Positions 1-64,000 of a stretch of 64,000 nucleotides of DNA are shown piece after piece. The notes under the pieces were generated by a model. That model did no database searches, was not told where the DNA came from, and saw only the letters and a list, made by a program, of their open reading frames with translations. Both the position numbers and the translations under genes were made by a program. Position 1 is the stretch's first letter; every line of letters starts with the position of its first letter. Source of the DNA: Ornithinibacillus caprae (GTDB lineage Bacteria > Bacillota > Bacilli > Bacillales > Amphibacillaceae). Location: NCBI RefSeq assembly GCF_009728145.1, contig NZ_WOCA01000019.1, positions 1 to 64,000 on the forward strand. Direction: 5' to 3'.

Positions 1-43
1 ATATAGATTACTATAATAACAAGCGAATTAAGGCAAAATTGAA

Positions 44-78
44 GGGCATGAGCCCGATAAAATATCGAACTCATGCCC
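44..78 (-). terminator. Stem-loop downstream of ktrC
   Basis: Nine-base arms (44-52 and 70-78) enclose a second five-base stem (55-59 with 63-67) and a short AAA loop. On the minus strand it is followed by a moderately T-rich stretch. It lies about 120 bases past the ktrC stop, so it may end that transcript or one coming from outside the window. Nothing else is seen in 1-194. Confidence 0.45.
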
Positions 79-194
79 AACCAGCTGCCTAGTGAAATAT
101 TCTGTCTAACTTTATGGGGTCACTTCACTATTGGATGTGTCTTTTCTATTATTGAATAGTATAGTCCTTGTTACTAAACAACTCCGTATTAGTA

Positions 195-863
195 TTAGTC
201 ATCATCAATTACTAACTGTTTTTCAAATCGTGAAATATCTTTATCTGCTCCGATAACAATTAATATATCGTCTTCTCTTAAAATCTCATCAGCTGCAGGT
301 GATACATTAATATGTTTTCCTTGTTTAATTGCAACAACGTTACAACCATACCTTGCTCGAATATCCAACTCAATTAATGATTTTCCGATAATCTTTCGAC
401 CAGCTTTCACTTCGACAATGCTGTGATCATCTGATAGCTCAAGATAGTCTAATATATTATTAGAAATAATACTATGTGCAATCCGTTTACCCATATCCCT
501 TTCTGGATGGACAACATGGTCTGCTCCAATTTTATTTAATATTTTTTCATGATAATCATTTTGGGCTTTTACAGTTATTCGTTTAATACCTAGGTCATGT
601 AAAATAACCGTAGTTAAAATACTGGCCTGAATATTATCTCCTATTGCGACAATTACATGGTCGATATTTTTTATTCCTAAATCTTTTAAAGTTGCTTCAT
701 CTGTGGAATCTGCAATAACTGCATGTGAGGCAATGTTTTTAAATTCATTTACCTTATCTTCATCACTATCTATTGCTAAGACTTCCATCCCTTCCTTACT
801 TAACTCTCGACAAATACTACCACCAAATCGTCCCAATCCTATTACGGCAAATTCTCGTTTCAT
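195..863 (-). CDS. ktrC: KtrC, cytosolic RCK subunit of the Ktr potassium transporter
   Basis: This 222-residue protein gates potassium uptake by binding nucleotide and, in the second domain, c-di-AMP. The N-terminal RCK_N Rossmann domain (about residues 1-130) opens with GLGRFGGS, followed by an acidic residue at the end of the second strand. The C-terminal RCK_C domain covers about 135-215. Length and sequence match B. subtilis KtrC (YkqB) closely. The membrane partner is not adjacent; a TrkH-type subunit lies at 24252-25616 on the same strand. An ATG with an AGGA-type site just upstream fixes the start. Family assignment is firm; pairing with the distant ktrD is inference. Confidence 0.93.
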   Translation of the reverse strand: MKREFAVIGLGRFGGSICRELSKEGMEVLAIDSDEDKVNEFKNIASHAVIADSTDEATLKDLGIKNIDHVIVAIGDNIQASILTTVILHDLGIKRITVKAQNDYHEKILNKIGADHVVHPERDMGKRIAHSIISNNILDYLELSDDHSIVEVKAGRKIIGKSLIELDIRARYGCNVVAIKQGKHINVSPAADEILREDDILIVIGADKDISRFEKQLVIDDD

Positions 864-980
864 CGCATTTCCTCCAAGATAAATCCTACTATTTAAGTAA
901 ATTACATCACTTTATACCATTTTACTGTAACAAGAAAAGTGAAAAGAAGCAATCTCTTTAACAAAGATTGCTTCCTTATA

Positions 981-2819
981 TTACATAGCATCTAACATTT
1001 GAAATTGGGATTTAACTAGATCATAATACTCACCTTTTTGTTCCATCAATTCCTCGTGATTACCGTTTTCTAAGATCTTACCATGTTCTAAAACAAAGAT
1101 ATTATCAGATTCACGGATCGTTGATAGTCGATGAGCAATAATAATTGCTGTTCTCCCTTTCAGTAGTTTGCGTAATGCATGTTGAATCTTAACTTCTGTT
1201 TCTGTATCAATACTTGCTGTTGCTTCATCCAAAATAATAATGCTTGGATTTGCTAGTAAGGCACGAGCAAATGATAATAATTGTCTTTCACCTGCTGAGA
1301 GGATATTCCCTCTTTCTTCTACCTCCGTTTGATATCCATCTGCTAAACGGTCAATAAAGTCATTTGCACCAACAACTTTAGCTGCTTCAATGACCTCTTC
1401 ATCAGATGCATCTGGACGACCGAAACGAATATTCTCCATAATTGTACCGGAGAAAATGAATGTATCCTGTAAAACAACACTAATATGTTGACGTAAACTA
1501 CTTAATTTTACATCTCTTAAATTATGACCGTCTACTTTAACGGTGCCACTTGTCGGATCATAGAATCGACTAATTAAATTGGCAATTGTCGACTTACCAC
1601 TTCCAGTGTGACCGACTAAGGCAATTGTCTCCCCTGCTTTAATTTCCAATGAAATTTCATGTAAAGCAATACGTTCATGATCATAAGAGAACTGAACCTT
1701 ATCAAATTCGATATGACCTTTCATCTCGTCAAATTCATAAGCATTTTCTGCTTCTTCCACATTTGGTTGTTCATCTAAATATTCAAAAATACGTTCAGAT
1801 GAAGCCATTGCCATGAGTAATTGATTATATACTTGACCTAGTCTAGAAATAGGATCCCAGAACATCCCTAAGAAGAAGGCAAACGATACAAACGTACCTG
1901 CTGTAATACCACCATTACCCTCGCCTAGAATTATTAGATGAGCACCATACGTAATCAGAATAACTGTACCGATTGCATTACTCATTTCAACAAATGGACG
2001 AAACATAGCACTTTTCTTAGAAGCTGTTCTCCAGCTTTGATAACTATCTGTATTTACTCCATTAAAGAACTCTGTGTTTTCTTTTTCTTGAGAGAAAGAT
2101 TGGGTAATACGAATTCCTTGAATACTTTCGTTTAAATGCGAATTCATACGGGATTGCTGAATACGTACATCCTGCCATGAACGTCGAATATTACGTCTCA
2201 GTTTTGTTGAAATATAAAACATTAATGGTAATACTATCATTACAGCTAATGCTAGCTTAGGACTTAGTGCAAATAAAATGACTATAATCCCTAATAATGT
2301 TGCAATATCCATTAACAAATTGATTATCCCATTTGTAAATAATTCTTGAAGTGAATTCGTATCATTCATAATTCGAACTAGGATCGATCCTGCTGAACGA
2401 TTATCAAAAAATCGATGAGACAATCGCTGAACATGAGTAAATAAATGCTGGCGTAAATCATATATTACATTTTGTCCTAGTATGTTAACCCATTTTATTC
2501 GAAATATATTTCCGACATAGTTCAGTAAATATAATAATCCAATACCTAGAACTAAATAAGTGAGTAGAGTTGCATCTTTATTTTCTAGGGCAACATCAAT
2601 TGCAACCTTACCTATAATAATTGGAACAATTAGTCGAACAGCAGTAGATACAATCATTGCGATAATTGCACCTAATAAATAGGTTTTTGCATATGGCTTC
2701 AGATATGTTAATAAACGCCATATTTGTAGCCAGTTAAATGGCTTTTCAATTGCTTGATCGATGGTATAATGAAACCTTTTCAAATGACGATCCTTTTTAT
2801 CCTGAGCTATCTCTGACAT
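981..2819 (-). CDS. ABC exporter half-transporter, catalytic-glutamate subunit
   Basis: A membrane-fused ABC half-transporter of 612 residues: six membrane helices (about 45-340), then an ATPase domain with Walker A GHTGSGKST, signature LSAGERQ and Walker B IIILDEATASID. The catalytic glutamate is present. It is the second gene of a pair, 13 bases after the stop of the 583-residue subunit. The ATG at 2819 is preferred over an upstream in-frame codon at 2849 because AGGGGGGAGA sits just before it and the longer start would lie inside the neighbour. The pair resembles heterodimeric multidrug exporters (BmrCD, LmrCD, YknUV-like). The substrate cannot be told from the sequence. Confidence 0.88.
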   Translation of the reverse strand: MSEIAQDKKDRHLKRFHYTIDQAIEKPFNWLQIWRLLTYLKPYAKTYLLGAIIAMIVSTAVRLIVPIIIGKVAIDVALENKDATLLTYLVLGIGLLYLLNYVGNIFRIKWVNILGQNVIYDLRQHLFTHVQRLSHRFFDNRSAGSILVRIMNDTNSLQELFTNGIINLLMDIATLLGIIVILFALSPKLALAVMIVLPLMFYISTKLRRNIRRSWQDVRIQQSRMNSHLNESIQGIRITQSFSQEKENTEFFNGVNTDSYQSWRTASKKSAMFRPFVEMSNAIGTVILITYGAHLIILGEGNGGITAGTFVSFAFFLGMFWDPISRLGQVYNQLLMAMASSERIFEYLDEQPNVEEAENAYEFDEMKGHIEFDKVQFSYDHERIALHEISLEIKAGETIALVGHTGSGKSTIANLISRFYDPTSGTVKVDGHNLRDVKLSSLRQHISVVLQDTFIFSGTIMENIRFGRPDASDEEVIEAAKVVGANDFIDRLADGYQTEVEERGNILSAGERQLLSFARALLANPSIIILDEATASIDTETEVKIQHALRKLLKGRTAIIIAHRLSTIRESDNIFVLEHGKILENGNHEELMEQKGEYYDLVKSQFQMLDAM

Positions 2820-2832
2820 ATTTCTCCCCCCC

Positions 2833-4584
2833 TTACACCGTTGAAGCATTCATGATCGCATCACGGTCTTGATATTGGATATCATAAATACGTTGATACG
2901 GACCATTATTTTCTACTAATTCATCATGTGTTCCACGCTCAACAATTTTTCCTTCTTCAAGAACCAATATCTCATCTGCATGTTTTAAAGAAGATATACG
3001 ATGAGCAATAATAAAGGACGTTCTTCCACGCATTACTTCTTTCAGAGCCTTCTGAATCTTGAATTCTGTTTCCATATCAACTGCAGAAGTTGCATCATCT
3101 AGTACTAAGATACTAGGATTAATACAGATCGCTCTTGCAATTGCAATACGTTGCTTTTGCCCTCCAGAAAGCCCCATCCCTCGTTCTCCAAGTAATGTAT
3201 CATATCCTTTAGGCATCTCCATAATAAAGTCATGTGCTTGTGCGCGTTTTGCTGCATCAATTATTTGTTCGTCGGTAACATCTGGATTACCATAAGCAAT
3301 GTTTTCACGAATCGTTGTAGAAAAAAGGAACGATTCTTGTAACACAAAACCAATGTGTTTTCTTAACGTTTTAATTTTATAATCAGATACTGGTCGGCCA
3401 TCTAGTAATACTTCCCCTTTTTCAGGCTCGTAGAAGCGTGTAATAAGTTGTGTAATACTAGTTTTACCTGAACCTGTTGAACCAATTAATCCAATTACTT
3501 TACCCTGTGGTGCATCAAAGCTAATATCTTTTAACGCTTCATCATCGTCCTTCACATACGTTAATGTAACATCGTTAAATGTTACATGACCATTAATCGG
3601 TGTATCAATTGCATTTTCCTTTTCAACAATGTCCTCTTTACCTTCTAGAATCTCTAGAAGTCTTTCCCCTGAAGCTTTTGCCTGAGAGAATTGGTTAACT
3701 ACGAAACCAAGGTTCATCAGCGGACCCATGATATACCAAACTAAACTAAAGAAAGCCACTAATGCACCCAGTTGAAGTTGGTCTGATATAACTAAGTAAC
3801 CACCAAATGCAAGCAATGCAACAGCACAGAAGTTACCAATGAACTCCATTAACGGGAAGAACTTCGCCCAAATATTAGATGTTTTAAGATAGTTTTGACG
3901 ATAGTTATCATTACTTCCAGAGAAACGCCCAATTTCAAAATCTTCTCGTGATAATGATTTTACAGTCTGCATCCCACTAATATTTTCTTGTACTCTCGTA
4001 TTTAATCTTCCAAATGATTTACGAATTCCACGAAAGGCTGGATGAACCTTTTTATCAAACCTAAGTACTACGACCACTAAGAATGGCATGGCAGCCATTG
4101 TAACTAGCGCAAGTGGTACAGAATAGTAAAACATGACACTTAAGCTCAATCCGATTAGTAAAATAATGCGAATTAGCTCAGCAAATCCTGCCGATAGAAA
4201 GAAACGAAACCCTTCTACATCAGCTGTTAACCGAGACATAATATCCCCTGTTTTAGCATTATCATAGTACTTAAAAGAAAGTACTTGCAGCTTCTTATAC
4301 AAAGAATTTCTAACATGAAATACGGTTGTTATACCGAACAAGTCTCCTAAATATTGATGAAGATATGTTGAAATACTTTTTATAAACATGAGAACTAGAA
4401 ATCCGATTGCAATGTATGGAATTAAGGAATACCTTTCCTCAGCCACCACTTCATCAATTGTTAATTGAAGAATAATTGGATACACAACAGTAATTGCCGT
4501 TACAAAAAACAAGAAAAATAAAGAATTGAAAAAATATTTTTTGTGTGGCCAATAAAACCTTTTTAATTTTTTAAACGTATCCAA
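2833..4584 (-). CDS. ABC exporter half-transporter, degenerate Walker B subunit
   Basis: A 583-residue half-transporter with six membrane helices followed by an ATPase domain: Walker A GSTGSGKTS, canonical signature LSGGQKQR and Walker B ILVLDDATSAVD. The glutamate after Walker B is aspartate here, while the downstream partner keeps it. That is the known pattern of heterodimeric exporters with one degenerate ATP site. Translation starts at TTG with GGGAGGGA six bases upstream. It is the first gene of the pair. About 170 bases upstream are AT-rich, with a weak ACCGT/ACGGT inverted pair (4616-4639) that could be an operator but is too short to call. Confidence 0.87.
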   Translation of the reverse strand: MDTFKKLKRFYWPHKKYFFNSLFFLFFVTAITVVYPIILQLTIDEVVAEERYSLIPYIAIGFLVLMFIKSISTYLHQYLGDLFGITTVFHVRNSLYKKLQVLSFKYYDNAKTGDIMSRLTADVEGFRFFLSAGFAELIRIILLIGLSLSVMFYYSVPLALVTMAAMPFLVVVVLRFDKKVHPAFRGIRKSFGRLNTRVQENISGMQTVKSLSREDFEIGRFSGSNDNYRQNYLKTSNIWAKFFPLMEFIGNFCAVALLAFGGYLVISDQLQLGALVAFFSLVWYIMGPLMNLGFVVNQFSQAKASGERLLEILEGKEDIVEKENAIDTPINGHVTFNDVTLTYVKDDDEALKDISFDAPQGKVIGLIGSTGSGKTSITQLITRFYEPEKGEVLLDGRPVSDYKIKTLRKHIGFVLQESFLFSTTIRENIAYGNPDVTDEQIIDAAKRAQAHDFIMEMPKGYDTLLGERGMGLSGGQKQRIAIARAICINPSILVLDDATSAVDMETEFKIQKALKEVMRGRTSFIIAHRISSLKHADEILVLEEGKIVERGTHDELVENNGPYQRIYDIQYQDRDAIMNASTV

Positions 4585-4722
4585 AACAGTCCCTCCCCCT
4601 TGAAGTAATTTATTTACCGTAATTACTAATATAACGGTTACCGAAATAAATTGCTATATCTTTGACTTAATTTTTTAAAATTTTTTTAATTACGTTAAAA
4701 AAGAATAAAATTAAACAAAAAA

Positions 4723-4750
4723 AATAACCCTGACACTAGTCAGGATTATT
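4723..4750 (-). terminator. Terminator of ykuV
   Basis: An 11-12 base stem with one mismatch and an ACTA loop is followed on the minus strand by a run of T. It starts eight bases past the ykuV stop. Confidence 0.8.
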
Positions 4751-4757
4751 CGCAAAC

Positions 4758-5210
4758 TTATTTAACTGCCTTCCCCAATACACGGTTAACACGTTTTCGC
4801 AACATTTTCATGCCACCGCCTCCAGCTTGGAAGTGTCTTAACTTTCCTTCAGCATCAAAAACATAATAAGCTGGAACGTATTGATTATCGAAGGCATCTG
4901 TTAACTTATGTGCACTATCTACGAAAATGGGCTGCGAAATATCATGTTCAGCAGCTACTTCTTTTACTTGGTCTAAATCTAAATCTTTTTCAGAACGTGG
5001 CATATGAACTGCGATTACATTTAATTCATCTGCGTATTCATCACGGAACTCGTTTACATTAGGCATTGCTTCTTTACAAAGACCACAACTAACAGACCAG
5101 AAATGAATCAAGGTCGGTTTTCCACCTAATAAGTCATCTTTTGTTATTGGTTTACTATTATACCAAGTTGTCGCGCCTTCAAGCTCTGGCATTTGATCTC
5201 TTAACTTCAT
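4758..5210 (-). CDS. ykuV: YkuV thiol-disulfide oxidoreductase
   Basis: A 150-residue thioredoxin-fold protein of the TlpA/redoxin type. The active site is SCGLCK (Cys42 and Cys45), where B. subtilis YkuV has SCHLCK. The cis-proline region VPAYYVFD follows near residue 115. There is no signal peptide, so it should act in the cytosol. It lies directly downstream of the peroxiredoxin gene ykuU but behind that gene's own hairpin. A role in recycling cytosolic thiols, perhaps with YkuU, is inferred from the conserved pairing. The family call is firm from near full-length similarity to YkuV. Confidence 0.92.
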   Translation of the reverse strand: MKLRDQMPELEGATTWYNSKPITKDDLLGGKPTLIHFWSVSCGLCKEAMPNVNEFRDEYADELNVIAVHMPRSEKDLDLDQVKEVAAEHDISQPIFVDSAHKLTDAFDNQYVPAYYVFDAEGKLRHFQAGGGGMKMLRKRVNRVLGKAVK

Positions 5211-5235
5211 GTATGTTTACCTCCCACTGGACTAT

Positions 5236-5294
5236 TAAAAAGAAGCTGACTTAAACACTGTTATAAACATATTTAAGATAGTGCGTCAGCTTCT
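5236..5294 (-). terminator. Stem-loop after ykuU
   Basis: Perfect 10-base arms (5241-5250 and 5285-5294) enclose a loop that has its own short pairings. On the minus strand it is followed by TTTTT. It lies between ykuU and ykuV, so most ykuV expression either reads through it or starts after it. Confidence 0.75.
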
Positions 5295-5332
5295 GTATCA
5301 TATTCAAGTTTGGTTAAATAATTTCCAATAAC

Positions 5333-5875
5333 TTATAATGTTTCTTGACCTGGTTTCCAGTTTGCAGGGCAAAGTCCACCAGTTTGTAACGCTTGTAATA
5401 CACGTAGTGTTTCATCAACATCACGACCAATATTGTTATGGAATACCGTTTGATATTGAAGTTCACCTTCTGGGTTAATGATGAATAGTCCACGTAATGC
5501 AATACCTTCATCTTCAATTAAGACTCCGTAATCTTTTGAAACAACATGATTCGTATCTGCTGCTAATGGATATGCTAAGTCTCCTAAACCATTTTCATCA
5601 CGAGACGTATTAATCCAAGCTTTATGTGTATGAATTGTATCCGTAGATACTCCGATAACCTCAGCATCTAGATCTTCAAATTCATCATAACGATCAGACA
5701 TTGCTGTGATTTCAGTAGGACATACGAATGTGAAGTCCATTGGATAGAAGAAAAGAACTGTCCATTTGTCTTCCTTCATAATATCTTCTAAACTAACCTT
5801 CCCAAACTCTTTGTTTGGCAATACTGCTTCCATTTCAAAACGTGGTGCTTGTTTACCTACCATTCTTTCTGCCAT
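5333..5875 (-). CDS. ykuU: YkuU typical 2-Cys peroxiredoxin
   Basis: An AhpC/TSA-family peroxiredoxin of 180 residues, the exact length of B. subtilis YkuU, to which it is nearly identical over long stretches. The peroxidatic cysteine lies in DFTFVCPTE (about residue 51) and the resolving cysteine in GGLCPANW near the C-terminus, so it reduces peroxides through an intersubunit disulfide. It is cytosolic. The neighbour ykuV encodes a thiol oxidoreductase that could serve as reductant (inference). About 200 bases separate it from ykuS. I see no clear PerR box there. Confidence 0.95.
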   Translation of the reverse strand: MAERMVGKQAPRFEMEAVLPNKEFGKVSLEDIMKEDKWTVLFFYPMDFTFVCPTEITAMSDRYDEFEDLDAEVIGVSTDTIHTHKAWINTSRDENGLGDLAYPLAADTNHVVSKDYGVLIEDEGIALRGLFIINPEGELQYQTVFHNNIGRDVDETLRVLQALQTGGLCPANWKPGQETL

Positions 5876-6029
5876 ATGTAATCACTCCAAAACTATATTT
5901 TTTACACCATCCAAAATTTTATGTGAATTTATTAACTAAGTCAATCATTTACGTTTGACTTTCAAGTTTTTTCCTTATTTTGTCACAAATCAGTATGGAC
6001 ATGAAGAACGGTTTCTAAACCTCTTGTCA

Positions 6030-6070
6030 AAAAACGAAGGCTTCTTCTTTGTGAAAGAAAAAGCCTTCAT
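6030..6070 (-). terminator. Terminator of the dapH-dapL-ykuS unit
   Basis: A long stem (GAAGGCTT plus TTCTTT paired across a GTG loop) ends in TTTTTT on the minus strand. It starts six bases past the ykuS stop. Confidence 0.85.
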
Positions 6071-6075
6071 ATCGA

Positions 6076-6318
6076 TTAGCTTAGTTTATCATTGACCATT
6101 TGGCAAATTTGCTCTGCATTTTGACCTTCTGCACTAATAACAGGACCAGCAATGCTTGTATCCGCCATTCCCATTACATCTTTATCCTGTCCAGAAATTA
6201 CACAGCAATCACAGTGAGCTGTATCTGCCTCTGAACGTAAATCAATTACTTCATGACCCATCTCCATTAGAGCTTCTTTTACGTCAGTAAGTGTTCCTTC
6301 TACACCAATACGTGCCAT
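6076..6318 (-). CDS. ykuS: YkuS, UPF0180 family small protein
   Basis: An 80-residue protein of the UPF0180 family, matching B. subtilis YkuS. A ribosome site GAGGAG seven bases before the ATG at 6318 supports this start over an upstream in-frame ATG at 6363. It contains an HCDCC cluster near the middle and a conserved GQ-type segment. Function is unknown. It follows dapL by 75 bases and precedes the unit's terminator, so it is probably co-transcribed with the diaminopimelate genes. Nothing in the sequence ties it to that pathway. Confidence 0.85.
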   Translation of the reverse strand: MARIGVEGTLTDVKEALMEMGHEVIDLRSEADTAHCDCCVISGQDKDVMGMADTSIAGPVISAEGQNAEQICQMVNDKLS

Positions 6319-6393
6319 ACTATTCACTCCTCTAACTATGCATATTTTCATAGTTAGTATCACCTGAAGTTGAAAAGATATGCACCAACAATA

Positions 6394-7515
6394 TTACTTA
6401 CTAGCTATCTGTTGAAAGGTCTGAATTACTGCTTTGACACCAACTGATAATGCATCTTCATTAGGTTGTAGCTGATTATGGTGGAGACCAAAAGGAGAAT
6501 CAACTCCCAGCCAAAACATAAACCCTGGAATCTCCTTAAGCATGTACCCAAAGTCTTCCCCTGTCATTGCTTTATTAGCATTTTTGTAGGTAATTCCAGC
6601 AATGTTCATGGCATTCTCAAACGATTGAACATACTGTTCATTATTATAAACTTGATAATAATTAGCACCGTAATCAATTGAAATGGAACAGTCATAGCTA
6701 ATTTCGAAACCGCGAATGATTGATTCTAATCTTTCCTTGATTAGATCCATCGTTTCCGCCCGAAGTGTTCGTATGGTCCCCTCTAAACGAGCAGTCTCCG
6801 CTATTGCATTTTGCACATGACCACTCTCCATTTTCCCAATCGTTAATACAGCACTATCCAATGGATCTATATTTCTTGAAATAATTCCCTGTATTTGTGA
6901 AATAAAGCTACCTGCTGCTACTGTCATATCCTTTGTTAAGTGTGGATAAGCAGCATGTCCGCCTTTTCCAACAAAATCTAAGAACAATTCACTTGTATTC
7001 GCGAATAATAGTCCGGGTTTACTTGAAACAGTACCAACAGGCATTTCTGGTGCAATATGTAATGCAAAAATACAATCAGGCTTCCACTTACTGAATTCCT
7101 CAGATTGCATCATTGGTAACGCCCCACCTGGACCTTCCTCTGCGGGCTGAAAGAGAAATACGGCATCATCTTGAATTGGATGATCAATTAGCTCTTGTAA
7201 TGCACCAAGTGCTATTGTCATATGGAAATCATGACCACATGCATGCATACTTCCTTCATGCTTGGATTGAAATTCGTAATCTGTCGCTTCTGTTATTGGA
7301 AGTCCATCAATATCACATCGATACCCTATAACCTTTGATGGATTGAGTCCTGATACCTTGACTAAAATCCCAGTTCTCCACTCTTGGATTAATACTCGTT
7401 CATTAGACATTGACTTTATTTGTTCTAATAAATATGCTTGTGTTTTGAACTCTTGAAACCCTAATTCAGGAATTTGGTGTAGCTCACGTCTAATTTGTTG
7501 TAAGTTTAGACTCAT
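6394..7515 (-). CDS. dapL: N-acetyldiaminopimelate deacetylase
   Basis: This 373-residue M20-family amidohydrolase removes acetate from N-acetyl-LL-diaminopimelate, the last acetyl-specific step to lysine and peptidoglycan. Metal-binding motifs are visible: HACGHDFH near residue 92 and QPAEEGPGG about 35 residues later. It is the ykuR orthologue. It starts 12 bases after dapH, and the two are clearly one operon in the order dapH-dapL-ykuS. The matching aminotransferase (patA) is at 17152-18315. The start ATG has only a modest site (AGGCG), consistent with translational coupling to dapH. Confidence 0.93.
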
Positions 7516-7527
7516 CGTATCGCCTAC

Positions 7528-8244
7528 TTAGTTATCTAATTTACGTAGTTCATGCTTAATTTCTGTTTTTGACTTCGTACCCTCATCAATTTCCTTAAGA
7601 ACTTTTGCAGGGGTTCCGGCAACTAGTGTATTAGGGGCAACATCCTTGGTAACAATCGCACCAGCCGCTACAATAGCACCTTTACCAATCGTAACTCCTT
7701 CTAATACAACTACATTGGCACCAATGACTACATCATCTTCAACGACTACTGGTTTTGCTGATGGAGGTTCAATAACTCCAGCTAATACAGTTCCTGCTCC
7801 AATATGACAGTTTTTTCCTACTGTTGCACGTCCACCTAGTACAGCATTCATATCAATCATTGTACCCTCACCAATAACAGCGCCAATATTAATACTTGCA
7901 CCCATCATGATTACTACACCATCACCAATTTCAACTTGGTCACGAATAATAGCACCTGGTTCAATACGTGCATTGATATTTTTAAGATCTAATAAAGGAA
8001 TTGCAGAATTACGACGATCATTTTCTACAACATAATCTGTAATAATTTCCTTATTTTGATCTAAAAAGGTAGAAATAGCTTTCCATTCTCCAAAAAGTAC
8101 GCCGCTTTGTTGTTCCACAAAAGCTTGGATACCTTCATATGATAACGAGTTCAAGTTGTCACCTTTTATGTATACCTTTACAGGTGTACTCTTTTTACTA
8201 TTAGAGATAAAACTTATAATTTCGTTTGCATCCATCATATTCAT
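7528..8244 (-). CDS. dapH: Tetrahydrodipicolinate N-acetyltransferase
   Basis: A 238-residue DapH enzyme that acetylates tetrahydrodipicolinate using acetyl-CoA, committing it to the acetyl branch of lysine/diaminopimelate synthesis. An N-terminal alpha/beta region (1-90) precedes a left-handed beta-helix of hexapeptide repeats (about 95-210), followed by the typical VAGTPAK segment. It is highly similar to B. subtilis YkuQ. The start at 8244 has TAGGAGGA eight bases upstream; an upstream in-frame codon at 8286 lacks support and adds residues absent from the family. First gene of the dapH-dapL-ykuS operon. Confidence 0.94.
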
Positions 8245-8429
8245 TCGAATTCCTCCTAGAAATGTTATTCTTTTTAACTTTAGCAAACACTTATTCTACA
8301 AGCAACAATTAGTATAATTTTTTTATAATTGGCATTTCTAAACGATTGCTGCATTAACCAGGATGAATCTTACTGAATAATTGATGTAGAATACGAAGTA
8401 ACTTATTGTCCGAAAATACTCAGGAAAAG

Positions 8430-8510
8430 GCAAAGTAGACACTGTGAAAGCGACGAAAAGGAGCTTGAACAGATGTCGCCCTTGTGCTGGAAGTGAATCT
8501 ACGGAGCGAG
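8430..8510. repeat. Dispersed repeat, family 2, copy 1
   Basis: In the 450-base gap between dapH and darB, the stretch from about 8458 to 8496 shares 29 consecutive identical bases, plus a flanking AAGGAGCTTGA, with the gap at 50556-50659. The flanks are degraded here and the terminal inverted repeats seen in the other copy are missing. Its higher GC content stands out from the AT-rich surroundings. No gene is visible in the rest of 8287-8656. Confidence 0.65.
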
Positions 8511-8656
8511 GTAAACTCTCAAGCCAATATTTAAAATTTTACACTTAATCTGTTTCTAACAGTATTAAATTTCAGTTCACCACCAGAATTACTTTTTCAC
8601 ATTTAACAGGTGATCTGCTCCGTTGATTATGATAACCAATTATTCAAATGTAATAA

Positions 8657-8690
8657 AAAAACGCCCTCACTTAAAGGACGTTTTGGTATT
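8657..8690 (-). terminator. Terminator of darB
   Basis: A 10-base stem with one G-T pair, AAAACGCCCT against AGGACGTTTT, is followed by T on the minus strand. It lies 12 bases past the darB stop. Confidence 0.8.
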
Positions 8691-8695
8691 GTTAC

Positions 8696-9151
8696 TTAAT
8701 TTCCTAACTGGTATTTCGTAGTATATACATCTTTTCTAATATGTTTTAATATTGCTCGTCGAGTCAAAATCCCATCGAAAAATCCCTCTTCATCCTCGAC
8801 ACAAACAAATGGATAATTAATAACAGCATTTAATCCATCCATAAAACTATCTTTCCTTGAAAGGCGCGGAATATCTGTGTGCATAATCTCCTTTACTTGC
8901 ATCTCTGATAAACGTTCCATTTCAAACCGTTCTAGTCCAAGAATTTGATTTAGAATAATTGTTTTCCCAATTGTTCCTACTAGTTTATACGATGAATCTA
9001 AAACAGGCACAGCCGAGTATCCAGATTTTACCAAAACTAATAATGCGTGTTCTAAAGGATTATTCACTTGGACATGGGCAACTTTCTCAGATGAAATCAT
9101 TAAATCTTCAACAGTAATTGCCGTTAATTCCTTTTCTTCTATCATGCTCAT
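8696..9151 (-). CDS. darB: DarB/CbpB, cyclic di-AMP-binding CBS protein
   Basis: A 151-residue protein built of two CBS domains (about 17-75 and 85-140), full-length similar to B. subtilis YkuL (DarB/CbpB). That protein binds c-di-AMP and, when free of it, stimulates Rel and pyruvate carboxylase. The linker motif VKEIMHTDIPRL is conserved. AGGAG lies nine bases before the first ATG; a second in-frame ATG two codons on is possible. It stands alone between its terminator and the divergent repressor gene. In this window it belongs with ktrC, another c-di-AMP target. Confidence 0.92.
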   Translation of the reverse strand: MSMIEEKELTAITVEDLMISSEKVAHVQVNNPLEHALLVLVKSGYSAVPVLDSSYKLVGTIGKTIILNQILGLERFEMERLSEMQVKEIMHTDIPRLSRKDSFMDGLNAVINYPFVCVEDEEGFFDGILTRRAILKHIRKDVYTTKYQLGN

Positions 9152-9300
9152 AACAAACGCTCCTTTTATTCTATATCGTCAAACCAACTTACCCTTCAAA
9201 AAGGAGTTTTTAAGCTCTACCCATAGTTTACCATAAATTGAGTGAAGAAAAAATTTAAAGTATGTTATCTTTTATTTGAATTTATGTAACACTTCTCTTA

Positions 9301-9320
9301 ATATGAACATATGATCATAT
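9301..9320. promoter_or_regulatory. Palindromic operator of the ArsR-type repressor
   Basis: A 20-base palindrome with 18 of 20 positions symmetric, centred on CATATG. It ends about 20 bases before the repressor's ATG. Its form (ATATGAAC and its mirror image) fits the ArsR/SmtB operator class used by CzrA. The assignment rests on position and symmetry. Confidence 0.75.
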
Positions 9321-9340
9321 TATCATAGGAGTTGACTATT

Positions 9341-9655
9341 ATGACTTATAAACCACTAGATGACGATACCATATTGAATGTTTCACAAACCTTCAAAGCA
9401 TTGTCTGACCCTACAAGAATTAAAATACTGTACCTTCTTTTTCATGAAGAATTATCGGTGAATGAAATCTCCAAAAAATTAAATATGCAGCAATCAACAA
9501 TTTCTCATCAATTGAAATATTTAAAGCAGCTTCGTTTAGTTAAAAATAGAAGAGAAAAGCAAATGTATTATTATTCACCAGATGATTACCATGTCATGAA
9601 TCTACTTGAGCAAACCATTGATCACATCCATCATACGGACCAGGAGGTTAAATAA
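9341..9655 (+). CDS. ArsR/SmtB-family metal-sensing repressor (CzrA-like)
   Basis: A 104-residue winged-helix repressor. It has the DPTRIKIL motif of the family, a recognition helix around [12 protein letters not shown], and a C-terminal [10 protein letters not shown] segment rich in histidine, as expected of the alpha-5 metal site in CzrA/SmtB zinc sensors. An upstream TTG at 9332 touches the ribosome site, so the ATG at 9341, nine bases from TAGGAG, is chosen. The stop overlaps the start of the transporter gene (TAATG). A palindrome at 9301-9320 makes autoregulation likely. Zinc/cobalt/cadmium sensing is inferred from the partner gene. Confidence 0.9.
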
Positions 9656-10563
9656 TGGGACACCAACATGATCACCAACATTCCCATCATCATACAAACA
9701 ATAAAAGAGTTCTTTTTTGGAGCTTTTTGGCCATTTTAACGTTTATGATTGTTGAAGTTATTGGTGGAATACTTACAAATAGCCTTGCTCTACTATCAGA
9801 CGCAGGTCATATGTTAAGTGACGCAGCAGCTCTTGGGTTAAGTTTGCTTGCTTTTAAGATAGGCGAACGTAAATCTAATCAACAAAAGACTTACGGCTAC
9901 AAACGATTTGAAATTATAGCAGCATTTATAAATGGACTTACACTTATTGCAATTTCTGTTTATATATTTTATGAAGCATTTCACCGTTTTGTTACACCGC
10001 CTACTGTTAGTGCCAATATGATGTTTATCGCGATCATTGGATTGATTGTTAATATTGTGGTAGCTTGGCTTTTAATACGCGGGGGATCGAGTGAAAATTT
10101 GAATATTAGAAGTGCACTCTTTCATGTATTAGGTGACTTATTGGGGTCCATAGGAGCAATCATAGCTGGGATATTAATCTTTGCATTTGGTTGGAACATC
10201 GCTGATCCAATTGCAAGTGTACTTGTGGCAATTCTAATAATATTTTCTGGGGTTCGAATTACTAGAGACGCAATTAATATTCTGATGGAAGGGAAACCCG
10301 CACACATCGACATCGATTCAATTATACAGGAATTACTTCAAATAGATGGCGTAAAAGACGTTCATGATGTTCATGTTTGGTCCATTACATCCGAATTTCC
10401 TACGATGAGCTGTCATATCGTGGTTGACGAGAGCGTTGATCGAGACGAAATCCTATATCAAGCAACCGATTTAATCAAAATTAAATTTCACATTTCTCAT
10501 TGTACATTACAAATAGAAGGGGTAAATTCAACATTTCGAAATACGTGTAACTTCTGTGATTGA
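9655..10563 (+). CDS. czcD: CzcD-type cation diffusion facilitator
   Basis: A 302-residue CDF antiporter that exports divalent metals (Zn, Cd, Co) in exchange for protons or potassium. It opens with a histidine-rich tail (GHQHDHQHSHHH). Six membrane helices follow, with the HxxxD/DxxxD metal sites visible as LLSDAGHMLSD and VLGDLLGS. The cytosolic ferredoxin-like domain carries DVHDVHVWSI. It is translationally coupled to the repressor gene by a one-base overlap. Family and class are firm; the exact metal is not. Confidence 0.92.
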   Translation: MGHQHDHQHSHHHTNNKRVLFWSFLAILTFMIVEVIGGILTNSLALLSDAGHMLSDAAALGLSLLAFKIGERKSNQQKTYGYKRFEIIAAFINGLTLIAISVYIFYEAFHRFVTPPTVSANMMFIAIIGLIVNIVVAWLLIRGGSSENLNIRSALFHVLGDLLGSIGAIIAGILIFAFGWNIADPIASVLVAILIIFSGVRITRDAINILMEGKPAHIDIDSIIQELLQIDGVKDVHDVHVWSITSEFPTMSCHIVVDESVDRDEILYQATDLIKIKFHISHCTLQIEGVNSTFRNTCNFCD

Positions 10564-10628
10564 ACTTGTATGTTTACCAAATAACGTAACATACTAACCT
10601 GTATCATCATCGAAATGGAGTTTTTTGA

Positions 10629-11264
10629 ATGAAAGTCTATTCTTTTTCTAAAAAGGAAGAGATTGTCCATGCAATTACACATGGAATAGGCGCTGTATTA
10701 AGCATGATCGGTCTCATATTACTAATCAGCTATGCAAAGATAACAGGAGATTTATGGCAAATTGTATCCGTAACTATATTTGGAATTACCATGCTCATGA
10801 TGTATCTTGCTTCCACAATTGTTCATAGTTTACCAAAAGGAAAATGGAAGGATCTATTTCTCATTTTTGATCACGCAACAATCTACTTGTTTATTGCAGG
10901 TTCATATACCCCTTTTTTATTAGTTCATTTACGAGGAGAGATTGGATGGACGTTATTTATCATAGTTTGGGGGATTGCAATAATTGGCATTATATTTAAA
11001 GTATTCTACGTTAAAAGATTCATCATACTTTCAACCATATTCTATATTCTAATGGGATGGCTAATTATTATTGCATGGGAGCCACTTACCACCATGATGC
11101 ACGATACCGGTGTCACCCTATTAGTAACTGGTGGGTTATTTTATACGATCGGAACAATCTTTTACATTTGGCGTGGATTTCCTTACCACCACGCTGTATG
11201 GCATTTATTCGTTTTAGTAGGTTCTGCATTCCACTTTTTCACGGTGTTTTATTATGTAATTTAA
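10629..11264 (+). CDS. Hemolysin III / TrhA-family membrane protein
   Basis: A 211-residue protein with seven membrane helices of the hemolysin III (YqfA/YplQ, PAQR-like) family. Family motifs are present: the N-terminal EEIVHAITHGIG, the STIVHSLP segment, DHATIYLFIAGSYTP, and the C-terminal HHAVWHLFVLVGSAFHF with its histidines. The bacterial members are linked to membrane fluidity (TrhA) rather than true haemolysis. It is 65 bases after czcD and ends at a bidirectional terminator. Confidence 0.9.
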   Translation: MKVYSFSKKEEIVHAITHGIGAVLSMIGLILLISYAKITGDLWQIVSVTIFGITMLMMYLASTIVHSLPKGKWKDLFLIFDHATIYLFIAGSYTPFLLVHLRGEIGWTLFIIVWGIAIIGIIFKVFYVKRFIILSTIFYILMGWLIIIAWEPLTTMMHDTGVTLLVTGGLFYTIGTIFYIWRGFPYHHAVWHLFVLVGSAFHFFTVFYYVI

Positions 11265-11290
11265 AAGCGTGCTACCAAATAGCACGCTTT
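11264..11290. terminator. Bidirectional terminator
   Basis: A perfect 11-base stem (AAAGCGTGCTA with its mirror) and a CCAAA loop, flanked by A and T runs. It lies between the convergent hemolysin III and fadH genes. Confidence 0.9.
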
Positions 11291-11294
11291 ATGT

Positions 11295-12062
11295 TTAGAA
11301 CGGAAATTTATTCAACCATTGACCGCCATCCATTGTAACCACTTCACCATTAATATAAGATGCTTTATCGGACAATAGGAAGTATGCTAAATCAGCTATT
11401 TCTTCTGGCTTTCCTAAGCGGTTTAGCGGAACAGATTGTAACGTTCTTTTAGCTGCTGCTTCAGATTGAAATAATTTATCCGCACCACCAGTACGCTCAA
11501 TCGGTCCAGGGGCAATAGCATTGACACGAATACCATATTTTGTCCCCCATTCAACTGCTAATGTCCTTGTCATATTAAGAACTCCTGCTTTGGCAGCTGA
11601 GGAATGGATCACGCCTGCACCAGCATTCCATGCATATGTAGCAACCATATTTAGTATAGATCCTTTCTTTTTGTTCTCAATCCAATACTTACCTACTTCT
11701 CTACTACAATAAAATGTACCATTTAAAACAATATCAATAACAGAGTTCCAACCATTTACAGAAAGATCTTCTGCAGGACAAATAAAGTTACCAGCAGCAT
11801 TGTTAACTAAATGATCAATACCACCAAATATATGAACCGTATCCTTCACAAGCCGTTCCACATCTTCTGGATTTCTAACATCCATAGGAATGAAAAGTAT
11901 TTCACCTGTAGCTGTTTCCATCAATTCTTGTTTAACATTGACTAACTTCTCCTCTGTTCTACCAGTTAATACAACATTAGCACCTTCATCTGCAAACTTT
12001 TTTGCCATATACTTTCCCATACCACTTGAACTACCTGTTACAATAACTGTTTTTCCCTTCAT
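11295..12062 (-). CDS. fadH: 2,4-dienoyl-CoA reductase (FadH)
   Basis: A 255-residue short-chain dehydrogenase matching B. subtilis FadH (YkuF), which uses NADPH to reduce dienoyl-CoA during breakdown of unsaturated fatty acids. It has the cofactor motif TGSSSGMG and the NNAAGNF motif. The usual SDR Tyr-x3-Lys is replaced by Ser-x3-Lys in HSSAAKAG, which is the normal state in dienoyl-CoA reductases and supports the specific call. An AGGGGAG site lies just before the ATG. It is divergent from ykuE, as in B. subtilis. Confidence 0.93.
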   Translation of the reverse strand: MKGKTVIVTGSSSGMGKYMAKKFADEGANVVLTGRTEEKLVNVKQELMETATGEILFIPMDVRNPEDVERLVKDTVHIFGGIDHLVNNAAGNFICPAEDLSVNGWNSVIDIVLNGTFYCSREVGKYWIENKKKGSILNMVATYAWNAGAGVIHSSAAKAGVLNMTRTLAVEWGTKYGIRVNAIAPGPIERTGGADKLFQSEAAAKRTLQSVPLNRLGKPEEIADLAYFLLSDKASYINGEVVTMDGGQWLNKFPF

Positions 12063-12208
12063 CTAACTCTCCCCTTTTTTGATTACTTATTATTCATAAT
12101 ATTGCTTATACAATTCATGGTCAAAAGTAAGATAACATTATATTTTTCCTATCCTATTTCATGCTATAATTTTAATAAGCATATGGAGGATAAAGAAAGG
12201 TTGGCAAT

Positions 12209-13060
12209 ATGAACAGACGTTCTTTTCTAAAAAAATTATTTGGCAGTACGTTAGCCTTGATAGGGATCAGTGGAGGAACCTATTACTACGCAAGAGATAT
12301 TGAGCCAAAAGCTCTTAACATACACACGGAAACAATAAAATCTAATATTATTCCAAGTACATATGATAACTTCAGGATTGTCCAATTTTCTGATACGCAT
12401 ATTGGATTCCAGTATACATTAGAGCAATTCACCGAATTAATTACCAAAATAAATGACCTAAACCCCGATCTAATCGTATTCACAGGAGATTTAGTTGATG
12501 CACCAGATCGATATAATTGGGATAATAATCTTACCGAATTATTGGATTCTTTAAAAGCTCCTTACGGTAAATACTGGATATATGGTAATCATGATCATGG
12601 TGGTTATGGAACAGATATCATTAAAAATGTCATGGATGAAGCTGGATTTCAGCTCCTTCAAAACACGCATCAACTAATTGAAAAAAATAATGATAGAATC
12701 TTGTTAGCCGGAATAGATGACGTTATGTTAGGAAGACCAAATCTAAACGAAACACTAGAGCAAGCTAATCCCGATCTTTTTACGATTTTGTTAGCACACG
12801 AGCCTGATTTTGCTGATATAGCTAAAAAATACCCGATTGACATACAATTATCTGGGCATAGCCATGGAGGCCAGGTACGACTTCCACTTATTGGACACCT
12901 ATACACTCCGTCCTATGCTGAAAAATATGTTCAAGGCAAATATACGTTTGACTCAAGCGATCTAGTACTTTATGTTAACAGCGGAATTGGAACGACTAGG
13001 GTACCCTATCGCTTTCTGTGTAAGCCAGAAATACATGTGTACACCTTAAAAAACGAATAA
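12209..13060 (+). CDS. ykuE: YkuE, Tat-exported metallophosphoesterase
   Basis: A 283-residue calcineurin-like phosphoesterase. The N-terminus NRRSFLKKLFG is a twin-arginine signal followed by a hydrophobic stretch, so the folded protein should be exported by the Tat system and held at the cell wall, as known for B. subtilis YkuE. Metal-site motifs run in order: FSDTHIG, FTGDLVD, YGNHDHGG, LAHEPD and SGHSHGGQ. The substrate is unknown. Neighbours fadH and ykyB match the B. subtilis order. Confidence 0.92.
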   Translation: MNRRSFLKKLFGSTLALIGISGGTYYYARDIEPKALNIHTETIKSNIIPSTYDNFRIVQFSDTHIGFQYTLEQFTELITKINDLNPDLIVFTGDLVDAPDRYNWDNNLTELLDSLKAPYGKYWIYGNHDHGGYGTDIIKNVMDEAGFQLLQNTHQLIEKNNDRILLAGIDDVMLGRPNLNETLEQANPDLFTILLAHEPDFADIAKKYPIDIQLSGHSHGGQVRLPLIGHLYTPSYAEKYVQGKYTFDSSDLVLYVNSGIGTTRVPYRFLCKPEIHVYTLKNE

Positions 13061-13095
13061 AAAATAATCTCAATAATTTAAGACAAGCATGACAG

Positions 13096-13156
13096 TCTCC
13101 CTTTCATGAATCTTGGCATATAGTATGACGAGAACCTATATTGATTGAAAGGGAGA
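13096..13156 (+). promoter_or_regulatory. Inverted repeat masking a ribosome site
   Basis: An 11-base perfect inverted repeat: 13096-13106 pairs with 13146-13156. The right arm contains the GGGAG ribosome site of the small gene at 13162. If the transcript includes both arms, the hairpin would hide that site. Whether transcription starts before the left arm cannot be told. Confidence 0.55.
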
Positions 13157-13161
13157 TTTCA

Positions 13162-13377
13162 TTGTTTTTATCAAAAGACTATATATCTCTGCCTGACTAT
13201 CATCTTATTGATATTCATCCAAATGAGAGATTTCTTCCTCCTCATCCCTTCCCTACAAATTATGCATGCGAACCATTAATGGAAGACTCAATTATTGGAA
13301 GATCTCCATATGATTTTCCATCACCGCTTTATATTTATGATTACAGTAATCCACCATATTTCCCTAAATACTATTAA
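13162..13377 (+). CDS. Small Pro/Tyr-rich protein of unknown function
   Basis: A 71-residue protein that I do not recognise. Translation likely starts at the TTG at 13162, six bases after GGGAG; a longer in-frame TTG at 13141 lacks a site. It has no signal peptide or membrane helix. The composition is striking: many prolines, tyrosines and phenylalanines, ending in YDYSNPPYFPKYY. That composition recalls small spore-coat or inner-crust proteins of Bacilli, but this is only a guess. It is followed by a terminator and stands alone. Confidence 0.6.
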   Translation: MFLSKDYISLPDYHLIDIHPNERFLPPHPFPTNYACEPLMEDSIIGRSPYDFPSPLYIYDYSNPPYFPKYY

Positions 13378-13462
13378 TGTATTTGAAACTGGGTCGTTGC
13401 CAATCCTTGATAGAAAAAACCTTAGTTACACGTAAGAATGCTCATCCATTCTTGTCTAACTG

Positions 13463-13492
13463 AAAGAGGGAGCTTCGTCTTCCCTCTTTTTT
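13463..13492 (+). terminator. Terminator of the Pro/Tyr-rich gene
   Basis: A nine-base stem (AAAGAGGGA with its mirror), a short loop and TTTTTT. It lies about 85 bases past the stop at 13377, with a smaller AGAATG/CATTCT hairpin just before it. Confidence 0.75.
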
Positions 13493-13568
13493 CATGAGTG
13501 ATTCAATAGTATTCTAGTTCCAATCATGCTACACTTATATCGATTTATAACTACTTGGAGGAATACAT

Positions 13569-14150
13569 ATGTTATCAAAATTAAAAGTACTATTTACTTA
13601 TGTGTTATTCATTTTTCTTTTAAGTGCATGCGGATCTAATTTCGAACCTGATTTTTCCTATGAAATAAATGATTTCACTTTTATTAATCAGGATGGTGAG
13701 GAAGTTAGTAAGCAAGATTTAGAAGGGAAAATATGGCTAGCTGATTTCATCTACACCTCTTGTGAAACAGAATGTCCACAAATGACGTATAACAAACAAA
13801 AAATTGAACGTGCTTTAAATGATGAGGGTATTAATGATGTTGAGTTCGTGTCATTTAGTGTAGATCCTGAGACTGATACCCCTGAGGTGTTAAGAGAATA
13901 TGGAGAAGTTCGAGGAATTAAGTTTGACCAATGGACCTTTTTAACTGGGTATGATTTAAACACCATCGAAGAGTTTGCAAGGGAATCCTTTAAGACAACT
14001 GCAAACCAATTAACAGATACCGAATTCATACACGGTGTTAGTTTCTACTTAGTAACACGAGAAGGAAATGCAGAAAAGAGCTATAACGGATATTTATTAG
14101 AACAGGAACAAATTGATGAAATAGTAAATGATATTAAGAGCCTGAATTAA
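13569..14150 (+). CDS. ypmQ: Sco-family copper chaperone for cytochrome c oxidase
   Basis: A 193-residue lipoprotein, the length of B. subtilis Sco (YpmQ). The signal peptide ends in a lipobox (LLSAC), so it sits on the outer face of the membrane. The thioredoxin-like domain has the copper-binding CETEC pair in FIYTSCETECPQM and the third ligand, His, in FIHGVSFYLV. The role is delivery of copper to the CuA site of cytochrome oxidase. It stands alone, with a terminator at its end. Confidence 0.92.
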   Translation: MLSKLKVLFTYVLFIFLLSACGSNFEPDFSYEINDFTFINQDGEEVSKQDLEGKIWLADFIYTSCETECPQMTYNKQKIERALNDEGINDVEFVSFSVDPETDTPEVLREYGEVRGIKFDQWTFLTGYDLNTIEEFARESFKTTANQLTDTEFIHGVSFYLVTREGNAEKSYNGYLLEQEQIDEIVNDIKSLN

Positions 14151-14173
14151 GAGCATTCTAAATGCTCTTTTTT
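14149..14173 (+). terminator. Terminator of ypmQ
   Basis: A nine-base stem (AAGAGCATT with its mirror), a three-base loop and a T run, overlapping the ypmQ stop codon. Confidence 0.88.
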
Positions 14174-14307
14174 ATATTCCTTGATTATAGCAACACTCTT
14201 TTAGAAAACAACCTTTTTATATAATTTTTCTCAACTATTTGTTCTTGAAAGTGGACAAGCAATCGTATAGTATAGAAACAAGTAACAAAATGGAAGGAGG
14301 TAAAAAA

Positions 14308-14781
14308 ATGAGTCAAGAAAACGAGGTTCCGCTTAGTGATCTTGCAAAAGCGATTTATACGATAAATCGCCATGCAAAAACAGCTCCTGAACCTGGTCAT
14401 TTATATTATATTAAAAAAGAATCCATTAAGCGTCTTCTCCAAGAAAAACGAGCAGAAAAAATAGGACTTCACTTTTCAGAGCACCCAAGATTTAGTAACC
14501 AGCACTCCACACTCCTTGTTAAAGTGGACCAGTATTACTTTCATATTCCTCCAGCCAAAGAAGACTTCAAAGAATTGGAACATTTAGGTACACTCGACCA
14601 AAACTATCGAAATCCTCAAACCAAAATGTCTTTATCACAGGCTAAGAGAATTATATATCAGTATATTAACTGGAAACCAAATAAGAAGCGTCCTAAGCAA
14701 AAAGAATATTCTTCTGCCTATTTCACACCTTCCTCGCTAGGGAAAATGGAATGGCCACCTACCAAAAAAACCTACCGTTAG
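14308..14781 (+). CDS. ykyB: YkyB-family protein
   Basis: A 157-residue protein clearly related to B. subtilis YkyB: shared blocks include INRHAKTAPEP, KIGLHFSEHPRFS, FHIPPAKEDF and LDQNYRNPQTKMSLSQAK. It has no signal or membrane segment and is basic at the C-terminus. Function is unknown. The start at 14308 has GGAGG seven to eight bases upstream; longer in-frame readings begin without a site. Its position beside ykuE and fadH agrees with B. subtilis. Confidence 0.88.
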   Translation: MSQENEVPLSDLAKAIYTINRHAKTAPEPGHLYYIKKESIKRLLQEKRAEKIGLHFSEHPRFSNQHSTLLVKVDQYYFHIPPAKEDFKELEHLGTLDQNYRNPQTKMSLSQAKRIIYQYINWKPNKKRPKQKEYSSAYFTPSSLGKMEWPPTKKTYR

Positions 14782-14793
14782 CTTGATCACCAT

Positions 14794-14827
14794 AAAAAAG
14801 CGTACAAAATTAACGTACGCTTTTTTT
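14794..14827. terminator. Bidirectional terminator
   Basis: An AGCGTAC stem with its mirror is flanked by six A and seven T. It serves ykyB and the convergent membrane-protein gene, whose stop codon lies inside the loop. Confidence 0.88.
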
Positions 14828-15184
14828 CATACCTTTTTTATGAAGTAATTGTTGGTACACATGCATAATTAGTAACATCCCACCAAATACCGCAAGAGCT
14901 TGTAATGCAAATTTAAATAACCGAAATGTTATAAACTGGATTTCCCCTATAAAGAAGACAACAATAAAAAATAGCACAATAAATACGAGACTACTAAGTA
15001 AATAACTCAGTAACCTGGTAGATTTTAATGAAATGAGAAAAGTCGTTATTGGTTTAATTACCATATAACTAGCTATTATTCCAACTAAAATTAACAACGA
15101 AAACAAGATCTCTTCTGTCAATCCTAATGATCTCAAATGTGCCATTTTAATAATAAATACCTTACTTGCAAACACCTGGATCAA
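14810..15184 (-). CDS. Small membrane protein of unknown function
   Basis: A 124-residue protein with about three membrane helices (roughly 25-45, 60-82 and 88-108) and a basic C-terminal tail. I do not recognise it. The start is TTG at 15184 with AAGGAAAG six bases upstream; an ATG 13 codons later has no site. It is a single gene convergent with ykyB. Its upstream region is shared with the divergent DMT permease. Confidence 0.65.
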   Translation of the reverse strand: MIQVFASKVFIIKMAHLRSLGLTEEILFSLLILVGIIASYMVIKPITTFLISLKSTRLLSYLLSSLVFIVLFFIVVFFIGEIQFITFRLFKFALQALAVFGGMLLIMHVYQQLLHKKGMKKSVR

Positions 15185-15320
15185 CTACTTTCCTTATCAT
15201 ACTTTTACTTAAAGCATAAACCTTTTCACATGAATATATACATGTATCAAAATTTACCAAATATTATATTAGTTTGGTATAATGTGTTTAATGGTTATGT
15301 TTGGAAGGTGGGTATTACTT

Positions 15321-16241
15321 TTGAATAAAGCTTTTCTATTTATTATATTAGGTGCCGCACTTTGGGGGACCATTGGCTGGTATGTAAAAAACTTATATGC
15401 TTTAGGATTTACACCAATGGAAGTGGTTACCCTTAGAGCTTGGTCATCAGCTATTCTACTGGTTAGTTACTTACTTATATTTTCCCCTAAGAAATTAAAA
15501 CTAAAAACTACATCAGACCTTAAATATTTTGTAGGTACAGGAATTTTAAGTATTATCTTTTTTAATTATTGCATGTTTACTGCTATTGAATTATCAACGA
15601 TACCTGTTGCTACAGCTTTACTGTATACTGCTCCAGCTTTCGTTACCATTTTATCCTTTTTCTTCTTTAAAGAGGCATTAACCAAAACGAAAGTAACTGC
15701 CTTAGTTATCACATTAATTGGTACTTGTTTTGTAGTAGGGTTAATCCCTTTAAATTTACAAGCAATTCAACTAGGTAGTATTTTGTTTGGTTTAGGATCA
15801 GGAATTGGCTACGCATTATATAGTATATTTAGCAAATTTGCATTGAAGAAATATACTAGTTTATCGATTACAACGTTTACCTTTATTATAGCATCGATTA
15901 CACTAATACCTTTTTTTCCATATGCGGAAAAATTCTACTTACTAGCAGACCCTACCGTTCTACTATATACATTTGGATTAGGGTTTTTACCGACTGCTTT
16001 TGCCTATATCATATATACATATGGATTGCAGCAAACCGAAGCATCTAAAGCGTCTATCCTTACCACTATTGAACCCGTTGTAGCAACACTAATCGGTATT
16101 TTTATATTCAAGGAATCATTTACTCTGGTGCAAATGGTTGGAATGGCTTGTATTATCGGTGCTGTCATATTAATCCAACTATCAAACAAGCAAAAATCAT
16201 CAAGAAATATTCAATTAAACAAGAAAAAAAGTGTGATTTAA
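15321..16241 (+). CDS. EamA/DMT-family permease
   Basis: A 306-residue drug/metabolite transporter with ten hydrophobic helices arranged as two EamA repeats (about 5-140 and 150-285). The second repeat carries the family signature PTAFAYIIYTYGLQ. The start chosen is TTG at 15321, seven bases after GGAAGGTGGGT; the longer reading from 15282 would add residues without a site. The substrate cannot be inferred from sequence or neighbours. Confidence 0.85.
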   Translation: MNKAFLFIILGAALWGTIGWYVKNLYALGFTPMEVVTLRAWSSAILLVSYLLIFSPKKLKLKTTSDLKYFVGTGILSIIFFNYCMFTAIELSTIPVATALLYTAPAFVTILSFFFFKEALTKTKVTALVITLIGTCFVVGLIPLNLQAIQLGSILFGLGSGIGYALYSIFSKFALKKYTSLSITTFTFIIASITLIPFFPYAEKFYLLADPTVLLYTFGLGFLPTAFAYIIYTYGLQQTEASKASILTTIEPVVATLIGIFIFKESFTLVQMVGMACIIGAVILIQLSNKQKSSRNIQLNKKKSVI

Positions 16242-16268
16242 GTGAGCTATGTCACGCCACTTTATATT

Positions 16269-16287
16269 GAAAACGATTATCATTTAA
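16269..16287 (+). promoter_or_regulatory. Fur-box-like operator before scdA
   Basis: Nineteen bases matching the Fur consensus at 14 positions, including the core ATTATCATT. It lies 22 bases before the scdA start. Iron control would fit a gene for repair of iron centres. Confidence 0.6.
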
Positions 16288-16309
16288 CCATACTCAATTA
16301 GGAGGTTAA

Positions 16310-17005
16310 ATGATGAACTCATTTACTGCAGAACATACACCAGCTGAAATTATTAAAGTGTTTCCAAAGGCAAGTGATTTATTCAAACAACGTCGAATTG
16401 ACTTTTGTTGTGGTGGTGATCGCCCGCTTTCCGAGGTATTTATTGAAAAAAATATAGAAGCGTCTTCTGTCTTAACAGAATTGAATACCGCCTATGAAAA
16501 ATGGCAAAAAGAAGACCATGAGATAACAGATTGGGACGCGATCGCTCCCTCTAAGTTGATTGATCATATTATCCATACACATCATGCATATTTGGACGAA
16601 GAACTTGCTCCTTTAGGTCAATTCGTAACAAAGATTTTTCGCGTACACGGAGAGACAGACCCACACTTAAAGGAATTACACCGATTATTCCATGAATTGA
16701 AGCTAGAATTAGAAGAACATACTGCTAAAGAAGAGACAGAGGTATTCCCGCTTATAAAAGAATATGAAACAAGTCCAAACGCAGAGCTTCTAGAAAAAAT
16801 CCATATTGCAAATGGTGGATTAGAGGAAGAACATGACGCAGCTGGAGATATTCTTAAACGAATGAGAGAGATCACGGATGACTTTTCTCCACCTGTAAAT
16901 GCTTGCAATTCGTATCGAATTACCTATGCACGTTTAGCAGATTTAGAATCGGATACATTCCAACATATTCATTTAGAAAACAATGTTCTATTTAAAAATC
17001 TATAA
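16310..17005 (+). CDS. scdA: ScdA/RIC, iron-sulfur cluster repair di-iron protein
   Basis: A 231-residue RIC protein (YtfE/ScdA/DnrN) that helps restore iron-sulfur clusters after nitrosative or oxidative damage. An N-terminal ScdA_N domain carries DFCCGGDRPLSEV. The hemerythrin-like domain (about 80-230) has the di-iron ligands in IIHTHHAYLDEEL, RLFHELKLELEEHTAKEE, EEEHDAAG and FQHIHLENN. Two adjacent ATG codons follow an AGGAGG; the second has better spacing. A Fur-like box lies just upstream. It is separate from the following patA. Confidence 0.92.
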   Translation: MMNSFTAEHTPAEIIKVFPKASDLFKQRRIDFCCGGDRPLSEVFIEKNIEASSVLTELNTAYEKWQKEDHEITDWDAIAPSKLIDHIIHTHHAYLDEELAPLGQFVTKIFRVHGETDPHLKELHRLFHELKLELEEHTAKEETEVFPLIKEYETSPNAELLEKIHIANGGLEEEHDAAGDILKRMREITDDFSPPVNACNSYRITYARLADLESDTFQHIHLENNVLFKNL

Positions 17006-17151
17006 GAATGAATAGACAGGGCGGATTTCCACATCCCCCTGTTTTTATCTCCTTATTATCCCTAATTTTATGTTATGATAAATATGATATTTTCACCTTT
17101 TTCTTATTAGGAGCAACAATTGTAAATACATACATAATGGAGGGTATCCTT

Positions 17152-18315
17152 TTGCAACATTTACTTAACAAACAAGTATTGGATATTGAAATATCAGGTA
17201 TAAGAAAGTTTTTTAATATGGTTGCAGATGAAAAAGATATTATTTCACTGACAATTGGACAACCTGACTTTTATACGCCTGAACATATAAAAAATGCAGC
17301 AGTTCTCGCATTGAATGAGAATAAAACATCCTATACGCCAAATGCAGGAATCTTAGAATTACGACAAGCAATATCTAAGTTTCAAGAAACAAATTATGCA
17401 CTTAGCTATAATCCTGATTCAGAAATCATTGTCACTACCGGAGCTTCACAAGCTATCGACATAACATTTAGAACCATTCTCAACCCTGGAGATGAAGTGA
17501 TCCTACCAGGTCCTATTTATCCTGGCTATGAACCATTAATAACGTTAGCAGGTGGAAAAGCAGTTCATGTCGATACAACTAAGGATAATTTCAAACTTAC
17601 AAAATCAAAACTCGAGGAACATATTACAGATCACACAAAATGTGTAGTCATCCCCTATCCATCAAACCCTACTGGCGCATCATTCACAACGAATGAACTA
17701 CAGGAAATTGTTTCTGTCATCAAGGACAAGGATATATTCATTCTAGCAGATGAAATATATAGTGAGCTTGTCTATGATCACAAGCATGTTTCGATCGCTA
17801 GTTTTGCGGATATTAGAGATCAAACCATCGTTGTTAACGGCGTATCAAAATCACATGCAATGACAGGATTTCGAATTGGATACACACTTGCCCCAGAATG
17901 GTTAACTAAACACATGATCAAGGTTCATCAATATAACGTATCCTGTGCTACATCAATTAGCCAGTATGCTGCACTAGAGGCTTTAACAAATGGGAAGCAA
18001 GATGCGATTATGATGCGAGAAGCTTATAAACATAGACGTGATTATGTTCATGAGAGATTGGTTAAAATGGGACTACCTGTGGATAAGCCAGCTGGTGCCT
18101 TTTACTTTCTACCAAAATTTCCAATTGAAAAAATGAATTCATTTGAACTAGGTTTACAATTAGTTCGCAAGGGGAAGGTTGCCTTAGTACCTGGAAGTAG
18201 TTTCTCTAGCTTAGGGGAAGGATATATGCGTCTTTCGTACGCATATGATATGGATACGTTAACAAGAGGATTAGATCGAATAGAAGAATTCTTACAAAAT
18301 GAAGAATTACGATAA
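17152..18315 (+). CDS. patA: N-acetyl-LL-diaminopimelate aminotransferase (PatA)
   Basis: A 387-residue fold-type I aminotransferase matching B. subtilis PatA, the enzyme between DapH and DapL in the acetyl route to diaminopimelate. The PLP lysine is Lys233 in VSKSHAMTGFRIG, and SYTPNAG, PYPSNPTG and DEIYSELVYD are intact. The start is TTG at 17152, six bases after GGAGGGT; the open frame continues upstream to 17008, but those residues are not part of the family. With dapH and dapL about 9 kb away, the window holds all three acetyl-branch steps. Confidence 0.92.
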   Translation: MQHLLNKQVLDIEISGIRKFFNMVADEKDIISLTIGQPDFYTPEHIKNAAVLALNENKTSYTPNAGILELRQAISKFQETNYALSYNPDSEIIVTTGASQAIDITFRTILNPGDEVILPGPIYPGYEPLITLAGGKAVHVDTTKDNFKLTKSKLEEHITDHTKCVVIPYPSNPTGASFTTNELQEIVSVIKDKDIFILADEIYSELVYDHKHVSIASFADIRDQTIVVNGVSKSHAMTGFRIGYTLAPEWLTKHMIKVHQYNVSCATSISQYAALEALTNGKQDAIMMREAYKHRRDYVHERLVKMGLPVDKPAGAFYFLPKFPIEKMNSFELGLQLVRKGKVALVPGSSFSSLGEGYMRLSYAYDMDTLTRGLDRIEEFLQNEELR

Positions 18316-18373
18316 ATGCATTGGGGTGAATACACACTCGTAATCCCCCCCTCCCGTTACTTTCAAGGATAGT

Positions 18374-18550
18374 TTATCTATTCTTTTCTTTATCATTTGT
18401 CTTTATTTCATTGTATATGTTTAACAATCGATCTAGTTCTTGACTTAAGGTAATAGATTCTAGACTTGTAATACCTTTGGATAATGCAACTTCTGTCATT
18501 TGATTACGCAATGTTTCTATTTGGGTGAGGAGTTTGTCAGTATCATACAT
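18374..18550 (-). CDS. Spo0E-like aspartyl-phosphate phosphatase
   Basis: A 58-residue protein of the Spo0E/YnzD/YisI family, which dephosphorylates Spo0A~P and so delays sporulation. The signature SQELDRLLN (residues 36-44) is present, and the whole chain is two short helices, as in the family. The ATG at 18550 has an AAAGGAGG element upstream, but 16 bases away. That is unusually far, and no other start codon lies in frame between them. It is a single gene, divergent from sip and convergent with patA. Confidence 0.85.
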   Translation of the reverse strand: MYDTDKLLTQIETLRNQMTEVALSKGITSLESITLSQELDRLLNIYNEIKTNDKEKNR

Positions 18551-18799
18551 GTTAAAGTTAAAGGAACCTCCTTTAAGTAATTAATACTACTTTAGCACAG
18601 TTATACAAGGAAGAACATGTTATTGTTAATTATTTGCAAATATTTGTTAAGCTCTTTATTACTTCTTTATTATGCTATATAGTTAAAGTTGGTATAATAA
18701 TATCACACAGATAAATAGAATTAAAATGAGAAATTATTTCCTATAATTACCGATATTTAATCATTAATTGCTTTGTTATTAGAGAAAGGAATGTCTTTT

Positions 18800-19324
18800 T
18801 TGGCAAATGTAAAAGAGAAAAACGAATGGATTGAATGGCTTAAAGCTATCATTATTGCTATTATTCTTGCTGTTATTATTAGAAATTTTTTATTTGCCAC
18901 ATCAATCGTTGAAGGTGACAGTATGGACCCAACCCTCGAAAATGGAGAACGGGTTGTATTTAATAAATTTGTATATTTAGTTGGTGAACCTGCACGCGGG
19001 GATATTGTTATTATACAAAGACCACAGAAAAACTATGTGAAACGGGTAATTGGGTTACCAGGAGAAATCATAGAAATTAGAGACCATAAGCTGTACATAA
19101 ATAACGAACAGTACGAGCAAAATTTTCTAACAGAAGATGCAATTAATCATACAGGAAATTTCGGGCCGATTGAAATACCAAAGGATAGCTATTTCGTAAT
19201 GGGTGACCATCGTGCAATTAGCAAAGATAGTAGGAATGGTTTAGGGTTTATTACTGAAGAAGAAATAATTGGAAGATCAGAATTAGTCATCTTCCCCTTA
19301 TCTGAGATGTCTAGAACTAGATAA
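18800..19324 (+). CDS. sipS: Type I signal peptidase
   Basis: A 174-residue Gram-positive type I signal peptidase with one N-terminal membrane anchor (about 15-35). The catalytic serine lies in VEGDSMDPTL and the lysine in YVKRVIGLPG; the C-terminal box GDHRAISKDSRNGLG is intact. It cleaves secretory signal peptides outside the membrane. The start is uncertain: TTG at 18800 sits nine bases from GAAAGGA, an ATG at 18791 touches that site, and a TTG at 18773 has none. Which B. subtilis Sip it matches best cannot be told by eye. Confidence 0.9.
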   Translation: MANVKEKNEWIEWLKAIIIAIILAVIIRNFLFATSIVEGDSMDPTLENGERVVFNKFVYLVGEPARGDIVIIQRPQKNYVKRVIGLPGEIIEIRDHKLYINNEQYEQNFLTEDAINHTGNFGPIEIPKDSYFVMGDHRAISKDSRNGLGFITEEEIIGRSELVIFPLSEMSRTR

Positions 19325-19333
19325 GTCTATAAC

Positions 19334-19366
19334 AAGGTCCAAACACCTTTGTTTGGACCTTTTCTA
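19334..19366 (+). terminator. Terminator of the signal peptidase gene
   Basis: An AAGGTCCAAAC stem pairs with its mirror and is followed by TTTTCT, starting ten bases past the stop. Confidence 0.85.
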
Positions 19367-19369
19367 TTT

Positions 19370-19459
19370 CTATTTTTCATTATCTAATATGCAGTACCCT
19401 ATATTTATAGCTAAAATTCCGAAACAAATAATTCCAAAAGCAACTTCCCAAACTCCCAT
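19370..19459 (-). CDS. 29-residue single-helix membrane peptide
   Basis: A very short open frame with an excellent ribosome site (AAGGAGGTG, seven bases before the ATG at 19459). The product is almost entirely one hydrophobic helix (residues 4-24), with a short charged tail LDNEK. I do not recognise it. It is placed between the converging sip terminator and the zinc-ribbon gene. The strong site and the clean helix argue for a real membrane microprotein. Confidence 0.6.
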   Translation of the reverse strand: MGVWEVAFGIICFGILAINIGYCILDNEK

Positions 19460-19712
19460 TAAGCTGCACCTCCTTGAACTACTTTATGTATAATTTAAAA
19501 GATTATTCAGTGAGATTTTACCGTAGAAAACTTGTCTTTTACAAACATGATTCATCCTGTATAAATAAATCCTAGGTAAATTCACTTAGCAAACCTATCC
19601 TTTATTATCATACCAAGATTCCTCCCCTAAATAAAGAAAAATATGATAAAATGAAGTGAAACTTCAGTGACAATCTAGCAAAATTGCTATTTTCATAAGA
19701 GAAGGTGATTCT

Positions 19713-20876
19713 ATGCTTCACTGCCCGTACTGTGGGTCAGGTGTTAAGGAAAATGAATTATATTGTATTACTTGTGGTAAGGAACTTCCAGATGACCTTA
19801 ATCATCGTTTAGAAGTAAAGAAACGATTGAATCGATTATGGTATATCCCTATTATTACCGTAATCATACTATTTATTTCCACAAGTATTCTTTACCTATA
19901 TTTACAAAACCAATCCTCCCAAGCAAAAGAATATTACGAACAAGGTGAAAAATTCTTAGCTAATAGTGAATATGAGGAAGCTAGAGAGTACTTTAAAAGT
20001 GCTCTACAACGAAAGCAAAACTTTGCACAAGCAGAAAATGCACTAAGCTTTGTAGATGATGCTACTACTGTTAAAAAAGCTATTTCAGCTGCTGATTCTG
20101 AATTAGAGAAAGAAAATTTTCAAGAAGCACTTTCTGTATTAGATGATGCGGAAAGATCATTAAAAAATTACGATGGTAGTGCAGTTAATAATTTAGTAGA
20201 TGAACTAATCCTTCATCGAAATGAAATTAAAGTTGAGCAGCTTAAAAGTATTCTTTCTCAAAATCCGACTATTGATGAATTAAAAACATTACTTTGGGAA
20301 GCAGACGCTATTAAGCAAAACGAAGCAGAGAAAATTGTTGAAAGCATACGTAATCAAATCATTGATTTTACATTTTCAAAAGCTAGTGAACATGTATCAA
20401 ACAAACAATTTACAGATGCACAAACTATCGTTGAAGATGGTTTAAAATATGCACCAGAATCAGAAAAGCTTGGAAGTTTAAAAACAACTATAGAAAAAGA
20501 AAAGCTCTCTTTTGAAGTAACTCAAGAGCAACGTATAGAGCAAGCAATCAACGTAGAAGCAGAGGAACGCGAAATTAATGAAACCGATGCGATTGAGCTT
20601 GTCTCTGTGAAAATTGAAACGGATCAACAAGGTAATATCGTTGTTAAAGGTGAGGTAAAAAGCATTGCTTCTGACCCAGTAAATTCTGTCCTAGTAGATT
20701 ATTCTCTACTTGACAATAACGAAAATGAATTTTTATCAAATGAAGTGTACGTCTATCCAGATACACTCTATCCCCAAGAAACAGGTAAATTTGAGTTTAC
20801 ACACTATGACATTCAAGAAGATATAGAGAAAATTGACATAGACGTTAATACAATAACTTGGTATCTAAATTATTAA
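19713..20876 (+). CDS. Zinc-ribbon membrane protein with TPR-like repeats
   Basis: A 387-residue protein. An N-terminal zinc ribbon has two CxxC pairs (CPYCG at 4-8 and CITCG at 18-22). One membrane helix follows (about 43-64). TPR-like helical repeats come next (about 70-280), including AKEYYEQGEKFLANSEYEEA, and then a C-terminal beta domain resembling FxLYD (290-387). The ribbon would be cytosolic and the rest extracellular. It is 15 bases upstream of the serine protease gene and surely co-transcribed. It may be a scaffold or sensor for that protease (inference). Confidence 0.8.
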   Translation: MLHCPYCGSGVKENELYCITCGKELPDDLNHRLEVKKRLNRLWYIPIITVIILFISTSILYLYLQNQSSQAKEYYEQGEKFLANSEYEEAREYFKSALQRKQNFAQAENALSFVDDATTVKKAISAADSELEKENFQEALSVLDDAERSLKNYDGSAVNNLVDELILHRNEIKVEQLKSILSQNPTIDELKTLLWEADAIKQNEAEKIVESIRNQIIDFTFSKASEHVSNKQFTDAQTIVEDGLKYAPESEKLGSLKTTIEKEKLSFEVTQEQRIEQAINVEAEEREINETDAIELVSVKIETDQQGNIVVKGEVKSIASDPVNSVLVDYSLLDNNENEFLSNEVYVYPDTLYPQETGKFEFTHYDIQEDIEKIDIDVNTITWYLNY

Positions 20877-20891
20877 TGGAGTGATTAATCC

Positions 20892-22037
20892 ATGCGTCAA
20901 AAACGATATCCACCAATTATCCTAGCAATAATCATTGGAATAATTGGATTAACGATCATCTTAACCATGTACATGAATTGGAATGAACAAGAGATATCTG
21001 TTAATAACCCAATCATTAGTAAGGTGGAGATTGATTCACAACCACAAAATTTAAAGAATATTATTCACCAAACAGAAAAAAACGTCGTTCAAATTGAAGC
21101 GCAAAACGAATTGAGCACATTAACAGGCTCAGGATTCCTTTATAATGATCGAGGAGATATTATTACGAATGCACATGTTATTCAAGATGCGGAGATTATC
21201 TACGTACGTACAGCAAATGCTCGTATTTATCCTGCTGCTGTGATTGGTATTGGTGAAGATACAGATATTGCAGTAATTCGTGTCCCCCAGTTAGCTGGAG
21301 AAAGCGGGCTCCCTATTGAAACCGATAATCCAACTGAAATTGGGGATGAAGTAATTGCTCTTGGAAGTCCACATGGCTTTCAAAACACCGTAACCCTTGG
21401 AATTATATCTGGTACCGAACGAAATTTTTCTGTGGAAGGATTTAATTATACGAATGCATACCAAATCTCAGCCCAGATTACGCAAGGAAATAGTGGCGGA
21501 CCACTTCTAAATCGAGAAACCGGAAAAGTAATTGGAATTAATTCTGTCGGTACAGATGACGGTACATTAGGTTTTAGCATTCCAATAAACGATGTAATAA
21601 CACAAATAGAAACCTGGTCCAATGAAGCCCAAAATGAACAACTGCATTTTACTAGTACTGAGGATATGATCAATTCATTGGATCCCGAACAATTTAAAGA
21701 AGATGCCAACTATATCGTCGAATACTTCTTAGACAGTATTTTGATTAGAGATTATGTAAGTGCCTATTCGCTTTTAGGTGATTCCATGCAGTCTTCCACA
21801 TCGTATTCAAACTTTAGGGAGGGCTATATTCAAATAGTAGATTTAACGTACGAAAATATGACAAGTAAGTTAACGGATGACAACCAATTAAATACTACCT
21901 TTAGTGTTACAATTAAAAGAAAGTTACCCGACGAAGAAGAATTACACACAGAAGATAAAACCTATCGATTCACAATTGGTTATGAAAATGATCAATTAAA
22001 AATAATAAACATAAATATTGAAGAGACTGAATCTTAG
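20892..22037 (+). CDS. Membrane-anchored trypsin-like serine protease, HtrA type without PDZ
   Basis: A 381-residue protein with an N-terminal anchor (about 8-28) and a chymotrypsin-fold protease domain (60-250). The catalytic triad is visible: His in NAHVIQD, Asp in GEDTDIAVIRV, Ser in QGNSGGPLLN. The usual C-terminal PDZ domain of HtrA is absent. About 120 residues instead look like an NTF2-like or similar alpha/beta domain. It should act outside the membrane on damaged or specific proteins. It is coupled to the zinc-ribbon/TPR gene and ends at a strong terminator. Confidence 0.85.
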   Translation: MRQKRYPPIILAIIIGIIGLTIILTMYMNWNEQEISVNNPIISKVEIDSQPQNLKNIIHQTEKNVVQIEAQNELSTLTGSGFLYNDRGDIITNAHVIQDAEIIYVRTANARIYPAAVIGIGEDTDIAVIRVPQLAGESGLPIETDNPTEIGDEVIALGSPHGFQNTVTLGIISGTERNFSVEGFNYTNAYQISAQITQGNSGGPLLNRETGKVIGINSVGTDDGTLGFSIPINDVITQIETWSNEAQNEQLHFTSTEDMINSLDPEQFKEDANYIVEYFLDSILIRDYVSAYSLLGDSMQSSTSYSNFREGYIQIVDLTYENMTSKLTDDNQLNTTFSVTIKRKLPDEEELHTEDKTYRFTIGYENDQLKIININIEETES

Positions 22038-22134
22038 ATCTACTGGATAAGAAATACTGTAATAGCATTGTTACCTTTAAAATTCCCCTAATCTTTCAAG
22101 GATGTGTGGATACATTTTTTTATTCAGGTTATAT

Positions 22135-22177
22135 AAAAGGCACGATCATCTAAAAAGAGATGATCGTGCCTTTTTGG
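22135..22177 (+). terminator. Strong terminator of the protease operon
   Basis: A perfect 15-base stem (AAGGCACGATCATCT with its mirror), a six-base loop and a T run. It partly overlaps the start of the repeat at 22173. Confidence 0.92.
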
Positions 22178-22265
22178 CAGATAAGAAATTATATGCTTTC
22201 TTATGCTGCAAAAGTGCAACTAAGGCTTTTGCCATAAAGGTTTGGCAAAAGCCAAGTTTTCTAAT
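22173..22265 (-). repeat. Two-hairpin dispersed element, copy E
   Basis: This is the same element as at 44350, 47508, 57825 and 60894, in the opposite orientation. The linker GCCTTAGTTGCACTTTTGC is shared exactly with copy A. The arms of the first hairpin differ from the other copies (CTTTTGCCA instead of ATTCACCA), yet both arms changed together so pairing is kept. Confidence 0.75.
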
Positions 22266-22268
22266 TTA

Positions 22269-24215
22269 TCACACACGGAAAAACTTCGTTAACTGCTTTG
22301 GTGGTAAAGGTTTACTGAAATAAAACCCTTGCATTTCATCACATCTTTCCTGTGTTAAGAAGTTAAATTGTTCCATTGTCTCCACTCCTTCAGCGATCAC
22401 TTTCATATTTAGGGAATGAGACATATGAATAATGGATTTAACGATTGCTTTATTTTCTCTTTGTTCATCCTTTAAGAACATTTTATCTATTTTCAACTTA
22501 GTAATTGGGAATAAGCTTAAGTATTTAAAAGATGAATATCCAGTACCGAAATCATCAATCGATACAAGTACACCCAAATCTCTTAAGTCCTTTAATGTCT
22601 TTAATATATAATCTTCATTAGACATAGCCATACTTTCCGTTATCTCAAGCTCTAGGTAATATGGAGAAAGACCTGTTTCAGCCAAAATTTCTTTAATTTT
22701 ATCAACCAGACTTCTTTGATGGAACTGCTTCGCAGATAAATTAACACTCACCGTAACAGGATCATACCCTTTATCCTGCCACACTTTATTCTGCTTACAG
22801 GCTTCATACAATACCCAATCACCAATTTCAATGATTAAGCCTGTTTTTTCAGCCAGCGGAATAAACTCAGCCGGTGCAATATATCCTTTTTGTGGGTGAT
22901 TCCATCTTAATAAAGCTTCTAACCCTACCACTTTTCCTGAACTAAGATTTTTTTGAGGTTGATAATGTAGCTCAAATTGCCCTTCTCTTAGTGCCTTCCG
23001 TAATTCTGTTTCCATCGTTAAACGCATTTTAAAGTTTTCAGAGATAGATGAATCAAACAAATTATAATTATTACGATGTTTCTCTTTAATAACATACATT
23101 GCCGAATCAGCATGTTTGATCAAATCATTCGCATTCGTACCATTCTCTGGAAAAATACTAATCCCTATACTTATAGAAGTATAAATTTCATAATCTTCAA
23201 TTTTAATTGGTTTTTCAAACGCAGCTATTATCTCTTCTGCTAGATCAACTGCCGCCTCTTTCGTGGATGCAAGTCGGTGTAGAATTAGAAATTCATCACC
23301 GCTCATTCTAGCAATAAAGGTGTTCATATCTAAGAAGGATTTTAACCTTTCTCCACATGCTGTTAATAATTTATCTCCAAAAGAGTACCCTAAGGTATCA
23401 TTTATTTCCTTAAAGTAATCCAAATCAATGAAGTAAACAGCTAATATTTCACCCGATTTTTTTGCCTCATCAACGGCCTCTTTTAATACTTTGTTAAAAA
23501 AATTACGGTTTGGAAGATCTGTTAATTCATCATAGTAAGCCATATACTCAATCTGATTTTCATTCATAACACGCTCTGTAATATCTTTGAAACTTGCTAC
23601 TTGGATAATGGATCCTTGGTTATTGTATGGATAATCAATGACTTCAACATGGAATTTTGATCCATCCTTCTGTATTCCAATTAATTCATATGGGTTAACT
23701 GAATTCTGATTACTGAGCTTTACAATACTCTTTTGATCAATGAGACGAGTAATTTCCATCCCTTTCATCTCAGAAACAGAATACCCAAACATAGTTGCAA
23801 AGTTAGGATCACAATCAATAATATGATGTTCCCCAAACATAACAATACCTTCTTTATCAGCAAATGTATTTTCATTTATATACTTTTTAATCTCTTCTGA
23901 CTTATCTTGTAAAGACAATGGATGTACGATTAGACAAAATACATTATTAGAAACTAGAATTGATTTTACTTCTAGCAAACTTCCCTTTTTGTTTCTTTGA
24001 TCCATTAAAAGATGAACCTCATTGGATTCCTTAAGTAAATCAAAGTCTATGAAGTCAAATATCGATATGCCCTGTAGGCTTTCCAAACCCAAGACAGAAT
24101 TAGCCTTGTTATTTGTTTCAATTATTTCTCCGTCATCTTGTACAAAAAGGACAGCTTCCTTTAAGGAGGATAATATTCGATTATGCATAGGTAGTACTGT
24201 TTTACCATTTGTCAT
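22269..24215 (-). CDS. PAS-GGDEF-EAL cyclic-di-GMP signalling protein
   Basis: A 648-residue cytosolic protein with two PAS-like domains (about 10-110 and 120-215), a GGDEF domain (220-385) and an EAL domain (395-645). The GGDEF signature reads SGDEF (near 305). The EAL domain keeps its catalytic set: EALLRW (near 432), NLSAKQF, ELEITES, DDFGTGYSS, KIDKMF, AEGVET and QGFYFSKP. So phosphodiesterase activity is likely; cyclase activity is uncertain. TAGGAGA lies eight bases before the ATG. It is 36 bases downstream of ktrD on the same strand, so a shared transcript is possible. Confidence 0.9.
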   Translation of the reverse strand: MTNGKTVLPMHNRILSSLKEAVLFVQDDGEIIETNNKANSVLGLESLQGISIFDFIDFDLLKESNEVHLLMDQRNKKGSLLEVKSILVSNNVFCLIVHPLSLQDKSEEIKKYINENTFADKEGIVMFGEHHIIDCDPNFATMFGYSVSEMKGMEITRLIDQKSIVKLSNQNSVNPYELIGIQKDGSKFHVEVIDYPYNNQGSIIQVASFKDITERVMNENQIEYMAYYDELTDLPNRNFFNKVLKEAVDEAKKSGEILAVYFIDLDYFKEINDTLGYSFGDKLLTACGERLKSFLDMNTFIARMSGDEFLILHRLASTKEAAVDLAEEIIAAFEKPIKIEDYEIYTSISIGISIFPENGTNANDLIKHADSAMYVIKEKHRNNYNLFDSSISENFKMRLTMETELRKALREGQFELHYQPQKNLSSGKVVGLEALLRWNHPQKGYIAPAEFIPLAEKTGLIIEIGDWVLYEACKQNKVWQDKGYDPVTVSVNLSAKQFHQRSLVDKIKEILAETGLSPYYLELEITESMAMSNEDYILKTLKDLRDLGVLVSIDDFGTGYSSFKYLSLFPITKLKIDKMFLKDEQRENKAIVKSIIHMSHSLNMKVIAEGVETMEQFNFLTQERCDEMQGFYFSKPLPPKQLTKFFRV

Positions 24216-24251
24216 AGATTTTATCTCCTAACTCCTTCAATCAAACCATAA

Positions 24252-25616
24252 TTATCCAATAATGATTCTTTCTTTTGGATAATGGAATTTTCCGTTTTGT
24301 TTATTATTTTTAAACATAAATAAAAAAGTAATAATCCCTACCCTACCAATAAACATTAAGATCATAAGAAGAATTTTACTAAACGTTGTCAATTCTCCAG
24401 TAATACCTAATGACAGCCCTACTGTACCGAAAGCTGATGTTATTTCAAATAAGATTTCGGCAAGGGTAAACGGCTCGACTATTGATATCATTAATACCGA
24501 TATAAATACTGTCATAATCGCCATTAACGTTACCGTTACAGCCTTCATTAAATCAGATTCATGTACTTCTCGTTTAAATATACGTATACTATTTCCACCT
24601 CTAGCATACGTTATGATGAAAATAACAACTAATGCAAATGTTGTTGTTCGTATCCCACCACCGGCACTACTAGGTGAAGCACCTATAAACATAAGGAAAG
24701 ACATAAATATATGATTTTGCTCCGTTAGCTGGCTAACATCCATGGTTGATAATCCCCCACTTCTAGTAGTTACAGATTGAAACAACGCATAGAACAACGC
24801 CTCATGCCAGGTTTTATCAGCAAAGAAATTCCCCATGTCAAATAAGTAAATAAATAATGTTCCAATAACAATTAAAAACAAAAAGGTCGTAGTCGTTAGT
24901 TTTGTAAATAAACTAAAACGCATAAAATTTCTCTTATCATATTTCGCAAATAAAAAATCTTTCACTTCTATTAAAACTGGAAATCCGATAGCTCCGAAAA
25001 CGATCAATAGAATATGTACAAATTGCACAAAATAATCGTTTTGAAACGGCACTAAGGACTCGCCAGTAATATCAAATCCACCATTTGTTATACCACTAAT
25101 GGTACTAAAAAAACCATTTAAATAAGCTTCTCCAGCTGTAGGAAAGTACTGCAAGTAATATGTACCTAGAATAAGGAATCCAATCAATTCAATGGTTAAT
25201 AATACAAGAAAAATTTGTTTGATTAGACGAACCATTCCTTCGAATGTTGTTTGATTCTGATCGGTCATAATCAATCTACGTTCTTTTAAACCAATTTTCT
25301 TGCCTAAAATGAGCCAAATAGAAGTACCTATCGCCATTACTCCAACTGCACCTAACTGCATAATAAGGGCTAAAATAATAATACCAGTTGTACTCAGTGT
25401 GTCTGCAACTGTAATCGTACTTAAACCAGTTACACTTAAAGCACTTATAGCAGTAAATACTACATCGATAAATGGTATGCTTACTCCTTTTTGATACGCT
25501 ACGGGTAATGCTAATAATGCAGTAGATACAACTGCTGCAAGAAAATAAAAAAGAAAGATCATTCGAACTGGAGACAAATTCTGTATCCATCGAAAGAAGA
25601 AATTCGAACTAAACAT
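24252..25616 (-). CDS. ktrD: KtrD/KtrB-type potassium channel subunit
   Basis: A 454-residue TrkH-superfamily protein that forms the potassium-conducting pore. Four P-loops are visible, each with the central glycine: ALSVTGLST, SGITNGGFD, VTTRSGGLS and SAFGTVGLS. The gating loop between repeats holds SSAGGGIRTTT. Length fits KtrB/KtrD (about 445-455). A good AAGGAG precedes the ATG. The regulatory subunit KtrC is encoded at 195-863; pairing them follows B. subtilis and is inference here. Confidence 0.92.
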   Translation of the reverse strand: MFSSNFFFRWIQNLSPVRMIFLFYFLAAVVSTALLALPVAYQKGVSIPFIDVVFTAISALSVTGLSTITVADTLSTTGIIILALIMQLGAVGVMAIGTSIWLILGKKIGLKERRLIMTDQNQTTFEGMVRLIKQIFLVLLTIELIGFLILGTYYLQYFPTAGEAYLNGFFSTISGITNGGFDITGESLVPFQNDYFVQFVHILLIVFGAIGFPVLIEVKDFLFAKYDKRNFMRFSLFTKLTTTTFLFLIVIGTLFIYLFDMGNFFADKTWHEALFYALFQSVTTRSGGLSTMDVSQLTEQNHIFMSFLMFIGASPSSAGGGIRTTTFALVVIFIITYARGGNSIRIFKREVHESDLMKAVTVTLMAIMTVFISVLMISIVEPFTLAEILFEITSAFGTVGLSLGITGELTTFSKILLMILMFIGRVGIITFLFMFKNNKQNGKFHYPKERIIIG

Positions 25617-25816
25617 AACTAATACTCCTTAAGTGCCTATTCTTATATCGGCTAGATTGGTTATTATTATAGCAGTTCTAGACAAGAATTTCCTCTATTT
25701 TCGACAAAATTACATATTCACTATACAATTAATAGAGAAGAATATAAAGTAATATGAAAAAATTTAAAATTTTATGAGCTTTCACCCCTAAATATTTTGT
25801 GTTCAGGAGGTTGATC

Positions 25817-26926
25817 ATGGAATTAACAGCTGAATTAGGAACGAAAATTATTGACGAAACAAAGAAACTAATCGATGAGAATATTATTATAGTAGATAAA
25901 GAAGCAACCATTATTGCGAGTACTGACACCACACGTATTGGAGACTTTCATGAAGGTGCAAAGCAAACGATAGAAAAGAACACGGTAACGATTTTAACTA
26001 GTGAGCATCAAAAGAGCATGAAAGGAATTAAACCTGGAGTTAATTTGCCAATAACCATTCATAAAGAAGTAATCGGTGTGATTGGTATTACTGGAAATCC
26101 AACTGAGATCATACCCTTCGCCTCCTTAATGAAAAAAATGACAGAGTTGCTAATTCGAGAAAGTATGTATATCCATGAATCTGAATGGGCTGCAAGAGCT
26201 TTAGAAGTATTTTTTCTTGATTGGGTACAGCTAGAGACCGTACCTCAAGATTTTATTCAACGTGCTGAAGTTTTAGGAATTAACCTAAAATCCAAACTAC
26301 TCTGTACATTAATATATATTCATCAAAACAATGATGCTCACAATATGAATGAATTAATAAACTGGTTGGAATTAACGCTAGATAGTACAGTAGTCAGATG
26401 GGGAAATGATCGATTACTAATGGTTACAGAAGAAAAGCAACGTAATGCTTCAGCGAACTACTTACTTTCAGCCCTAGATTCCTTTAAGTCCTATGCCGAG
26501 TCTAACTATGGTAGTAAATTATCCATCGGTGTTGGTACAGTTTTTGATACAAAAGCAATCAAACCTTCTTACCAAAGGGCTGAAAAAGCTTTAAGAGTCG
26601 CAATGAATACCAATAGTATCATTTTTTATGAAGATCTATTATTAGAAATTTGTTTAGATGATGTAGATGAATCCATAAAAGTTGAATTTATCAATCGTAT
26701 TATTACACCTCTAAAAAAAGAACCTGAATTACTAAACACACTTAGAGCTTATCTAAACAATAATCTCCATGTGAAAAATACTTCATTAGAGTTGCATATA
26801 CACATAAACACACTACATTATCGATTGAAACAAATTCATCAGCTAACGAATCTTAATCCAAGAGATACCTATTCCATTGCGTCGTTTTATACTGCACTTT
26901 ACTATTTAGATGAAAAAACAAATTAA
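25817..26926 (+). CDS. CdaR-family transcriptional regulator
   Basis: A 369-residue regulator with an N-terminal diacid_rec sensor domain (1-130), a middle GGDEF-like degenerate region typical of CdaR (about 150-280) and a C-terminal PucR-type helix-turn-helix (310-365, containing LELHIHINTLHYRLKQI). AGGAGG six bases before the ATG at 25817 fixes the start over a GTG at 25799. It lies directly before glcD-glcF in the same direction, as in the B. subtilis ysfB-ysfC-ysfD set. It probably activates them in response to glycolate or a related acid (inference). Confidence 0.88.
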   Translation: MELTAELGTKIIDETKKLIDENIIIVDKEATIIASTDTTRIGDFHEGAKQTIEKNTVTILTSEHQKSMKGIKPGVNLPITIHKEVIGVIGITGNPTEIIPFASLMKKMTELLIRESMYIHESEWAARALEVFFLDWVQLETVPQDFIQRAEVLGINLKSKLLCTLIYIHQNNDAHNMNELINWLELTLDSTVVRWGNDRLLMVTEEKQRNASANYLLSALDSFKSYAESNYGSKLSIGVGTVFDTKAIKPSYQRAEKALRVAMNTNSIIFYEDLLLEICLDDVDESIKVEFINRIITPLKKEPELLNTLRAYLNNNLHVKNTSLELHIHINTLHYRLKQIHQLTNLNPRDTYSIASFYTALYYLDEKTN

Positions 26927-26936
26927 TATTGTTTTT
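26912..26936 (+). terminator. Weak A/T stem-loop after the regulator
   Basis: AAAAAACAA pairs with TTGTTTTTT across a short AT loop. It is at the end of the regulator gene and could partially separate it from glcD. Confidence 0.4.
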
Positions 26937-27015
26937 TCGTCTTTTTTTTGTATTATCATCTATATAATTCTAGTGATTGATTCTATAAAATGAAAATAAA
27001 AAAGTTAGGAGCTAA

Positions 27016-28431
27016 ATGATGCTTACGGAAAATATAATCAAGACCCTGCAGAAAATTGTTGGTAGTGAAAATGTAGATTGTAAGAAATCAAGTTTACTAG
27101 TATATTCCTATGATGCTACCCCGCAATTTCAATCCCCACCAGATGCAATCGTATCACCAAGAAACACCAAAGAAGTGTCGGAAATAATAATACTTTGTAA
27201 TAAACACCATATCCCTATTGTACCAAGGGGGTCAGGTACCAACCTAAGCGCCGGAACAACTCCTCTAGAAGGTGGAATTGTCTTATTGTTTAAACATATG
27301 GATCAAATTCTTGAAATCGATGAAGAAAATTTAACCATTACGACTCAACCTGGGATTATTACAAAGGATTTAATTGAATTTGTTGAATCAAAAGGATTGT
27401 TTTATCCTCCAGATCCTAGTTCCATGAAAATCTCTCAAATCGGCGGTAATATAAATGAAAATTCTGGGGGATTACGTGGTTTAAAGTACGGAGTTACACG
27501 TGACTATGTATTGGGATTAGAAATCGTGCTACCTAATGGAGATATCATTCGTACAGGAGGAAAATTGGCTAAAGATGTAGCTGGATATGACTTAACTAGA
27601 TTATTTGTTGGCTCAGAAGGAACGCTTGGAATTATTACAGAAGCTACTTTGAAATTAATACCAAAGCCAGAAACGAAAAAAACAATGTTAGCATTATACC
27701 AAGATCTTGATGCAGCCGCGAGATCTGTATCTGCGATCATCGCCAATCGAATAATACCTGCAACACTTGAGTTTTTAGATCAACCTACCTTACAAGTAGT
27801 GGAAGACTTTGCTCAAATCGGACTTCCTACTGAAGTAAAAGCGGTTTTATTGATCGAACAAGATGGATCCCCTGCAATTGTTGAGAAAGATATGAATAAA
27901 ATCGCAGACATCTGTCGAGAAAATAATGCGGTAGAAGTTTCTATTGCTAAAACCTATGAAGAAGCTGAAGCACTAACAACTGCTAGAAGGGCTGCTCTTT
28001 CCGCATTAGCACGCTTGAAACCAACTACTATCCTTGAAGATGCTACGGTTCCACGATCTGAAATAGCCAATATGGTCAAAGCAATCGAAGAAATTGCCCA
28101 AAAACATCATGTTAAAATCTGCACTTTTGGCCATGCTGGGGATGGTAATTTACACCCTACTTGTTTAACCGATATCCGTAATGAAGAAGAAATTGAACGC
28201 GTAGAAAAAGCTTTTGAGGAGATATTTCATAAAGCGATTGAACTTGGGGGAACTATTACTGGGGAGCATGGTGTTGGTGCGATGAAATCTGCTTATTTAC
28301 ACTTAAAAGTTGGAAGTGCTGGAGTCGAAGCTATGAAACAGATCAAACATTCCTTGGACCCAAACAACATTATGAATCCTGGTAAAATATTCGCAAAATC
28401 GGAACGAAAAAGAGTGGTGGTAGCTAGGTGA
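27016..28431 (+). CDS. glcD: Glycolate oxidase FAD subunit GlcD
   Basis: A 471-residue FAD-linked oxidase that oxidises glycolate (or D-lactate) to the keto acid. The N-terminal PCMH FAD-binding domain (40-220) has PRGSGTNLSAG and the C-terminal cap carries FGHAGDGNLHP and TGEHGVGAMK. It works with the iron-sulfur subunit encoded next; the two genes overlap by one base at TGATG. AGGAG precedes two adjacent ATG codons. It is the ysfC orthologue by length and context. Confidence 0.92.
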   Translation: MMLTENIIKTLQKIVGSENVDCKKSSLLVYSYDATPQFQSPPDAIVSPRNTKEVSEIIILCNKHHIPIVPRGSGTNLSAGTTPLEGGIVLLFKHMDQILEIDEENLTITTQPGIITKDLIEFVESKGLFYPPDPSSMKISQIGGNINENSGGLRGLKYGVTRDYVLGLEIVLPNGDIIRTGGKLAKDVAGYDLTRLFVGSEGTLGIITEATLKLIPKPETKKTMLALYQDLDAAARSVSAIIANRIIPATLEFLDQPTLQVVEDFAQIGLPTEVKAVLLIEQDGSPAIVEKDMNKIADICRENNAVEVSIAKTYEEAEALTTARRAALSALARLKPTTILEDATVPRSEIANMVKAIEEIAQKHHVKICTFGHAGDGNLHPTCLTDIRNEEEIERVEKAFEEIFHKAIELGGTITGEHGVGAMKSAYLHLKVGSAGVEAMKQIKHSLDPNNIMNPGKIFAKSERKRVVVAR

Positions 28432-29753
28432 TGAAAACTATAGAAAAGCAAAACATTCAACATGAATTTAAAGAAAAAATGGATTACGATGAATTGTTAA
28501 ACTGTATGCGCTGTGGATTTTGTTTACCTAGCTGCCCTACCTATATTGAGTCAGGAAAAGATGAAGCACACTCTCCTCGTGGAAGAATTGCTATGATGAA
28601 AGCAGTCGTTGACGGAGACCTCGAACCTGATGAAGATGTGAAACGCTCTTTAGATCTTTGTTTAGGTTGCAGGGCCTGTGAACCAGTTTGTCCATCTGGT
28701 GTAAAGTATGGTCATCTATTGGAGCAAGCTAGAGATATTATTTATCAAAACAAAAAGCAATCCATACCGGAAAAGACAGTTCGACACCTGGTATTCGACC
28801 AACTCTTTCCCCATCAAAAGAGAATGATTGGGTTTACTAGTTTAGTTGGATTTTATCAACGTTCTGGCCTTCAAAAACTAGCAAGAAATACCGGAGCAAT
28901 GAAAATCTTACCTGCAAATTTACAAGCAATGGAAAAAGTGTTACCAGCAATTCCTAAGAAAAAGGAAATGAAAAACCGAACTAGACATATACCAGCATTT
29001 GCAGAAAAAAAGAAAAAAGTTGCTTTTTTTGCAGGTTGTTTAATGGACACCGTCTTTCTTTCAACCAACGATTCCACAACAAAGCTACTCCAACATGCCG
29101 GATGTGAAATCGTTGTTCCCGATACACAAGGCTGTTGTGGAGCATTGCATGGCCATAGTGGAGAAAGAAATAAAGCAAAAAAAATGGCGAAAAAAAATAT
29201 TCAAGCATTTGAAGAATCAGAAGTCGATTATATTATTACAAACGCCGGTGGCTGTGGGGCTTTTCTAGTTGATTATGGTCATCTATTAAACGATGATCCA
29301 TACTGGGCTGAACGAGCTGCTGCTTTTTCAGAAAAGATCAAAGACATTTCAAGTATATTAATCGAATTAGAATTTCATAAACTTGACTTACAAGTAGATG
29401 AACAAATAGTTACGTATCAGGATTCTTGTCATTTGAAAAATGGTCAGAAAACCTTTATGGAGCCACGTCAGTTGCTACAATCTATTAAAGGTGTAACCTA
29501 CGTTGAAATGCAGGATGCAAGCAGATGTTGTGGCTCAGCAGGGATTTATAATATTGTGGAATCCGAGATGTCCATGCAAATTCTCGACTATAAAATGGAA
29601 CAAACAAAGAAAACTAAAGCGAAAACAATCGTCACTGCTAACCCTGGTTGTCTTTTACAAATGAAGTTAGGTATCGACCGAGAAGGTTTGCGGGAAGAGA
29701 TGGAAGCAGTTCATATCGTTGACTTCTTATTACGAGCATTGGAAAAAAATTAA
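28431..29753 (+). CDS. glcF: Glycolate oxidase iron-sulfur subunit GlcF
   Basis: A 440-residue iron-sulfur protein that passes electrons from GlcD to the respiratory chain. Two 4Fe-4S motifs lie near the N-terminus: CMRCGFCLPSCPT and CLGCRACEPVCPS. Two CCG domains follow, with DTQGCCGALHGH and DASRCCGSAGIY. Translation probably starts at the ATG that overlaps the glcD stop, with a GTG one codon earlier as the alternative. No third subunit gene (GlcE) is present, as usual in Bacilli. Confidence 0.92.
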   Translation: MKTIEKQNIQHEFKEKMDYDELLNCMRCGFCLPSCPTYIESGKDEAHSPRGRIAMMKAVVDGDLEPDEDVKRSLDLCLGCRACEPVCPSGVKYGHLLEQARDIIYQNKKQSIPEKTVRHLVFDQLFPHQKRMIGFTSLVGFYQRSGLQKLARNTGAMKILPANLQAMEKVLPAIPKKKEMKNRTRHIPAFAEKKKKVAFFAGCLMDTVFLSTNDSTTKLLQHAGCEIVVPDTQGCCGALHGHSGERNKAKKMAKKNIQAFEESEVDYIITNAGGCGAFLVDYGHLLNDDPYWAERAAAFSEKIKDISSILIELEFHKLDLQVDEQIVTYQDSCHLKNGQKTFMEPRQLLQSIKGVTYVEMQDASRCCGSAGIYNIVESEMSMQILDYKMEQTKKTKAKTIVTANPGCLLQMKLGIDREGLREEMEAVHIVDFLLRALEKN

Positions 29754-29770
29754 GCTAAAAAATACTATTA

Positions 29771-29798
29771 GGAATGCACCCTATAACTGGTGCGTTCC
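29771..29798 (-). terminator. Stem-loop between glcF and the YwpF-like gene
   Basis: A 10-base stem with one G-T pair and an eight-base loop. It has a better T-rich tail on the minus strand than on the plus strand, but may serve both genes. Confidence 0.6.
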
Positions 29799-30211
29799 TA
29801 TATTAGTTCTTTAAACTTTTCAAGTAACTCTTCTCCTTGATATCCTTCATCAATTAATTTACGTAGCATTTCTTCAATTTTGCTTTTACGCTTATCAATA
29901 ATGGTCCCCATAAATAATACATTGATACGCTCTCCACCGATATCATTGATACCAATAATAGAAGTTATAAATGTTGCAGGATCATTACTTTCTTTTGTAA
30001 TAACCACCTCTACCATTATTTCTTCATTTTTATCACGTAAATTGGTAAAGTAATCCTTATAATCCGATTGTACATATGCTTCTATTACCCATCGATTTTG
30101 TTCATCTTCTCTGTTTATAATTAAACCATCATATAACGTTATGGATTTCTTAACTAATTCTTCATACTCATTTTCTAAAATTTGTAAGGCTTGTAACTTA
30201 AATGTTTTCAC
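29798..30211 (-). CDS. YwpF-like protein
   Basis: A 137-residue soluble protein. The blocks DGLIINREDEQNRWVIEAY and VVITKESNDPATF and the length agree, as I recall it, with the Bacillus YwpF family, whose function is unknown. The C-terminus is helical and charged. AGGAGG stands before the ATG. It is monocistronic, between converging glcF and the divergent small membrane protein gene. Assignment rests on remembered similarity and is moderate. Confidence 0.65.
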   Translation of the reverse strand: MKTFKLQALQILENEYEELVKKSITLYDGLIINREDEQNRWVIEAYVQSDYKDYFTNLRDKNEEIMVEVVITKESNDPATFITSIIGINDIGGERINVLFMGTIIDKRKSKIEEMLRKLIDEGYQGEELLEKFKELI

Positions 30212-30336
30212 CTCGAACCTCCTCCCTATTATTGTTAAGGAACCTGCTTAATTTTATTTTACCAAACTTCCTGTCATACATATAATGATATTTTCTCATT
30301 AGGGTATGTTAAATGATATAGAAAGGAGCGATTACG

Positions 30337-30501
30337 TTGACAATAGTTTTTATTTTTATAATAGTAATTGTTTTACTCATAGCCTTTTTAATTTACAACT
30401 TAAATACTAATAATCGTGACAGAAGGAAGCCGAATGACTTAAACGAGGAATATATTTCACAAGGAAGTCGCAAAAATATAGAGGACCCTAAAAAGCTGTA
30501 G
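30337..30501 (+). CDS. 54-residue single-helix membrane protein
   Basis: A short gene starting at TTG, seven bases after AAAGGAG. The product has one N-terminal hydrophobic helix (2-21) and a charged, hydrophilic cytosolic or surface tail (NRDRRKPNDLNEEY). I do not recognise it. It is followed three bases later by a clear terminator, which supports a real single-gene unit. Confidence 0.65.
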   Translation: MTIVFIFIIVIVLLIAFLIYNLNTNNRDRRKPNDLNEEYISQGSRKNIEDPKKL

Positions 30502-30503
30502 CT

Positions 30504-30534
30504 AAACATCACGTACTTAGTGATGTTTTTTTTA
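30504..30534 (+). terminator. Terminator of the 54-residue gene
   Basis: AAACATCAC pairs with its mirror over a seven-base loop and is followed by a run of eight T. Confidence 0.88.
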
Positions 30535-30590
30535 TCTCTGAAATATAAATTAAGTATATAATTAATTTATTATGGTATAGGAGAGTTAGG

Positions 30591-31193
30591 ATGATTAAAA
30601 AACTTTCATTTATATTTTGTATGATTATACTTGTTACTGCTTGTTCCAAAAGTGAACCAGCTCTTGTCAAGAAAGATACTCCTCCTTCTCAACCAAAAGA
30701 TAGCCCAGAATTGATTGAACAACCAAATGATGATGAAGAAACGGATGAATTTATTGAATTTACCCTAGAAGATGAAGTAGTAATGATCAACTTACATTTA
30801 GTACCGATACTACGTCAATATTTACATGCTGTCTCCAAACGAGATGAAATAATCAAAGAAATGAATATCCAACGAATACATGAAGAACCTGATAACAGCG
30901 TTTACTTACTTGAATTTTCTTGCAATCATGTGCTATGCTCATACTTATTATTGGATCAAAGCAAAGAAAACACAGGACATCTAGTTGCGGATCTCGCAAC
31001 ATTATCTTCCGTCAAATTATCACCAGATGAGACTAAATTATTGTTGGTATTTCATCGAGAATCATCGCTTCCCCTACCCATGGCAAATATCGTTGTCTTA
31101 GACCTTGAAAAATGGAAGGCTGTAAAACTTGAAAATATTACCAATGATGATTATATTCTAAATTATAGTTGGCCAATTTTGTCCGCAGAGTGA
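30591..31193 (+). CDS. Lipoprotein of unknown function, likely cut short by an in-frame TGA
   Basis: A 200-residue product. The signal peptide ends at a lipobox (LVTAC), followed by an acidic, proline-rich linker (25-60) and a soluble beta-rich domain, which I do not recognise. The same frame runs on past the TGA at 31191 for 41 codons of normal-looking sequence, beginning NDNETISVSIPDIIEP, to a TAA at 31317, just before the ribosome site of nfrA. A single TGG-to-TGA change would explain it. So this is either a truncated gene or an assembly error; the intact protein would be 242 residues. Confidence 0.7.
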   Translation: MIKKLSFIFCMIILVTACSKSEPALVKKDTPPSQPKDSPELIEQPNDDEETDEFIEFTLEDEVVMINLHLVPILRQYLHAVSKRDEIIKEMNIQRIHEEPDNSVYLLEFSCNHVLCSYLLLDQSKENTGHLVADLATLSSVKLSPDETKLLLVFHRESSLPLPMANIVVLDLEKWKAVKLENITNDDYILNYSWPILSAE

Positions 31194-31335
31194 AATGATA
31201 ATGAGACGATTTCTGTTTCCATTCCAGATATTATTGAACCTACTCAAGAATTAATTGTCAATTGGCAAGGAGATCTCAAACCAACTACTTCAATACTATA
31301 TAAAGCGCAGCTGGAGTAAAAAAAGGAGTTATTTT

Positions 31336-32079
31336 ATGAATAAAGTAATTGAAACAATTCTTGATCACCGATCTATTCGAACATTTACGAAGCAACAATT
31401 AACTAAAGAACAAATCCATTTAATTGTTCAATCTGCTCAACAAGCCTCTACCTCAAGTTATGTTATGGCCTATTCCATTATTGGTATCACGGATGAAAGG
31501 ATTAAGGAACAACTTGCTAATATTTCAGGCCAACCTTACGTCAAGGATAATGGACATCTGTTTGTGTTTTGTGCAGACTTACACCGTATCCACCAATTAG
31601 CATCACCAGAAGAAAAAACTGCAATTGAAGAAAGTCTAGAAACAACGGAACAATTTATGGTTGCTATTATAGATACAGCATTGGCAGCCCAAAATGCATG
31701 CCTAGCTGCGGAATCAATTGGGCTTGGGGTTTGTTACATCGGAAGTCTCAGAAACGATATAAACCGAGTTAACAAAATCCTAAATCTCCCTCCCTATGTT
31801 ATACCTTTATTCGGATTAGCTGTCGGTTATCCAAATGAACAACCAGAAAAAAAGCCTCGATTACCATTTGATTTAGTTTATCACGAAAACGAGTATAACA
31901 ATCAAAGCATCTACCAATCACTGCAAAATTTTGATAAAGAACTAAATCATTATTACCACAACCGTTCATCCAATGTAAGGAACGACACATGGTCTGATCA
32001 AATGATGCGGAAATATAAAAAGTTAGAACGATTAGATGTTACAGGATTTGTTAAGGATAAAAATTTTAATAAACGATAA
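31336..32079 (+). CDS. nfrA: NfrA-type FMN nitroreductase
   Basis: A 247-residue flavin oxidoreductase matching B. subtilis NfrA1 (YwcG): ILDHRSIRTFTKQQLT at the N-terminus, QASTSSYVMAYSIIG, AAESIGLGVCYIG, and the LFGLAVGYP and YHENEYN blocks. It reduces nitro compounds, flavins and possibly peroxides or disulfides with NADPH. The start has AAAGGAG eight bases before the ATG at 31336; the frame opens further upstream (31255) inside the lipoprotein reading frame. Cytosolic. Confidence 0.92.
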   Translation: MNKVIETILDHRSIRTFTKQQLTKEQIHLIVQSAQQASTSSYVMAYSIIGITDERIKEQLANISGQPYVKDNGHLFVFCADLHRIHQLASPEEKTAIEESLETTEQFMVAIIDTALAAQNACLAAESIGLGVCYIGSLRNDINRVNKILNLPPYVIPLFGLAVGYPNEQPEKKPRLPFDLVYHENEYNNQSIYQSLQNFDKELNHYYHNRSSNVRNDTWSDQMMRKYKKLERLDVTGFVKDKNFNKR

Positions 32080-32083
32080 AAGT

Positions 32084-32113
32084 AAAGATGTCCCCTCTGG
32101 GCATCTTTTTTTA
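32084..32113 (+). terminator. Terminator of nfrA
   Basis: A stem of AAAGATGTCC with GGGCATCTTT (one G-T pair) is followed by T7. Confidence 0.85.
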
Positions 32114-32196
32114 TGCTTTAGGAAATATCTAGTAAGTATATTTACGAGTAGATGAAAGAAGCTAAACAGTGAGGGGTTTAAAGGAGGTCAATTCAG

Positions 32197-32403
32197 ATGA
32201 CAGTCTCAACTCAAATTAAACAAACGATTGCAGGTCTAAAAAGTGCACAAGCAAGCTTTGAGCAATTTGCTTTACAGACTCAAAATAAACAAGCAAAACA
32301 ACTTTATGAAAATGCTGCACAGCAAACCCAAACCATTTTACAAAGTGTTGAACCACGAATTCAACAAATTGAACAAGAAGAACCTCAATATAAAGGTTTT
32401 TAA
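32197..32403 (+). CDS. DUF1657 small spore protein, first gene of the spoVA2mob-type operon
   Basis: A 68-residue helical DUF1657 protein ending in EQEEPQYKGF. It has a textbook AAAGGAGGT before the ATG. It shares most of its length with the protein at 34860 and with the last 50 residues of the DUF421 protein at 35079 (for instance FALQTQNKQAKQLYE here, FALATENTQSKQLYE there). In spoVA2mob operons such genes flank spoVAC-AD-AEb. Its function is unknown. Spore location is inferred from the operon. Confidence 0.88.
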   Translation: MTVSTQIKQTIAGLKSAQASFEQFALQTQNKQAKQLYENAAQQTQTILQSVEPRIQQIEQEEPQYKGF

Positions 32404-32482
32404 TTAGTTAAATTCACATAATAGGGGTGGATGTAGCATCCCCCCTATTTTATACCATGCACGAAGAAATGGGTGAATACTG

Positions 32483-32944
32483 ATGCTTAATAAAAAGATA
32501 CTAATACTAACAATGTCCTGTTTCATTTTATTTGGATGTGGAGCAAATTCTAATCTCGGAACTAATGAAGAAAAACCCGTTGAGATTACCAAAATATCTT
32601 CTACAAAGAAAGGGACAAATCAAGATTTAGCAAATCAGGCAAAAGATTATTTAAGTAATAAACAAAACATAACATCTGTCAATGCAGTCAATACATCCAA
32701 AAAACTTGTTATAGCTGTAGAAGTTCCGCATCATGAAAGATTTCAATTAGCGAAAACAAGAAAAGATTTGCAAGATGAATTGAAAAAGAAATTTTCAAAA
32801 GTCGAAGTTGAACTATCAACAGATCAAAAAATCGTTTTAGAATTAAAAAAACTGGAAGAAAAGTTACAAAAAGGATCCATGAAGAAGAAAGATTTAGAAA
32901 AAGAAGTAGATGATATTATTAGCTTATCAAAAGAACAAACCTAA
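32483..32944 (+). CDS. YhcN/YlaJ-family sporulation lipoprotein
   Basis: A 153-residue lipoprotein with a lipobox (LFGCG) and a lysine-rich helical domain. The YhcN/YlaJ core (about 50-115) includes NITSVNAVNTSKKLVIAVEV. Family members are membrane lipoproteins of the spore. It is the second gene of the spoVA2mob-type operon, 80 bases after the DUF1657 gene and 20 before spoVAC. The C-terminal third is rich in Lys/Glu and probably coiled. Confidence 0.88.
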   Translation: MLNKKILILTMSCFILFGCGANSNLGTNEEKPVEITKISSTKKGTNQDLANQAKDYLSNKQNITSVNAVNTSKKLVIAVEVPHHERFQLAKTRKDLQDELKKKFSKVEVELSTDQKIVLELKKLEEKLQKGSMKKKDLEKEVDDIISLSKEQT

Positions 32945-32964
32945 TAAGAAAGAGTGAAGGTAAT

Positions 32965-33444
32965 ATGGCAGATAAGAAAAAAAAGAACGTACCACCTTCC
33001 GCACAACAGTATCAATCCTTTCAAGATAAAAGGGAAGTTAAGCGTCCAATTGTAAAGAACTGTATTAAGGCATTCTTTGTAGGTGGATTTATATGTTTTA
33101 TCGGCCAACTTATTTCCACGTTTTATATCCATTTTTTTAACTTTACCGAACAAACAGTTGGCAATCCCACTATAGCAACATTAATTTTTATAACCATGCT
33201 GTTAACAGGTTTTGGAGTTTATGACCGTATTGGACAATTTTCAGGTGCTGGTTCTGCAGTTCCTGTAACCGGATTTGGTAATGCGGTAATTTCTGCAGCT
33301 ATCGAACATCGAACAGAAGGATTTGTCCTTGGTGTTGGTGGCAATATGTTTAAACTGGCGGGATCTGTCATTTTATTCGGTGTTTTTTCAGCATTTGTTG
33401 TTGCATTAATTAAAACAATCCTTATTCAATGGGGTGGATTGTAA
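32965..33444 (+). CDS. spoVAC: SpoVAC, spore DPA channel protein
   Basis: A 159-residue membrane protein with four to five helices (from about residue 38). SpoVAC acts as a mechanosensitive channel for calcium-dipicolinate release. Its conserved block GQFSGAGSAVPVTGFGNAV is intact. The N-terminal 30 residues are basic and soluble. The stop overlaps the spoVAD start as TAATG. This copy is part of a spoVA2mob-type set; the housekeeping spoVA operon is not in the window. Confidence 0.93.
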   Translation: MADKKKKNVPPSAQQYQSFQDKREVKRPIVKNCIKAFFVGGFICFIGQLISTFYIHFFNFTEQTVGNPTIATLIFITMLLTGFGVYDRIGQFSGAGSAVPVTGFGNAVISAAIEHRTEGFVLGVGGNMFKLAGSVILFGVFSAFVVALIKTILIQWGGL

Positions 33445-34460
33445 TGCTACAGGGTCATCGAACGTGGATATTTGAAAATAGACCAGTAATCATTTCCTCT
33501 GGGACAGTTGGAGGTCCTTTTGAGGCAAAAGGGAAAATACCTAATGATATTGATATTCTTCATGAAGATATGTGGCTAAACCAAGCATCCTTTGAAAAAG
33601 CTCAACAGATGATGATGGAAGAAGCATGTCAACATGCTATAAAAAACAGTCCTATACAAAAAGAACAGGTTTCCTTTTTTATAGGCGGTGATTTAATCAA
33701 TCAGATAACACCTACGAGCTTTACCGCTAAAACAATTGGTGTTCCGTACTTTGGATTATTCAATGCTTGTGCGACGTCGATGGAGAGCCTTGCACTATCA
33801 GCGTTTCTTATTAATGGAAATGGAGCAAACTATATTCTAAGTGGTGCCTCAAGTCATAATGCAGCGACGGAGAAGCAATTTCGTTATCCAACCGAATATG
33901 GTGGCCAAAAGCCACCTACTGCTCAATGGACTGTTACCGGAGCAGGTTGTGTACTATTAGCAAAAGAAGGTATTGGTCCTGTGGTAACTTCTGCTACCAT
34001 TGGAAAAGTAGTAGATATGGGCATGTCTGATGCATTTAACATGGGAGGCGCCATGGCACCTGCGGCCGTTGATACTATAACGGACCATTTGAGAGAGAGA
34101 GAGATAGATCCTTCCTATTATGACTTAATCATTACCGGTGATTTAGGGCATATAGGTAGAGAGGTCTCCTTAGACCTGTTTCATAAAAACGGAGTCAATA
34201 TTGACGAAAATAAATATGTAGATTGTGGTCTTACAATCTACCGAGAAGATCAACCTGTTTTAGCTGGAGCCAGTGGTGCAGCGTGTTCTACAGTTGTAAC
34301 CTATGGTCATTTTCTTAACAAAATGAAAAAGGGCGAACTCAATAAGATATTAGTTGTGGCAACAGGAGCTCTACACTCTCCTTTAAGTGTAAACCAAAAC
34401 GATCCTATACCTTGTATCGCCCATGCAGTTTCAATTGAATCAGGAAGTGATACACTATGA
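33444..34460 (+). CDS. spoVAD: SpoVAD, DPA-binding protein of the spore membrane
   Basis: A 338-residue protein with a thiolase-like fold that binds dipicolinic acid and docks on the SpoVA channel. Typical blocks: GRTWIFE-like start ([12 protein letters not shown]), the [14 protein letters not shown] stretch, and [14 protein letters not shown] near the end. The ATG at 33444, overlapping the spoVAC stop and preceded by GGGGTGG, is preferred over an ATG at 33429 inside spoVAC. Its stop overlaps spoVAEb (ATGA), so the three are translationally coupled. Confidence 0.93.
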
Positions 34461-34807
34461 TATTTTTCTGGGCATTTGTTGTTGGAGGTTTAATTTGTGT
34501 AATAGGCCAAATTATGTTTGATGTGTTTAAATTAACACCCGGACATACCTTAAGTATATTAGTTGTTGCAGGGGCAATTTTAGATGGTCTAGGCTTATAC
34601 GAACCTTTAATTGATTTTGCTGGAGCTGGAGCAACCGTACCAATTACGAGCTTCGGTAATTCGTTAGTACATGGCGCTATGCAAGAAGCCGAAAAACACG
34701 GAATTATCGGGGTAATAACAGGAATGTTTGAAGTGACAAGCTCTGGTATCTCTGCAGCAATTATTTTCGGTATGATTGGTGCTTTAATTTTCAAACCAAA
34801 GGGATAA
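34457..34807 (+). CDS. spoVAE: SpoVAEb, spore DPA channel protein
   Basis: A 116-residue membrane protein with about four helices, the right length for SpoVAEb. Its motif [21 protein letters not shown] echoes the SpoVAC block, showing their common origin. It starts inside the spoVAD stop codon. With SpoVAC and SpoVAD it forms the membrane complex that moves calcium-DPA into the forespore and out at germination. A 52-base gap follows before the second DUF1657 gene. Confidence 0.92.
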
Positions 34808-34859
34808 TGGGAAGCCTGATATCCCTCTCCCCCACCCTATGTATTTGGAGGTAATACTA

Positions 34860-35063
34860 ATGACAGTAGGTTCCCAAGTTAAATCTTGCTTTTCAAGTTT
34901 AAAAAGTATCGAAGCAAGCTTAGAAACGCTCGCTTTACAATCAAATGAAATAGAGGCATCCGAAGCGTTTAAGAAAGCACAAGCAATTATGAAGGAAATT
35001 AAACAGGATTTAGATCAACAAGTAATATTCTTATCCCAAGAAGAACCTCAATACAAACAATAG
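34860..35063 (+). CDS. DUF1657 small spore protein, second copy
   Basis: A 67-residue helical protein, paralogous to the operon's first gene; both begin MTV and end with a QEEPQYK motif. GGAGG lies nine bases before the ATG at 34860; a longer in-frame ATG at 34839 lies upstream of that site and is not used. Its position between spoVAEb and the DUF421 gene is the standard one in spoVA2mob operons. Confidence 0.87.
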   Translation: MTVGSQVKSCFSSLKSIEASLETLALQSNEIEASEAFKKAQAIMKEIKQDLDQQVIFLSQEEPQYKQ

Positions 35064-35078
35064 AAAGGATAACTTGTT

Positions 35079-35936
35079 ATGCCAGACTGGATTCAGATTG
35101 TGATCAGAGCTTTTTCTTTATTAATTATCCTATTTTTTATGACCAAATGGCTAGGCACAAAGCAATTATCCCAATTAAATATTTTCGAGTACATTTCTGG
35201 TGTAGTTTTAGGTGGAATAGTTGCCATTCATGTAAGTACATTAGATAGCCCAATCTATTTTGCGTTAATAGCTATGTTTATTTGGTTCATGATTACCTAT
35301 TTAGTGGAATTACTTTCTCTGAAAAGCAAATCCTTTCGCAATTTTGCTCAAGGAAAAGGTACTGTCGTTATTCAAAACGGTAAAATTATGGAGGATAATT
35401 TAAAAAAGGAACATTTTTCTACAGATGACTTATTAGAAAGTCTACGCGAAAAAAATATCTTTAAAGTTGCTGATGTTGAATTTGCTCTTTTAGAACCGAC
35501 TGGTAAGCTTAGTGTTTTACCTAAAAAGGAAAATCAACCATTAACATCAAAAGACTTAAACATTAAGCTCGCACCTGAACGAGAACCACAAACCGTTATA
35601 ATGGATGGTAAAGTTCTGCTTGAACCGCTTGCAAATCTCTCTTTAAATACCAATTGGTTAGAGACAGAACTGGATAAATTGAATGTTAGTATTGAAAATG
35701 TATTCTTGGGGCAAGTAGATACGCATGGTCAACTAACCGTTGACTTATATGATGACAAGATCGCTGTTCCGAGTCCAACACAAAAACCATTATTACTAGC
35801 GACGATGAAAAAGTGTCAAGCTGATCTAGAACTATTTGCTTTAGCAACTGAAAATACACAGTCAAAACAATTATATGAAAAGAACAGTAAAAAGCTGCAA
35901 GAAGCCTTAAATATTGTAGAACCATACCTAAAGTAA
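35079..35936 (+). CDS. 2Duf protein: DUF421 membrane domain fused to DUF1657
   Basis: A 285-residue protein. The N-terminus has about three membrane helices (5-85) of the YetF/DUF421 family, then a soluble DUF421 domain (85-225). The last 50 residues repeat the DUF1657 sequence of the small neighbours (LELFALATENTQSKQLYEK). The fusion is the hallmark of the 2Duf protein, the member of spoVA2mob operons reported to raise spore wet-heat resistance. Last gene of the operon, followed by a terminator. That this strain's spores gain resistance from it is inference. Confidence 0.9.
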   Translation: MPDWIQIVIRAFSLLIILFFMTKWLGTKQLSQLNIFEYISGVVLGGIVAIHVSTLDSPIYFALIAMFIWFMITYLVELLSLKSKSFRNFAQGKGTVVIQNGKIMEDNLKKEHFSTDDLLESLREKNIFKVADVEFALLEPTGKLSVLPKKENQPLTSKDLNIKLAPEREPQTVIMDGKVLLEPLANLSLNTNWLETELDKLNVSIENVFLGQVDTHGQLTVDLYDDKIAVPSPTQKPLLLATMKKCQADLELFALATENTQSKQLYEKNSKKLQEALNIVEPYLK

Positions 35937-35970
35937 CATCCAACTGTAAGTAAAGAGGGATGTTACTTTC
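35932..35970 (+). terminator. Terminator of the spoVA2mob-type operon
   Basis: AGTAACATCC pairs with GGATGTTACT over a 15-base loop and is followed by a T-rich tail. It separates the DPA operon from the germinant receptor operon. Confidence 0.82.
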
Positions 35971-36045
35971 TTCTTATTTTCCATTACATAATTTTAGCGA
36001 TATCGTGGAAACGTAAGAGGAGATACTTTAGGTGGAGTTGTTAGG

Positions 36046-37569
36046 ATGTTAAAGAAATTATTAAAAAAAGTATATAGCAAGAAACCAAATGTTCCAGAAA
36101 AATCATCGACAGAGGACATTTTACGTAAAGAGATTCAATTAGATGGGAACCTAGAACAAACGCTTGGTTTCTTTAAAGAAATATACTCTTATCCAGATAA
36201 TCAAGACTTCGTGATCAGAAATATACATATCAATGGAATGAGCAAAAAAGCTGCACTTATTTATATATGGACCATTACTGATGTAACATTAATCGATCAA
36301 CATATTCTAACTCCATTAATCAGAAATAATAGTACATCTAGTAAGATTGAGGACATCGTTTCTATTCAATCTGTTGATACCAAAAACGTAATAAAGGATA
36401 TTTTACCTGAAATCAATAAAGGTAGTGCTGCATTAATAATCGAGGGTGATCCACAAGCTTATTTATTTAGTGTAACCAATTTTGAAGGTAGAGGTGTCGA
36501 AAAGTCTGAAAATGAGACGGTCGTTAAAGGACCAAAAGAAGCCTTTACTGAAAAATCAAGTACGAACATTTCTCTAATCCGTAAAAAAATTAAAAATGAA
36601 AACTTAGTTGTAGAATCACTTACCATCACAGAACGCTCAAAAAATGATCTATTTATCATATATGAAAAAGACTTAGCGAATGAAAAGCTAGTTGAAAATG
36701 TTAGAGAACGAGTTAATTCACTTCAAGTGGATGCCATACAAAACCTCAGTTTATTAGAACAACATATAGAAGAGCGTAAGTTTTCTATCTTTCCAACCGT
36801 ATTATATACGGAAAGACCAGACCGTGCGGCATCGTTTATAGAGGATGGCTATATTGTATTGATCATGGATAACTCACCAGCCTGTCTCGTGTTACCAGCT
36901 ACATTTTGGTCATTTTATCATTCATCAGAGGATCATTATTTACGTTTTCATTATGGGAATTTTACTAGATTACTACGAATCATTGCATTATTTATTACGT
37001 TGTTCACATCTGCGATTTATGTAGGGGTAGTTACCTACCACGCAGAAATGATCCCCCCAGATTTATTACTAGCAATCGCAGCAACTCGTGAAAGAGTTCC
37101 TTTTCCTGCAGCAATCGAAGTAATTATTATGGAGCTTGCCTTTGAACTTATTCGGGAGGCCGGATTACGGGTACCTAGTCCTATTGGACCAACAATTGGT
37201 ATTGTTGGAGCACTAATTTTAGGACAGGCAGCCGTACAAGCTAATATCGTCAGCCCAATTGTTGTAATTGTGGTTGCATTGGGAGGATTAAGTTCGTTTG
37301 CAGTCGGAGATATTAGTATGAATTTTTCCATTAGATTAACTCGTTTCTTATTCTTACTTGTTGCGAGTTTATTCGGTATTTATGGTATGGCTGCATTATT
37401 TACATTCGGTATATTTTATTTGGTATCACTCAAGTCGTTTGGTGTCCCCTACTTGGCACCACTTACACCAAAATATGTATCCTCTGGAGATACCATCTTT
37501 AGAAGAGTATTACAATACGAAATGTATAGACCAGGTTATGTGAAACCAAAGGATATCAAGAAGAAATAA
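36046..37569 (+). CDS. Germinant receptor A subunit (GerA family)
   Basis: A 507-residue spore-membrane protein. A soluble N-terminal domain (about 30-300) carries tandem thioredoxin-like folds. Five membrane helices follow (about 310-480), with the family motif PFPAAIEVIIMELAFELIREAGLRVPSPIG intact in its conserved order. The A subunit forms the ion-channel body of the receptor. It heads an A-B-C-D operon. The germinant cannot be predicted. It resembles GerK-type A subunits, but assigning a named receptor needs alignment. Confidence 0.93.
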   Translation: MLKKLLKKVYSKKPNVPEKSSTEDILRKEIQLDGNLEQTLGFFKEIYSYPDNQDFVIRNIHINGMSKKAALIYIWTITDVTLIDQHILTPLIRNNSTSSKIEDIVSIQSVDTKNVIKDILPEINKGSAALIIEGDPQAYLFSVTNFEGRGVEKSENETVVKGPKEAFTEKSSTNISLIRKKIKNENLVVESLTITERSKNDLFIIYEKDLANEKLVENVRERVNSLQVDAIQNLSLLEQHIEERKFSIFPTVLYTERPDRAASFIEDGYIVLIMDNSPACLVLPATFWSFYHSSEDHYLRFHYGNFTRLLRIIALFITLFTSAIYVGVVTYHAEMIPPDLLLAIAATRERVPFPAAIEVIIMELAFELIREAGLRVPSPIGPTIGIVGALILGQAAVQANIVSPIVVIVVALGGLSSFAVGDISMNFSIRLTRFLFLLVASLFGIYGMAALFTFGIFYLVSLKSFGVPYLAPLTPKYVSSGDTIFRRVLQYEMYRPGYVKPKDIKKK

Positions 37570-37580
37570 GGTGATCACTC

Positions 37581-38690
37581 ATGGAACAGTCAAAGGGAAA
37601 AATTGGGATAAAGGAATTTATCGCTTTAACGATATTAATGACTGGAACAAAATTAGCAGACGATACACCTGCCATTATCTATGAAGAATTACAGAATGCC
37701 GGTTGGATAGCCCCCCTTATCGTTGGGGCTTTATCCATTATCCCTATTGCCCTTTTGATCAGAGTCGTAACAAGTTACCAAGATAAAGGTTTAATTCAAG
37801 TGATTGATCATTTATTTGGTAGATTTATTGGATTTCTCATCATTTTTATTTTATGGGGTATATCATTTTTTGCACTCATCATTGATACAGCGATTTATAC
37901 GGATATTATCGGTACAATGTACTACTCACGAACACCAACAATCGCTATTTATGCTTTGCTAATGGCTGTATGTGCATACGGGGGTAAAAAAGGATTTGAA
38001 CAAATAGGTTCCATTTCCTGGGCGGTACTCCCTTATATCAAAGTCTCTGTACTTATTGCATTAGTCTTATCCTTCTTTCAAGGCCAAACATCTTATCTAT
38101 TTCCTATTTTAGGTCCAGGAGAATGGGAGGTAATTAAGGAGAGCTCTCTCAAATTATCCATTTTTGGTGATTTCATATTTATTTTTATTCTAGTTCCCTT
38201 TATTAAAAGTACAAAGGATTTTAATAGAGGGGTGTGGATTTCCTTATGTATTATCGTTGCCGAAGTTACGTTGGCAATGATGATCTATGTGGTCATGTTT
38301 GATTATCAATCCGTGATGATGCTTAATTACCCTTATCATGAATTAATCCGTACCGTACAATTGGGTTTTTTAACAAATATGGAAACATTCTTTTTTCCTT
38401 TTTGGCTTATTGCTTCTTTTGTTAGGTTTACTGTATATATGTACATCGCAGCCATGCTCTTTGGTAGATTATTTAAGATAAAGGAGTTTGAATATGCGAT
38501 TCCTGCACTGGCAACTTTAGTTGTGTTTGTTGGGTCGATACCAGAGAGCCCTACTCAATCTATATTTGAAATTAGAGCAAGACTTATTGATGTATCAACT
38601 CCTATTTATATCATTTTACCGTTGCTTATATGGATTGTAGCAAAGTTTAAAGGAGATCTGAAACATGACAAAGCAAAAGAGTCTATTTAA
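37581..38690 (+). CDS. Germinant receptor B subunit (spore permease family)
   Basis: A 369-residue APC-superfamily protein with ten membrane helices, the length usual for GerAB/GerKB. It probably binds the germinant inside the membrane. It starts 11 bases after the A gene with GGTGATC before the ATG. Its end overlaps the C gene by 26 bases. The N-terminal EFIALTILMTGTKLADDTP is a typical opening of the family. Confidence 0.92.
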   Translation: MEQSKGKIGIKEFIALTILMTGTKLADDTPAIIYEELQNAGWIAPLIVGALSIIPIALLIRVVTSYQDKGLIQVIDHLFGRFIGFLIIFILWGISFFALIIDTAIYTDIIGTMYYSRTPTIAIYALLMAVCAYGGKKGFEQIGSISWAVLPYIKVSVLIALVLSFFQGQTSYLFPILGPGEWEVIKESSLKLSIFGDFIFIFILVPFIKSTKDFNRGVWISLCIIVAEVTLAMMIYVVMFDYQSVMMLNYPYHELIRTVQLGFLTNMETFFFPFWLIASFVRFTVYMYIAAMLFGRLFKIKEFEYAIPALATLVVFVGSIPESPTQSIFEIRARLIDVSTPIYIILPLLIWIVAKFKGDLKHDKAKESI

Positions 38691-39936
38691 AATGCTATGT
38701 TTACTTAGCTTTCTCCTCCTATTATTAAGTGGATGTTGGGATCAAAAAGAAGTTGAAAAAATGGCCTATGTTGTCGCAATAGGTCTGGATCAAGATGAGG
38801 AAGATGAGAATCGAGTGAAGATAACCTATTTAATTTCCAACCCTGAAGTGGGGTCCTTGGCTCAAGGCGGGGGTGCTGCTGGGGAGGAACCTCCTAGAGA
38901 AATAATTAGTTTTACTGCAGATGACTTTATTACTTCTAGAAATTTAGCAAATACGGTAGTTGCTAAGGAAATAACGTATGATTTATTACGTATCCTTGTC
39001 GTATCAGAGGACTTCGCTAAAAATAAAAAATTCTTACGTTGGCTTTACGATGCTACCAAAGAAAGAGAAATCCGAAGAGACATAAAGATCTTGGTTACTA
39101 AGGAACAAACAAGTTCGTTCATGATTGACAATCAACCATTACTTGAAACAAGACCCCATGAATATTTTGAAATGTTATTTAATCGAGGGAAAAAAGCTGG
39201 TATGGTTCCTAGTTCTGACTTATTAACCTTTTTCCGAATTACAGAAGCAGATGCTGATTTATTTGCTGCTGCCTATGGAACTGCACAACAAAATGACAAT
39301 TCTAGTGGAAAAAATAAAGACCCAGAACAAGCTATAGCAGGTGAATTGCAATATGGCGGAGAAACGAATACAGTACAATATGCTGGTTCAGCTTTGTTTA
39401 AAGAAGGGATCATGATCGATACCCTCACAATAGAAGAAACAAGGCTAATGTTTCTATTACATCCCACCGAAAATCCTGTAGCTATTTTAACAAACCTACC
39501 AGACCCATTTAATGAAGAATATCAAATTGCAACTAGAATAAGACCAAATGGACAAGTAAAGTTTGATATGAATTTGAAAAAAGAAACCCCAAGTATAGAT
39601 GTCACGGTTCCAGTAATCATTGAAGTACTAACGAATCATAGTGGTACAAATTTTGCGAAGGATAGCGAAAAACGAATCAAGTTAAAAGAATCATTTGAAG
39701 ACAGAATAACGAAAAAATTTGAGGAATTAATTAAAAAAACTCAAGATGAATATGGAACAGAACCATTTGGCTGGTCATTAGTTGCCCGAAAAGAATTTTT
39801 AAGGATTTCCGATTGGGAATCATTTGATTGGATGAAAACCTATCCTGATATAGAAATAAATGTGTCTACAGAGGTCAGACTTGGAAACTTCGGTAGACAA
39901 GGTGAAATGTTAAACATTAAGGACGTGAGAGATTAA
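38665..39936 (+). CDS. Germinant receptor C subunit (lipoprotein)
   Basis: A 423-residue lipoprotein of the GerAC family: signal peptide with lipobox (LLLSGC) followed by the family motif WDQKEVEKMAYVVAIGLD. The rest is the three-domain GerAC body, ending DIEINVSTEVRLGNFG. It sits on the outer face of the spore inner membrane. The ATG at 38665 follows AAAGGAG within the end of the B gene. One base separates its stop from the small D gene. Confidence 0.92.
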   Translation: MTKQKSLFKMLCLLSFLLLLLSGCWDQKEVEKMAYVVAIGLDQDEEDENRVKITYLISNPEVGSLAQGGGAAGEEPPREIISFTADDFITSRNLANTVVAKEITYDLLRILVVSEDFAKNKKFLRWLYDATKEREIRRDIKILVTKEQTSSFMIDNQPLLETRPHEYFEMLFNRGKKAGMVPSSDLLTFFRITEADADLFAAAYGTAQQNDNSSGKNKDPEQAIAGELQYGGETNTVQYAGSALFKEGIMIDTLTIEETRLMFLLHPTENPVAILTNLPDPFNEEYQIATRIRPNGQVKFDMNLKKETPSIDVTVPVIIEVLTNHSGTNFAKDSEKRIKLKESFEDRITKKFEELIKKTQDEYGTEPFGWSLVARKEFLRISDWESFDWMKTYPDIEINVSTEVRLGNFGRQGEMLNIKDVRD

Positions 39937-39937
39937 G

Positions 39938-40096
39938 ATGACCATAATCATTTGGCTTGTTATTCTCATAGTTAATGCTTACACCATTGGTTTTTCTATC
40001 ACCTTATGGAAGGGGGATAGCAAAGTAGGAGCAATTGCTATGTTTGTTGTTGCTGTAGCTATCGTTATTACGCCATTTTTCTCTGTGTTAAGGTAA
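39938..40096 (+). CDS. Germinant receptor D subunit, two-helix membrane protein
   Basis: A 52-residue protein made of two hydrophobic helices (about 2-24 and 31-50) joined by a short polar turn (WKGDSKVG). It starts one base after the C-subunit stop. Small two-helix D subunits (GerKD, GerVB type) are known from some germinant receptor operons and tune receptor activity. The size, topology and position fit that class. It is followed at once by a terminator. Confidence 0.8.
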   Translation: MTIIIWLVILIVNAYTIGFSITLWKGDSKVGAIAMFVVAVAIVITPFFSVLR

Positions 40097-40125
40097 AACG
40101 CTAGGCTCTCAGTGAGCCTAGCATT
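40097..40125. terminator. Bidirectional terminator
   Basis: A GCTAGGCTC stem with its mirror and a five-base loop, with A and T runs on each side. It lies between the ger operon and the convergent reductase gene. Confidence 0.88.
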
Positions 40126-41108
40126 TATTCACTAATTTTTAATACTACTTTTCCAAATTGCTTATTTTGCTCAAGATATTCAAATGCTGCCTGTGCTTCA
40201 TCTAATGAATAGGTTCGATCAACAACTGGATGTGAATCATTTTTTTCCATATGCTTTAGCATCTCACGTAACTCTTCTCTACTCCCCATGGTAGAGCCAA
40301 ACAGTTGATATTGACCATAGAAAAAGGAACGTAGATCAAATGTAATCGTATCTTCCGTAGTTGCCCCAAACGTAACGATACGTCCTCCTTTTTTCAACAC
40401 CTCTAAGGATCGATTGAAAGTTGCTCTACCAATACTCTCAATTACTAGATCAATCGTTTCATTTTTCAGCTCCTCGACCCAATCACTATTTGTATCGATT
40501 GCCTTATCTGCACCAATTTCTAATGCCTGTTCACGTTTATGTTTACTTCTAGATGTCACAATTACCTTCGCCCCTATGTTTTTAGCAAACATAATTACAT
40601 ATGTTGCAACTCCACTTCCTGCACCTGGTACAAAGACGGTATCCCCTGGCTTTATTTGGCCTTTAGTAAATAGTGCACGATAACCTGTTAAAGCGGGTAA
40701 GGCTAAAACGGCTGCCTCCTCCCATGAGAGGTATGCTGGCTTTCTTTCTACCTGTTCTGCTGATAATACAATTTTCTCAGCAAATGTACCATGGTCAGGC
40801 ATTCCTAAAATATCAAAGCCTGCTGGCGGAGCATCACTATTTTCGTACCAACGTAAGGCAGGATTTATAATTACTTCTTCTCCAACTTGAAACGATATAA
40901 CCCCGTCACCGATTGCCTCAATGATACCAGCCCCATCTGAACCTATAATCAACGCTTCTTCATTATCATCACGACGGTTCGGAATATAAAGATCACGTCG
41001 ATTTAAACCGGCAAACCTTAAAGATACAACTACCTCTCCCTTTTTCGGAACCGGATCAGGCATTTCCTTTACTTTTAATTCTCCATATTCATGCACTAAG
41101 GCTTTCAT
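40125..41108 (-). CDS. Zinc-independent MDR-family NAD(P)H oxidoreductase
   Basis: A 327-residue medium-chain reductase similar to quinone oxidoreductases and B. subtilis YogA. The catalytic domain opens with AGLNRRDLYIPN and the Rossmann domain has VFVPGAGSGVATYV. The chain has no cysteine at all, so the zinc ligands of alcohol dehydrogenases are absent. It is the last gene of a three-gene operon; its ATG overlaps the stop of the ArsA-like gene. The substrate is unknown. The coupling suggests a role tied to that ATPase (inference). Confidence 0.85.
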   Translation of the reverse strand: MKALVHEYGELKVKEMPDPVPKKGEVVVSLRFAGLNRRDLYIPNRRDDNEEALIIGSDGAGIIEAIGDGVISFQVGEEVIINPALRWYENSDAPPAGFDILGMPDHGTFAEKIVLSAEQVERKPAYLSWEEAAVLALPALTGYRALFTKGQIKPGDTVFVPGAGSGVATYVIMFAKNIGAKVIVTSRSKHKREQALEIGADKAIDTNSDWVEELKNETIDLVIESIGRATFNRSLEVLKKGGRIVTFGATTEDTITFDLRSFFYGQYQLFGSTMGSREELREMLKHMEKNDSHPVVDRTYSLDEAQAAFEYLEQNKQFGKVVLKISE

Positions 41109-42055
41109 GATTGTTTCATCCTCTCTACGAAATGCTGACTGAACTGATCTAATTGTTCCTTACTCGTTATATCATATGGAAATAATGGAATATAGATCAT
41201 GTTCTGCTTGATAAACATGTCCTCAATCATTGCAGTATATTGCTTTTCATGTTCTTTCCTTTTTAAAAAGAATTCCCCATCCAATTGTTCAGGCAGCACT
41301 TTATTTACTATTAATGTTTTCACATGTAAATGATATTTATCAAGTAATTCGATTGCTTTTTTAGTTTCTAGGATTGGAAGGCGTTCTGGATTTAACACAA
41401 AAATAAAACCCGTCACCTTCGGATTAAGCATAACTTCACGAGCTTTAGAAAATCTCTTTTGCCTCTCATGCAATACATCATATATCGGATCTTCAATTGG
41501 TTCCCCATCATTTAACAATTGTGTGTAATTTTCATTGGTTTTCCTTCTTCGTTGAAGCAAGCCTTCAATCCAGATTCCCATTAATTCTGGTAATGACAGT
41601 AAACGAATCGTATGACCAGTTGGGGCCGTATCAAATATTAATTTATCGTAATGCTTACTTTCTTCTAAAATGATAGAGATAAGCTTATCAAATAAAGCAG
41701 CCTCATCCGCTCCAGGAGAAGCCTTGGCAGTATCCAACTGACGATGGACCTCTTCCATCATATGAGAGTGAACGACACCCTTTATATTTTCTTTTACCGT
41801 TTTTATATAATTTGATGTTTCAACATCGGGATCTATCTCTAATGCTGATAGATTGTCCGCAACTTTTTTTATCTTTCCACCGATATCCTGTCCAAAAATA
41901 TCACCTAAATTATGGGCAGGATCAGTAGAGATTAGTAACGTATTACATCCAGATTGTGCCGCTCTCCATGCGATTGCTGCAGCTGATGTAGATTTTCCTA
42001 CACCACCCTTTCCTCCCACAAAAATAATTTTTTTGTCTAATTCATCATGCATCAT
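41105..42055 (-). CDS. ArsA/Get3-family ATPase
   Basis: A single-domain ArsA-type ATPase of 316 residues. The deviant P-loop FVGGKGGVGKST, switch I region STDPAHNLGD and the DTAPTGHTIRLLSLPEL switch II segment are all intact. No CxxC metal or zinc pair is present, and no arsenic genes lie nearby, so arsenite export is unlikely. GAGGTG precedes two adjacent ATG codons (42055 and 42052); a frame open to 42070 is rejected. It is coupled to the downstream reductase and 31 bases after the CC-terminal protein gene. Confidence 0.88.
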   Translation of the reverse strand: MMHDELDKKIIFVGGKGGVGKSTSAAAIAWRAAQSGCNTLLISTDPAHNLGDIFGQDIGGKIKKVADNLSALEIDPDVETSNYIKTVKENIKGVVHSHMMEEVHRQLDTAKASPGADEAALFDKLISIILEESKHYDKLIFDTAPTGHTIRLLSLPELMGIWIEGLLQRRRKTNENYTQLLNDGEPIEDPIYDVLHERQKRFSKAREVMLNPKVTGFIFVLNPERLPILETKKAIELLDKYHLHVKTLIVNKVLPEQLDGEFFLKRKEHEKQYTAMIEDMFIKQNMIYIPLFPYDITSKEQLDQFSQHFVERMKQS

Positions 42056-42086
42056 ATCACACCTCATCATCTAGTAAGTTTTAAGT

Positions 42087-42344
42087 CTAGCAGCAACGGA
42101 TGCCTGTTAATGGAGATTTTTCCATCCCCATACGTAAATGCCAATCATGAAATTTCTCAATCATATATGGATAAAGCTCTAATGTATAATAGTAAACCGG
42201 ATTTGGAATGCCAATCATCTCGGAATACAGTAATAATAAAAATAAATCATCTTCATTACGTAGCTCTCGAGCAATTTCCTGTCGATGTGGCATGCTCAAA
42301 ACCTCTTCATAATACTCTATAAGCTTTTTTACTTTATCAAGCAT
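42087..42344 (-). CDS. Small CC-terminal protein (cory-CC-star type)
   Basis: An 85-residue, mostly helical protein that ends Gly-Ile-Arg-Cys-Cys-stop; these two C-terminal cysteines are its only ones. This matches what I recall of the cory-CC-star family, named for the terminal CC and found beside ArsA-like ATPases. GAGGTG six bases before the ATG at 42344 fixes the start. First gene of the operon with the ATPase and reductase. Function is unknown; a carrier or thiol-modified client of the ATPase is an attractive guess only. Confidence 0.7.
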   Translation of the reverse strand: MLDKVKKLIEYYEEVLSMPHRQEIARELRNEDDLFLLLLYSEMIGIPNPVYYYTLELYPYMIEKFHDWHLRMGMEKSPLTGIRCC

Positions 42345-42368
42345 GTTCAACACCTCATTTATGTAATA

Positions 42369-42404
42369 GAGAAAGGGATCATGTATCTTTATGATCCCTT
42401 TCTC
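42369..42404 (-). terminator. Terminator of cstA
   Basis: GAGAAAGGGATCAT pairs with its mirror over an eight-base loop, ten bases past the cstA stop. The T-rich tail is weak on the minus strand. Confidence 0.75.
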
Positions 42405-42414
42405 ATGCTATTTC

Positions 42415-44166
42415 TTACATCGCATCTTTATTCTCATGATCTATAGGTGGATCAAATTTACCAGCCAATGCTTGGAAAGCCGTTAAAACAATCCAGGCAG
42501 CAAAGACAAAGATAATCGCACCTAATACAAATAATAGTGTGTTGGAGTCATTACCAAACCATGACCATTGGAAAACAACCTGCTGGAACATAGCCCATAA
42601 TGTCATGAACATTAAGAATATCATTGGTATTAAGGTAACCGCATAGTTTCTGCCTAGTCGTTTTAACCAAATTGAGATTAATAATAAACTGATTCCAGCT
42701 AGTAATTGGTTAGAAGTTCCGAAAAGTGGCCATAGTAAATATCCACCTGAACCGAATCCTCTAGACCCCTCAGGTAACAACACTAATATTCCGCTGGAAA
42801 TAACAGCTACTGAAGTTGCTACATGTGTTTTCGTTAGTGCAGGCATTTTGTACTCTACACCAAGCTCAGAAATAATATAACGCATTAAACGTACAGAAGT
42901 ATCAAGAGTTGTCGCTGCAAAGCTTACAACGATAATAGATACGATGGTTGTTGCGATTTCCGGTGGAATAGCTAGACCTTGCGCAAGAACAGCTGCCCCC
43001 TCAACAAAATTTCCTAAACCAGATGCATTCGCATCTCCAAAGCTACTATAAACACCAACAAATGCTTCTTCACTATTAAATAAGGTTACAACAGCAATAA
43101 TTGCCACTAATGCTAGAATACCTTCCCCAACTGCTCCACCATATCCAACAAAACGAGCATCTGTCTCTTTATCTAATTGTTTAGAAGAAGTACCAGAAGA
43201 AACCAACCCATGGAATCCAGATATCGCTCCACACGCAATCGTAATGAATAGAAGTGGGAACCAGGATACATCATTAGCACTTCCATTTATTGCTGGAGCT
43301 GTTACTTGAGGATTCGTAAACAATAATCCTAAGTATAGTATTAATAATCCAACAACCAATTGATGAGAATTAATAAAATCCCTTGGCTGCAATAATTTCC
43401 ATACTGGTAATGTAGACGCAATGTACACATACACCATTAAAATAACAATCCAGATCAAGAAAGCAGATGAAACAGCTCCAAGTCCAAATAGGCCAGCTCC
43501 ATCCTCCCCACCCATATACCTTACTAGATCAATTTGCAGGAAATCTACATTACTTGCAATAACAGCTGTCAGATACATTACCGCTAATGCAAGCAATGAT
43601 GGAATGAGCATTTTAGCTTTTCGTTTGTACACAGCATATCCAATCCATATAGCTAATGGAATTTGAATAAATACTGGAAGGACACTTGCTGGATACGAGA
43701 TAAATAGATTTGAAATTACCCAAGCGAACACCGCGTTAACCATTAGAACAAGAATAAGAATAATAAATAAAAACAAGATCTTTGCACGCTGACCAATTAA
43801 TTTATGAGCCAACGTTCCTACTGATTGCCCCTTATTCCGTACAGATAATACCAATGTTCCAAAATCATGTACCCCAGCTGCAAATACCGTTCCTAATACA
43901 ACCCATAGTAAGGCTGGTAACCAGCCCCAATATACCGCAACTGCTGGTCCAAGTATTGGCGCTGCCCCTGCAACAGATGTAAAATGGTGACCCCACAAGA
44001 CAAATTTATTTGTAGGTACATAATCAACTCCATCTTTATACCGGTGTGCAGGAGTTACATAGTTTGGATCTAAACGAAAAATCTTTTCTGCAACAAATTT
44101 CGAATAAAATCGAAATCCTATTGCATAAACTACCAAACCGATTACTGCTATTAAAATACCATTCAA
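42415..44166 (-). CDS. cstA: CstA-family pyruvate/peptide transporter
   Basis: A 583-residue carbon starvation protein with about 16-18 membrane helices. The N-terminal CstA domain includes NKFVLWGHHFTSVAGAAPILGPA, a hallmark of the family, and the second domain contains TTLDTSVRLMRY. E. coli members import pyruvate and B. subtilis CstA is linked to peptide or pyruvate uptake. The start is TTG at 44166, seven bases after GGGGAGGT. A symmetric cre-like element lies about 85-110 bases upstream. Confidence 0.92.
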   Translation of the reverse strand: MNGILIAVIGLVVYAIGFRFYSKFVAEKIFRLDPNYVTPAHRYKDGVDYVPTNKFVLWGHHFTSVAGAAPILGPAVAVYWGWLPALLWVVLGTVFAAGVHDFGTLVLSVRNKGQSVGTLAHKLIGQRAKILFLFIILILVLMVNAVFAWVISNLFISYPASVLPVFIQIPLAIWIGYAVYKRKAKMLIPSLLALAVMYLTAVIASNVDFLQIDLVRYMGGEDGAGLFGLGAVSSAFLIWIVILMVYVYIASTLPVWKLLQPRDFINSHQLVVGLLILYLGLLFTNPQVTAPAINGSANDVSWFPLLFITIACGAISGFHGLVSSGTSSKQLDKETDARFVGYGGAVGEGILALVAIIAVVTLFNSEEAFVGVYSSFGDANASGLGNFVEGAAVLAQGLAIPPEIATTIVSIIVVSFAATTLDTSVRLMRYIISELGVEYKMPALTKTHVATSVAVISSGILVLLPEGSRGFGSGGYLLWPLFGTSNQLLAGISLLLISIWLKRLGRNYAVTLIPMIFLMFMTLWAMFQQVVFQWSWFGNDSNTLLFVLGAIIFVFAAWIVLTAFQALAGKFDPPIDHENKDAM

Positions 44167-44249
44167 CTTCTCTACCTCCCCTATTTTTGTGTGGATTTGC
44201 CACCTAAAAAACTAGAGTCAGTCTAAGATGTATTATGGACTAATCCTAA

Positions 44250-44274
44250 TTAAACGCTATGTGAAAGCGTTTAA
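44250..44274. promoter_or_regulatory. Cre-like inverted repeat upstream of cstA
   Basis: Perfect eight-base arms, TTAAACGC and GCGTTTAA, spaced by nine bases. The right half with its flank (TGAAAGCG) resembles a CcpA cre site. Carbon control would suit cstA. Function is inferred. Confidence 0.5.
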
Positions 44275-44349
44275 CTTTAGTACATTTTTTATTGTAGACT
44301 AAATATTACAAAAAGTAAATATTTTTAATATTCATCGATTTTCTTGTTA

Positions 44350-44440
44350 GAAAACTTGGTATTCATCAAATCTTTATGGTGAATGCCTTAGTTGCACTTT
44401 TGCAGAATAGGAAAGTGTATAATTCTTTTCCCGCCAAGAA
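44350..44440 (+). repeat. Two-hairpin dispersed element, copy A
   Basis: Starts AAAACTTGG, then a hairpin (ATTCATCA with TGGTGAAT), the linker GCCTTAGTTGCACTTTTGC, and a second, partly decayed hairpin (AGGAAA with TTTTCC). It is shared with copies at 22173, 47508, 57825 and 60894. Confidence 0.78.
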
Positions 44441-44443
44441 AAT

Positions 44444-44468
44444 ACTCTTCTACAGTACGTAGAAGAGT
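44444..44468 (-). terminator. Terminator of the transporter gene at 44489
   Basis: A perfect 10-base stem (ACTCTTCTAC with its mirror), a five-base loop, and ATTTTC on the minus strand. It abuts repeat copy A. Confidence 0.82.
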
Positions 44469-44488
44469 TAGATTCTACAATATTTTAC

Positions 44489-45904
44489 TTAAAGAATGAA
44501 TACTGCTACCACTGTCATAACAATTAAACCTACTATTACTGGGAAGAAGTTTTTCCGTACGAGATCCATTACTGAAACTCCACACAATCCAGCAATTGCA
44601 ATTAAAGAAGACCAAGCTACGAGCGTTCCTCCACCAGTCCATATTGCCCCCATTTGTCCAATTGCTGCTAAAGTGGTGGCATCGATTGAAGCAGTTTCTA
44701 AAGATGATGCTAACGCACCTGTTAATGGAAGTCCTGAAAACCCTGAACCATCCAAGCCTGAAATAATTCCGATGATTAGCAGACTAAATGCTGCAAGCAC
44801 TGCACTTTGAGGTAAAAAGCTTTGGGTTGCTTCTACTAAACCAAAAAGGAATGAAGGTCCCTCTTCTACCCCTAAAATATTCCCTGAAAAGTCGGTACTT
44901 CCTAAGAAAAAGAAACCTGCAATCGGAATAACTGGTCCCATTGCTTTAAACGCAAAGACAAAGCCGTCGGTAATATGATTGGTAATATAATCAAGTGCTT
45001 GATGTTTTCCAAACGCAATGGTTGAAAGTAATAATAAAATTACTGCTACACCGCCTACAAATGCAGCCCCGTCTCCACCTGCTAATCCATCACTACCAGA
45101 GTATAGCTTATTAAATAACATATAGACTACAACTGCAAGTAAAGATAAAGGAACTAATATCGCGAATATCTTACTCCACGTGGTTAGATGTTCAGTCTTC
45201 GGTTTATTAGTAGACCTTTCTTGAGTTTGTAACAATTGTAAATCAAGTTCATTTCTTTCATCATGTTTAGACCGGATTGTTTTTCGATACATCAGGTATG
45301 CAAGTAGTATTGCCACGCCACCAGCAATTAATGATAAAATTAATGCTTGATCGGCAACAGCTCCTGCATCAATTTCTGTTGTAGACGCAGATAAACTTGG
45401 AGCAACTTGAACAATGTAATCTGAGGATAGTGCCATCCCTTGCCCAGCAATTGCAATCGCAACCGCAGCAGTCATTGCAGGTAATCCAGCTCGAATTGCT
45501 GCTGGTACTAACAGCGCACAAATTAATGGCACTGCTGGCGTTGGCCAGAAGAACAAAGAAATAACATACGTAACCCCAATGAGTACGAAAAATGATACAT
45601 GACCATTTACCATCATCTTTTGAATCGGTTGGATCATACGTACATCTGCTCCTAAGTCCTTTAAGGAATTAAGCAATGCCAACATGAAGGTAATGATTAA
45701 AAAGATACTAAACAATTCCTGAGCTGCAACTAAGTTGGCATTAAAAATTGCTGTAAACCCATCAATTAAACTTCCTTTATACACCCAAGCAATGATGAAT
45801 GTTCCAAGTAATGTGGGTAATACGACCCCTTTACGAAAAATCATCGTCCCAATAATGATCAGTGTAAATAATCCATATAACCAATGGGAAACCGTTAGTT
45901 CCAC
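44489..45904 (-). CDS. Ion-transporter-superfamily permease, substrate unknown
   Basis: A 471-residue membrane protein with about 11-12 helices in two halves. It resembles the NhaC/GntP/CitM-type ion transporters in layout: hairpin-like segments such as FFWPTPAVPLICALLVPA in the first half and SGLDGSGFSGLPLTGAL in the second. The start is GTG at 45904, six bases after AAGGAAG. It is monocistronic with its own terminator. I cannot name the substrate. Organic anion or sodium/proton exchange are both possible. Confidence 0.7.
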   Translation of the reverse strand: MELTVSHWLYGLFTLIIIGTMIFRKGVVLPTLLGTFIIAWVYKGSLIDGFTAIFNANLVAAQELFSIFLIITFMLALLNSLKDLGADVRMIQPIQKMMVNGHVSFFVLIGVTYVISLFFWPTPAVPLICALLVPAAIRAGLPAMTAAVAIAIAGQGMALSSDYIVQVAPSLSASTTEIDAGAVADQALILSLIAGGVAILLAYLMYRKTIRSKHDERNELDLQLLQTQERSTNKPKTEHLTTWSKIFAILVPLSLLAVVVYMLFNKLYSGSDGLAGGDGAAFVGGVAVILLLLSTIAFGKHQALDYITNHITDGFVFAFKAMGPVIPIAGFFFLGSTDFSGNILGVEEGPSFLFGLVEATQSFLPQSAVLAAFSLLIIGIISGLDGSGFSGLPLTGALASSLETASIDATTLAAIGQMGAIWTGGGTLVAWSSLIAIAGLCGVSVMDLVRKNFFPVIVGLIVMTVVAVFIL

Positions 45905-45975
45905 ATGTATCTTCCTTTCTAAGTTGACTGTGCTATAGCCTATGCATGACTATGTCAAGCGGTGAAAGGAAAATT

Positions 45976-46015
45976 AAAACCCCAAAGTCAACAGTAATTG
46001 CTGAGACTTTGAGGT
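45976..46015 (-). terminator. Terminator of the 46016-47445 gene group
   Basis: AACCCCAAAGTC pairs with GACTTTGAGGTT with one mismatch, and TTTTAATTTT follows on the minus strand. Confidence 0.78.
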
Positions 46016-46510
46016 TCATTCTTGTTGTAAATCTTCACGAACTAATTGAAATGATTCACTTTGTCCATTCCATATAACTTCAACTTCTATTGATTTTTCA
46101 GGATTATTAAAGACATCATCACTACCATGACTTAGGTTGAAAACGGTGTCTTGAGGTGATTCATCTTCATACGTACTCCTAGAACTCCTAGATCCTAGTT
46201 TTATTTCCAAATGTTCCACTGACTTTAAGTCATTTATATCTCCTTTATATTCAACAAAACTTTCATCCTCATGCCAATAATCCCGTTCCATCCTTCCGTC
46301 TAGTTCGAACATCACTTCTTCACCTTCTATTACATACTCTCCCCTCCAATGTTCACTCTCACCGACATATTTATAATCAAGTTTTTTATAATAGTCACCT
46401 TCTTCCTGTTCAACATTTTTTTCATGTTCATTCTGGCCCATTACAAGATTAGCTGCTACCACAAAAAATAATATCCCAAGGAGTCCGAATAAAAGTTTTT
46501 GTTGATTCAT
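46016..46510 (-). CDS. Exported or anchored protein of unknown function
   Basis: A 164-residue protein with an N-terminal hydrophobic segment (about 6-26) that could be a signal peptide or anchor, then a very acidic domain with many Tyr, Trp and Ser residues. I do not recognise it. GGGAGGTG precedes the ATG. Third of three same-strand genes (47445 to 46016), all apparently of unknown role. It and its neighbour share the plan of one anchor plus an acidic extracellular domain. Confidence 0.7.
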   Translation of the reverse strand: MNQQKLLFGLLGILFFVVAANLVMGQNEHEKNVEQEEGDYYKKLDYKYVGESEHWRGEYVIEGEEVMFELDGRMERDYWHEDESFVEYKGDINDLKSVEHLEIKLGSRSSRSTYEDESPQDTVFNLSHGSDDVFNNPEKSIEVEVIWNGQSESFQLVREDLQQE

Positions 46511-46576
46511 TCCTACACCTCCCTAACCTGCACACGATATTCCAATACTCTTCCCTCTCTATTATCAAAAGCAATA

Positions 46577-47278
46577 CTACTCTTTATTTACTTGATGCAT
46601 TTCATCTTTTAAATAAAAACGTCCAATCTCTTTATTTTTCAACGTAACTACAACATCAACATCCGTTGAATGACTTAAGAGGCGATCCTTATCTTCTTCG
46701 GAAATTTCTTGTTTTTCTGTATTAAGTTCATATGCTAGTGTATACCAACCACCACGAATTGTAGAAATCACAGGATTACCTTGATAACCACTTGTTTCGG
46801 TGAATAAGTTATATCTAAACATTTCGTCCATCACATCCTTCATTGTTTCCTGTGGCTCTAGATGAACTTTTACACCATTTTCATAGATCTTATCCTTTGG
46901 ATCAAAACCTTTAATACTACCAAGTGGGTCATCCCACAAATTAGTTAGTCCAAGTTCATATCTTAGATAAATTGGTTGGATCTCTTCCTCTGTTACATCC
47001 TCTTCATTAATATCTTCACTGAACCATGGGTCGTACTTTTCTGCATGAATTCCCACTAAACCTATTTCAATCTGTAATACCTCTTCATCTCCCTTGGGAA
47101 GCAGTAATATATCTTCTTCAGCTATATTATCAGTTAATTTTTCACTATCATAGAACATAGAGAAAAGAATAAGTACACTAATCAAAATTACAGCAGAAAT
47201 CCATCCTTTAGAGACGTTCTTTATCCTTTTACGCTGATTTTTATTAAATTCATCCGTTTTAGAGGACAATTTACCCAT
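46577..47278 (-). CDS. Membrane-anchored protein of unknown function
   Basis: A 233-residue protein: a basic N-terminus, one membrane helix (about 28-44) and an acidic extracellular domain of nearly 190 residues. Not recognised. AGGGGGT lies before the ATG at 47278. It sits between the small zinc-ribbon gene and the 164-residue gene, and probably shares their transcript. Confidence 0.7.
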   Translation of the reverse strand: MGKLSSKTDEFNKNQRKRIKNVSKGWISAVILISVLILFSMFYDSEKLTDNIAEEDILLLPKGDEEVLQIEIGLVGIHAEKYDPWFSEDINEEDVTEEEIQPIYLRYELGLTNLWDDPLGSIKGFDPKDKIYENGVKVHLEPQETMKDVMDEMFRYNLFTETSGYQGNPVISTIRGGWYTLAYELNTEKQEISEEDKDRLLSHSTDVDVVVTLKNKEIGRFYLKDEMHQVNKE

Positions 47279-47307
47279 GGAATACCCCCTTCATGAACAC
47301 ATAAGAT

Positions 47308-47445
47308 TTATATTGAAGATGAATTCGCTTCACTTGAACATTCCTGACAGAATAATTCTCCACTTTCGTGAACACCGTTCAAAAAACCATTTTCACAGTA
47401 TACTTCTTTGCCACATTTCTCACATTCCCCAACTAATTCACGCAT
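47308..47445 (-). CDS. 45-residue zinc-ribbon protein
   Basis: A tiny protein with two cysteine pairs, CEKC (residues 8-11) and CQEC (35-38), as in a rubredoxin-like zinc ribbon, with one further cysteine between them. AAAGGAGTG stands nine bases before the ATG at 47445; the frame is open further upstream to 47526, but without a site. First gene of the three-gene group. Function unknown. Confidence 0.7.
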   Translation of the reverse strand: MRELVGECEKCGKEVYCENGFLNGVHESGELFCQECSSEANSSSI

Positions 47446-47507
47446 TAATAAACACTCCTTTTTCCACAGTATAGAATAAATGACTAATTTATGAAATAGT
47501 CTGGAAT

Positions 47508-47590
47508 AAAACTCGGCATTCACCAAGCCTTTATGATGAATGCCTTAGTAGCAATTATGTAGGATAAGAAAATTTCTTACCCTACCAAAA
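47508..47590 (+). repeat. Two-hairpin dispersed element, copy B
   Basis: First hairpin CATTCACCA with TGATGAATG, linker GCCTTAGTAGCA, and second hairpin GTAGG.TAAGAAA paired with TTTCTTA.CCTAC. The second hairpin differs from copies C and D at matched positions on both arms, so pairing is kept. Confidence 0.78.
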
Positions 47591-47591
47591 G

Positions 47592-47624
47592 AAAAAGATA
47601 GCCTCTTGAGAAGCTATCCTTTTG
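47592..47624 (-). terminator. Terminator of thiT
   Basis: AAAAGGATAGC pairs with GCTATCTTTTT on the minus strand across a ten-base loop, then runs into T-rich sequence. Confidence 0.82.
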
Positions 47625-47639
47625 TGAGCGGAATTGTTT

Positions 47640-48215
47640 TTATGCTGCCGTACTTAGTAAGGCTTTTGGTTGCTTATTAAATAAGAAGAAGACAACAACC
47701 GTACATAAAATGATTGACGGCACAATGTAAGAGATATTATAAATTAATGAATATACCCAGATGTTTGTAAATTCTGGTGGCATATACTCTGCAAAGAAAA
47801 CAACTCCTGCAACAAAATGCGCAGCAAATCGTAACATAGAACCTATGATAATCCCAAATGTTATATATGTTAGATAGGTTTTCGTTTGCCCTTCTTTAAG
47901 AGCTTCTTTAATTTGCTTAGCAAAGACACCAGCAAATCCTAATACGGTAAATGCTACAATATAATCTAGAAAACCTTGAACTGGGTGCATAATCCATGCG
48001 CCAAACGGAATTTGTAATGCTCCCCAAATAAGGCCCGCAAGCAGTCCACCTTTTATCCCCCAGCGGAATGCTACAATAAAGATTGGAATCATTGCAAATG
48101 AGATAGACCCACCTTGCGCCCAAATCTTAAACGATAATGGAATAATATCAAGTACTAAAGCTAAAGCAGCAAAAATGGCCACCTCAATTAAAAATAAAGT
48201 TTTTTTCGAATTCAT
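47640..48215 (-). CDS. thiT: ThiT, thiamine-specific ECF transporter S component
   Basis: A 191-residue membrane protein with six helices, the size of ThiT (YuaJ). The family's N-terminal block LALVLDIIPL and the GGSISFAMIPIFIVAFRWG segment match, and GVVFFAEYMPPE lies in the loop known to bind thiamine. It takes up thiamine together with the shared EcfAA'T module encoded elsewhere. A TPP riboswitch upstream confirms the role. GGGGAGG precedes the ATG. Confidence 0.93.
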   Translation of the reverse strand: MNSKKTLFLIEVAIFAALALVLDIIPLSFKIWAQGGSISFAMIPIFIVAFRWGIKGGLLAGLIWGALQIPFGAWIMHPVQGFLDYIVAFTVLGFAGVFAKQIKEALKEGQTKTYLTYITFGIIIGSMLRFAAHFVAGVVFFAEYMPPEFTNIWVYSLIYNISYIVPSIILCTVVVFFLFNKQPKALLSTAA

Positions 48216-48240
48216 GTAATTTCCTCCCCTTCATGTAATC

Positions 48241-48269
48241 TAAAAATCTAGTCTACTACTAGATTTTTA
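48241..48269 (-). terminator. Second hairpin in the thiT leader
   Basis: A perfect 11-base inverted repeat, TAAAAATCTAG, with a seven-base loop lies between the riboswitch terminator and thiT. It ends in TTTTTA on the minus strand and could be a back-up terminator or an mRNA-stabilising stem. Confidence 0.55.
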
Positions 48270-48273
48270 AACA

Positions 48274-48331
48274 CAAAAAAAGCAATGCCGAGGGGAAGCT
48301 TCCTGATGGGGAATCCGCTCACATTGCTTTT
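48274..48331 (-). terminator. Riboswitch-controlled terminator before thiT
   Basis: AAAGCAATG pairs with CATTGCTTT around an internally structured loop and ends in T7 on the minus strand. It lies about 20 bases after the TPP aptamer, as expected for transcriptional control. Confidence 0.85.
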
Positions 48332-48349
48332 AATCCATCAAAAAAGCCA

Positions 48350-48437
48350 CCATCCCTACGCTAGTACTAACTAACAGGTTCAAAGGGTCAGAACATTACT
48401 CATGTTCACTCTCAGCCATTCGGCTCCCCCTGTAGGC
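48350..48437 (-). ncRNA. TPP riboswitch (THI element)
   Basis: Read on the minus strand, the conserved parts come in order: CAGGGGGAGC, GGCTGAGA, a variable stem, GACCC(T)TTGAACCTG, and GCGTAGGGA. The closing stem pairs 48432-48436 with 48355-48359. Thiamine pyrophosphate would stabilise the fold and favour the terminator at 48274, shutting off thiT. Confidence 0.95.
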
Positions 48438-48560
48438 TTTACATTCACTTTTTTTGCTACAAGTATTGTAACCTACTTTTCAGATATTTACAATGAAAGA
48501 TTATTTGACCTTTTTCTAGCGCTTCTCTTTTGGAATTATCGACCTTGGCAACAAAGAAAA

Positions 48561-48588
48561 CCCCCAATTCACCACAGAATTGGGGGAT
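48561..48588 (-). terminator. Terminator of pepF
   Basis: CCCCCAATTC pairs perfectly with its mirror over a six-base loop and is followed by TTTTC on the minus strand. Ten bases past the pepF stop. Confidence 0.9.
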
Positions 48589-48597
48589 ACTCTCAAA

Positions 48598-50388
48598 TTA
48601 TAAAGTTACAAATTCTTCAACGTCTTTTACACATAATGCAATTGCTTCTTCCCAGAAATTTGGTTTGGTTAGATCTACATTTAAGTGCTTCTTCGCTAAG
48701 TCTTCTACTTTCATACTACCAGTATCACGTAGTAATGCGATATAGTCATCTTCAAAGCTTCCACCTTTTTCAACTGCGTGCGCATAGATTCCTAGACTAA
48801 ATAGGTAACCGAATGTATACGGGAAGTTATAGAAAGGTACCCCAGTGATATGGAAGTGCAATTTAGATGACCAGAAGTTTGGGTCATATTCACCTAGTGC
48901 ATCACTATATGCTTCTTTTTGCGCTTCTATCATTAATTCATTCAAACGTTCAACAGAAACTAATCCTTGTTTACGCTCTTCATAAAAGCGAGTTTCAAAT
49001 AAGAAGCGTGCGTGTATATTCATGAAGAATGCAACACTACGTCCAATTTTATCCTCAAGCAATGCTTGTTTTTCTTCTTTATTCTGAGCACTCTTAACAG
49101 ATGCATCGGCAACGATCATTTCTGCAAATGTTGAAGCTGTTTCTGCAACATTCATTGCATAGCCTTGATTTAAACCATGGATATCGTTCATTACATGTTG
49201 GTGATATGCATGTCCTAATTCATGTGCTAATGTTGAAATATTAGAGGTAGTACCAGAGTAGGTCATAAACACACGAGTTTGTTCACTATCTGGAAAACTT
49301 GTACAGAATCCACCCGGTCGTTTACCAGGGCGATCTTCTGCTTCAATCCAACGTTTTTCAAACGCCATTTCAGCAAAGTCAGCCATTTTGGGACTGAATT
49401 CACGGAAGTGATCTACGATAAAGTTAGCACCTTCTGTATAACTAGATTTTTTCACAGATTTAGAAATTGGGGCATTCACATCATAAATACTTAGCTTATC
49501 TAAGCCTAACAATTCAGCTTTTTTATTTAAAAACTTTACAAAATGCTGCTTGTTATTAGAGATAGCTGTCCACATTGCATGTAATGTTTCTTCTTCCATA
49601 CGGTTAATGGCTAATGGTTCTTTAAGTACATTTTCCCATCCTCTATGTTTATATGTCTGCAAACGGAATCCGGCTAAATGGTTCAATGTTTGTCCAAATA
49701 AATCTGCATGATCAGACCATGCCTTACTGATTTGTTCGAAGACATGTTTACGTACTTCTCGATCAGGATTACTCATTTTGTTGGCTGCTTGTCCAACAGA
49801 ATAGGAATTAACTTGTCCATCTTCTTCAATTTCTACTGTCATATTTCCAACGATTGTTTCATACATTTGTCCCCATGCATGATATCCATCCACAGCTAAG
49901 TCATTAATTAATACCTCTTGGTCACCGGATAGTAACTCTTTTGCCTTATTTCTTGTTTCACTTAACACAAAAGATAATTCATGAAGACGTTCATCAGTAA
50001 TTAATTCATCCCAAGCTTCATCATCAAGTTCTACAAGCTTTTGGTCAAAATTTGTTTTCACTGCATCCATTTCTGCCTTTAATGCACTACGTTTTCCGAC
50101 TAATAAATTTGCTGCTCCGTCTTTTACATTTTGTGCACTTAAACAGCTAATAAAAGCAAAAGATTCACGTAACTTTTTCATTGTGCTTTCTAATTGCTTC
50201 GTTATATTCACTAATTTGGTAGTGCGTGTTTCGCTATTACCCGGATCAAAATCATCAACAGATGTACCAAGCTTCTTGATCTCATCTTGTACAGTACGTA
50301 AGTATGTTTGAAATTCTTTAGACTCACTTCCACCTGGGAAAATCACATCCAAATCCCATGTTTGGCTATATTCTTTCGTGCCTTGCAT
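48598..50388 (-). CDS. pepF: M3-family oligoendopeptidase F
   Basis: A 596-residue cytosolic zinc metallopeptidase. The active-site HELGHAYHQH holds the HExxH zinc motif, with the third ligand in NVAETASTFAEM downstream. The length of about 600 fits the PepF/M3B group. It degrades short peptides. AGGAGAGA precedes the ATG. It stands alone between its terminator and a repeat-bearing gap. Confidence 0.93.
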   Translation of the reverse strand: MQGTKEYSQTWDLDVIFPGGSESKEFQTYLRTVQDEIKKLGTSVDDFDPGNSETRTTKLVNITKQLESTMKKLRESFAFISCLSAQNVKDGAANLLVGKRSALKAEMDAVKTNFDQKLVELDDEAWDELITDERLHELSFVLSETRNKAKELLSGDQEVLINDLAVDGYHAWGQMYETIVGNMTVEIEEDGQVNSYSVGQAANKMSNPDREVRKHVFEQISKAWSDHADLFGQTLNHLAGFRLQTYKHRGWENVLKEPLAINRMEEETLHAMWTAISNNKQHFVKFLNKKAELLGLDKLSIYDVNAPISKSVKKSSYTEGANFIVDHFREFSPKMADFAEMAFEKRWIEAEDRPGKRPGGFCTSFPDSEQTRVFMTYSGTTSNISTLAHELGHAYHQHVMNDIHGLNQGYAMNVAETASTFAEMIVADASVKSAQNKEEKQALLEDKIGRSVAFFMNIHARFLFETRFYEERKQGLVSVERLNELMIEAQKEAYSDALGEYDPNFWSSKLHFHITGVPFYNFPYTFGYLFSLGIYAHAVEKGGSFEDDYIALLRDTGSMKVEDLAKKHLNVDLTKPNFWEEAIALCVKDVEEFVTL

Positions 50389-50555
50389 CTAATCTCTCCT
50401 TTTAAAAAAATCAGTATATTTTCTATAATAACAATTTCTTTATAATTTTTCACTACATTTATTTAGAAAATCGAAATATTTTTTAACTAATTTTTTCCAA
50501 TTAGATGTTTGTAAAGTGTTTCGTTTTTGATTAAAATGCTTAATATTATGGTTAG

Positions 50556-50659
50556 CCGCTTTGCCCCGCTACGGAAATGCATTTCGCTTTCACAGTGACT
50601 GTAAGGAGCTTGACAGATGTCGCCCTTGTGCTGGAAGTGAAAGCAACTGCCCAAAGCGG
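50556..50659. repeat. Dispersed repeat, family 2, copy 2
   Basis: About 104 bases, richer in GC than its surroundings. It is bounded by inverted CCGCTTTG/CAAAGCGG, with a nested pair GCTTTCAC/GTGAAAGC (50586-50593 and 50637-50644), so it can fold into one long hairpin. Its right-central part shares 29 identical bases with 8430-8510. The rest of the 50389-50850 gap shows no gene. Confidence 0.7.
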
Positions 50660-50852
50660 AAATCACGTTGCTGTTACTTGGCCATTAACAATGTGTATTC
50701 TAAACCTTTTTTCTGCGTATTCGATATCTTTTGCGCATCTAACAAAATAAGAATCTGTTAAGTATTAAATGAAGCCGCGTTCCGTTCAATCCCCTTACCC
50801 TACAAACTTTTTGATGAAAGGTAGAAAACCTCTAAAAACAAAAAACATTTAC

Positions 50853-50881
50853 TTGACTTCTCCTAATTATGAATATATACT
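50853..50881 (+). promoter_or_regulatory. SigmaA promoter of the YceI gene
   Basis: TTGACT and TATACT are separated by 17 bases. Just downstream, AAGTAAC occurs twice in tandem (50882-50898), partly followed by TTACGT, which could be an operator for a MarR/HxlR-type repressor. Confidence 0.7.
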
Positions 50882-50933
50882 AAGTAACATAAAGTAACTT
50901 ACGTATTAAAAATTATATTTGGAGGGAAATACA

Positions 50934-51470
50934 ATGACAAAAACAGTTTGGAATGTAGATGCAGCGCATAGTGAGTTAGGTTTTTCTGTAAAACATATGA
51001 TGATCTCAAAAGTAAAAGGTACTTTTGAAAAATTTGATGCAGTAATTGAAGCTGATCTTGATGATTTAACTGATTCAAAAATTGAGGTTACTGTAGATTT
51101 AGATAGCATTAATACACGAAATGAAGATCGTGACAACCATTTAAAATCAGCTGATTTCTTTGATGCTGAAAATCATCCTAAAATGACATTTGTTGCTACA
51201 GATGTGAAGAAAAAATCTGATAACAATTTTGACCTAGTTGGAGACTTGACGATTCGTGGAACTACAAATTCTGTTACAGTAGATGTTACGCTAGAAGGTG
51301 TAAGTAAAGACCCAATGAGCGGAAACGAAGTTGCTGGATTCAGTGGTCAAGCCACAATTAATCGTAAAGACTTTGGTCTAACGTGGAATGTTGCTGTTGA
51401 AACTGGTGGAGTTCTAGTAGGAGAAGAAGTTAAAATCAACTTTGAAATTGAAGCACATAAACAAGCATAA
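50934..51470 (+). CDS. yceI: YceI-family lipid-binding protein
   Basis: A 178-residue YceI protein, a lipocalin-like barrel that binds isoprenoid lipids. The opening TVWNVDAAHSELGFSVKHMM and the later NRKDFGLTWNVAVETGG are typical. There is no signal peptide, so it is cytosolic, unlike E. coli YceI. GGAGG lies nine bases before the ATG at 50934. A strong promoter with a possible operator is upstream and a terminator follows. Confidence 0.9.
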   Translation: MTKTVWNVDAAHSELGFSVKHMMISKVKGTFEKFDAVIEADLDDLTDSKIEVTVDLDSINTRNEDRDNHLKSADFFDAENHPKMTFVATDVKKKSDNNFDLVGDLTIRGTTNSVTVDVTLEGVSKDPMSGNEVAGFSGQATINRKDFGLTWNVAVETGGVLVGEEVKINFEIEAHKQA

Positions 51471-51472
51471 TG

Positions 51473-51502
51473 AAAAGGCGCATGGTAAGATGCGCCTTTT
51501 CT
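51473..51502 (+). terminator. Terminator of the YceI gene
   Basis: AAAAGGCGCAT pairs with ATGCGCCTTTT over a six-base loop. With T on both sides it may also serve the convergent permease gene. Confidence 0.88.
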
Positions 51503-51530
51503 TATGATCTATAATTTCTATTACTATAGA

Positions 51531-53552
51531 TTATCCACTCCGCTTCATCAACCATAAGAAATACGGAGCACCAATAATTGCTACTAATATTCCTGATGGA
51601 ATTTCATTCGGTGCTAATAACGTACGACTTAAAACATCTGCTATTACTAGTAATAGTCCCCCTATTAACATGGTGACAGGAAGGAGCCGTTGATTTGATG
51701 GCCCTACTAATAGCCTTGCAAAATGCGGTGCAATTAAGCCAACAAATCCGATCGCACCAACAGCAGCAACACTAAATGAAGCTAATAATGTTGCTAATAA
51801 TGCTAATTGAAATCTCGTAGACATTACAGATAAACCTAAACCCGTAGCAGCTTCGTCACCTAACGATAACGTGTCTAATCGGCGAATACGCATTAGTAGG
51901 ATAGGGAAAAGAATAATTACTGGCCAAATTAAATACTGAGCTAGTTCAGACCATCCCCTTGCATAGGTTGTCCCTGATAGCCATGTAAGTGCTGATGCCA
52001 CTCCCATATCCGCTTGTACAACTAATATTTGAATGATTGCTGATCCAAAAGCAGACACTCCAATACCTAGTAATGCTAAAATTGCTGGCTGAAATGCTGC
52101 TCGAATTGCTAAAAGCATTACAAAAATAAAAAATACAATTGACCCAATCATCGCTCCTACTGGAATCCAAATCGCTGAGACACCGACTACATACATTGTT
52201 AAAAGTGCTCCGACGCCTGCACCAGATGTTATTCCAATCACCGAAGGATCTGCAAGTGGATTTCGAAGCACTCCTTGAAAAATCAATCCACTAACAGCAA
52301 GGATCATCCCACTAAGTAAGGCTACTAATGCACGTGGTAATCGTAAATTTAACACCAGATTTTTCATAAATTCATTTTCACCAAATAATGCTTGCATCGT
52401 TACGATCGGTTCAAAACCATAATTTCCCGAAGCCATGCTAATAAGCAATGTAACAAAAATAACGAATAATAGTATTGGTACGACAACCTTTAGAGGTAGC
52501 CTCATCGTTGTTTTTCCAGCAATAATAGAAGCGTTTTCGGACCCATATTTATGCTTCTTCATACGTAATACCAAATAAATTAGCCACGGGGCTCCAATTA
52601 ACGCTGTGATTGCACCAACTGGAAGTTCAGAAAATGATGGATCGATGATACGCGCCAAAATATCTGCAAGTAGTAAGACATTTGCTCCCCAAATAAAGGA
52701 AGCAACAAGTAAAGGAAAATGTTTTCGATATCCGATTAACTTAATAATATGCGGTGCTACTAATCCAACAAAACCAATCGGTCCAACTACACTAACGGTA
52801 ACTGATGTTAATAAAACTGCAAGAATCACAGAAATGAATTTAATTCGGCTAACTTGTTGACCTAACGCTATTGCAACATCATCACCTAGTGTCAGCGTAT
52901 CTAATTTATAAGACATAGCGAGTAACACAAAAAAACCTATAGTAACTATTGGCAATGAAAACTGTACACCGCTCCAATTGTTTTGTATAAGCGTACCAGA
53001 TCCCCACAGAAACAATCCTGCCGTCTCATTTTCATAGAAGATTTGTAAGACACTTGTTAGTGATGAAAACAAGAAGGTTACAATCATTCCTGCTAATACC
53101 ATCCGAACGGGAGAGGCATTATTTCCTCCAGATAAAATAAATACGAGTAGGAAGGTAGATATTCCACCTAAAAATGCAGCAACAATTCCATTCCCTATTA
53201 ATGCGGTAGGGAATAATACAGTAGCACATACGACAGCAAAATAAGTACCAGAATGAATCCCAAGTGTACTTGCTGAAGCTAGTGGGTTTTTGGTTACAGT
53301 TTGTAAAACAACACCCGCAACAGCAAGTGCCCCTCCTGCAATAACTCCCATCATGGCCCTTGGTAAGCGTAAATATCTTACCGTATGATGTTCTAATATA
53401 TCTTGAGGGTTGAAAATTGCCGCCAATATAGCATCAACTGGTATAGACACATTTCCTTGATTAATATGTATAAATATAAAAAGGCATAAAAGCGCGGTTC
53501 CACCACCAAAGGTAAGAACCGCTGTCAATATTTGATTAACTTTTGCATTCAT
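51531..53552 (-). CDS. Fused FecCD-type siderophore permease (FhuB-like)
   Basis: A 673-residue permease made of two FecCD domains joined end to end (about 1-335 and 345-670), some 18-20 helices in all. Each half has the AxxGVxLQ/GLIFQGVLRNPLADP-type motif and GFVGLIAPH. Most Bacilli have separate permeases, so the fusion resembles E. coli FhuB. It lies six bases after the binding-protein gene. No ATPase gene is present in the cluster, so a shared one such as YusV/FhuC must serve it (inference). Confidence 0.9.
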   Translation of the reverse strand: MNAKVNQILTAVLTFGGGTALLCLFIFIHINQGNVSIPVDAILAAIFNPQDILEHHTVRYLRLPRAMMGVIAGGALAVAGVVLQTVTKNPLASASTLGIHSGTYFAVVCATVLFPTALIGNGIVAAFLGGISTFLLVFILSGGNNASPVRMVLAGMIVTFLFSSLTSVLQIFYENETAGLFLWGSGTLIQNNWSGVQFSLPIVTIGFFVLLAMSYKLDTLTLGDDVAIALGQQVSRIKFISVILAVLLTSVTVSVVGPIGFVGLVAPHIIKLIGYRKHFPLLVASFIWGANVLLLADILARIIDPSFSELPVGAITALIGAPWLIYLVLRMKKHKYGSENASIIAGKTTMRLPLKVVVPILLFVIFVTLLISMASGNYGFEPIVTMQALFGENEFMKNLVLNLRLPRALVALLSGMILAVSGLIFQGVLRNPLADPSVIGITSGAGVGALLTMYVVGVSAIWIPVGAMIGSIVFFIFVMLLAIRAAFQPAILALLGIGVSAFGSAIIQILVVQADMGVASALTWLSGTTYARGWSELAQYLIWPVIILFPILLMRIRRLDTLSLGDEAATGLGLSVMSTRFQLALLATLLASFSVAAVGAIGFVGLIAPHFARLLVGPSNQRLLPVTMLIGGLLLVIADVLSRTLLAPNEIPSGILVAIIGAPYFLWLMKRSG

Positions 53553-53557
53553 TTAGA

Positions 53558-54553
53558 TCACTCATTTACCATAGCATCGACTAATGTTTCTGTAAGTACT
53601 TTCGCTGATAATGTACCACCAAATGTCCACGTATCTCCTGGTAATTGATGTGTATTACCTTCTTGAACAAAGCTCAGATTTTCCCATACTGGATTTCCTT
53701 TTAGTTGATTTTCAAAGATATTGTCATCTTCTTGTACAATATATAGGAATTGAAGGTTTTCCTCTTGGAAATTTTGTAATGCTTCAACGTTTACTTCACT
53801 ATAGCCGTATACTTCAACTGTATCAGATTCATACGCATTTTCAAACCCTAAATTATTCATTACTTGAGCTACCATGGAATTATCCGTAAAGAGTCGAATT
53901 ACGGGTGTGTTTTGGGCAGAGTATGCCTGGGTTGCGATATATGTTGCGCCTTCTAAGTCTGCTTCTACAACACGTTCTTTTTGATCTTCCAAAAATTGTT
54001 CCAAGTCAGCTAACACGCTTTCAGCCTCTTCTTCCTGATCAACGATTGTAGCAACGGTTTGGAACTCATCAATCATATTTTGATAATGATCCTGAATCGC
54101 CTCTTCTCCATATGGAGCAAACGTAACGACAGGTGCTATATCTCCTAAACTATCTAAAAACTGTTCATGTCTAAAATCCACCGCAATAATTAAATCGGGG
54201 TTAAGTCTTGAAATTGCCTCCAAATTAGGTTCTTGACGTGTACCAACATCCTCTACACTTTCATCAAATTCTGCATCAATATTCACCCACTGATGAAAAC
54301 CATCTAAATCAGCAACCCCTGCTGGTTGAATTCCTAAAGCAAGTAAGTGCTCTGCATACGACCATTCCAATACTACAATGTTTTCAGGTATTCCTGTGAT
54401 CGTTTGTTCTCCTATTGCATCCTCAATGGTTACTGTACGATCTTGATCTGTATTTGTATCATTTGTTTCGTCATCCTCTGTGGTATCGTTTCCACCACAT
54501 GCTACCAGTAATGTTAACGCAATCATAAACAATAGACTGATTAATTTTTTCAT
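53558..54553 (-). CDS. Siderophore-binding lipoprotein
   Basis: A lipoprotein of about 331 residues of the FecB/FhuD class: signal with lipobox (LLVACGG), acidic Asp/Glu/Thr linker, then a PBP-like domain (45-330) with EAISRLNPDLIIAVDFRHEQ. It should capture ferric siderophore and deliver it to the fused permease. The second ATG (54553) is eight bases from TAGGAG; the first (54559) is too close to it. The ligand is unknown. It is in the Fur-controlled cluster. Confidence 0.9.
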   Translation of the reverse strand: MKKLISLLFMIALTLLVACGGNDTTEDDETNDTNTDQDRTVTIEDAIGEQTITGIPENIVVLEWSYAEHLLALGIQPAGVADLDGFHQWVNIDAEFDESVEDVGTRQEPNLEAISRLNPDLIIAVDFRHEQFLDSLGDIAPVVTFAPYGEEAIQDHYQNMIDEFQTVATIVDQEEEAESVLADLEQFLEDQKERVVEADLEGATYIATQAYSAQNTPVIRLFTDNSMVAQVMNNLGFENAYESDTVEVYGYSEVNVEALQNFQEENLQFLYIVQEDDNIFENQLKGNPVWENLSFVQEGNTHQLPGDTWTFGGTLSAKVLTETLVDAMVNE

Positions 54554-54564
54554 TTTCATTTCTC

Positions 54565-55167
54565 CTATCTAATGGTTGATGTTTGAATCCACTCCATGGA
54601 TTCTGTAATTGGTGTTCTCTCTTTCCCTTTAGGTAATTTGTTCGGATAACCAACCTGAACAACTGCAACTAAACGTTGGTTATGAGGATTTAAACCAATA
54701 TCACGTATGAATACTTCATCCCGTAATGTTTCCTTTGCAGTCCACATCGTTCCTATCCCTTTTTCCCAAGCTAATAATTGAAAATTTTGTATGAATGCAC
54801 AGATAGCTGCATAATTCTCATCATCTATATAACCACCATCATCTTCCTTGTCCATATAAAAAAGAATATGGTGTGGAACAGAATTAAAAAAGCGATCATA
54901 CGCTTTTCGAGCTTTCCTTAACTTCTCCTCATTCAACGTTTTTAACAAACCTAATCTTATGTAACTATCTACTACCTTTTCACCAAAAACAGATCGAGCC
55001 TCGTCCTCATATATTTTAAGTTTCCACGGCTCTTTCATATGATGATTTGGGGCGTAGGAAGCATGACTTAGCAGCTCTACTAATAAATCTCGTTCTACTT
55101 TCTTAGGTTTATAATCTAATATAGTTCTTCTACCCCTGATAATATCCACTAAATTAATTTCACTCAC
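54565..55167 (-). CDS. Nitroreductase-family flavoprotein
   Basis: A 200-residue protein of the FMN nitroreductase family: IIRGRRTILDYKPKKV at the N-terminus, HHMKEPWKLKIY and EKGIGTMWTAKETLRD. First gene of the siderophore uptake operon, 11 bases before the binding-protein gene's reading frame. Start uncertain: GTG at 55167 has only a weak site, and a GTG six codons later lies far from AGGTGAG. Being Fur-controlled, it might act in reductive iron release or siderophore handling, but this is inference. Confidence 0.82.
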   Translation of the reverse strand: MSEINLVDIIRGRRTILDYKPKKVERDLLVELLSHASYAPNHHMKEPWKLKIYEDEARSVFGEKVVDSYIRLGLLKTLNEEKLRKARKAYDRFFNSVPHHILFYMDKEDDGGYIDDENYAAICAFIQNFQLLAWEKGIGTMWTAKETLRDEVFIRDIGLNPHNQRLVAVVQVGYPNKLPKGKERTPITESMEWIQTSTIR

Positions 55168-55173
55168 CTACTT

Positions 55174-55200
55174 AAATGATAATGAGAATCTTTATCATTT
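55174..55200 (-). promoter_or_regulatory. Fur box of the siderophore operon
   Basis: An inverted repeat AAATGATA...TATCATTT with a GATAATGAGAATC core, matching the Fur consensus. It stands directly before the nitroreductase start, where Fur would block the promoter when iron is plentiful. Confidence 0.85.
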
Positions 55201-55264
55201 ATATTATATACATATGATACATATGTCAATAAAAATTTTGTTGAATATCACACGCGATGTATCC

Positions 55265-56131
55265 TTATTCTGCTTTACTTTCGACGGATTCTGAAGAAAA
55301 TACTCGAATAATAATTCTCCCTTCATTTGCTTTAGCACGTATTAAGATTGGATGGTTATATTCATTTTTAAATGTAAAGTCCGGCCCCCACCAGCTAACT
55401 GTTGCATCTTTACCAGGTGGAACATACGGCACATTTCTACTATGAGAATAACGCTCTAATATCGATATACCCTCTAAATCAACTGCATTAAATAACGTTG
55501 ATGATACCTGACAAATACCACCTCCGATGTCCTCCGACAATTCACCCCTTACAATGACAGGAGCTCGTTTATAGCCTCTTTCTTTTGTCCGTTTCCCAAC
55601 CACTTTATTAAATGAAAATTCTTCACCTGGAAAAACAACCGTATTATTAATTGCTTCTGCAGCAAGTTCAATGTTATGAGATCTTTCCTTATTACTTTTC
55701 TTAAAATAAGTCGTATAACTTCCCAATAAATGATTACGTATCTCAGATAACAACTCCCCATCTATCCTAGGATAAATCTTTTTTTGGGGTACACTTATTT
55801 GAAAAGACACATCTGAATAAAAAAAGTCATGAAACCGCTCATATAGCTTCCTCCGATCTAGAGCTAACCCTGGTTTTTCAGGAATGATTTCCTCTCGATC
55901 GTTAATATAAGCATTCTTCGGTTCTTGATATACTTGTTCTTCGATCCGTTTAAAAAGTATATCCAACTTATCCTGATCGATAAATAGAGGTTCTACCGTA
56001 TCAATAGAAAAATGATCACGTACAATTGTTTCACTAACCTGTTCATCTTTTATGACTAAAGTATTGGCTGTTACCGTAGTTGTAGTTACATATAGGACCA
56101 AAAGTATGCAAATAAAAACTTTTTTCAACAT
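55265..56131 (-). CDS. VanW-family exported protein
   Basis: A 288-residue protein with a signal peptide or anchor (5-24), a helical middle region and a C-terminal VanW domain (about 150-270) with FNKVVGKRTKERGYKRAP, GGGICQVSSTLFNAV and YSHSRNVPYVPPGKDATV. VanW proteins are surface proteins of unknown activity, often tied to the cell wall. GAGGAGGTG precedes the ATG at 56131. The gene is monocistronic. Confidence 0.88.
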   Translation of the reverse strand: MLKKVFICILLVLYVTTTTVTANTLVIKDEQVSETIVRDHFSIDTVEPLFIDQDKLDILFKRIEEQVYQEPKNAYINDREEIIPEKPGLALDRRKLYERFHDFFYSDVSFQISVPQKKIYPRIDGELLSEIRNHLLGSYTTYFKKSNKERSHNIELAAEAINNTVVFPGEEFSFNKVVGKRTKERGYKRAPVIVRGELSEDIGGGICQVSSTLFNAVDLEGISILERYSHSRNVPYVPPGKDATVSWWGPDFTFKNEYNHPILIRAKANEGRIIIRVFSSESVESKAE

Positions 56132-56191
56132 ATCAACACCTCCTCTTGTTAGTATTAATCCGATATGTAAAAGCATGTACAAAAGTATAAG

Positions 56192-56230
56192 AAAAAACGC
56201 TGGTAAAATCGTGGAATCGATTTTACCAGC
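56192..56230 (-). terminator. Terminator of the 32-residue gene
   Basis: GCTGGTAAAATCG pairs perfectly with its mirror over a six-base loop and is followed by TTTTTT on the minus strand. Confidence 0.9.
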
Positions 56231-56242
56231 GCTTAAAATATA

Positions 56243-56341
56243 TTATCTAAAATCTCGTTTATCTTCTATCCTTCTACTAGCCAACATATAACCAACTAAT
56301 GAAGCTAGTCCAGCAATTATCCAATAACAAGTTCGTTTCAT
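56243..56341 (-). CDS. 32-residue single-helix membrane peptide
   Basis: A very short gene with AAAGGAGGA nine bases before its ATG and a strong terminator just past its stop. The product has one hydrophobic helix (6-21) followed by a charged tail ASRRIEDKRDFR. I do not recognise it. The tight signals on both sides make it a credible gene. It is 31 bases downstream of the NDH-2 gene, so it may be read from the same transcript. Confidence 0.65.
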   Translation of the reverse strand: MKRTCYWIIAGLASLVGYMLASRRIEDKRDFR

Positions 56342-56371
56342 TAATTATTCCTCCTTTAGGAGTCCTGTATT

Positions 56372-57583
56372 TTAGAATGGACGAATTTTTCCTTTTTTCA
56401 AGAATAAGTTTAAACCACCCAATAAAAATAGATAACGATTATCTACAACCTTTTTCATGGCTGCTGCAGGTTTACCATATAATTTTGTCCCTCCGAAAAC
56501 AGTTCCCATCGCATCAGTGACACCAAGGGATGCCACAGTACCTTTATCACTAAAGACAAAGTTTTCTAGTGGCTGATGATGCAATAAAGCTTTTATATTA
56601 TTAGCACATGTTGTTGCATGCTGCATTGCAGCTTGAGCTGTTGGCGGGTATGGACGACCCTCTTTTTCATTCATTACCCAAGCACAGTCACCTAGGACAA
56701 ATATATTTTCCTCTCCGGGTGCACGTAAATCACTATTTACCGTTACTTTTCCACGAGTTAATTCAAAACCAGAATTACCTAATACTGAATTCCCGGTAAC
56801 CCCACCAGTCCAAACAACAGTACCTGCTTTAATTAATTCATTTCCTTCACCAACAATAAATCCTTCTTTCGTGCAGGATTGAATTTTGGCACCTTCTCTG
56901 AACTCAACACCTCGGGATTCCAATGATTTTTTCGCATAAGCAACTAACTCTTCGTCAAACCCTGGTAATATCGATGGAGAAGCCTCTACATTGATAATTT
57001 TGGGGATATTGCGGTCAATATCATATTTTCTACAAAGCTGCGGAACGCGTTCTGCTAGTTCTCCTACAAACTCCACACCAGTAAAGCCGCCTCCACCAAC
57101 TAAGATCGTTAGACTGTGATCCTCTTTTGCTTCACTATTTTTGTACTGAGCAAATTGATATTCAATATGTTCACGTATTAATTGACTTGAGTCGATGTCT
57201 TGAATGAAAAAGGCGTGCTCCTCCATCCCTTTAATCCCAAATGTGTTTGTTTCAAATCCAAGGGAAATAACTAGATAGTCATAATTCACTTCACTATTTT
57301 CTAGAACAACTTGCTGCTGTTCCCGTTTAACTTCAACTACACTGTCATATATCAAACGGACGCGATTAGGATCAATAATATCACTAATCATGATTCTTGC
57401 TAGATTGTGGTTAATCGTACCAGCAGCAACCTCATGTAACCAAGTAGTTTGATAATGGTAATTATGTTTATTTATTAATACAATATCTGCTTCTTCTGGA
57501 TGTAGTTTCTGCATCAATTTTTTAGTCGTCATCATACCAGCATAGCCTGCACCTAGGACAACTATTTTCGGTTTAGAATTCAT
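56372..57583 (-). CDS. Type II NADH dehydrogenase (NDH-2)
   Basis: A 403-residue FAD enzyme that passes electrons from NADH to menaquinone at the inner face of the membrane without pumping protons. The FAD motif VVLGAGYAGMM, the NADH-binding motif VGGGGFTGVEFVGEL, and the PYPPTAQAAMQH and GTVASLGV segments are intact. The C-terminal amphipathic region that docks on the membrane is present. It is most like B. subtilis YumB/YjlD; which one cannot be decided by eye. Confidence 0.9.
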   Translation of the reverse strand: MNSKPKIVVLGAGYAGMMTTKKLMQKLHPEEADIVLINKHNYHYQTTWLHEVAAGTINHNLARIMISDIIDPNRVRLIYDSVVEVKREQQQVVLENSEVNYDYLVISLGFETNTFGIKGMEEHAFFIQDIDSSQLIREHIEYQFAQYKNSEAKEDHSLTILVGGGGFTGVEFVGELAERVPQLCRKYDIDRNIPKIINVEASPSILPGFDEELVAYAKKSLESRGVEFREGAKIQSCTKEGFIVGEGNELIKAGTVVWTGGVTGNSVLGNSGFELTRGKVTVNSDLRAPGEENIFVLGDCAWVMNEKEGRPYPPTAQAAMQHATTCANNIKALLHHQPLENFVFSDKGTVASLGVTDAMGTVFGGTKLYGKPAAAMKKVVDNRYLFLLGGLNLFLKKGKIRPF

Positions 57584-57824
57584 TCATTCCCATCCTTTCT
57601 AATTTTAATAGTTATACTACATTCTCTTAACTGTAAAGATATGTGTGCTAATTTCCAATGAATACCAATATGAACTTATAGTTATCTTAGCAAATTTTGT
57701 TCAAATAGGCTAATCATGTAGAAGTTATGTTTTCCAACATATTTTATGATGTCTAAAATGAAAGGTATCATGCGAGAAAAAGGAAAAGAACTAATGAATA
57801 GTCAACAATGATACGTAATCATTA

Positions 57825-57900
57825 GAAAACTTGGTATTCGCCAAGCCTTTATGGTGAATCTTATGCAGGATAGGAAAGTTTATATTTTCCTATCTGCTAA
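57825..57900 (+). repeat. Two-hairpin dispersed element, copy C
   Basis: In the 360-base gap before the NDH-2 gene. First hairpin TATTCGCCA with TGGTGAAT; the linker is shortened; second hairpin GATAGGAAA with TTTCCTATC, a perfect nine-base stem. Nothing else is seen in 57584-57946. Confidence 0.78.
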
Positions 57901-57946
57901 AACATTTAACCGATACATTTGTAAAATGGGCCGGTTTATGAATTGA

Positions 57947-59389
57947 CTACCATACATCTCCTCGTTCGTCTTTTCGCTTTTTCATTTCCTCTGTCCATTC
58001 ATTTACACGCTCTTTGATTTCATTAGCTACCTCATCGATCTCTTCTATTTTATCGGAGCGAATATTTCTCCACTCATCTACACGTGCTCCATAACGTTCA
58101 CTGATTAAATCTTGTAATACTCCCCGCTTGTCATCTAGAATAAGTTCTTTTTCTCTGATTATATGTAAAGCGTAATCATAGCGCTCACGTTCTTTGTCTA
58201 TAATAGTTTTAATCTTTTGATGGTCTGTATCGTATTTTTCTCTTTCATCTAAGATCTCCCATGGGCCAGGTGCTTTTGTAAATGCCCATGCCAAATCAAT
58301 TCTGGATGGAAGCCATTCATATTCAATAGTTTGTTTTAATTCAGTAGCATCATCAGCTGAATAGTATTCCCCGTTACCTGCCTCGGAAACATTCTTTAAT
58401 TGTTCCTCAGCATCTTGATCAACATCAAAGCCAATAATATTGACTGAGCGATGCTCATTTTGTTCCACAAAATTTTCTGCTGCATGAACAGGATCCCCAT
58501 CACAGGTTTCCACGCCATCACTAACAATATATAGTGTAATGGCTCCATCAACATTCGTGCTCATTTCCGCAGCCTTATGAATAGCACCTGCTAAAGGAGT
58601 CCAACCTTTACTTTCAAAGGTAGATAAGGATGCTTCGAAATTATCTTTGTTGTACGCACCCATTTCATAGATTTTTTCAATTCCATTACACGATAATTCC
58701 TTGTCTGCGCTCGATTCTGATCCTTGATGACCATAAACAACTAAGGATACTTCATTATCTTGACCGATAACATCCGCAAATCGCTTTACTGCATCTTTTG
58801 CAATGTCCATTTTGACTTCCCCATCTACACTTAGAAGCATACTTGAACTTGCATCCAACAAAATAATTGCCTTTCCAGCCTCTGGTTCAAGTTCAATCTC
58901 CTCTTTCGTTTTTCCTGGATAAGGAAGATATGGCTCTTCAAAATCTGGTTCAAACTCCTCTGCTTGTTCTAACACTTCTTTATAATTTGCTGTTCCTAAT
59001 AAAAATGCCAATCCCTTTTCAAGCTCAAATGGATCCTCGACCACCGTAGTTAATGTAACTAATTGCTCCCGTAACTCTTCATCTATTTCCTGTAAAAATG
59101 CGTCCATATCCAATTCTAGTTCATTCTCCAACGATACATCGTTAACCAATAAGCCACCTAGTTGGTCCTTCATTTCTTCCCTTGTTTCAGGTAATACGAT
59201 CGATTCCAGTTCTTCCATTACCTGAACAGCTTCTGGCTCAGACTGTTCTTCTTTTTTTTCTTCGGTCATAGCTGTTTTTTCTTCTCGTTCATTACCTTCC
59301 CCACCACTAACATCATTTGAGTCATCTTTACTACACCCAAAAAGTACTAACACTAATACGAACAAAATCGCAACTAAGCTTCTATACAA
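57947..59389 (-). CDS. VWA-domain lipoprotein
   Basis: A 480-residue lipoprotein with a lipobox (LFGC), a long acidic linker (25-80) and a von Willebrand A domain (about 168-345) whose MIDAS motif DASSSM and the later TPLA and SDGVETC elements are visible. The C-terminal 110 residues are highly charged and probably coiled. The start is TTG, seven bases after GGGGGAG. Its role is unknown; VWA domains usually bind proteins in a metal-dependent way. It stands alone. Confidence 0.85.
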   Translation of the reverse strand: MYRSLVAILFVLVLVLFGCSKDDSNDVSGGEGNEREEKTAMTEEKKEEQSEPEAVQVMEELESIVLPETREEMKDQLGGLLVNDVSLENELELDMDAFLQEIDEELREQLVTLTTVVEDPFELEKGLAFLLGTANYKEVLEQAEEFEPDFEEPYLPYPGKTKEEIELEPEAGKAIILLDASSSMLLSVDGEVKMDIAKDAVKRFADVIGQDNEVSLVVYGHQGSESSADKELSCNGIEKIYEMGAYNKDNFEASLSTFESKGWTPLAGAIHKAAEMSTNVDGAITLYIVSDGVETCDGDPVHAAENFVEQNEHRSVNIIGFDVDQDAEEQLKNVSEAGNGEYYSADDATELKQTIEYEWLPSRIDLAWAFTKAPGPWEILDEREKYDTDHQKIKTIIDKERERYDYALHIIREKELILDDKRGVLQDLISERYGARVDEWRNIRSDKIEEIDEVANEIKERVNEWTEEMKKRKDERGDVW

Positions 59390-59510
59390 GGCTAAACTCC
59401 CCCATTTCTACCCATTCACTATATCACTAAGATTGAATATATCTAGTTAATTTGTCAATATTACAAATTTCCTAAAAATTACATACGATATGACTTTTTG
59501 CCTACAAAAT

Positions 59511-59538
59511 AAAAAAGTCACGCAATTAGGTGACTTTT
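59511..59538 (-). terminator. Terminator of the SpoIID/LytB gene
   Basis: AAAGTCAC pairs with GTGACTTT over an eight-base loop, with TTTTTT on the minus strand. Confidence 0.85.
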
Positions 59539-59543
59539 TACAA

Positions 59544-60833
59544 TTATTTTGGAAGTACAATTGCATCATTTGCTAAATCCATAATGGTTGTTCCTGGATA
59601 ATAATAAGCTAGGATCTCCTTATAATCTTTCCCATTTTCGGCCATGTAATGTGCGCCCCACTGACTCATACCAACCCCATGACCATATCCTCTTCCCTTC
59701 ATCGTATATTGTTCATCGTCAGCTTCTAGTGAATCAATCAGATAGCTTTTAAAAATCGTACCACCAATCATTGGACGAATCTGATTTAAATTAATATCTT
59801 TTAGCTCCATTCGACGAAATAATACCGTTCCCTCGAATAATCTCTGCATAAACTCTACGGTAATGGAACCATTTTCACTTCGGCCAGATTCAAATGTATC
59901 ATCAGATAACTCAAAACTAGGAATCGAAAGGATTTTAATATCACCTGGATACCCATTCCGTTGTAACCAGCCTTTCATTGTTTCGGTAATATCAGTATCC
60001 TTTTCTTCCAGCTCATCCCACCAATTGAACTTGTCCCATTCTATTTTTTCAAGCTCTATTTGCGTTTGGTTTAACGTAAAATCCCATGGATGTGTTGGAT
60101 CATAGGGGTCATCCTTAACAGGAAAATACTGCATCGAGTTACCGCCCCATACATTTGCATTATTTTCTGTTACGCCTCCATTACTAGCCGAATAAAAGGT
60201 TTCAATTAATCGATTTTCATATGTAATCACTTCTCCTTTCGTTTCCTCTACTGCCTTGGTTGTGCTATCATCCCATGTATACCCTCCATAAACTTGGTAT
60301 TGGATAGTATCATTGATCACTTCATTTAGCTTTGACACCGCGTAAGTTCGTGCTGCTAATGTCTGAGCTTTTAATGTTTCAATCCCCCAAGAAGAGAATA
60401 CTTCAAATGGGACAACCCCTTTAAGATAATCCTCTAATGGAAGCTGATTTACCGGACGAATAAATTCATCCTTTTCTATCGTAAACTCCATTGCACCTAA
60501 ATATGGCCGATCATCAATATAAATTTGATGCTCTTCATTATATTTCTCAGGGATTAAAATAAATGGCCCATTTAGTTTTTGTTTTTCTCTTTTATTGTTT
60601 TCTTGCAAATATAGTGAACCCTTTTGGACAGATAACGTATATGTCACTCCTTCCTGTAATTGTAGAGTAGGGTCAAACGAAAAAAATTCTCTGTTCAATT
60701 TAAATTCCAATTCTGTCGCTTCACCGACATAGTTAACTAGTTTAACGGTGACCATTTCATCTGCTTGTAATACATTTGGAAACATGAATAAAAATAAAGT
60801 TGTAAGCAATAGGATATTTTTTTTCATATTCAT
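59544..60833 (-). CDS. SpoIID/LytB-domain exported protein
   Basis: A 429-residue secreted protein: signal peptide (about 1-24), an N-terminal beta region, and a SpoIID domain with LEDYLKGVVPFEVFSSWGIETLKAQTLAARTY in its conserved order, including the catalytic-type glutamate in VPFEV. The C-terminus has GRGYGHGVGMSQWGAHYMA. SpoIID is a lytic transglycosylase that trims peptidoglycan during engulfment; this vegetative-type relative (LytB group) may be active or modulate amidases. The ribosome site is weak. Confidence 0.88.
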   Translation of the reverse strand: MNMKKNILLLTTLFLFMFPNVLQADEMVTVKLVNYVGEATELEFKLNREFFSFDPTLQLQEGVTYTLSVQKGSLYLQENNKREKQKLNGPFILIPEKYNEEHQIYIDDRPYLGAMEFTIEKDEFIRPVNQLPLEDYLKGVVPFEVFSSWGIETLKAQTLAARTYAVSKLNEVINDTIQYQVYGGYTWDDSTTKAVEETKGEVITYENRLIETFYSASNGGVTENNANVWGGNSMQYFPVKDDPYDPTHPWDFTLNQTQIELEKIEWDKFNWWDELEEKDTDITETMKGWLQRNGYPGDIKILSIPSFELSDDTFESGRSENGSITVEFMQRLFEGTVLFRRMELKDINLNQIRPMIGGTIFKSYLIDSLEADDEQYTMKGRGYGHGVGMSQWGAHYMAENGKDYKEILAYYYPGTTIMDLANDAIVLPK

Positions 60834-60893
60834 ATTTTTTCTTCAGTAAGTAGGATTATGCAGGTAATTTCTAACAGGATATTAAAAACTAAG

Positions 60894-60926
60894 GCAGGAT
60901 AGGAAAGTTTATTCATTCCTATCTGC
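60894..60926 (+). repeat. Two-hairpin dispersed element, copy D (second hairpin only)
   Basis: Only the right half of the element is clear: GCAG-GATAGGAAA paired with TTCCTATCTGC. A short CTAAGG before it may be a remnant of the linker. It ends 11 bases before the pyrP promoter. Confidence 0.65.
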
Positions 60927-60936
60927 AAAAAAAAGA

Positions 60937-60966
60937 TTGACAGTAATGCCTACCTTTGTGTAATAT
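60937..60966 (+). promoter_or_regulatory. Promoter of pyrP
   Basis: A perfect TTGACA is followed after 18 bases by TAATAT with a TG element before it. It stands ahead of the attenuator leader. Confidence 0.75.
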
Positions 60967-60989
60967 CAAGTTAAGTTCATACGGTTACC

Positions 60990-61126
60990 TTTAAATCAGT
61001 CCCGTGAGACTGGCAAGGTGAAGCAGACATAGGTCTGTTATATAGTGAAAAACACTAGGTACATCCATACCTGATGTTTTTATGCTGCGCAAATGCACCT
61101 TGCTGATTATCGGCAAGGTGTTTTTT
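60990..61126 (+). ncRNA. PyrR-dependent attenuator before pyrP
   Basis: Near 60996-61013 the sequence CAGTCCCGTGAGACTG fits the PyrR binding loop (AGTCC-n-G-n-GAG-n-CT class) on a short stem. Farther on, CACCTTGC (61096-61103) and GCAAGGTG (61113-61120) form a terminator followed by TTTTTT. A second GCAAGGTG at 61013-61020 could pair with CACCTTGC instead and act as antiterminator. PyrR bound to UMP would therefore turn pyrP off. Confidence 0.82.
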
Positions 61127-61182
61127 CATGGCTTCCTTTAGATGGTAACTGATGAACCTACTAATTAAAGGGAGAGAATATC

Positions 61183-62463
61183 ATGGCAAAATATGATGAA
61201 ATTCAAGTAGACCAACGTTTACCTTTTTTACAAAGCTTACCTCTGAGCTTACAGCACTTATTCGCAATGTTTGGTTCCACTGTTTTAGTTCCAGTACTTT
61301 TTGGAGTTAATCCAGCAACTATCCTACTAATGAATGGTATCGGAACATTGATTTATATTTTTATTACAAAGGGAAAGATTCCTGCTTACCTAGGTTCCAG
61401 CTTTGCATTTATTTCACCCGTTTTCGTTGTTTTGGGTCAGCATAATGGGGATGGTTACAGCTATGTGCTCGGTGGATTCTTGGCAGTAGGTATTGTACTA
61501 ACAGTAGTTGGACTTATTGTTAGAGTAGCAGGAACAGCATGGATCGATGTCATGTTTCCACCGGCTGCAATGGGGGCAATCGTTGCCGTAATTGGTCTTG
61601 AGTTGGTTCCTGTAGCAGCTGAAATGGCAGGTTTAATCGCCCCGGCAGATGCTGATCCAAGTTGGGCAGTAGACCCGAAAGTAGCAACAGTTTCGATTTT
61701 AACACTAGCGATTACAATAGTTTGTTGGGTAACGCTTCGCGGTTTCTTTAAAATCATTCCAATACTAATTGGGATTGTTGCTGGTTATACAATTGCATAT
61801 TTTACTGGTTTAGTAGATTTCACTTCAGTTGATGAAGCAGCTTGGGTATCAACACCAGAGTTATATCAAATGAAATTTGATTGGTCAGCAATTCTAGTTA
61901 TTTTACCAGCAGCACTTGTATTAATACCGGAGCATATTGGACATTTATTTGTAACTAGTAACATTGTGAGAAAAGATTTAGCAAAAGATCCTGGATTGGA
62001 TCGCTCACTAATGGGTAACGGTATATCTACCATTCTATCAAGTTTTGTAGGCTCTACACCAAACACAACCTATGGGGAAAATATCGGTGTCCTTGCTATT
62101 ACTCGTGTGTACTCAACCTGGATTATTGGTGGTGCAGCAGTTATCGCAATCATTCTATCTTTCTCTGGAAAACTCGCTGCTCTTATCTCATCCATCCCCG
62201 CTGCCGTAATGGGTGGAATATCATTACTATTATTTGGGATCATCGCAGCAAGTGGGATTCGTATGTTAGTAGAAGCAAAAGTTGATTACAGCCGTTCCCA
62301 AAATCTAATTCTCACTTGTGTCGTTCTTGTTATTGGGATTAGTGGTGCTACAATTCAAGTTGGGGACGTTGCACTTACTGGAATGGGACTTGCAACTATT
62401 GTAGCAATCATATTGAGTTTATTGTTTAAGTTATTTGATGTTCTAAAGCTTTCTAATGAATAA
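61183..62463 (+). CDS. pyrP: Uracil permease PyrP (NCS2 family)
   Basis: A 426-residue NCS2 transporter with 14 membrane segments that imports uracil with protons. The family motif near the middle, LVLIPEHIGHLFVTSNI, carries the key glutamate and histidine. The half-helix after helix 9 has GNGISTILSSFVGSTPNTTYGENIG. The opening LQSLPLSLQHLFAMFGSTVLVP is typical of PyrP/UraA. It is controlled by the attenuator just upstream and ends at its own terminator. Confidence 0.94.
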   Translation: MAKYDEIQVDQRLPFLQSLPLSLQHLFAMFGSTVLVPVLFGVNPATILLMNGIGTLIYIFITKGKIPAYLGSSFAFISPVFVVLGQHNGDGYSYVLGGFLAVGIVLTVVGLIVRVAGTAWIDVMFPPAAMGAIVAVIGLELVPVAAEMAGLIAPADADPSWAVDPKVATVSILTLAITIVCWVTLRGFFKIIPILIGIVAGYTIAYFTGLVDFTSVDEAAWVSTPELYQMKFDWSAILVILPAALVLIPEHIGHLFVTSNIVRKDLAKDPGLDRSLMGNGISTILSSFVGSTPNTTYGENIGVLAITRVYSTWIIGGAAVIAIILSFSGKLAALISSIPAAVMGGISLLLFGIIAASGIRMLVEAKVDYSRSQNLILTCVVLVIGISGATIQVGDVALTGMGLATIVAIILSLLFKLFDVLKLSNE

Positions 62464-62482
62464 GTGAGGAATCGGAATCAAA

Positions 62483-62513
62483 AGAGCAAACCAGAGTGTA
62501 GTTTGCTCTTCTT
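62483..62513 (+). terminator. Terminator of pyrP
   Basis: AGAGCAAAC pairs with GTTTGCTCT over a nine-base loop and is followed by TTCTTTT. Confidence 0.82.
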
Positions 62514-62529
62514 TTCCCCTTGTGCCTAA

Positions 62530-62770
62530 TACACGTGAGGCTGGGGTAAGACTAAAGTACTCCATTCTAAAGACAAATGATTCAGGTTTAGGAAATTTAG
62601 GATGTTATTTTTTGCCTCAGGATCTTAACTTATAGTTGATATAAACTCTGCTGTAACTTCTTCGGCATAGTTTTTAACTTTCTTCCTATCCTTCGAAACA
62701 AGTGTTTTAACACCGCTCCAGCTGAATACTTCGCTTTCGGTGGGCACGGCCACAGCCTCTTATTAAATGG
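62530..62770. repeat. Intergenic stretch with repeat-like fragments
   Basis: The 350-base gap between pyrP and topB has no gene. One part (62536-62619) is bounded by TGAGGC and GCCTCA and opens GAGGCTGGGG, a form common at ends of intergenic repeats in Bacilli. A second part (about 62710-62760) is a GC-rich island with CTTCGCTTTC, echoing family 2 elements. Neither has a full second copy in this window. Confidence 0.35.
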
Positions 62771-62814
62771 TATTACACTCCCGATTAATACACTTTTGTC
62801 TCACTTTCTCTTCA

Positions 62815-64000
62815 CTACTTTTCAAACTCCATCTTCCAGCTATAATACTCATTATCGGTGTTTTTTTCATATCGTAAATAAGCATTAAACTTTTTACCTT
62901 GCTTACTAGTCAATCCTTTTACATATGCCTGTTTATTTGCAAGCAAGCTTTTGACCATTGTTTTAGTAGGACGCTTCTTCATCGCGCGAAGGTAAAAATC
63001 ATTTTTCCAGATCACAAATTTGCAGCCTTTTTTCCAATTACTACAACCAAAACCTTTACTTCCTTCTTTAATATTGCCACCACACTCTGGGCACTTTCCC
63101 AATACCTCATTTGCTTTTCGGGTGGTTGAGGAGACCTCATGAATAATAATTTCTTTATCTCCTTTAATGGTAGAGACCGATCCCGTAGTAAAGTTATATA
63201 CTAATTGTAAGAATTCACGTTTATGAACCTTTCCCTTTTGGATATCAGACAGTGTTTTCTCTAGTCGCCCTGTAAATTCTAAATCAAACAACTCTTTGAC
63301 CGGGAATGTTTCTACTAGTTTACATCCAAGCTCTGTACATGTTAAATTTTTACTTTGAACAGTGATGTACCCTACATCCTTCAGTTTCTTAATCGTTTCA
63401 GCTCGTGTTGCAGGCGTTCCAATACTAAAACCAGTTAATATACTGCCCATTAATTCATCACTTTCATCCTCCTTGTAACTCTTCCCACAAGTCTCCATTA
63501 CACGTAATAACGTTTTCTCTGTATGGTGTTTTGGTGGCTTCGTTACATGAGAGGTAACCTCTGAATTCTGCACTCGAACTAGATCATTCTTTTCTACTAC
63601 TGGTAAAAGAGCATCTTTCGATTGAATGTTTTCAACCCTTTTCCAGCCCACTACTAATTGAACTTTACCCTTGGATGAAAAATATCCTTTAACCTCTGCA
63701 TCGTTAATAGTTGTCTTTAGCTTTGTTTCTTCATATTCAGCAATAGGCATAAACTGCATGATTAGACGATTCTTTATTGCTGTGTATACAATATGCTCGT
63801 CTTTAGTTAGGCGCTTTGGCTTAACATACGTTGGGATAATAGCACTATGGCTCTCCACTTTTGCATTATTGAATACTCGTTTGGTTTTCATAAACTTGAT
63901 TTCATCTTTGTACGGCAAATCTTCAGCTAACGACTTTACAACTTTGGCTGTTTTTCCTACTAAACTTTCATCTAGAGCAATACTTGAAGTTCTTGGATAG
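62815..64000 (-). CDS. topB: DNA topoisomerase III, C-terminal part (gene runs off the window)
   Basis: The frame is open to the right edge, so about 395 codons of a longer type IA topoisomerase gene are visible; the usual length is about 720. The catalytic tyrosine motif YPRTSS (normally YPRTDS) lies at the very edge, near 63985-63999. Then come FSIGTPATRAETI and TCTELGCKLVETFP, typical of TopB. A C-terminal zinc-finger module has CPECGG and CSNWKKGCKF. The N-terminal Toprim domain is outside the window. An apparent TTG start at 63918 is not the true start. Confidence 0.88.
   Translation of the reverse strand, partial: YPRTSSIALDESLVGKTAKVVKSLAEDLPYKDEIKFMKTKRVFNNAKVESHSAIIPTYVKPKRLTKDEHIVYTAIKNRLIMQFMPIAEYEETKLKTTINDAEVKGYFSSKGKVQLVVGWKRVENIQSKDALLPVVEKNDLVRVQNSEVTSHVTKPPKHHTEKTLLRVMETCGKSYKEDESDELMGSILTGFSIGTPATRAETIKKLKDVGYITVQSKNLTCTELGCKLVETFPVKELFDLEFTGRLEKTLSDIQKGKVHKREFLQLVYNFTTGSVSTIKGDKEIIIHEVSSTTRKANEVLGKCPECGGNIKEGSKGFGCSNWKKGCKFVIWKNDFYLRAMKKRPTKTMVKSLLANKQAYVKGLTSKQGKKFNAYLRYEKNTDNEYYSWKMEFEK

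Follow-up and report, generated by a model that had tools for sequence, protein, structure and literature searches.

A short two-hairpin element dispersed beside T-tracts, mostly of terminators, in Ornithinibacillus caprae and related genomes: a probable miniature mobile DNA element

Introduction

In a 64,000-nt stretch of the Ornithinibacillus caprae genome (contig NZ_WOCA01000019.1; this whole 64-kb stretch is called the window), a short sequence made of two hairpins recurs between genes. Does it spread as DNA, or does it belong to a family of structured RNAs that serve the cell? An earlier note on the same DNA had counted five copies, mostly next to terminators, and regarded matched changes in the two arms of each hairpin as a sign of selection on a folded form, leaving the choice between a non-autonomous mobile element and an RNA family open. 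We followed the element through the host genome and the genomes of relatives.

Five copies in the window

A covariance model (R1) was built from 31 host copies, including the window copies at 44347, 57821, and 22172. It recovered all five copies with E values from 7.8e-23 to 2.6e-6, and no sixth match was found in the window at E 0.001. The copies used to build R1 match by construction; the half copy (copy 5) was outside the building set. All five lie outside ORFs of 80 aa or more, as expected from the intergenic position claimed for them. The copies and their parts are as follows.

22177-22264 (match 22172-22264), minus strand: copy 1, complete, subfamily B, hairpin I arms GGCTTTTGCCA/TGGCAAAAGCC, R1 E 7.8e-23
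3' side of copy 1, minus strand: T-tract and terminator of convergent genes adjoin (by eye)
44347-44434 (match 44347-44439), plus strand: copy 2, complete, subfamily A, end CCGC, R1 E 2.4e-20
44358-44387, plus strand: hairpin I of copy 2, arms 44358-44368 and 44377-44387, alignment register applied to the copy
44406-44431, plus strand: hairpin II of copy 2, arms 44406-44416 and 44421-44431, alignment register, poorly matched
3' side of copy 2, plus strand: terminator-like stem next (by eye)
47504-47585 (match 47504-47594), plus strand: copy 3, shortened between the hairpin II arms, end CTAC, R1 E 4.5e-16
3' side of copy 3, plus strand: terminator of the gene at 47640-48215 (minus strand) next (by eye)
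57822-57897 (match 57822-57902), plus strand: copy 4, right arm and linker short of 12 model positions, R1 E 7.8e-18
60894-60926 (match 60881-60931), plus strand: copy 5, a remnant of hairpin II only, followed by an A-run, R1 E 2.6e-6

The terminator placement in the window was borne out in part: by eye, a terminator hairpin touches the 3' end of the copies at 22172, 44347, and 47504, whereas at 57822 it is weak and at 60881 there is none. Likewise, the matched arms of hairpin II were seen in the reverse copy and in those at 47504 and 57822, whereas the match is poor in the copy at 44347.

Anatomy and ends of the unit

The element is about 88 nt long, gene-less and non-coding, and consists of 5'-TTAG, hairpin I, the linker CCTTAGTTGCACTTATGCAG, hairpin II, and CTGC-3'. 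Its 5' end reads TTAG-AAAACTTGG, directly before hairpin I. The ends in the plan first proposed were corrected to TTAG and CTGC/CTAC. Since these are the ends, the A-run that follows is target DNA and lies outside the element. In head-to-tail arrays of genomes G004 and G077, CTAC or CTGC is followed at once by TTAG (CTAG once), so both ends of the unit are fixed. In 50 copies, mainly from other genera and one from the host, the unit measures 86-91 nt; because the pattern used to find them itself required TTAG/CTGC-type ends, it is the arrays that provide real evidence for the ends.

Immediately 3' of the unit, C or T occurs in 45 of the 50 copies, then A in 44, then A in all 50, then the A-run, and the 5' flank has no comparable motif. 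The A-run touched by the 3' end of the element is the T-tract of the opposite strand. Read on that strand, the order is terminator hairpin-TTTTTR, junction, GCAG-hairpin II ... hairpin I-AAGTTTTCTAA, with a fixed TTTR before GCAG and a G as the first element base after the T-tract. The two hairpins are unlike in sequence and are not inverted copies of one repeat. End comparison of four types gave no convincing terminal inverted repeat (p 0.72, 0.14, 0.33, and 0.026), and no target duplication was seen by eye at the 50 junctions.

Hairpin I is longer in related species, where its arms reach AGAAAAACT/AGTTTTTCT; in a single G009 copy (L192) it starts almost at the first base. A long form with some 105-113 extra nt within hairpin I occurs in G005 and G003, and partial forms occur in G006 and G010. 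Among 11 genomes the insert matches itself and, weakly, G004 only; a good fold is seen for it in G003 (z -4.9), not in G005 (z -1.7).

Copy number and spread

Further copies were sought with BLAST and a covariance model, as the earlier note had proposed, and were found both in the host (at least 150) and in relatives. When 150 of 2886 host candidates were scored with R1, all 150 matched at E below 0.01 and 148 at E 0.001. Because every scored candidate matches, the host genome holds at least about 150 copies. This minimum of 150 copies in 4.16 Mb would place 2.3 in 64 kb, so that the window with its five carries about twice the number expected from it. BLAST with one copy, with 40 of 89 host candidates scored, gave 41 rows, of which 40 had E 4.2e-9 or better, including the query's own site.

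A second model (R2) was used to scan 120 genomes of the family, representing 46 genera, at E 0.001 with stricter filters and up to 35 scored candidates per genome. It matched 49 genomes and 24 genera, the host included. Nine genomes reached this limit of 35, a lower bound for them. Firm matches (best E 1e-8 or better) came from 27 genomes of 12 genera; the remaining 22 genomes were matched more weakly, and some of these may be chance. The relatives have versions of their own; the same framework is kept in sequences from 19 genomes outside the genus, and the linker is conserved in many genera. A pattern scan of genomes returned six stretches, from Oceanobacillus, Paucisalibacillus, and Ornithinibacillus. 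No match was obtained in viral contigs with two core patterns, or in phages or plasmids with one G077 copy as query. Rfam gave no match in the window at gathering score. When nine loci, one of which holds five host copies, were searched up to E 1, no element was matched; three matches lie off the elements.

Position relative to terminators and genes

R1 matches from 63 scanned sources provided 108 host rows, and the best 100 of these were used for terminator counts. A hairpin plus T-tract touched the 3' junction in 62 of the 100 copies and the 5' junction, in either sense, in 5, compared with 73 of 1000 random positions and 72 of 500 shuffled flanks; 38 copies had no terminator by this test. 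Other intergenic T-tracts of the same stretches carried such a hairpin in 344 of 1360 cases (25%). When only tracts of six or more were considered, the figures were 41 of 52 at elements versus 88 of 234 elsewhere, with a slight difference between the sets in how the tract was measured. Of the 50 copies mainly of other genera, 28 have a terminator at the 3' end and 7 at the 5' end, against 78 of 1000 random positions. Some copies lie at an A-run ahead of a likely ribosome-binding site (L320, L324, L327).

The flanking genes, taken as mechanical ORFs of 80 aa or more, were arranged relative to the element as -/- in 62 cases, +/+ in 16, +/- in 14, and -/+ in 13, with a stretch end in 3 (n=108). 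The downstream ORF is directed at the element in 77 of 107 cases and ends 30-70 nt away in 38 of these 77. The usual orientation is thus antisense to the 3' end of the neighbouring gene. Survival of harmless insertions may add to the terminator bias, without explaining the orientation. These data show a dispersed, intergenic element with fixed ends, lying in one orientation beside T-tracts that mostly belong to rho-independent terminators.

Comparison of sites between genomes

The nearest genomes compared, G008 and G006, are 79% and 78% alike to the host over one gene region. Twelve host sites were anchored in G008 and eight of these were aligned; none of the eight has an element at the same place, and three look like a clean absence. 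The G008 spacer matching window positions 57822-57902 is 153 nt versus 233 nt in the host, where the element match is 81 nt. At L106:1899-1991 the spacer is 109 versus 200 nt, and the run GGAGGCTTTTTTTG is retained. At the site of the half copy (60881-60931), about 50 nt are missing and the A-run remains. The other five alignments are too diverged to display the junction, and no letter-exact empty-site junction was found among the eight. The flank composition at the 50 junctions, which were found with a pattern that itself fixes the ends, would agree with a one-sided target and no duplication.

Over 20 kb, G077 and G092 are 90-95% alike. They differ at one locus, where G077 carries two copies in tandem plus an older remnant and G092 carries, at the same A-run, a single degenerate copy; they share a second locus. 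From these sequences, the G077 locus may be read as a fresh insertion between the old copy and the T-tract, with loss or conversion as an alternative. Within G074 the copies closely resemble one another, as do most of those within G077. The mobile reading of the element is supported by copy number, fixed ends, arrays, element-free related sites, and the decay of copies described below. Of the two possibilities first left open, mobility is thus favoured and an RNA role is the less likely.

PF01797 genes as candidate mobilisers

REPINs and GTAG-tagged REPs are short extragenic palindromes with many copies, sometimes in tandem, that occur with RAYTs (REP-associated tyrosine transposases) and are thought to move as single-stranded DNA hairpins (PMC3116915, PMC3733652). 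Mobilisation of a REPIN-like element by a RAYT or IS200-type transposase that the same cell encodes would accord with the two hairpins, with the CTAC end of the G004 type (GTAG on the opposite strand, as in GTAG REPs), and with the presence of PF01797 (IS200/RAYT-type) genes in 10 of 11 genus genomes and 14 of 16 element-rich family genomes. However, 12 of 15 element-free family genomes also have PF01797 genes, which thus do not track the element. Among element-rich genomes, G024 has no such gene and G092 one marginal match; G009 has the element and no PF01797 match, whereas G007 has two PF01797 genes and no element match. No flanking pair of elements was present within about 1.5 kb on each side of 26 PF01797 loci of the genus and 30 of the family. 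The genus loci gave a single match (E 1.2), and one of the 30 family loci has an element, about 1.25 kb away from its IS200-type gene, plus one weak match. By eye, the RAYT-like genes carry other flanking repeats, and the ends of the present element, unlike those of a REPIN, are not inverted copies of one REP. Since these genes neither flank nor track the element, a RAYT or IS200-type mobiliser is unsupported, and we regard the REPIN-like explanation as unlikely.

Miniature derivatives of IS200/IS605 elements have hairpins near both ends, no inverted terminal repeats, and a short fixed target on one side. The present element resembles them in its hairpins and in the lack of inverted ends, and TTTR (on the opposite strand) may be its target on one side only. 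It differs in that no autonomous IS200/IS605 element with these ends was found among the PF01797 loci (56 loci scanned; ends read at seven, the IS200-type ones being different).

Covariation and decay of the hairpins

Covariation was tested on many aligned copies, as had been suggested. Across genera, 54 distinct rows were aligned to R2, a test that leans towards the fold because the rows were fitted to the structure and are related. Pairing was found in 88.4% of cells versus 78.9% after shuffling, and two-sided changes in 89 cells versus a shuffled mean of 29.1 (a level seen in 0 of 500 shuffles) and 4-23 in slid versions. The covariation across genera is found in hairpin I, where 8 of the 9 upper-stem pairs have two-sided changes. 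The number of pairs with any two-sided change is unexceptional: it is 11 versus 9.3 shuffled, and 56 of the 500 shuffles attain it. In the lower stem of hairpin I pairing is weak, at 70.6%, and a single pair shows a two-sided change; the different register of the host type accounts for part of this. RNAalifold on the first alignment gave 7 pairs only.

Within the host, 104 of the 108 rows were analysed after four with 20 or more gaps were dropped. They fall into two subfamilies of 60 and 38 rows, and 6 rows fit neither. The strongest covarying pairs (15-38, 18-35) divide the two subfamilies, and non-pairing columns (15-35, 70-81) also correlate with them. Of the private changes in hairpin I, 154 break a pair from one side, 63 are one-sided but leave it intact, and 30 are two-sided and leave it intact. 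In subfamilies A and B, respectively, substitution rates are 0.13 and 0.17 for hairpin I, 0.14 and 0.17 for hairpin II, 0.12 and 0.16 for loop I, and 0.12 and 0.11 for the linker; variation is higher in outer hairpin II and at the 3' end. Since stems change about as fast as loops, the structure is maintained in the multiplying lineages while most single copies decay. Within the subfamilies, pair-keeping two-sided changes in hairpin I exceed those in shuffles (13 versus 5.6, and 17 versus 5.4), a sign of additional small lineages or of some repair pair by pair; in hairpin II there is no excess in A (6 versus 6.8 shuffled) and little in B (5 versus 2.7).

The matched arm changes are therefore real across genera, but in the host they mostly mark the two subfamilies, and private changes mostly break pairs. 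Within-genome covariation was accordingly rejected as proof of selection on each copy, and the matched arms in the window do not show it. A structured RNA family under selection for a cellular role, as a transcript end, a small RNA, or a leader, would explain the cross-genus covariation, the linker conserved in many genera, and the placement beside terminators and sometimes ahead of ribosome-binding sites. It fits poorly with host stems that change as fast as loops and linker, with the usual antisense orientation, with the lack of an Rfam match in the scans above, and with a copy number that ranges in related genomes from about 150 to none. We consider this explanation quite unlikely.

A model for insertion at terminators

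The best explanation is a miniature mobile DNA element, non-autonomous and about 88 nt long, that targets terminators; we assign this reading a probability of roughly 0.6. From its anatomy, the element would move as folded single-stranded DNA, and an HUH-type enzyme supplied in trans may cut and join the single strand. Three features fit a single-strand mechanism of the HUH type: GCAG is preceded by a fixed TTTR, both ends have a hairpin nearby, and inverted repeats are lacking. The target, a stem followed by a T-tract, resembles the right end of the element itself on the opposite strand (stem and T-run). Because both have this shape, one enzyme could recognise target and right end. Repeated entry at one T-tract would build the head-to-tail arrays. 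Helitrons, for comparison, end at the 3' side with a hairpin some 11 nt before CTRR; the opposite strand of the present element ends hairpin-AAGTTTTCTAA, which may be a resemblance. It is conceivable, and we hold it as a tentative possibility, that the element represents a new class, guided by its hairpins to the terminator shape that its right end shares and served by an enzyme other than IS200/RAYT, perhaps a group IIC-like reverse transcriptase.

A SINE-like retroelement would be a short structured RNA inserted by terminators through a group IIC-type reverse transcriptase acting in trans. The target of group IIC introns is a DNA stem-loop followed by a short T-rich stretch (IBS1) (PMC10190682), similar to the target here, and the present element also enters with the same polarity, with G as its first base after the T-tract. 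However, it has 88 nt without intron domains or a reverse transcriptase, and the Rfam scans of the window and nine loci gave no group II intron match, which makes this explanation very unlikely. An ordinary MITE of a DDE transposon, although the element is likewise small, non-coding, and dispersed, is most improbable in the face of ends lacking a convincing inverted repeat and of 50 junctions with no target duplication by eye.

Relation to known repeats and significance

The bcr1 and Bhal-1 repeats of Bacillaceae are, in the main text of PMC2267715, intergenic stem-loop repeats of about 70-170 bp with tens to about a hundred copies. By description, the present element is like them in kind, size, and number; Oceanobacillus is absent from that main text. 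No description of the element was found in the literature searched, which included the available text of PMC3733652, PMC2267715, PMC2864571, PMC3116915, and PMC10190682, with supplements and most subscription papers outside the search. The element is thus likely to be new to the literature.

The results carry a caution that matched changes in hairpin arms can mirror the subfamilies of a mobile element and not selection on each folded copy. If the present interpretation is true, a non-coding element that ranks among the most numerous of a bacterial family is missing from the sources searched, and its many natural insertions at a definite target, the ends of transcription units, would make the targeting of terminators by a minimal element testable.

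Variant forms and strand of the element

With the G004 type set aside, most genera in the cross-genus alignment of element copies (A6) conserved CTTGG and CCAAG on either side of the variable arm in the element's 5' portion. These two motifs could pair into a small competing hairpin, which would have the GG in common with hairpin I. At loci L201, L202, L208, and L211 (genomes G005, G003, G006, and G010, respectively), the element occurred in a long version, complete or partial, with ~105-113 additional, hairpin-rich nucleotides within hairpin I. At one orthologous site, the long form was found in G003, whereas G001 carried the short form.

Among the matches listed for the one-contig genomes G074 and G114 (contig C1 of each), the strand of the element seemed to flip between chromosome halves. 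This apparent switch could be explained by gene direction.

Known RNA families and other repeats in the window and in compared loci

The following features were noted in the window and in loci of the compared genomes.

Window 48336-48440 (-): TPP riboswitch
Window 60984-61128 (+): PyrR binding site
L208:1912-1986 (+): Bacillaceae-1 RNA in G006 (53.6 bits, exceeding the gathering score)
L208:668-851 (-): T-box match in G006, slightly under its gathering score
L106:4780-4960, 13630-13810, and 10315-10605: other repeats with numerous matches in G006 and G008
L296:5319-5811: tandem array of ~22-nt units of the GTTCCAGCTCTTCTGTTGAT type in G077
L296:9214-9406: another dispersed palindromic repeat in G077

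The PyrR binding site is immediately preceded by the remnant element copy at window 60894-60926, and a partial element lies close to the Bacillaceae-1 RNA and the T-box match at L208. The repeat at L106:4780-4960, which may resemble the ends of IS605-type elements, directly precedes an element copy at L106:4963. Neither the ~22-nt tandem array nor the dispersed palindromic repeat of L296 was present at the corresponding place in G092.

Palindromic repeats around RAYT-like genes

Inspection by eye revealed short palindromic repeats, belonging to families other than the element, on both sides of genes resembling REP-associated tyrosine transposases (RAYT) at L160, L151, and other loci of the genus. 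The repeats beside the RAYT-like genes of the genus were read as GTGACAGGCACC or GGGACAGTCCC types, and those bordering the gene at L151 as the GGACCTGACCCC type. It is likely that the RAYT-like genes and their own palindromic repeats constitute a separate REP-like system.
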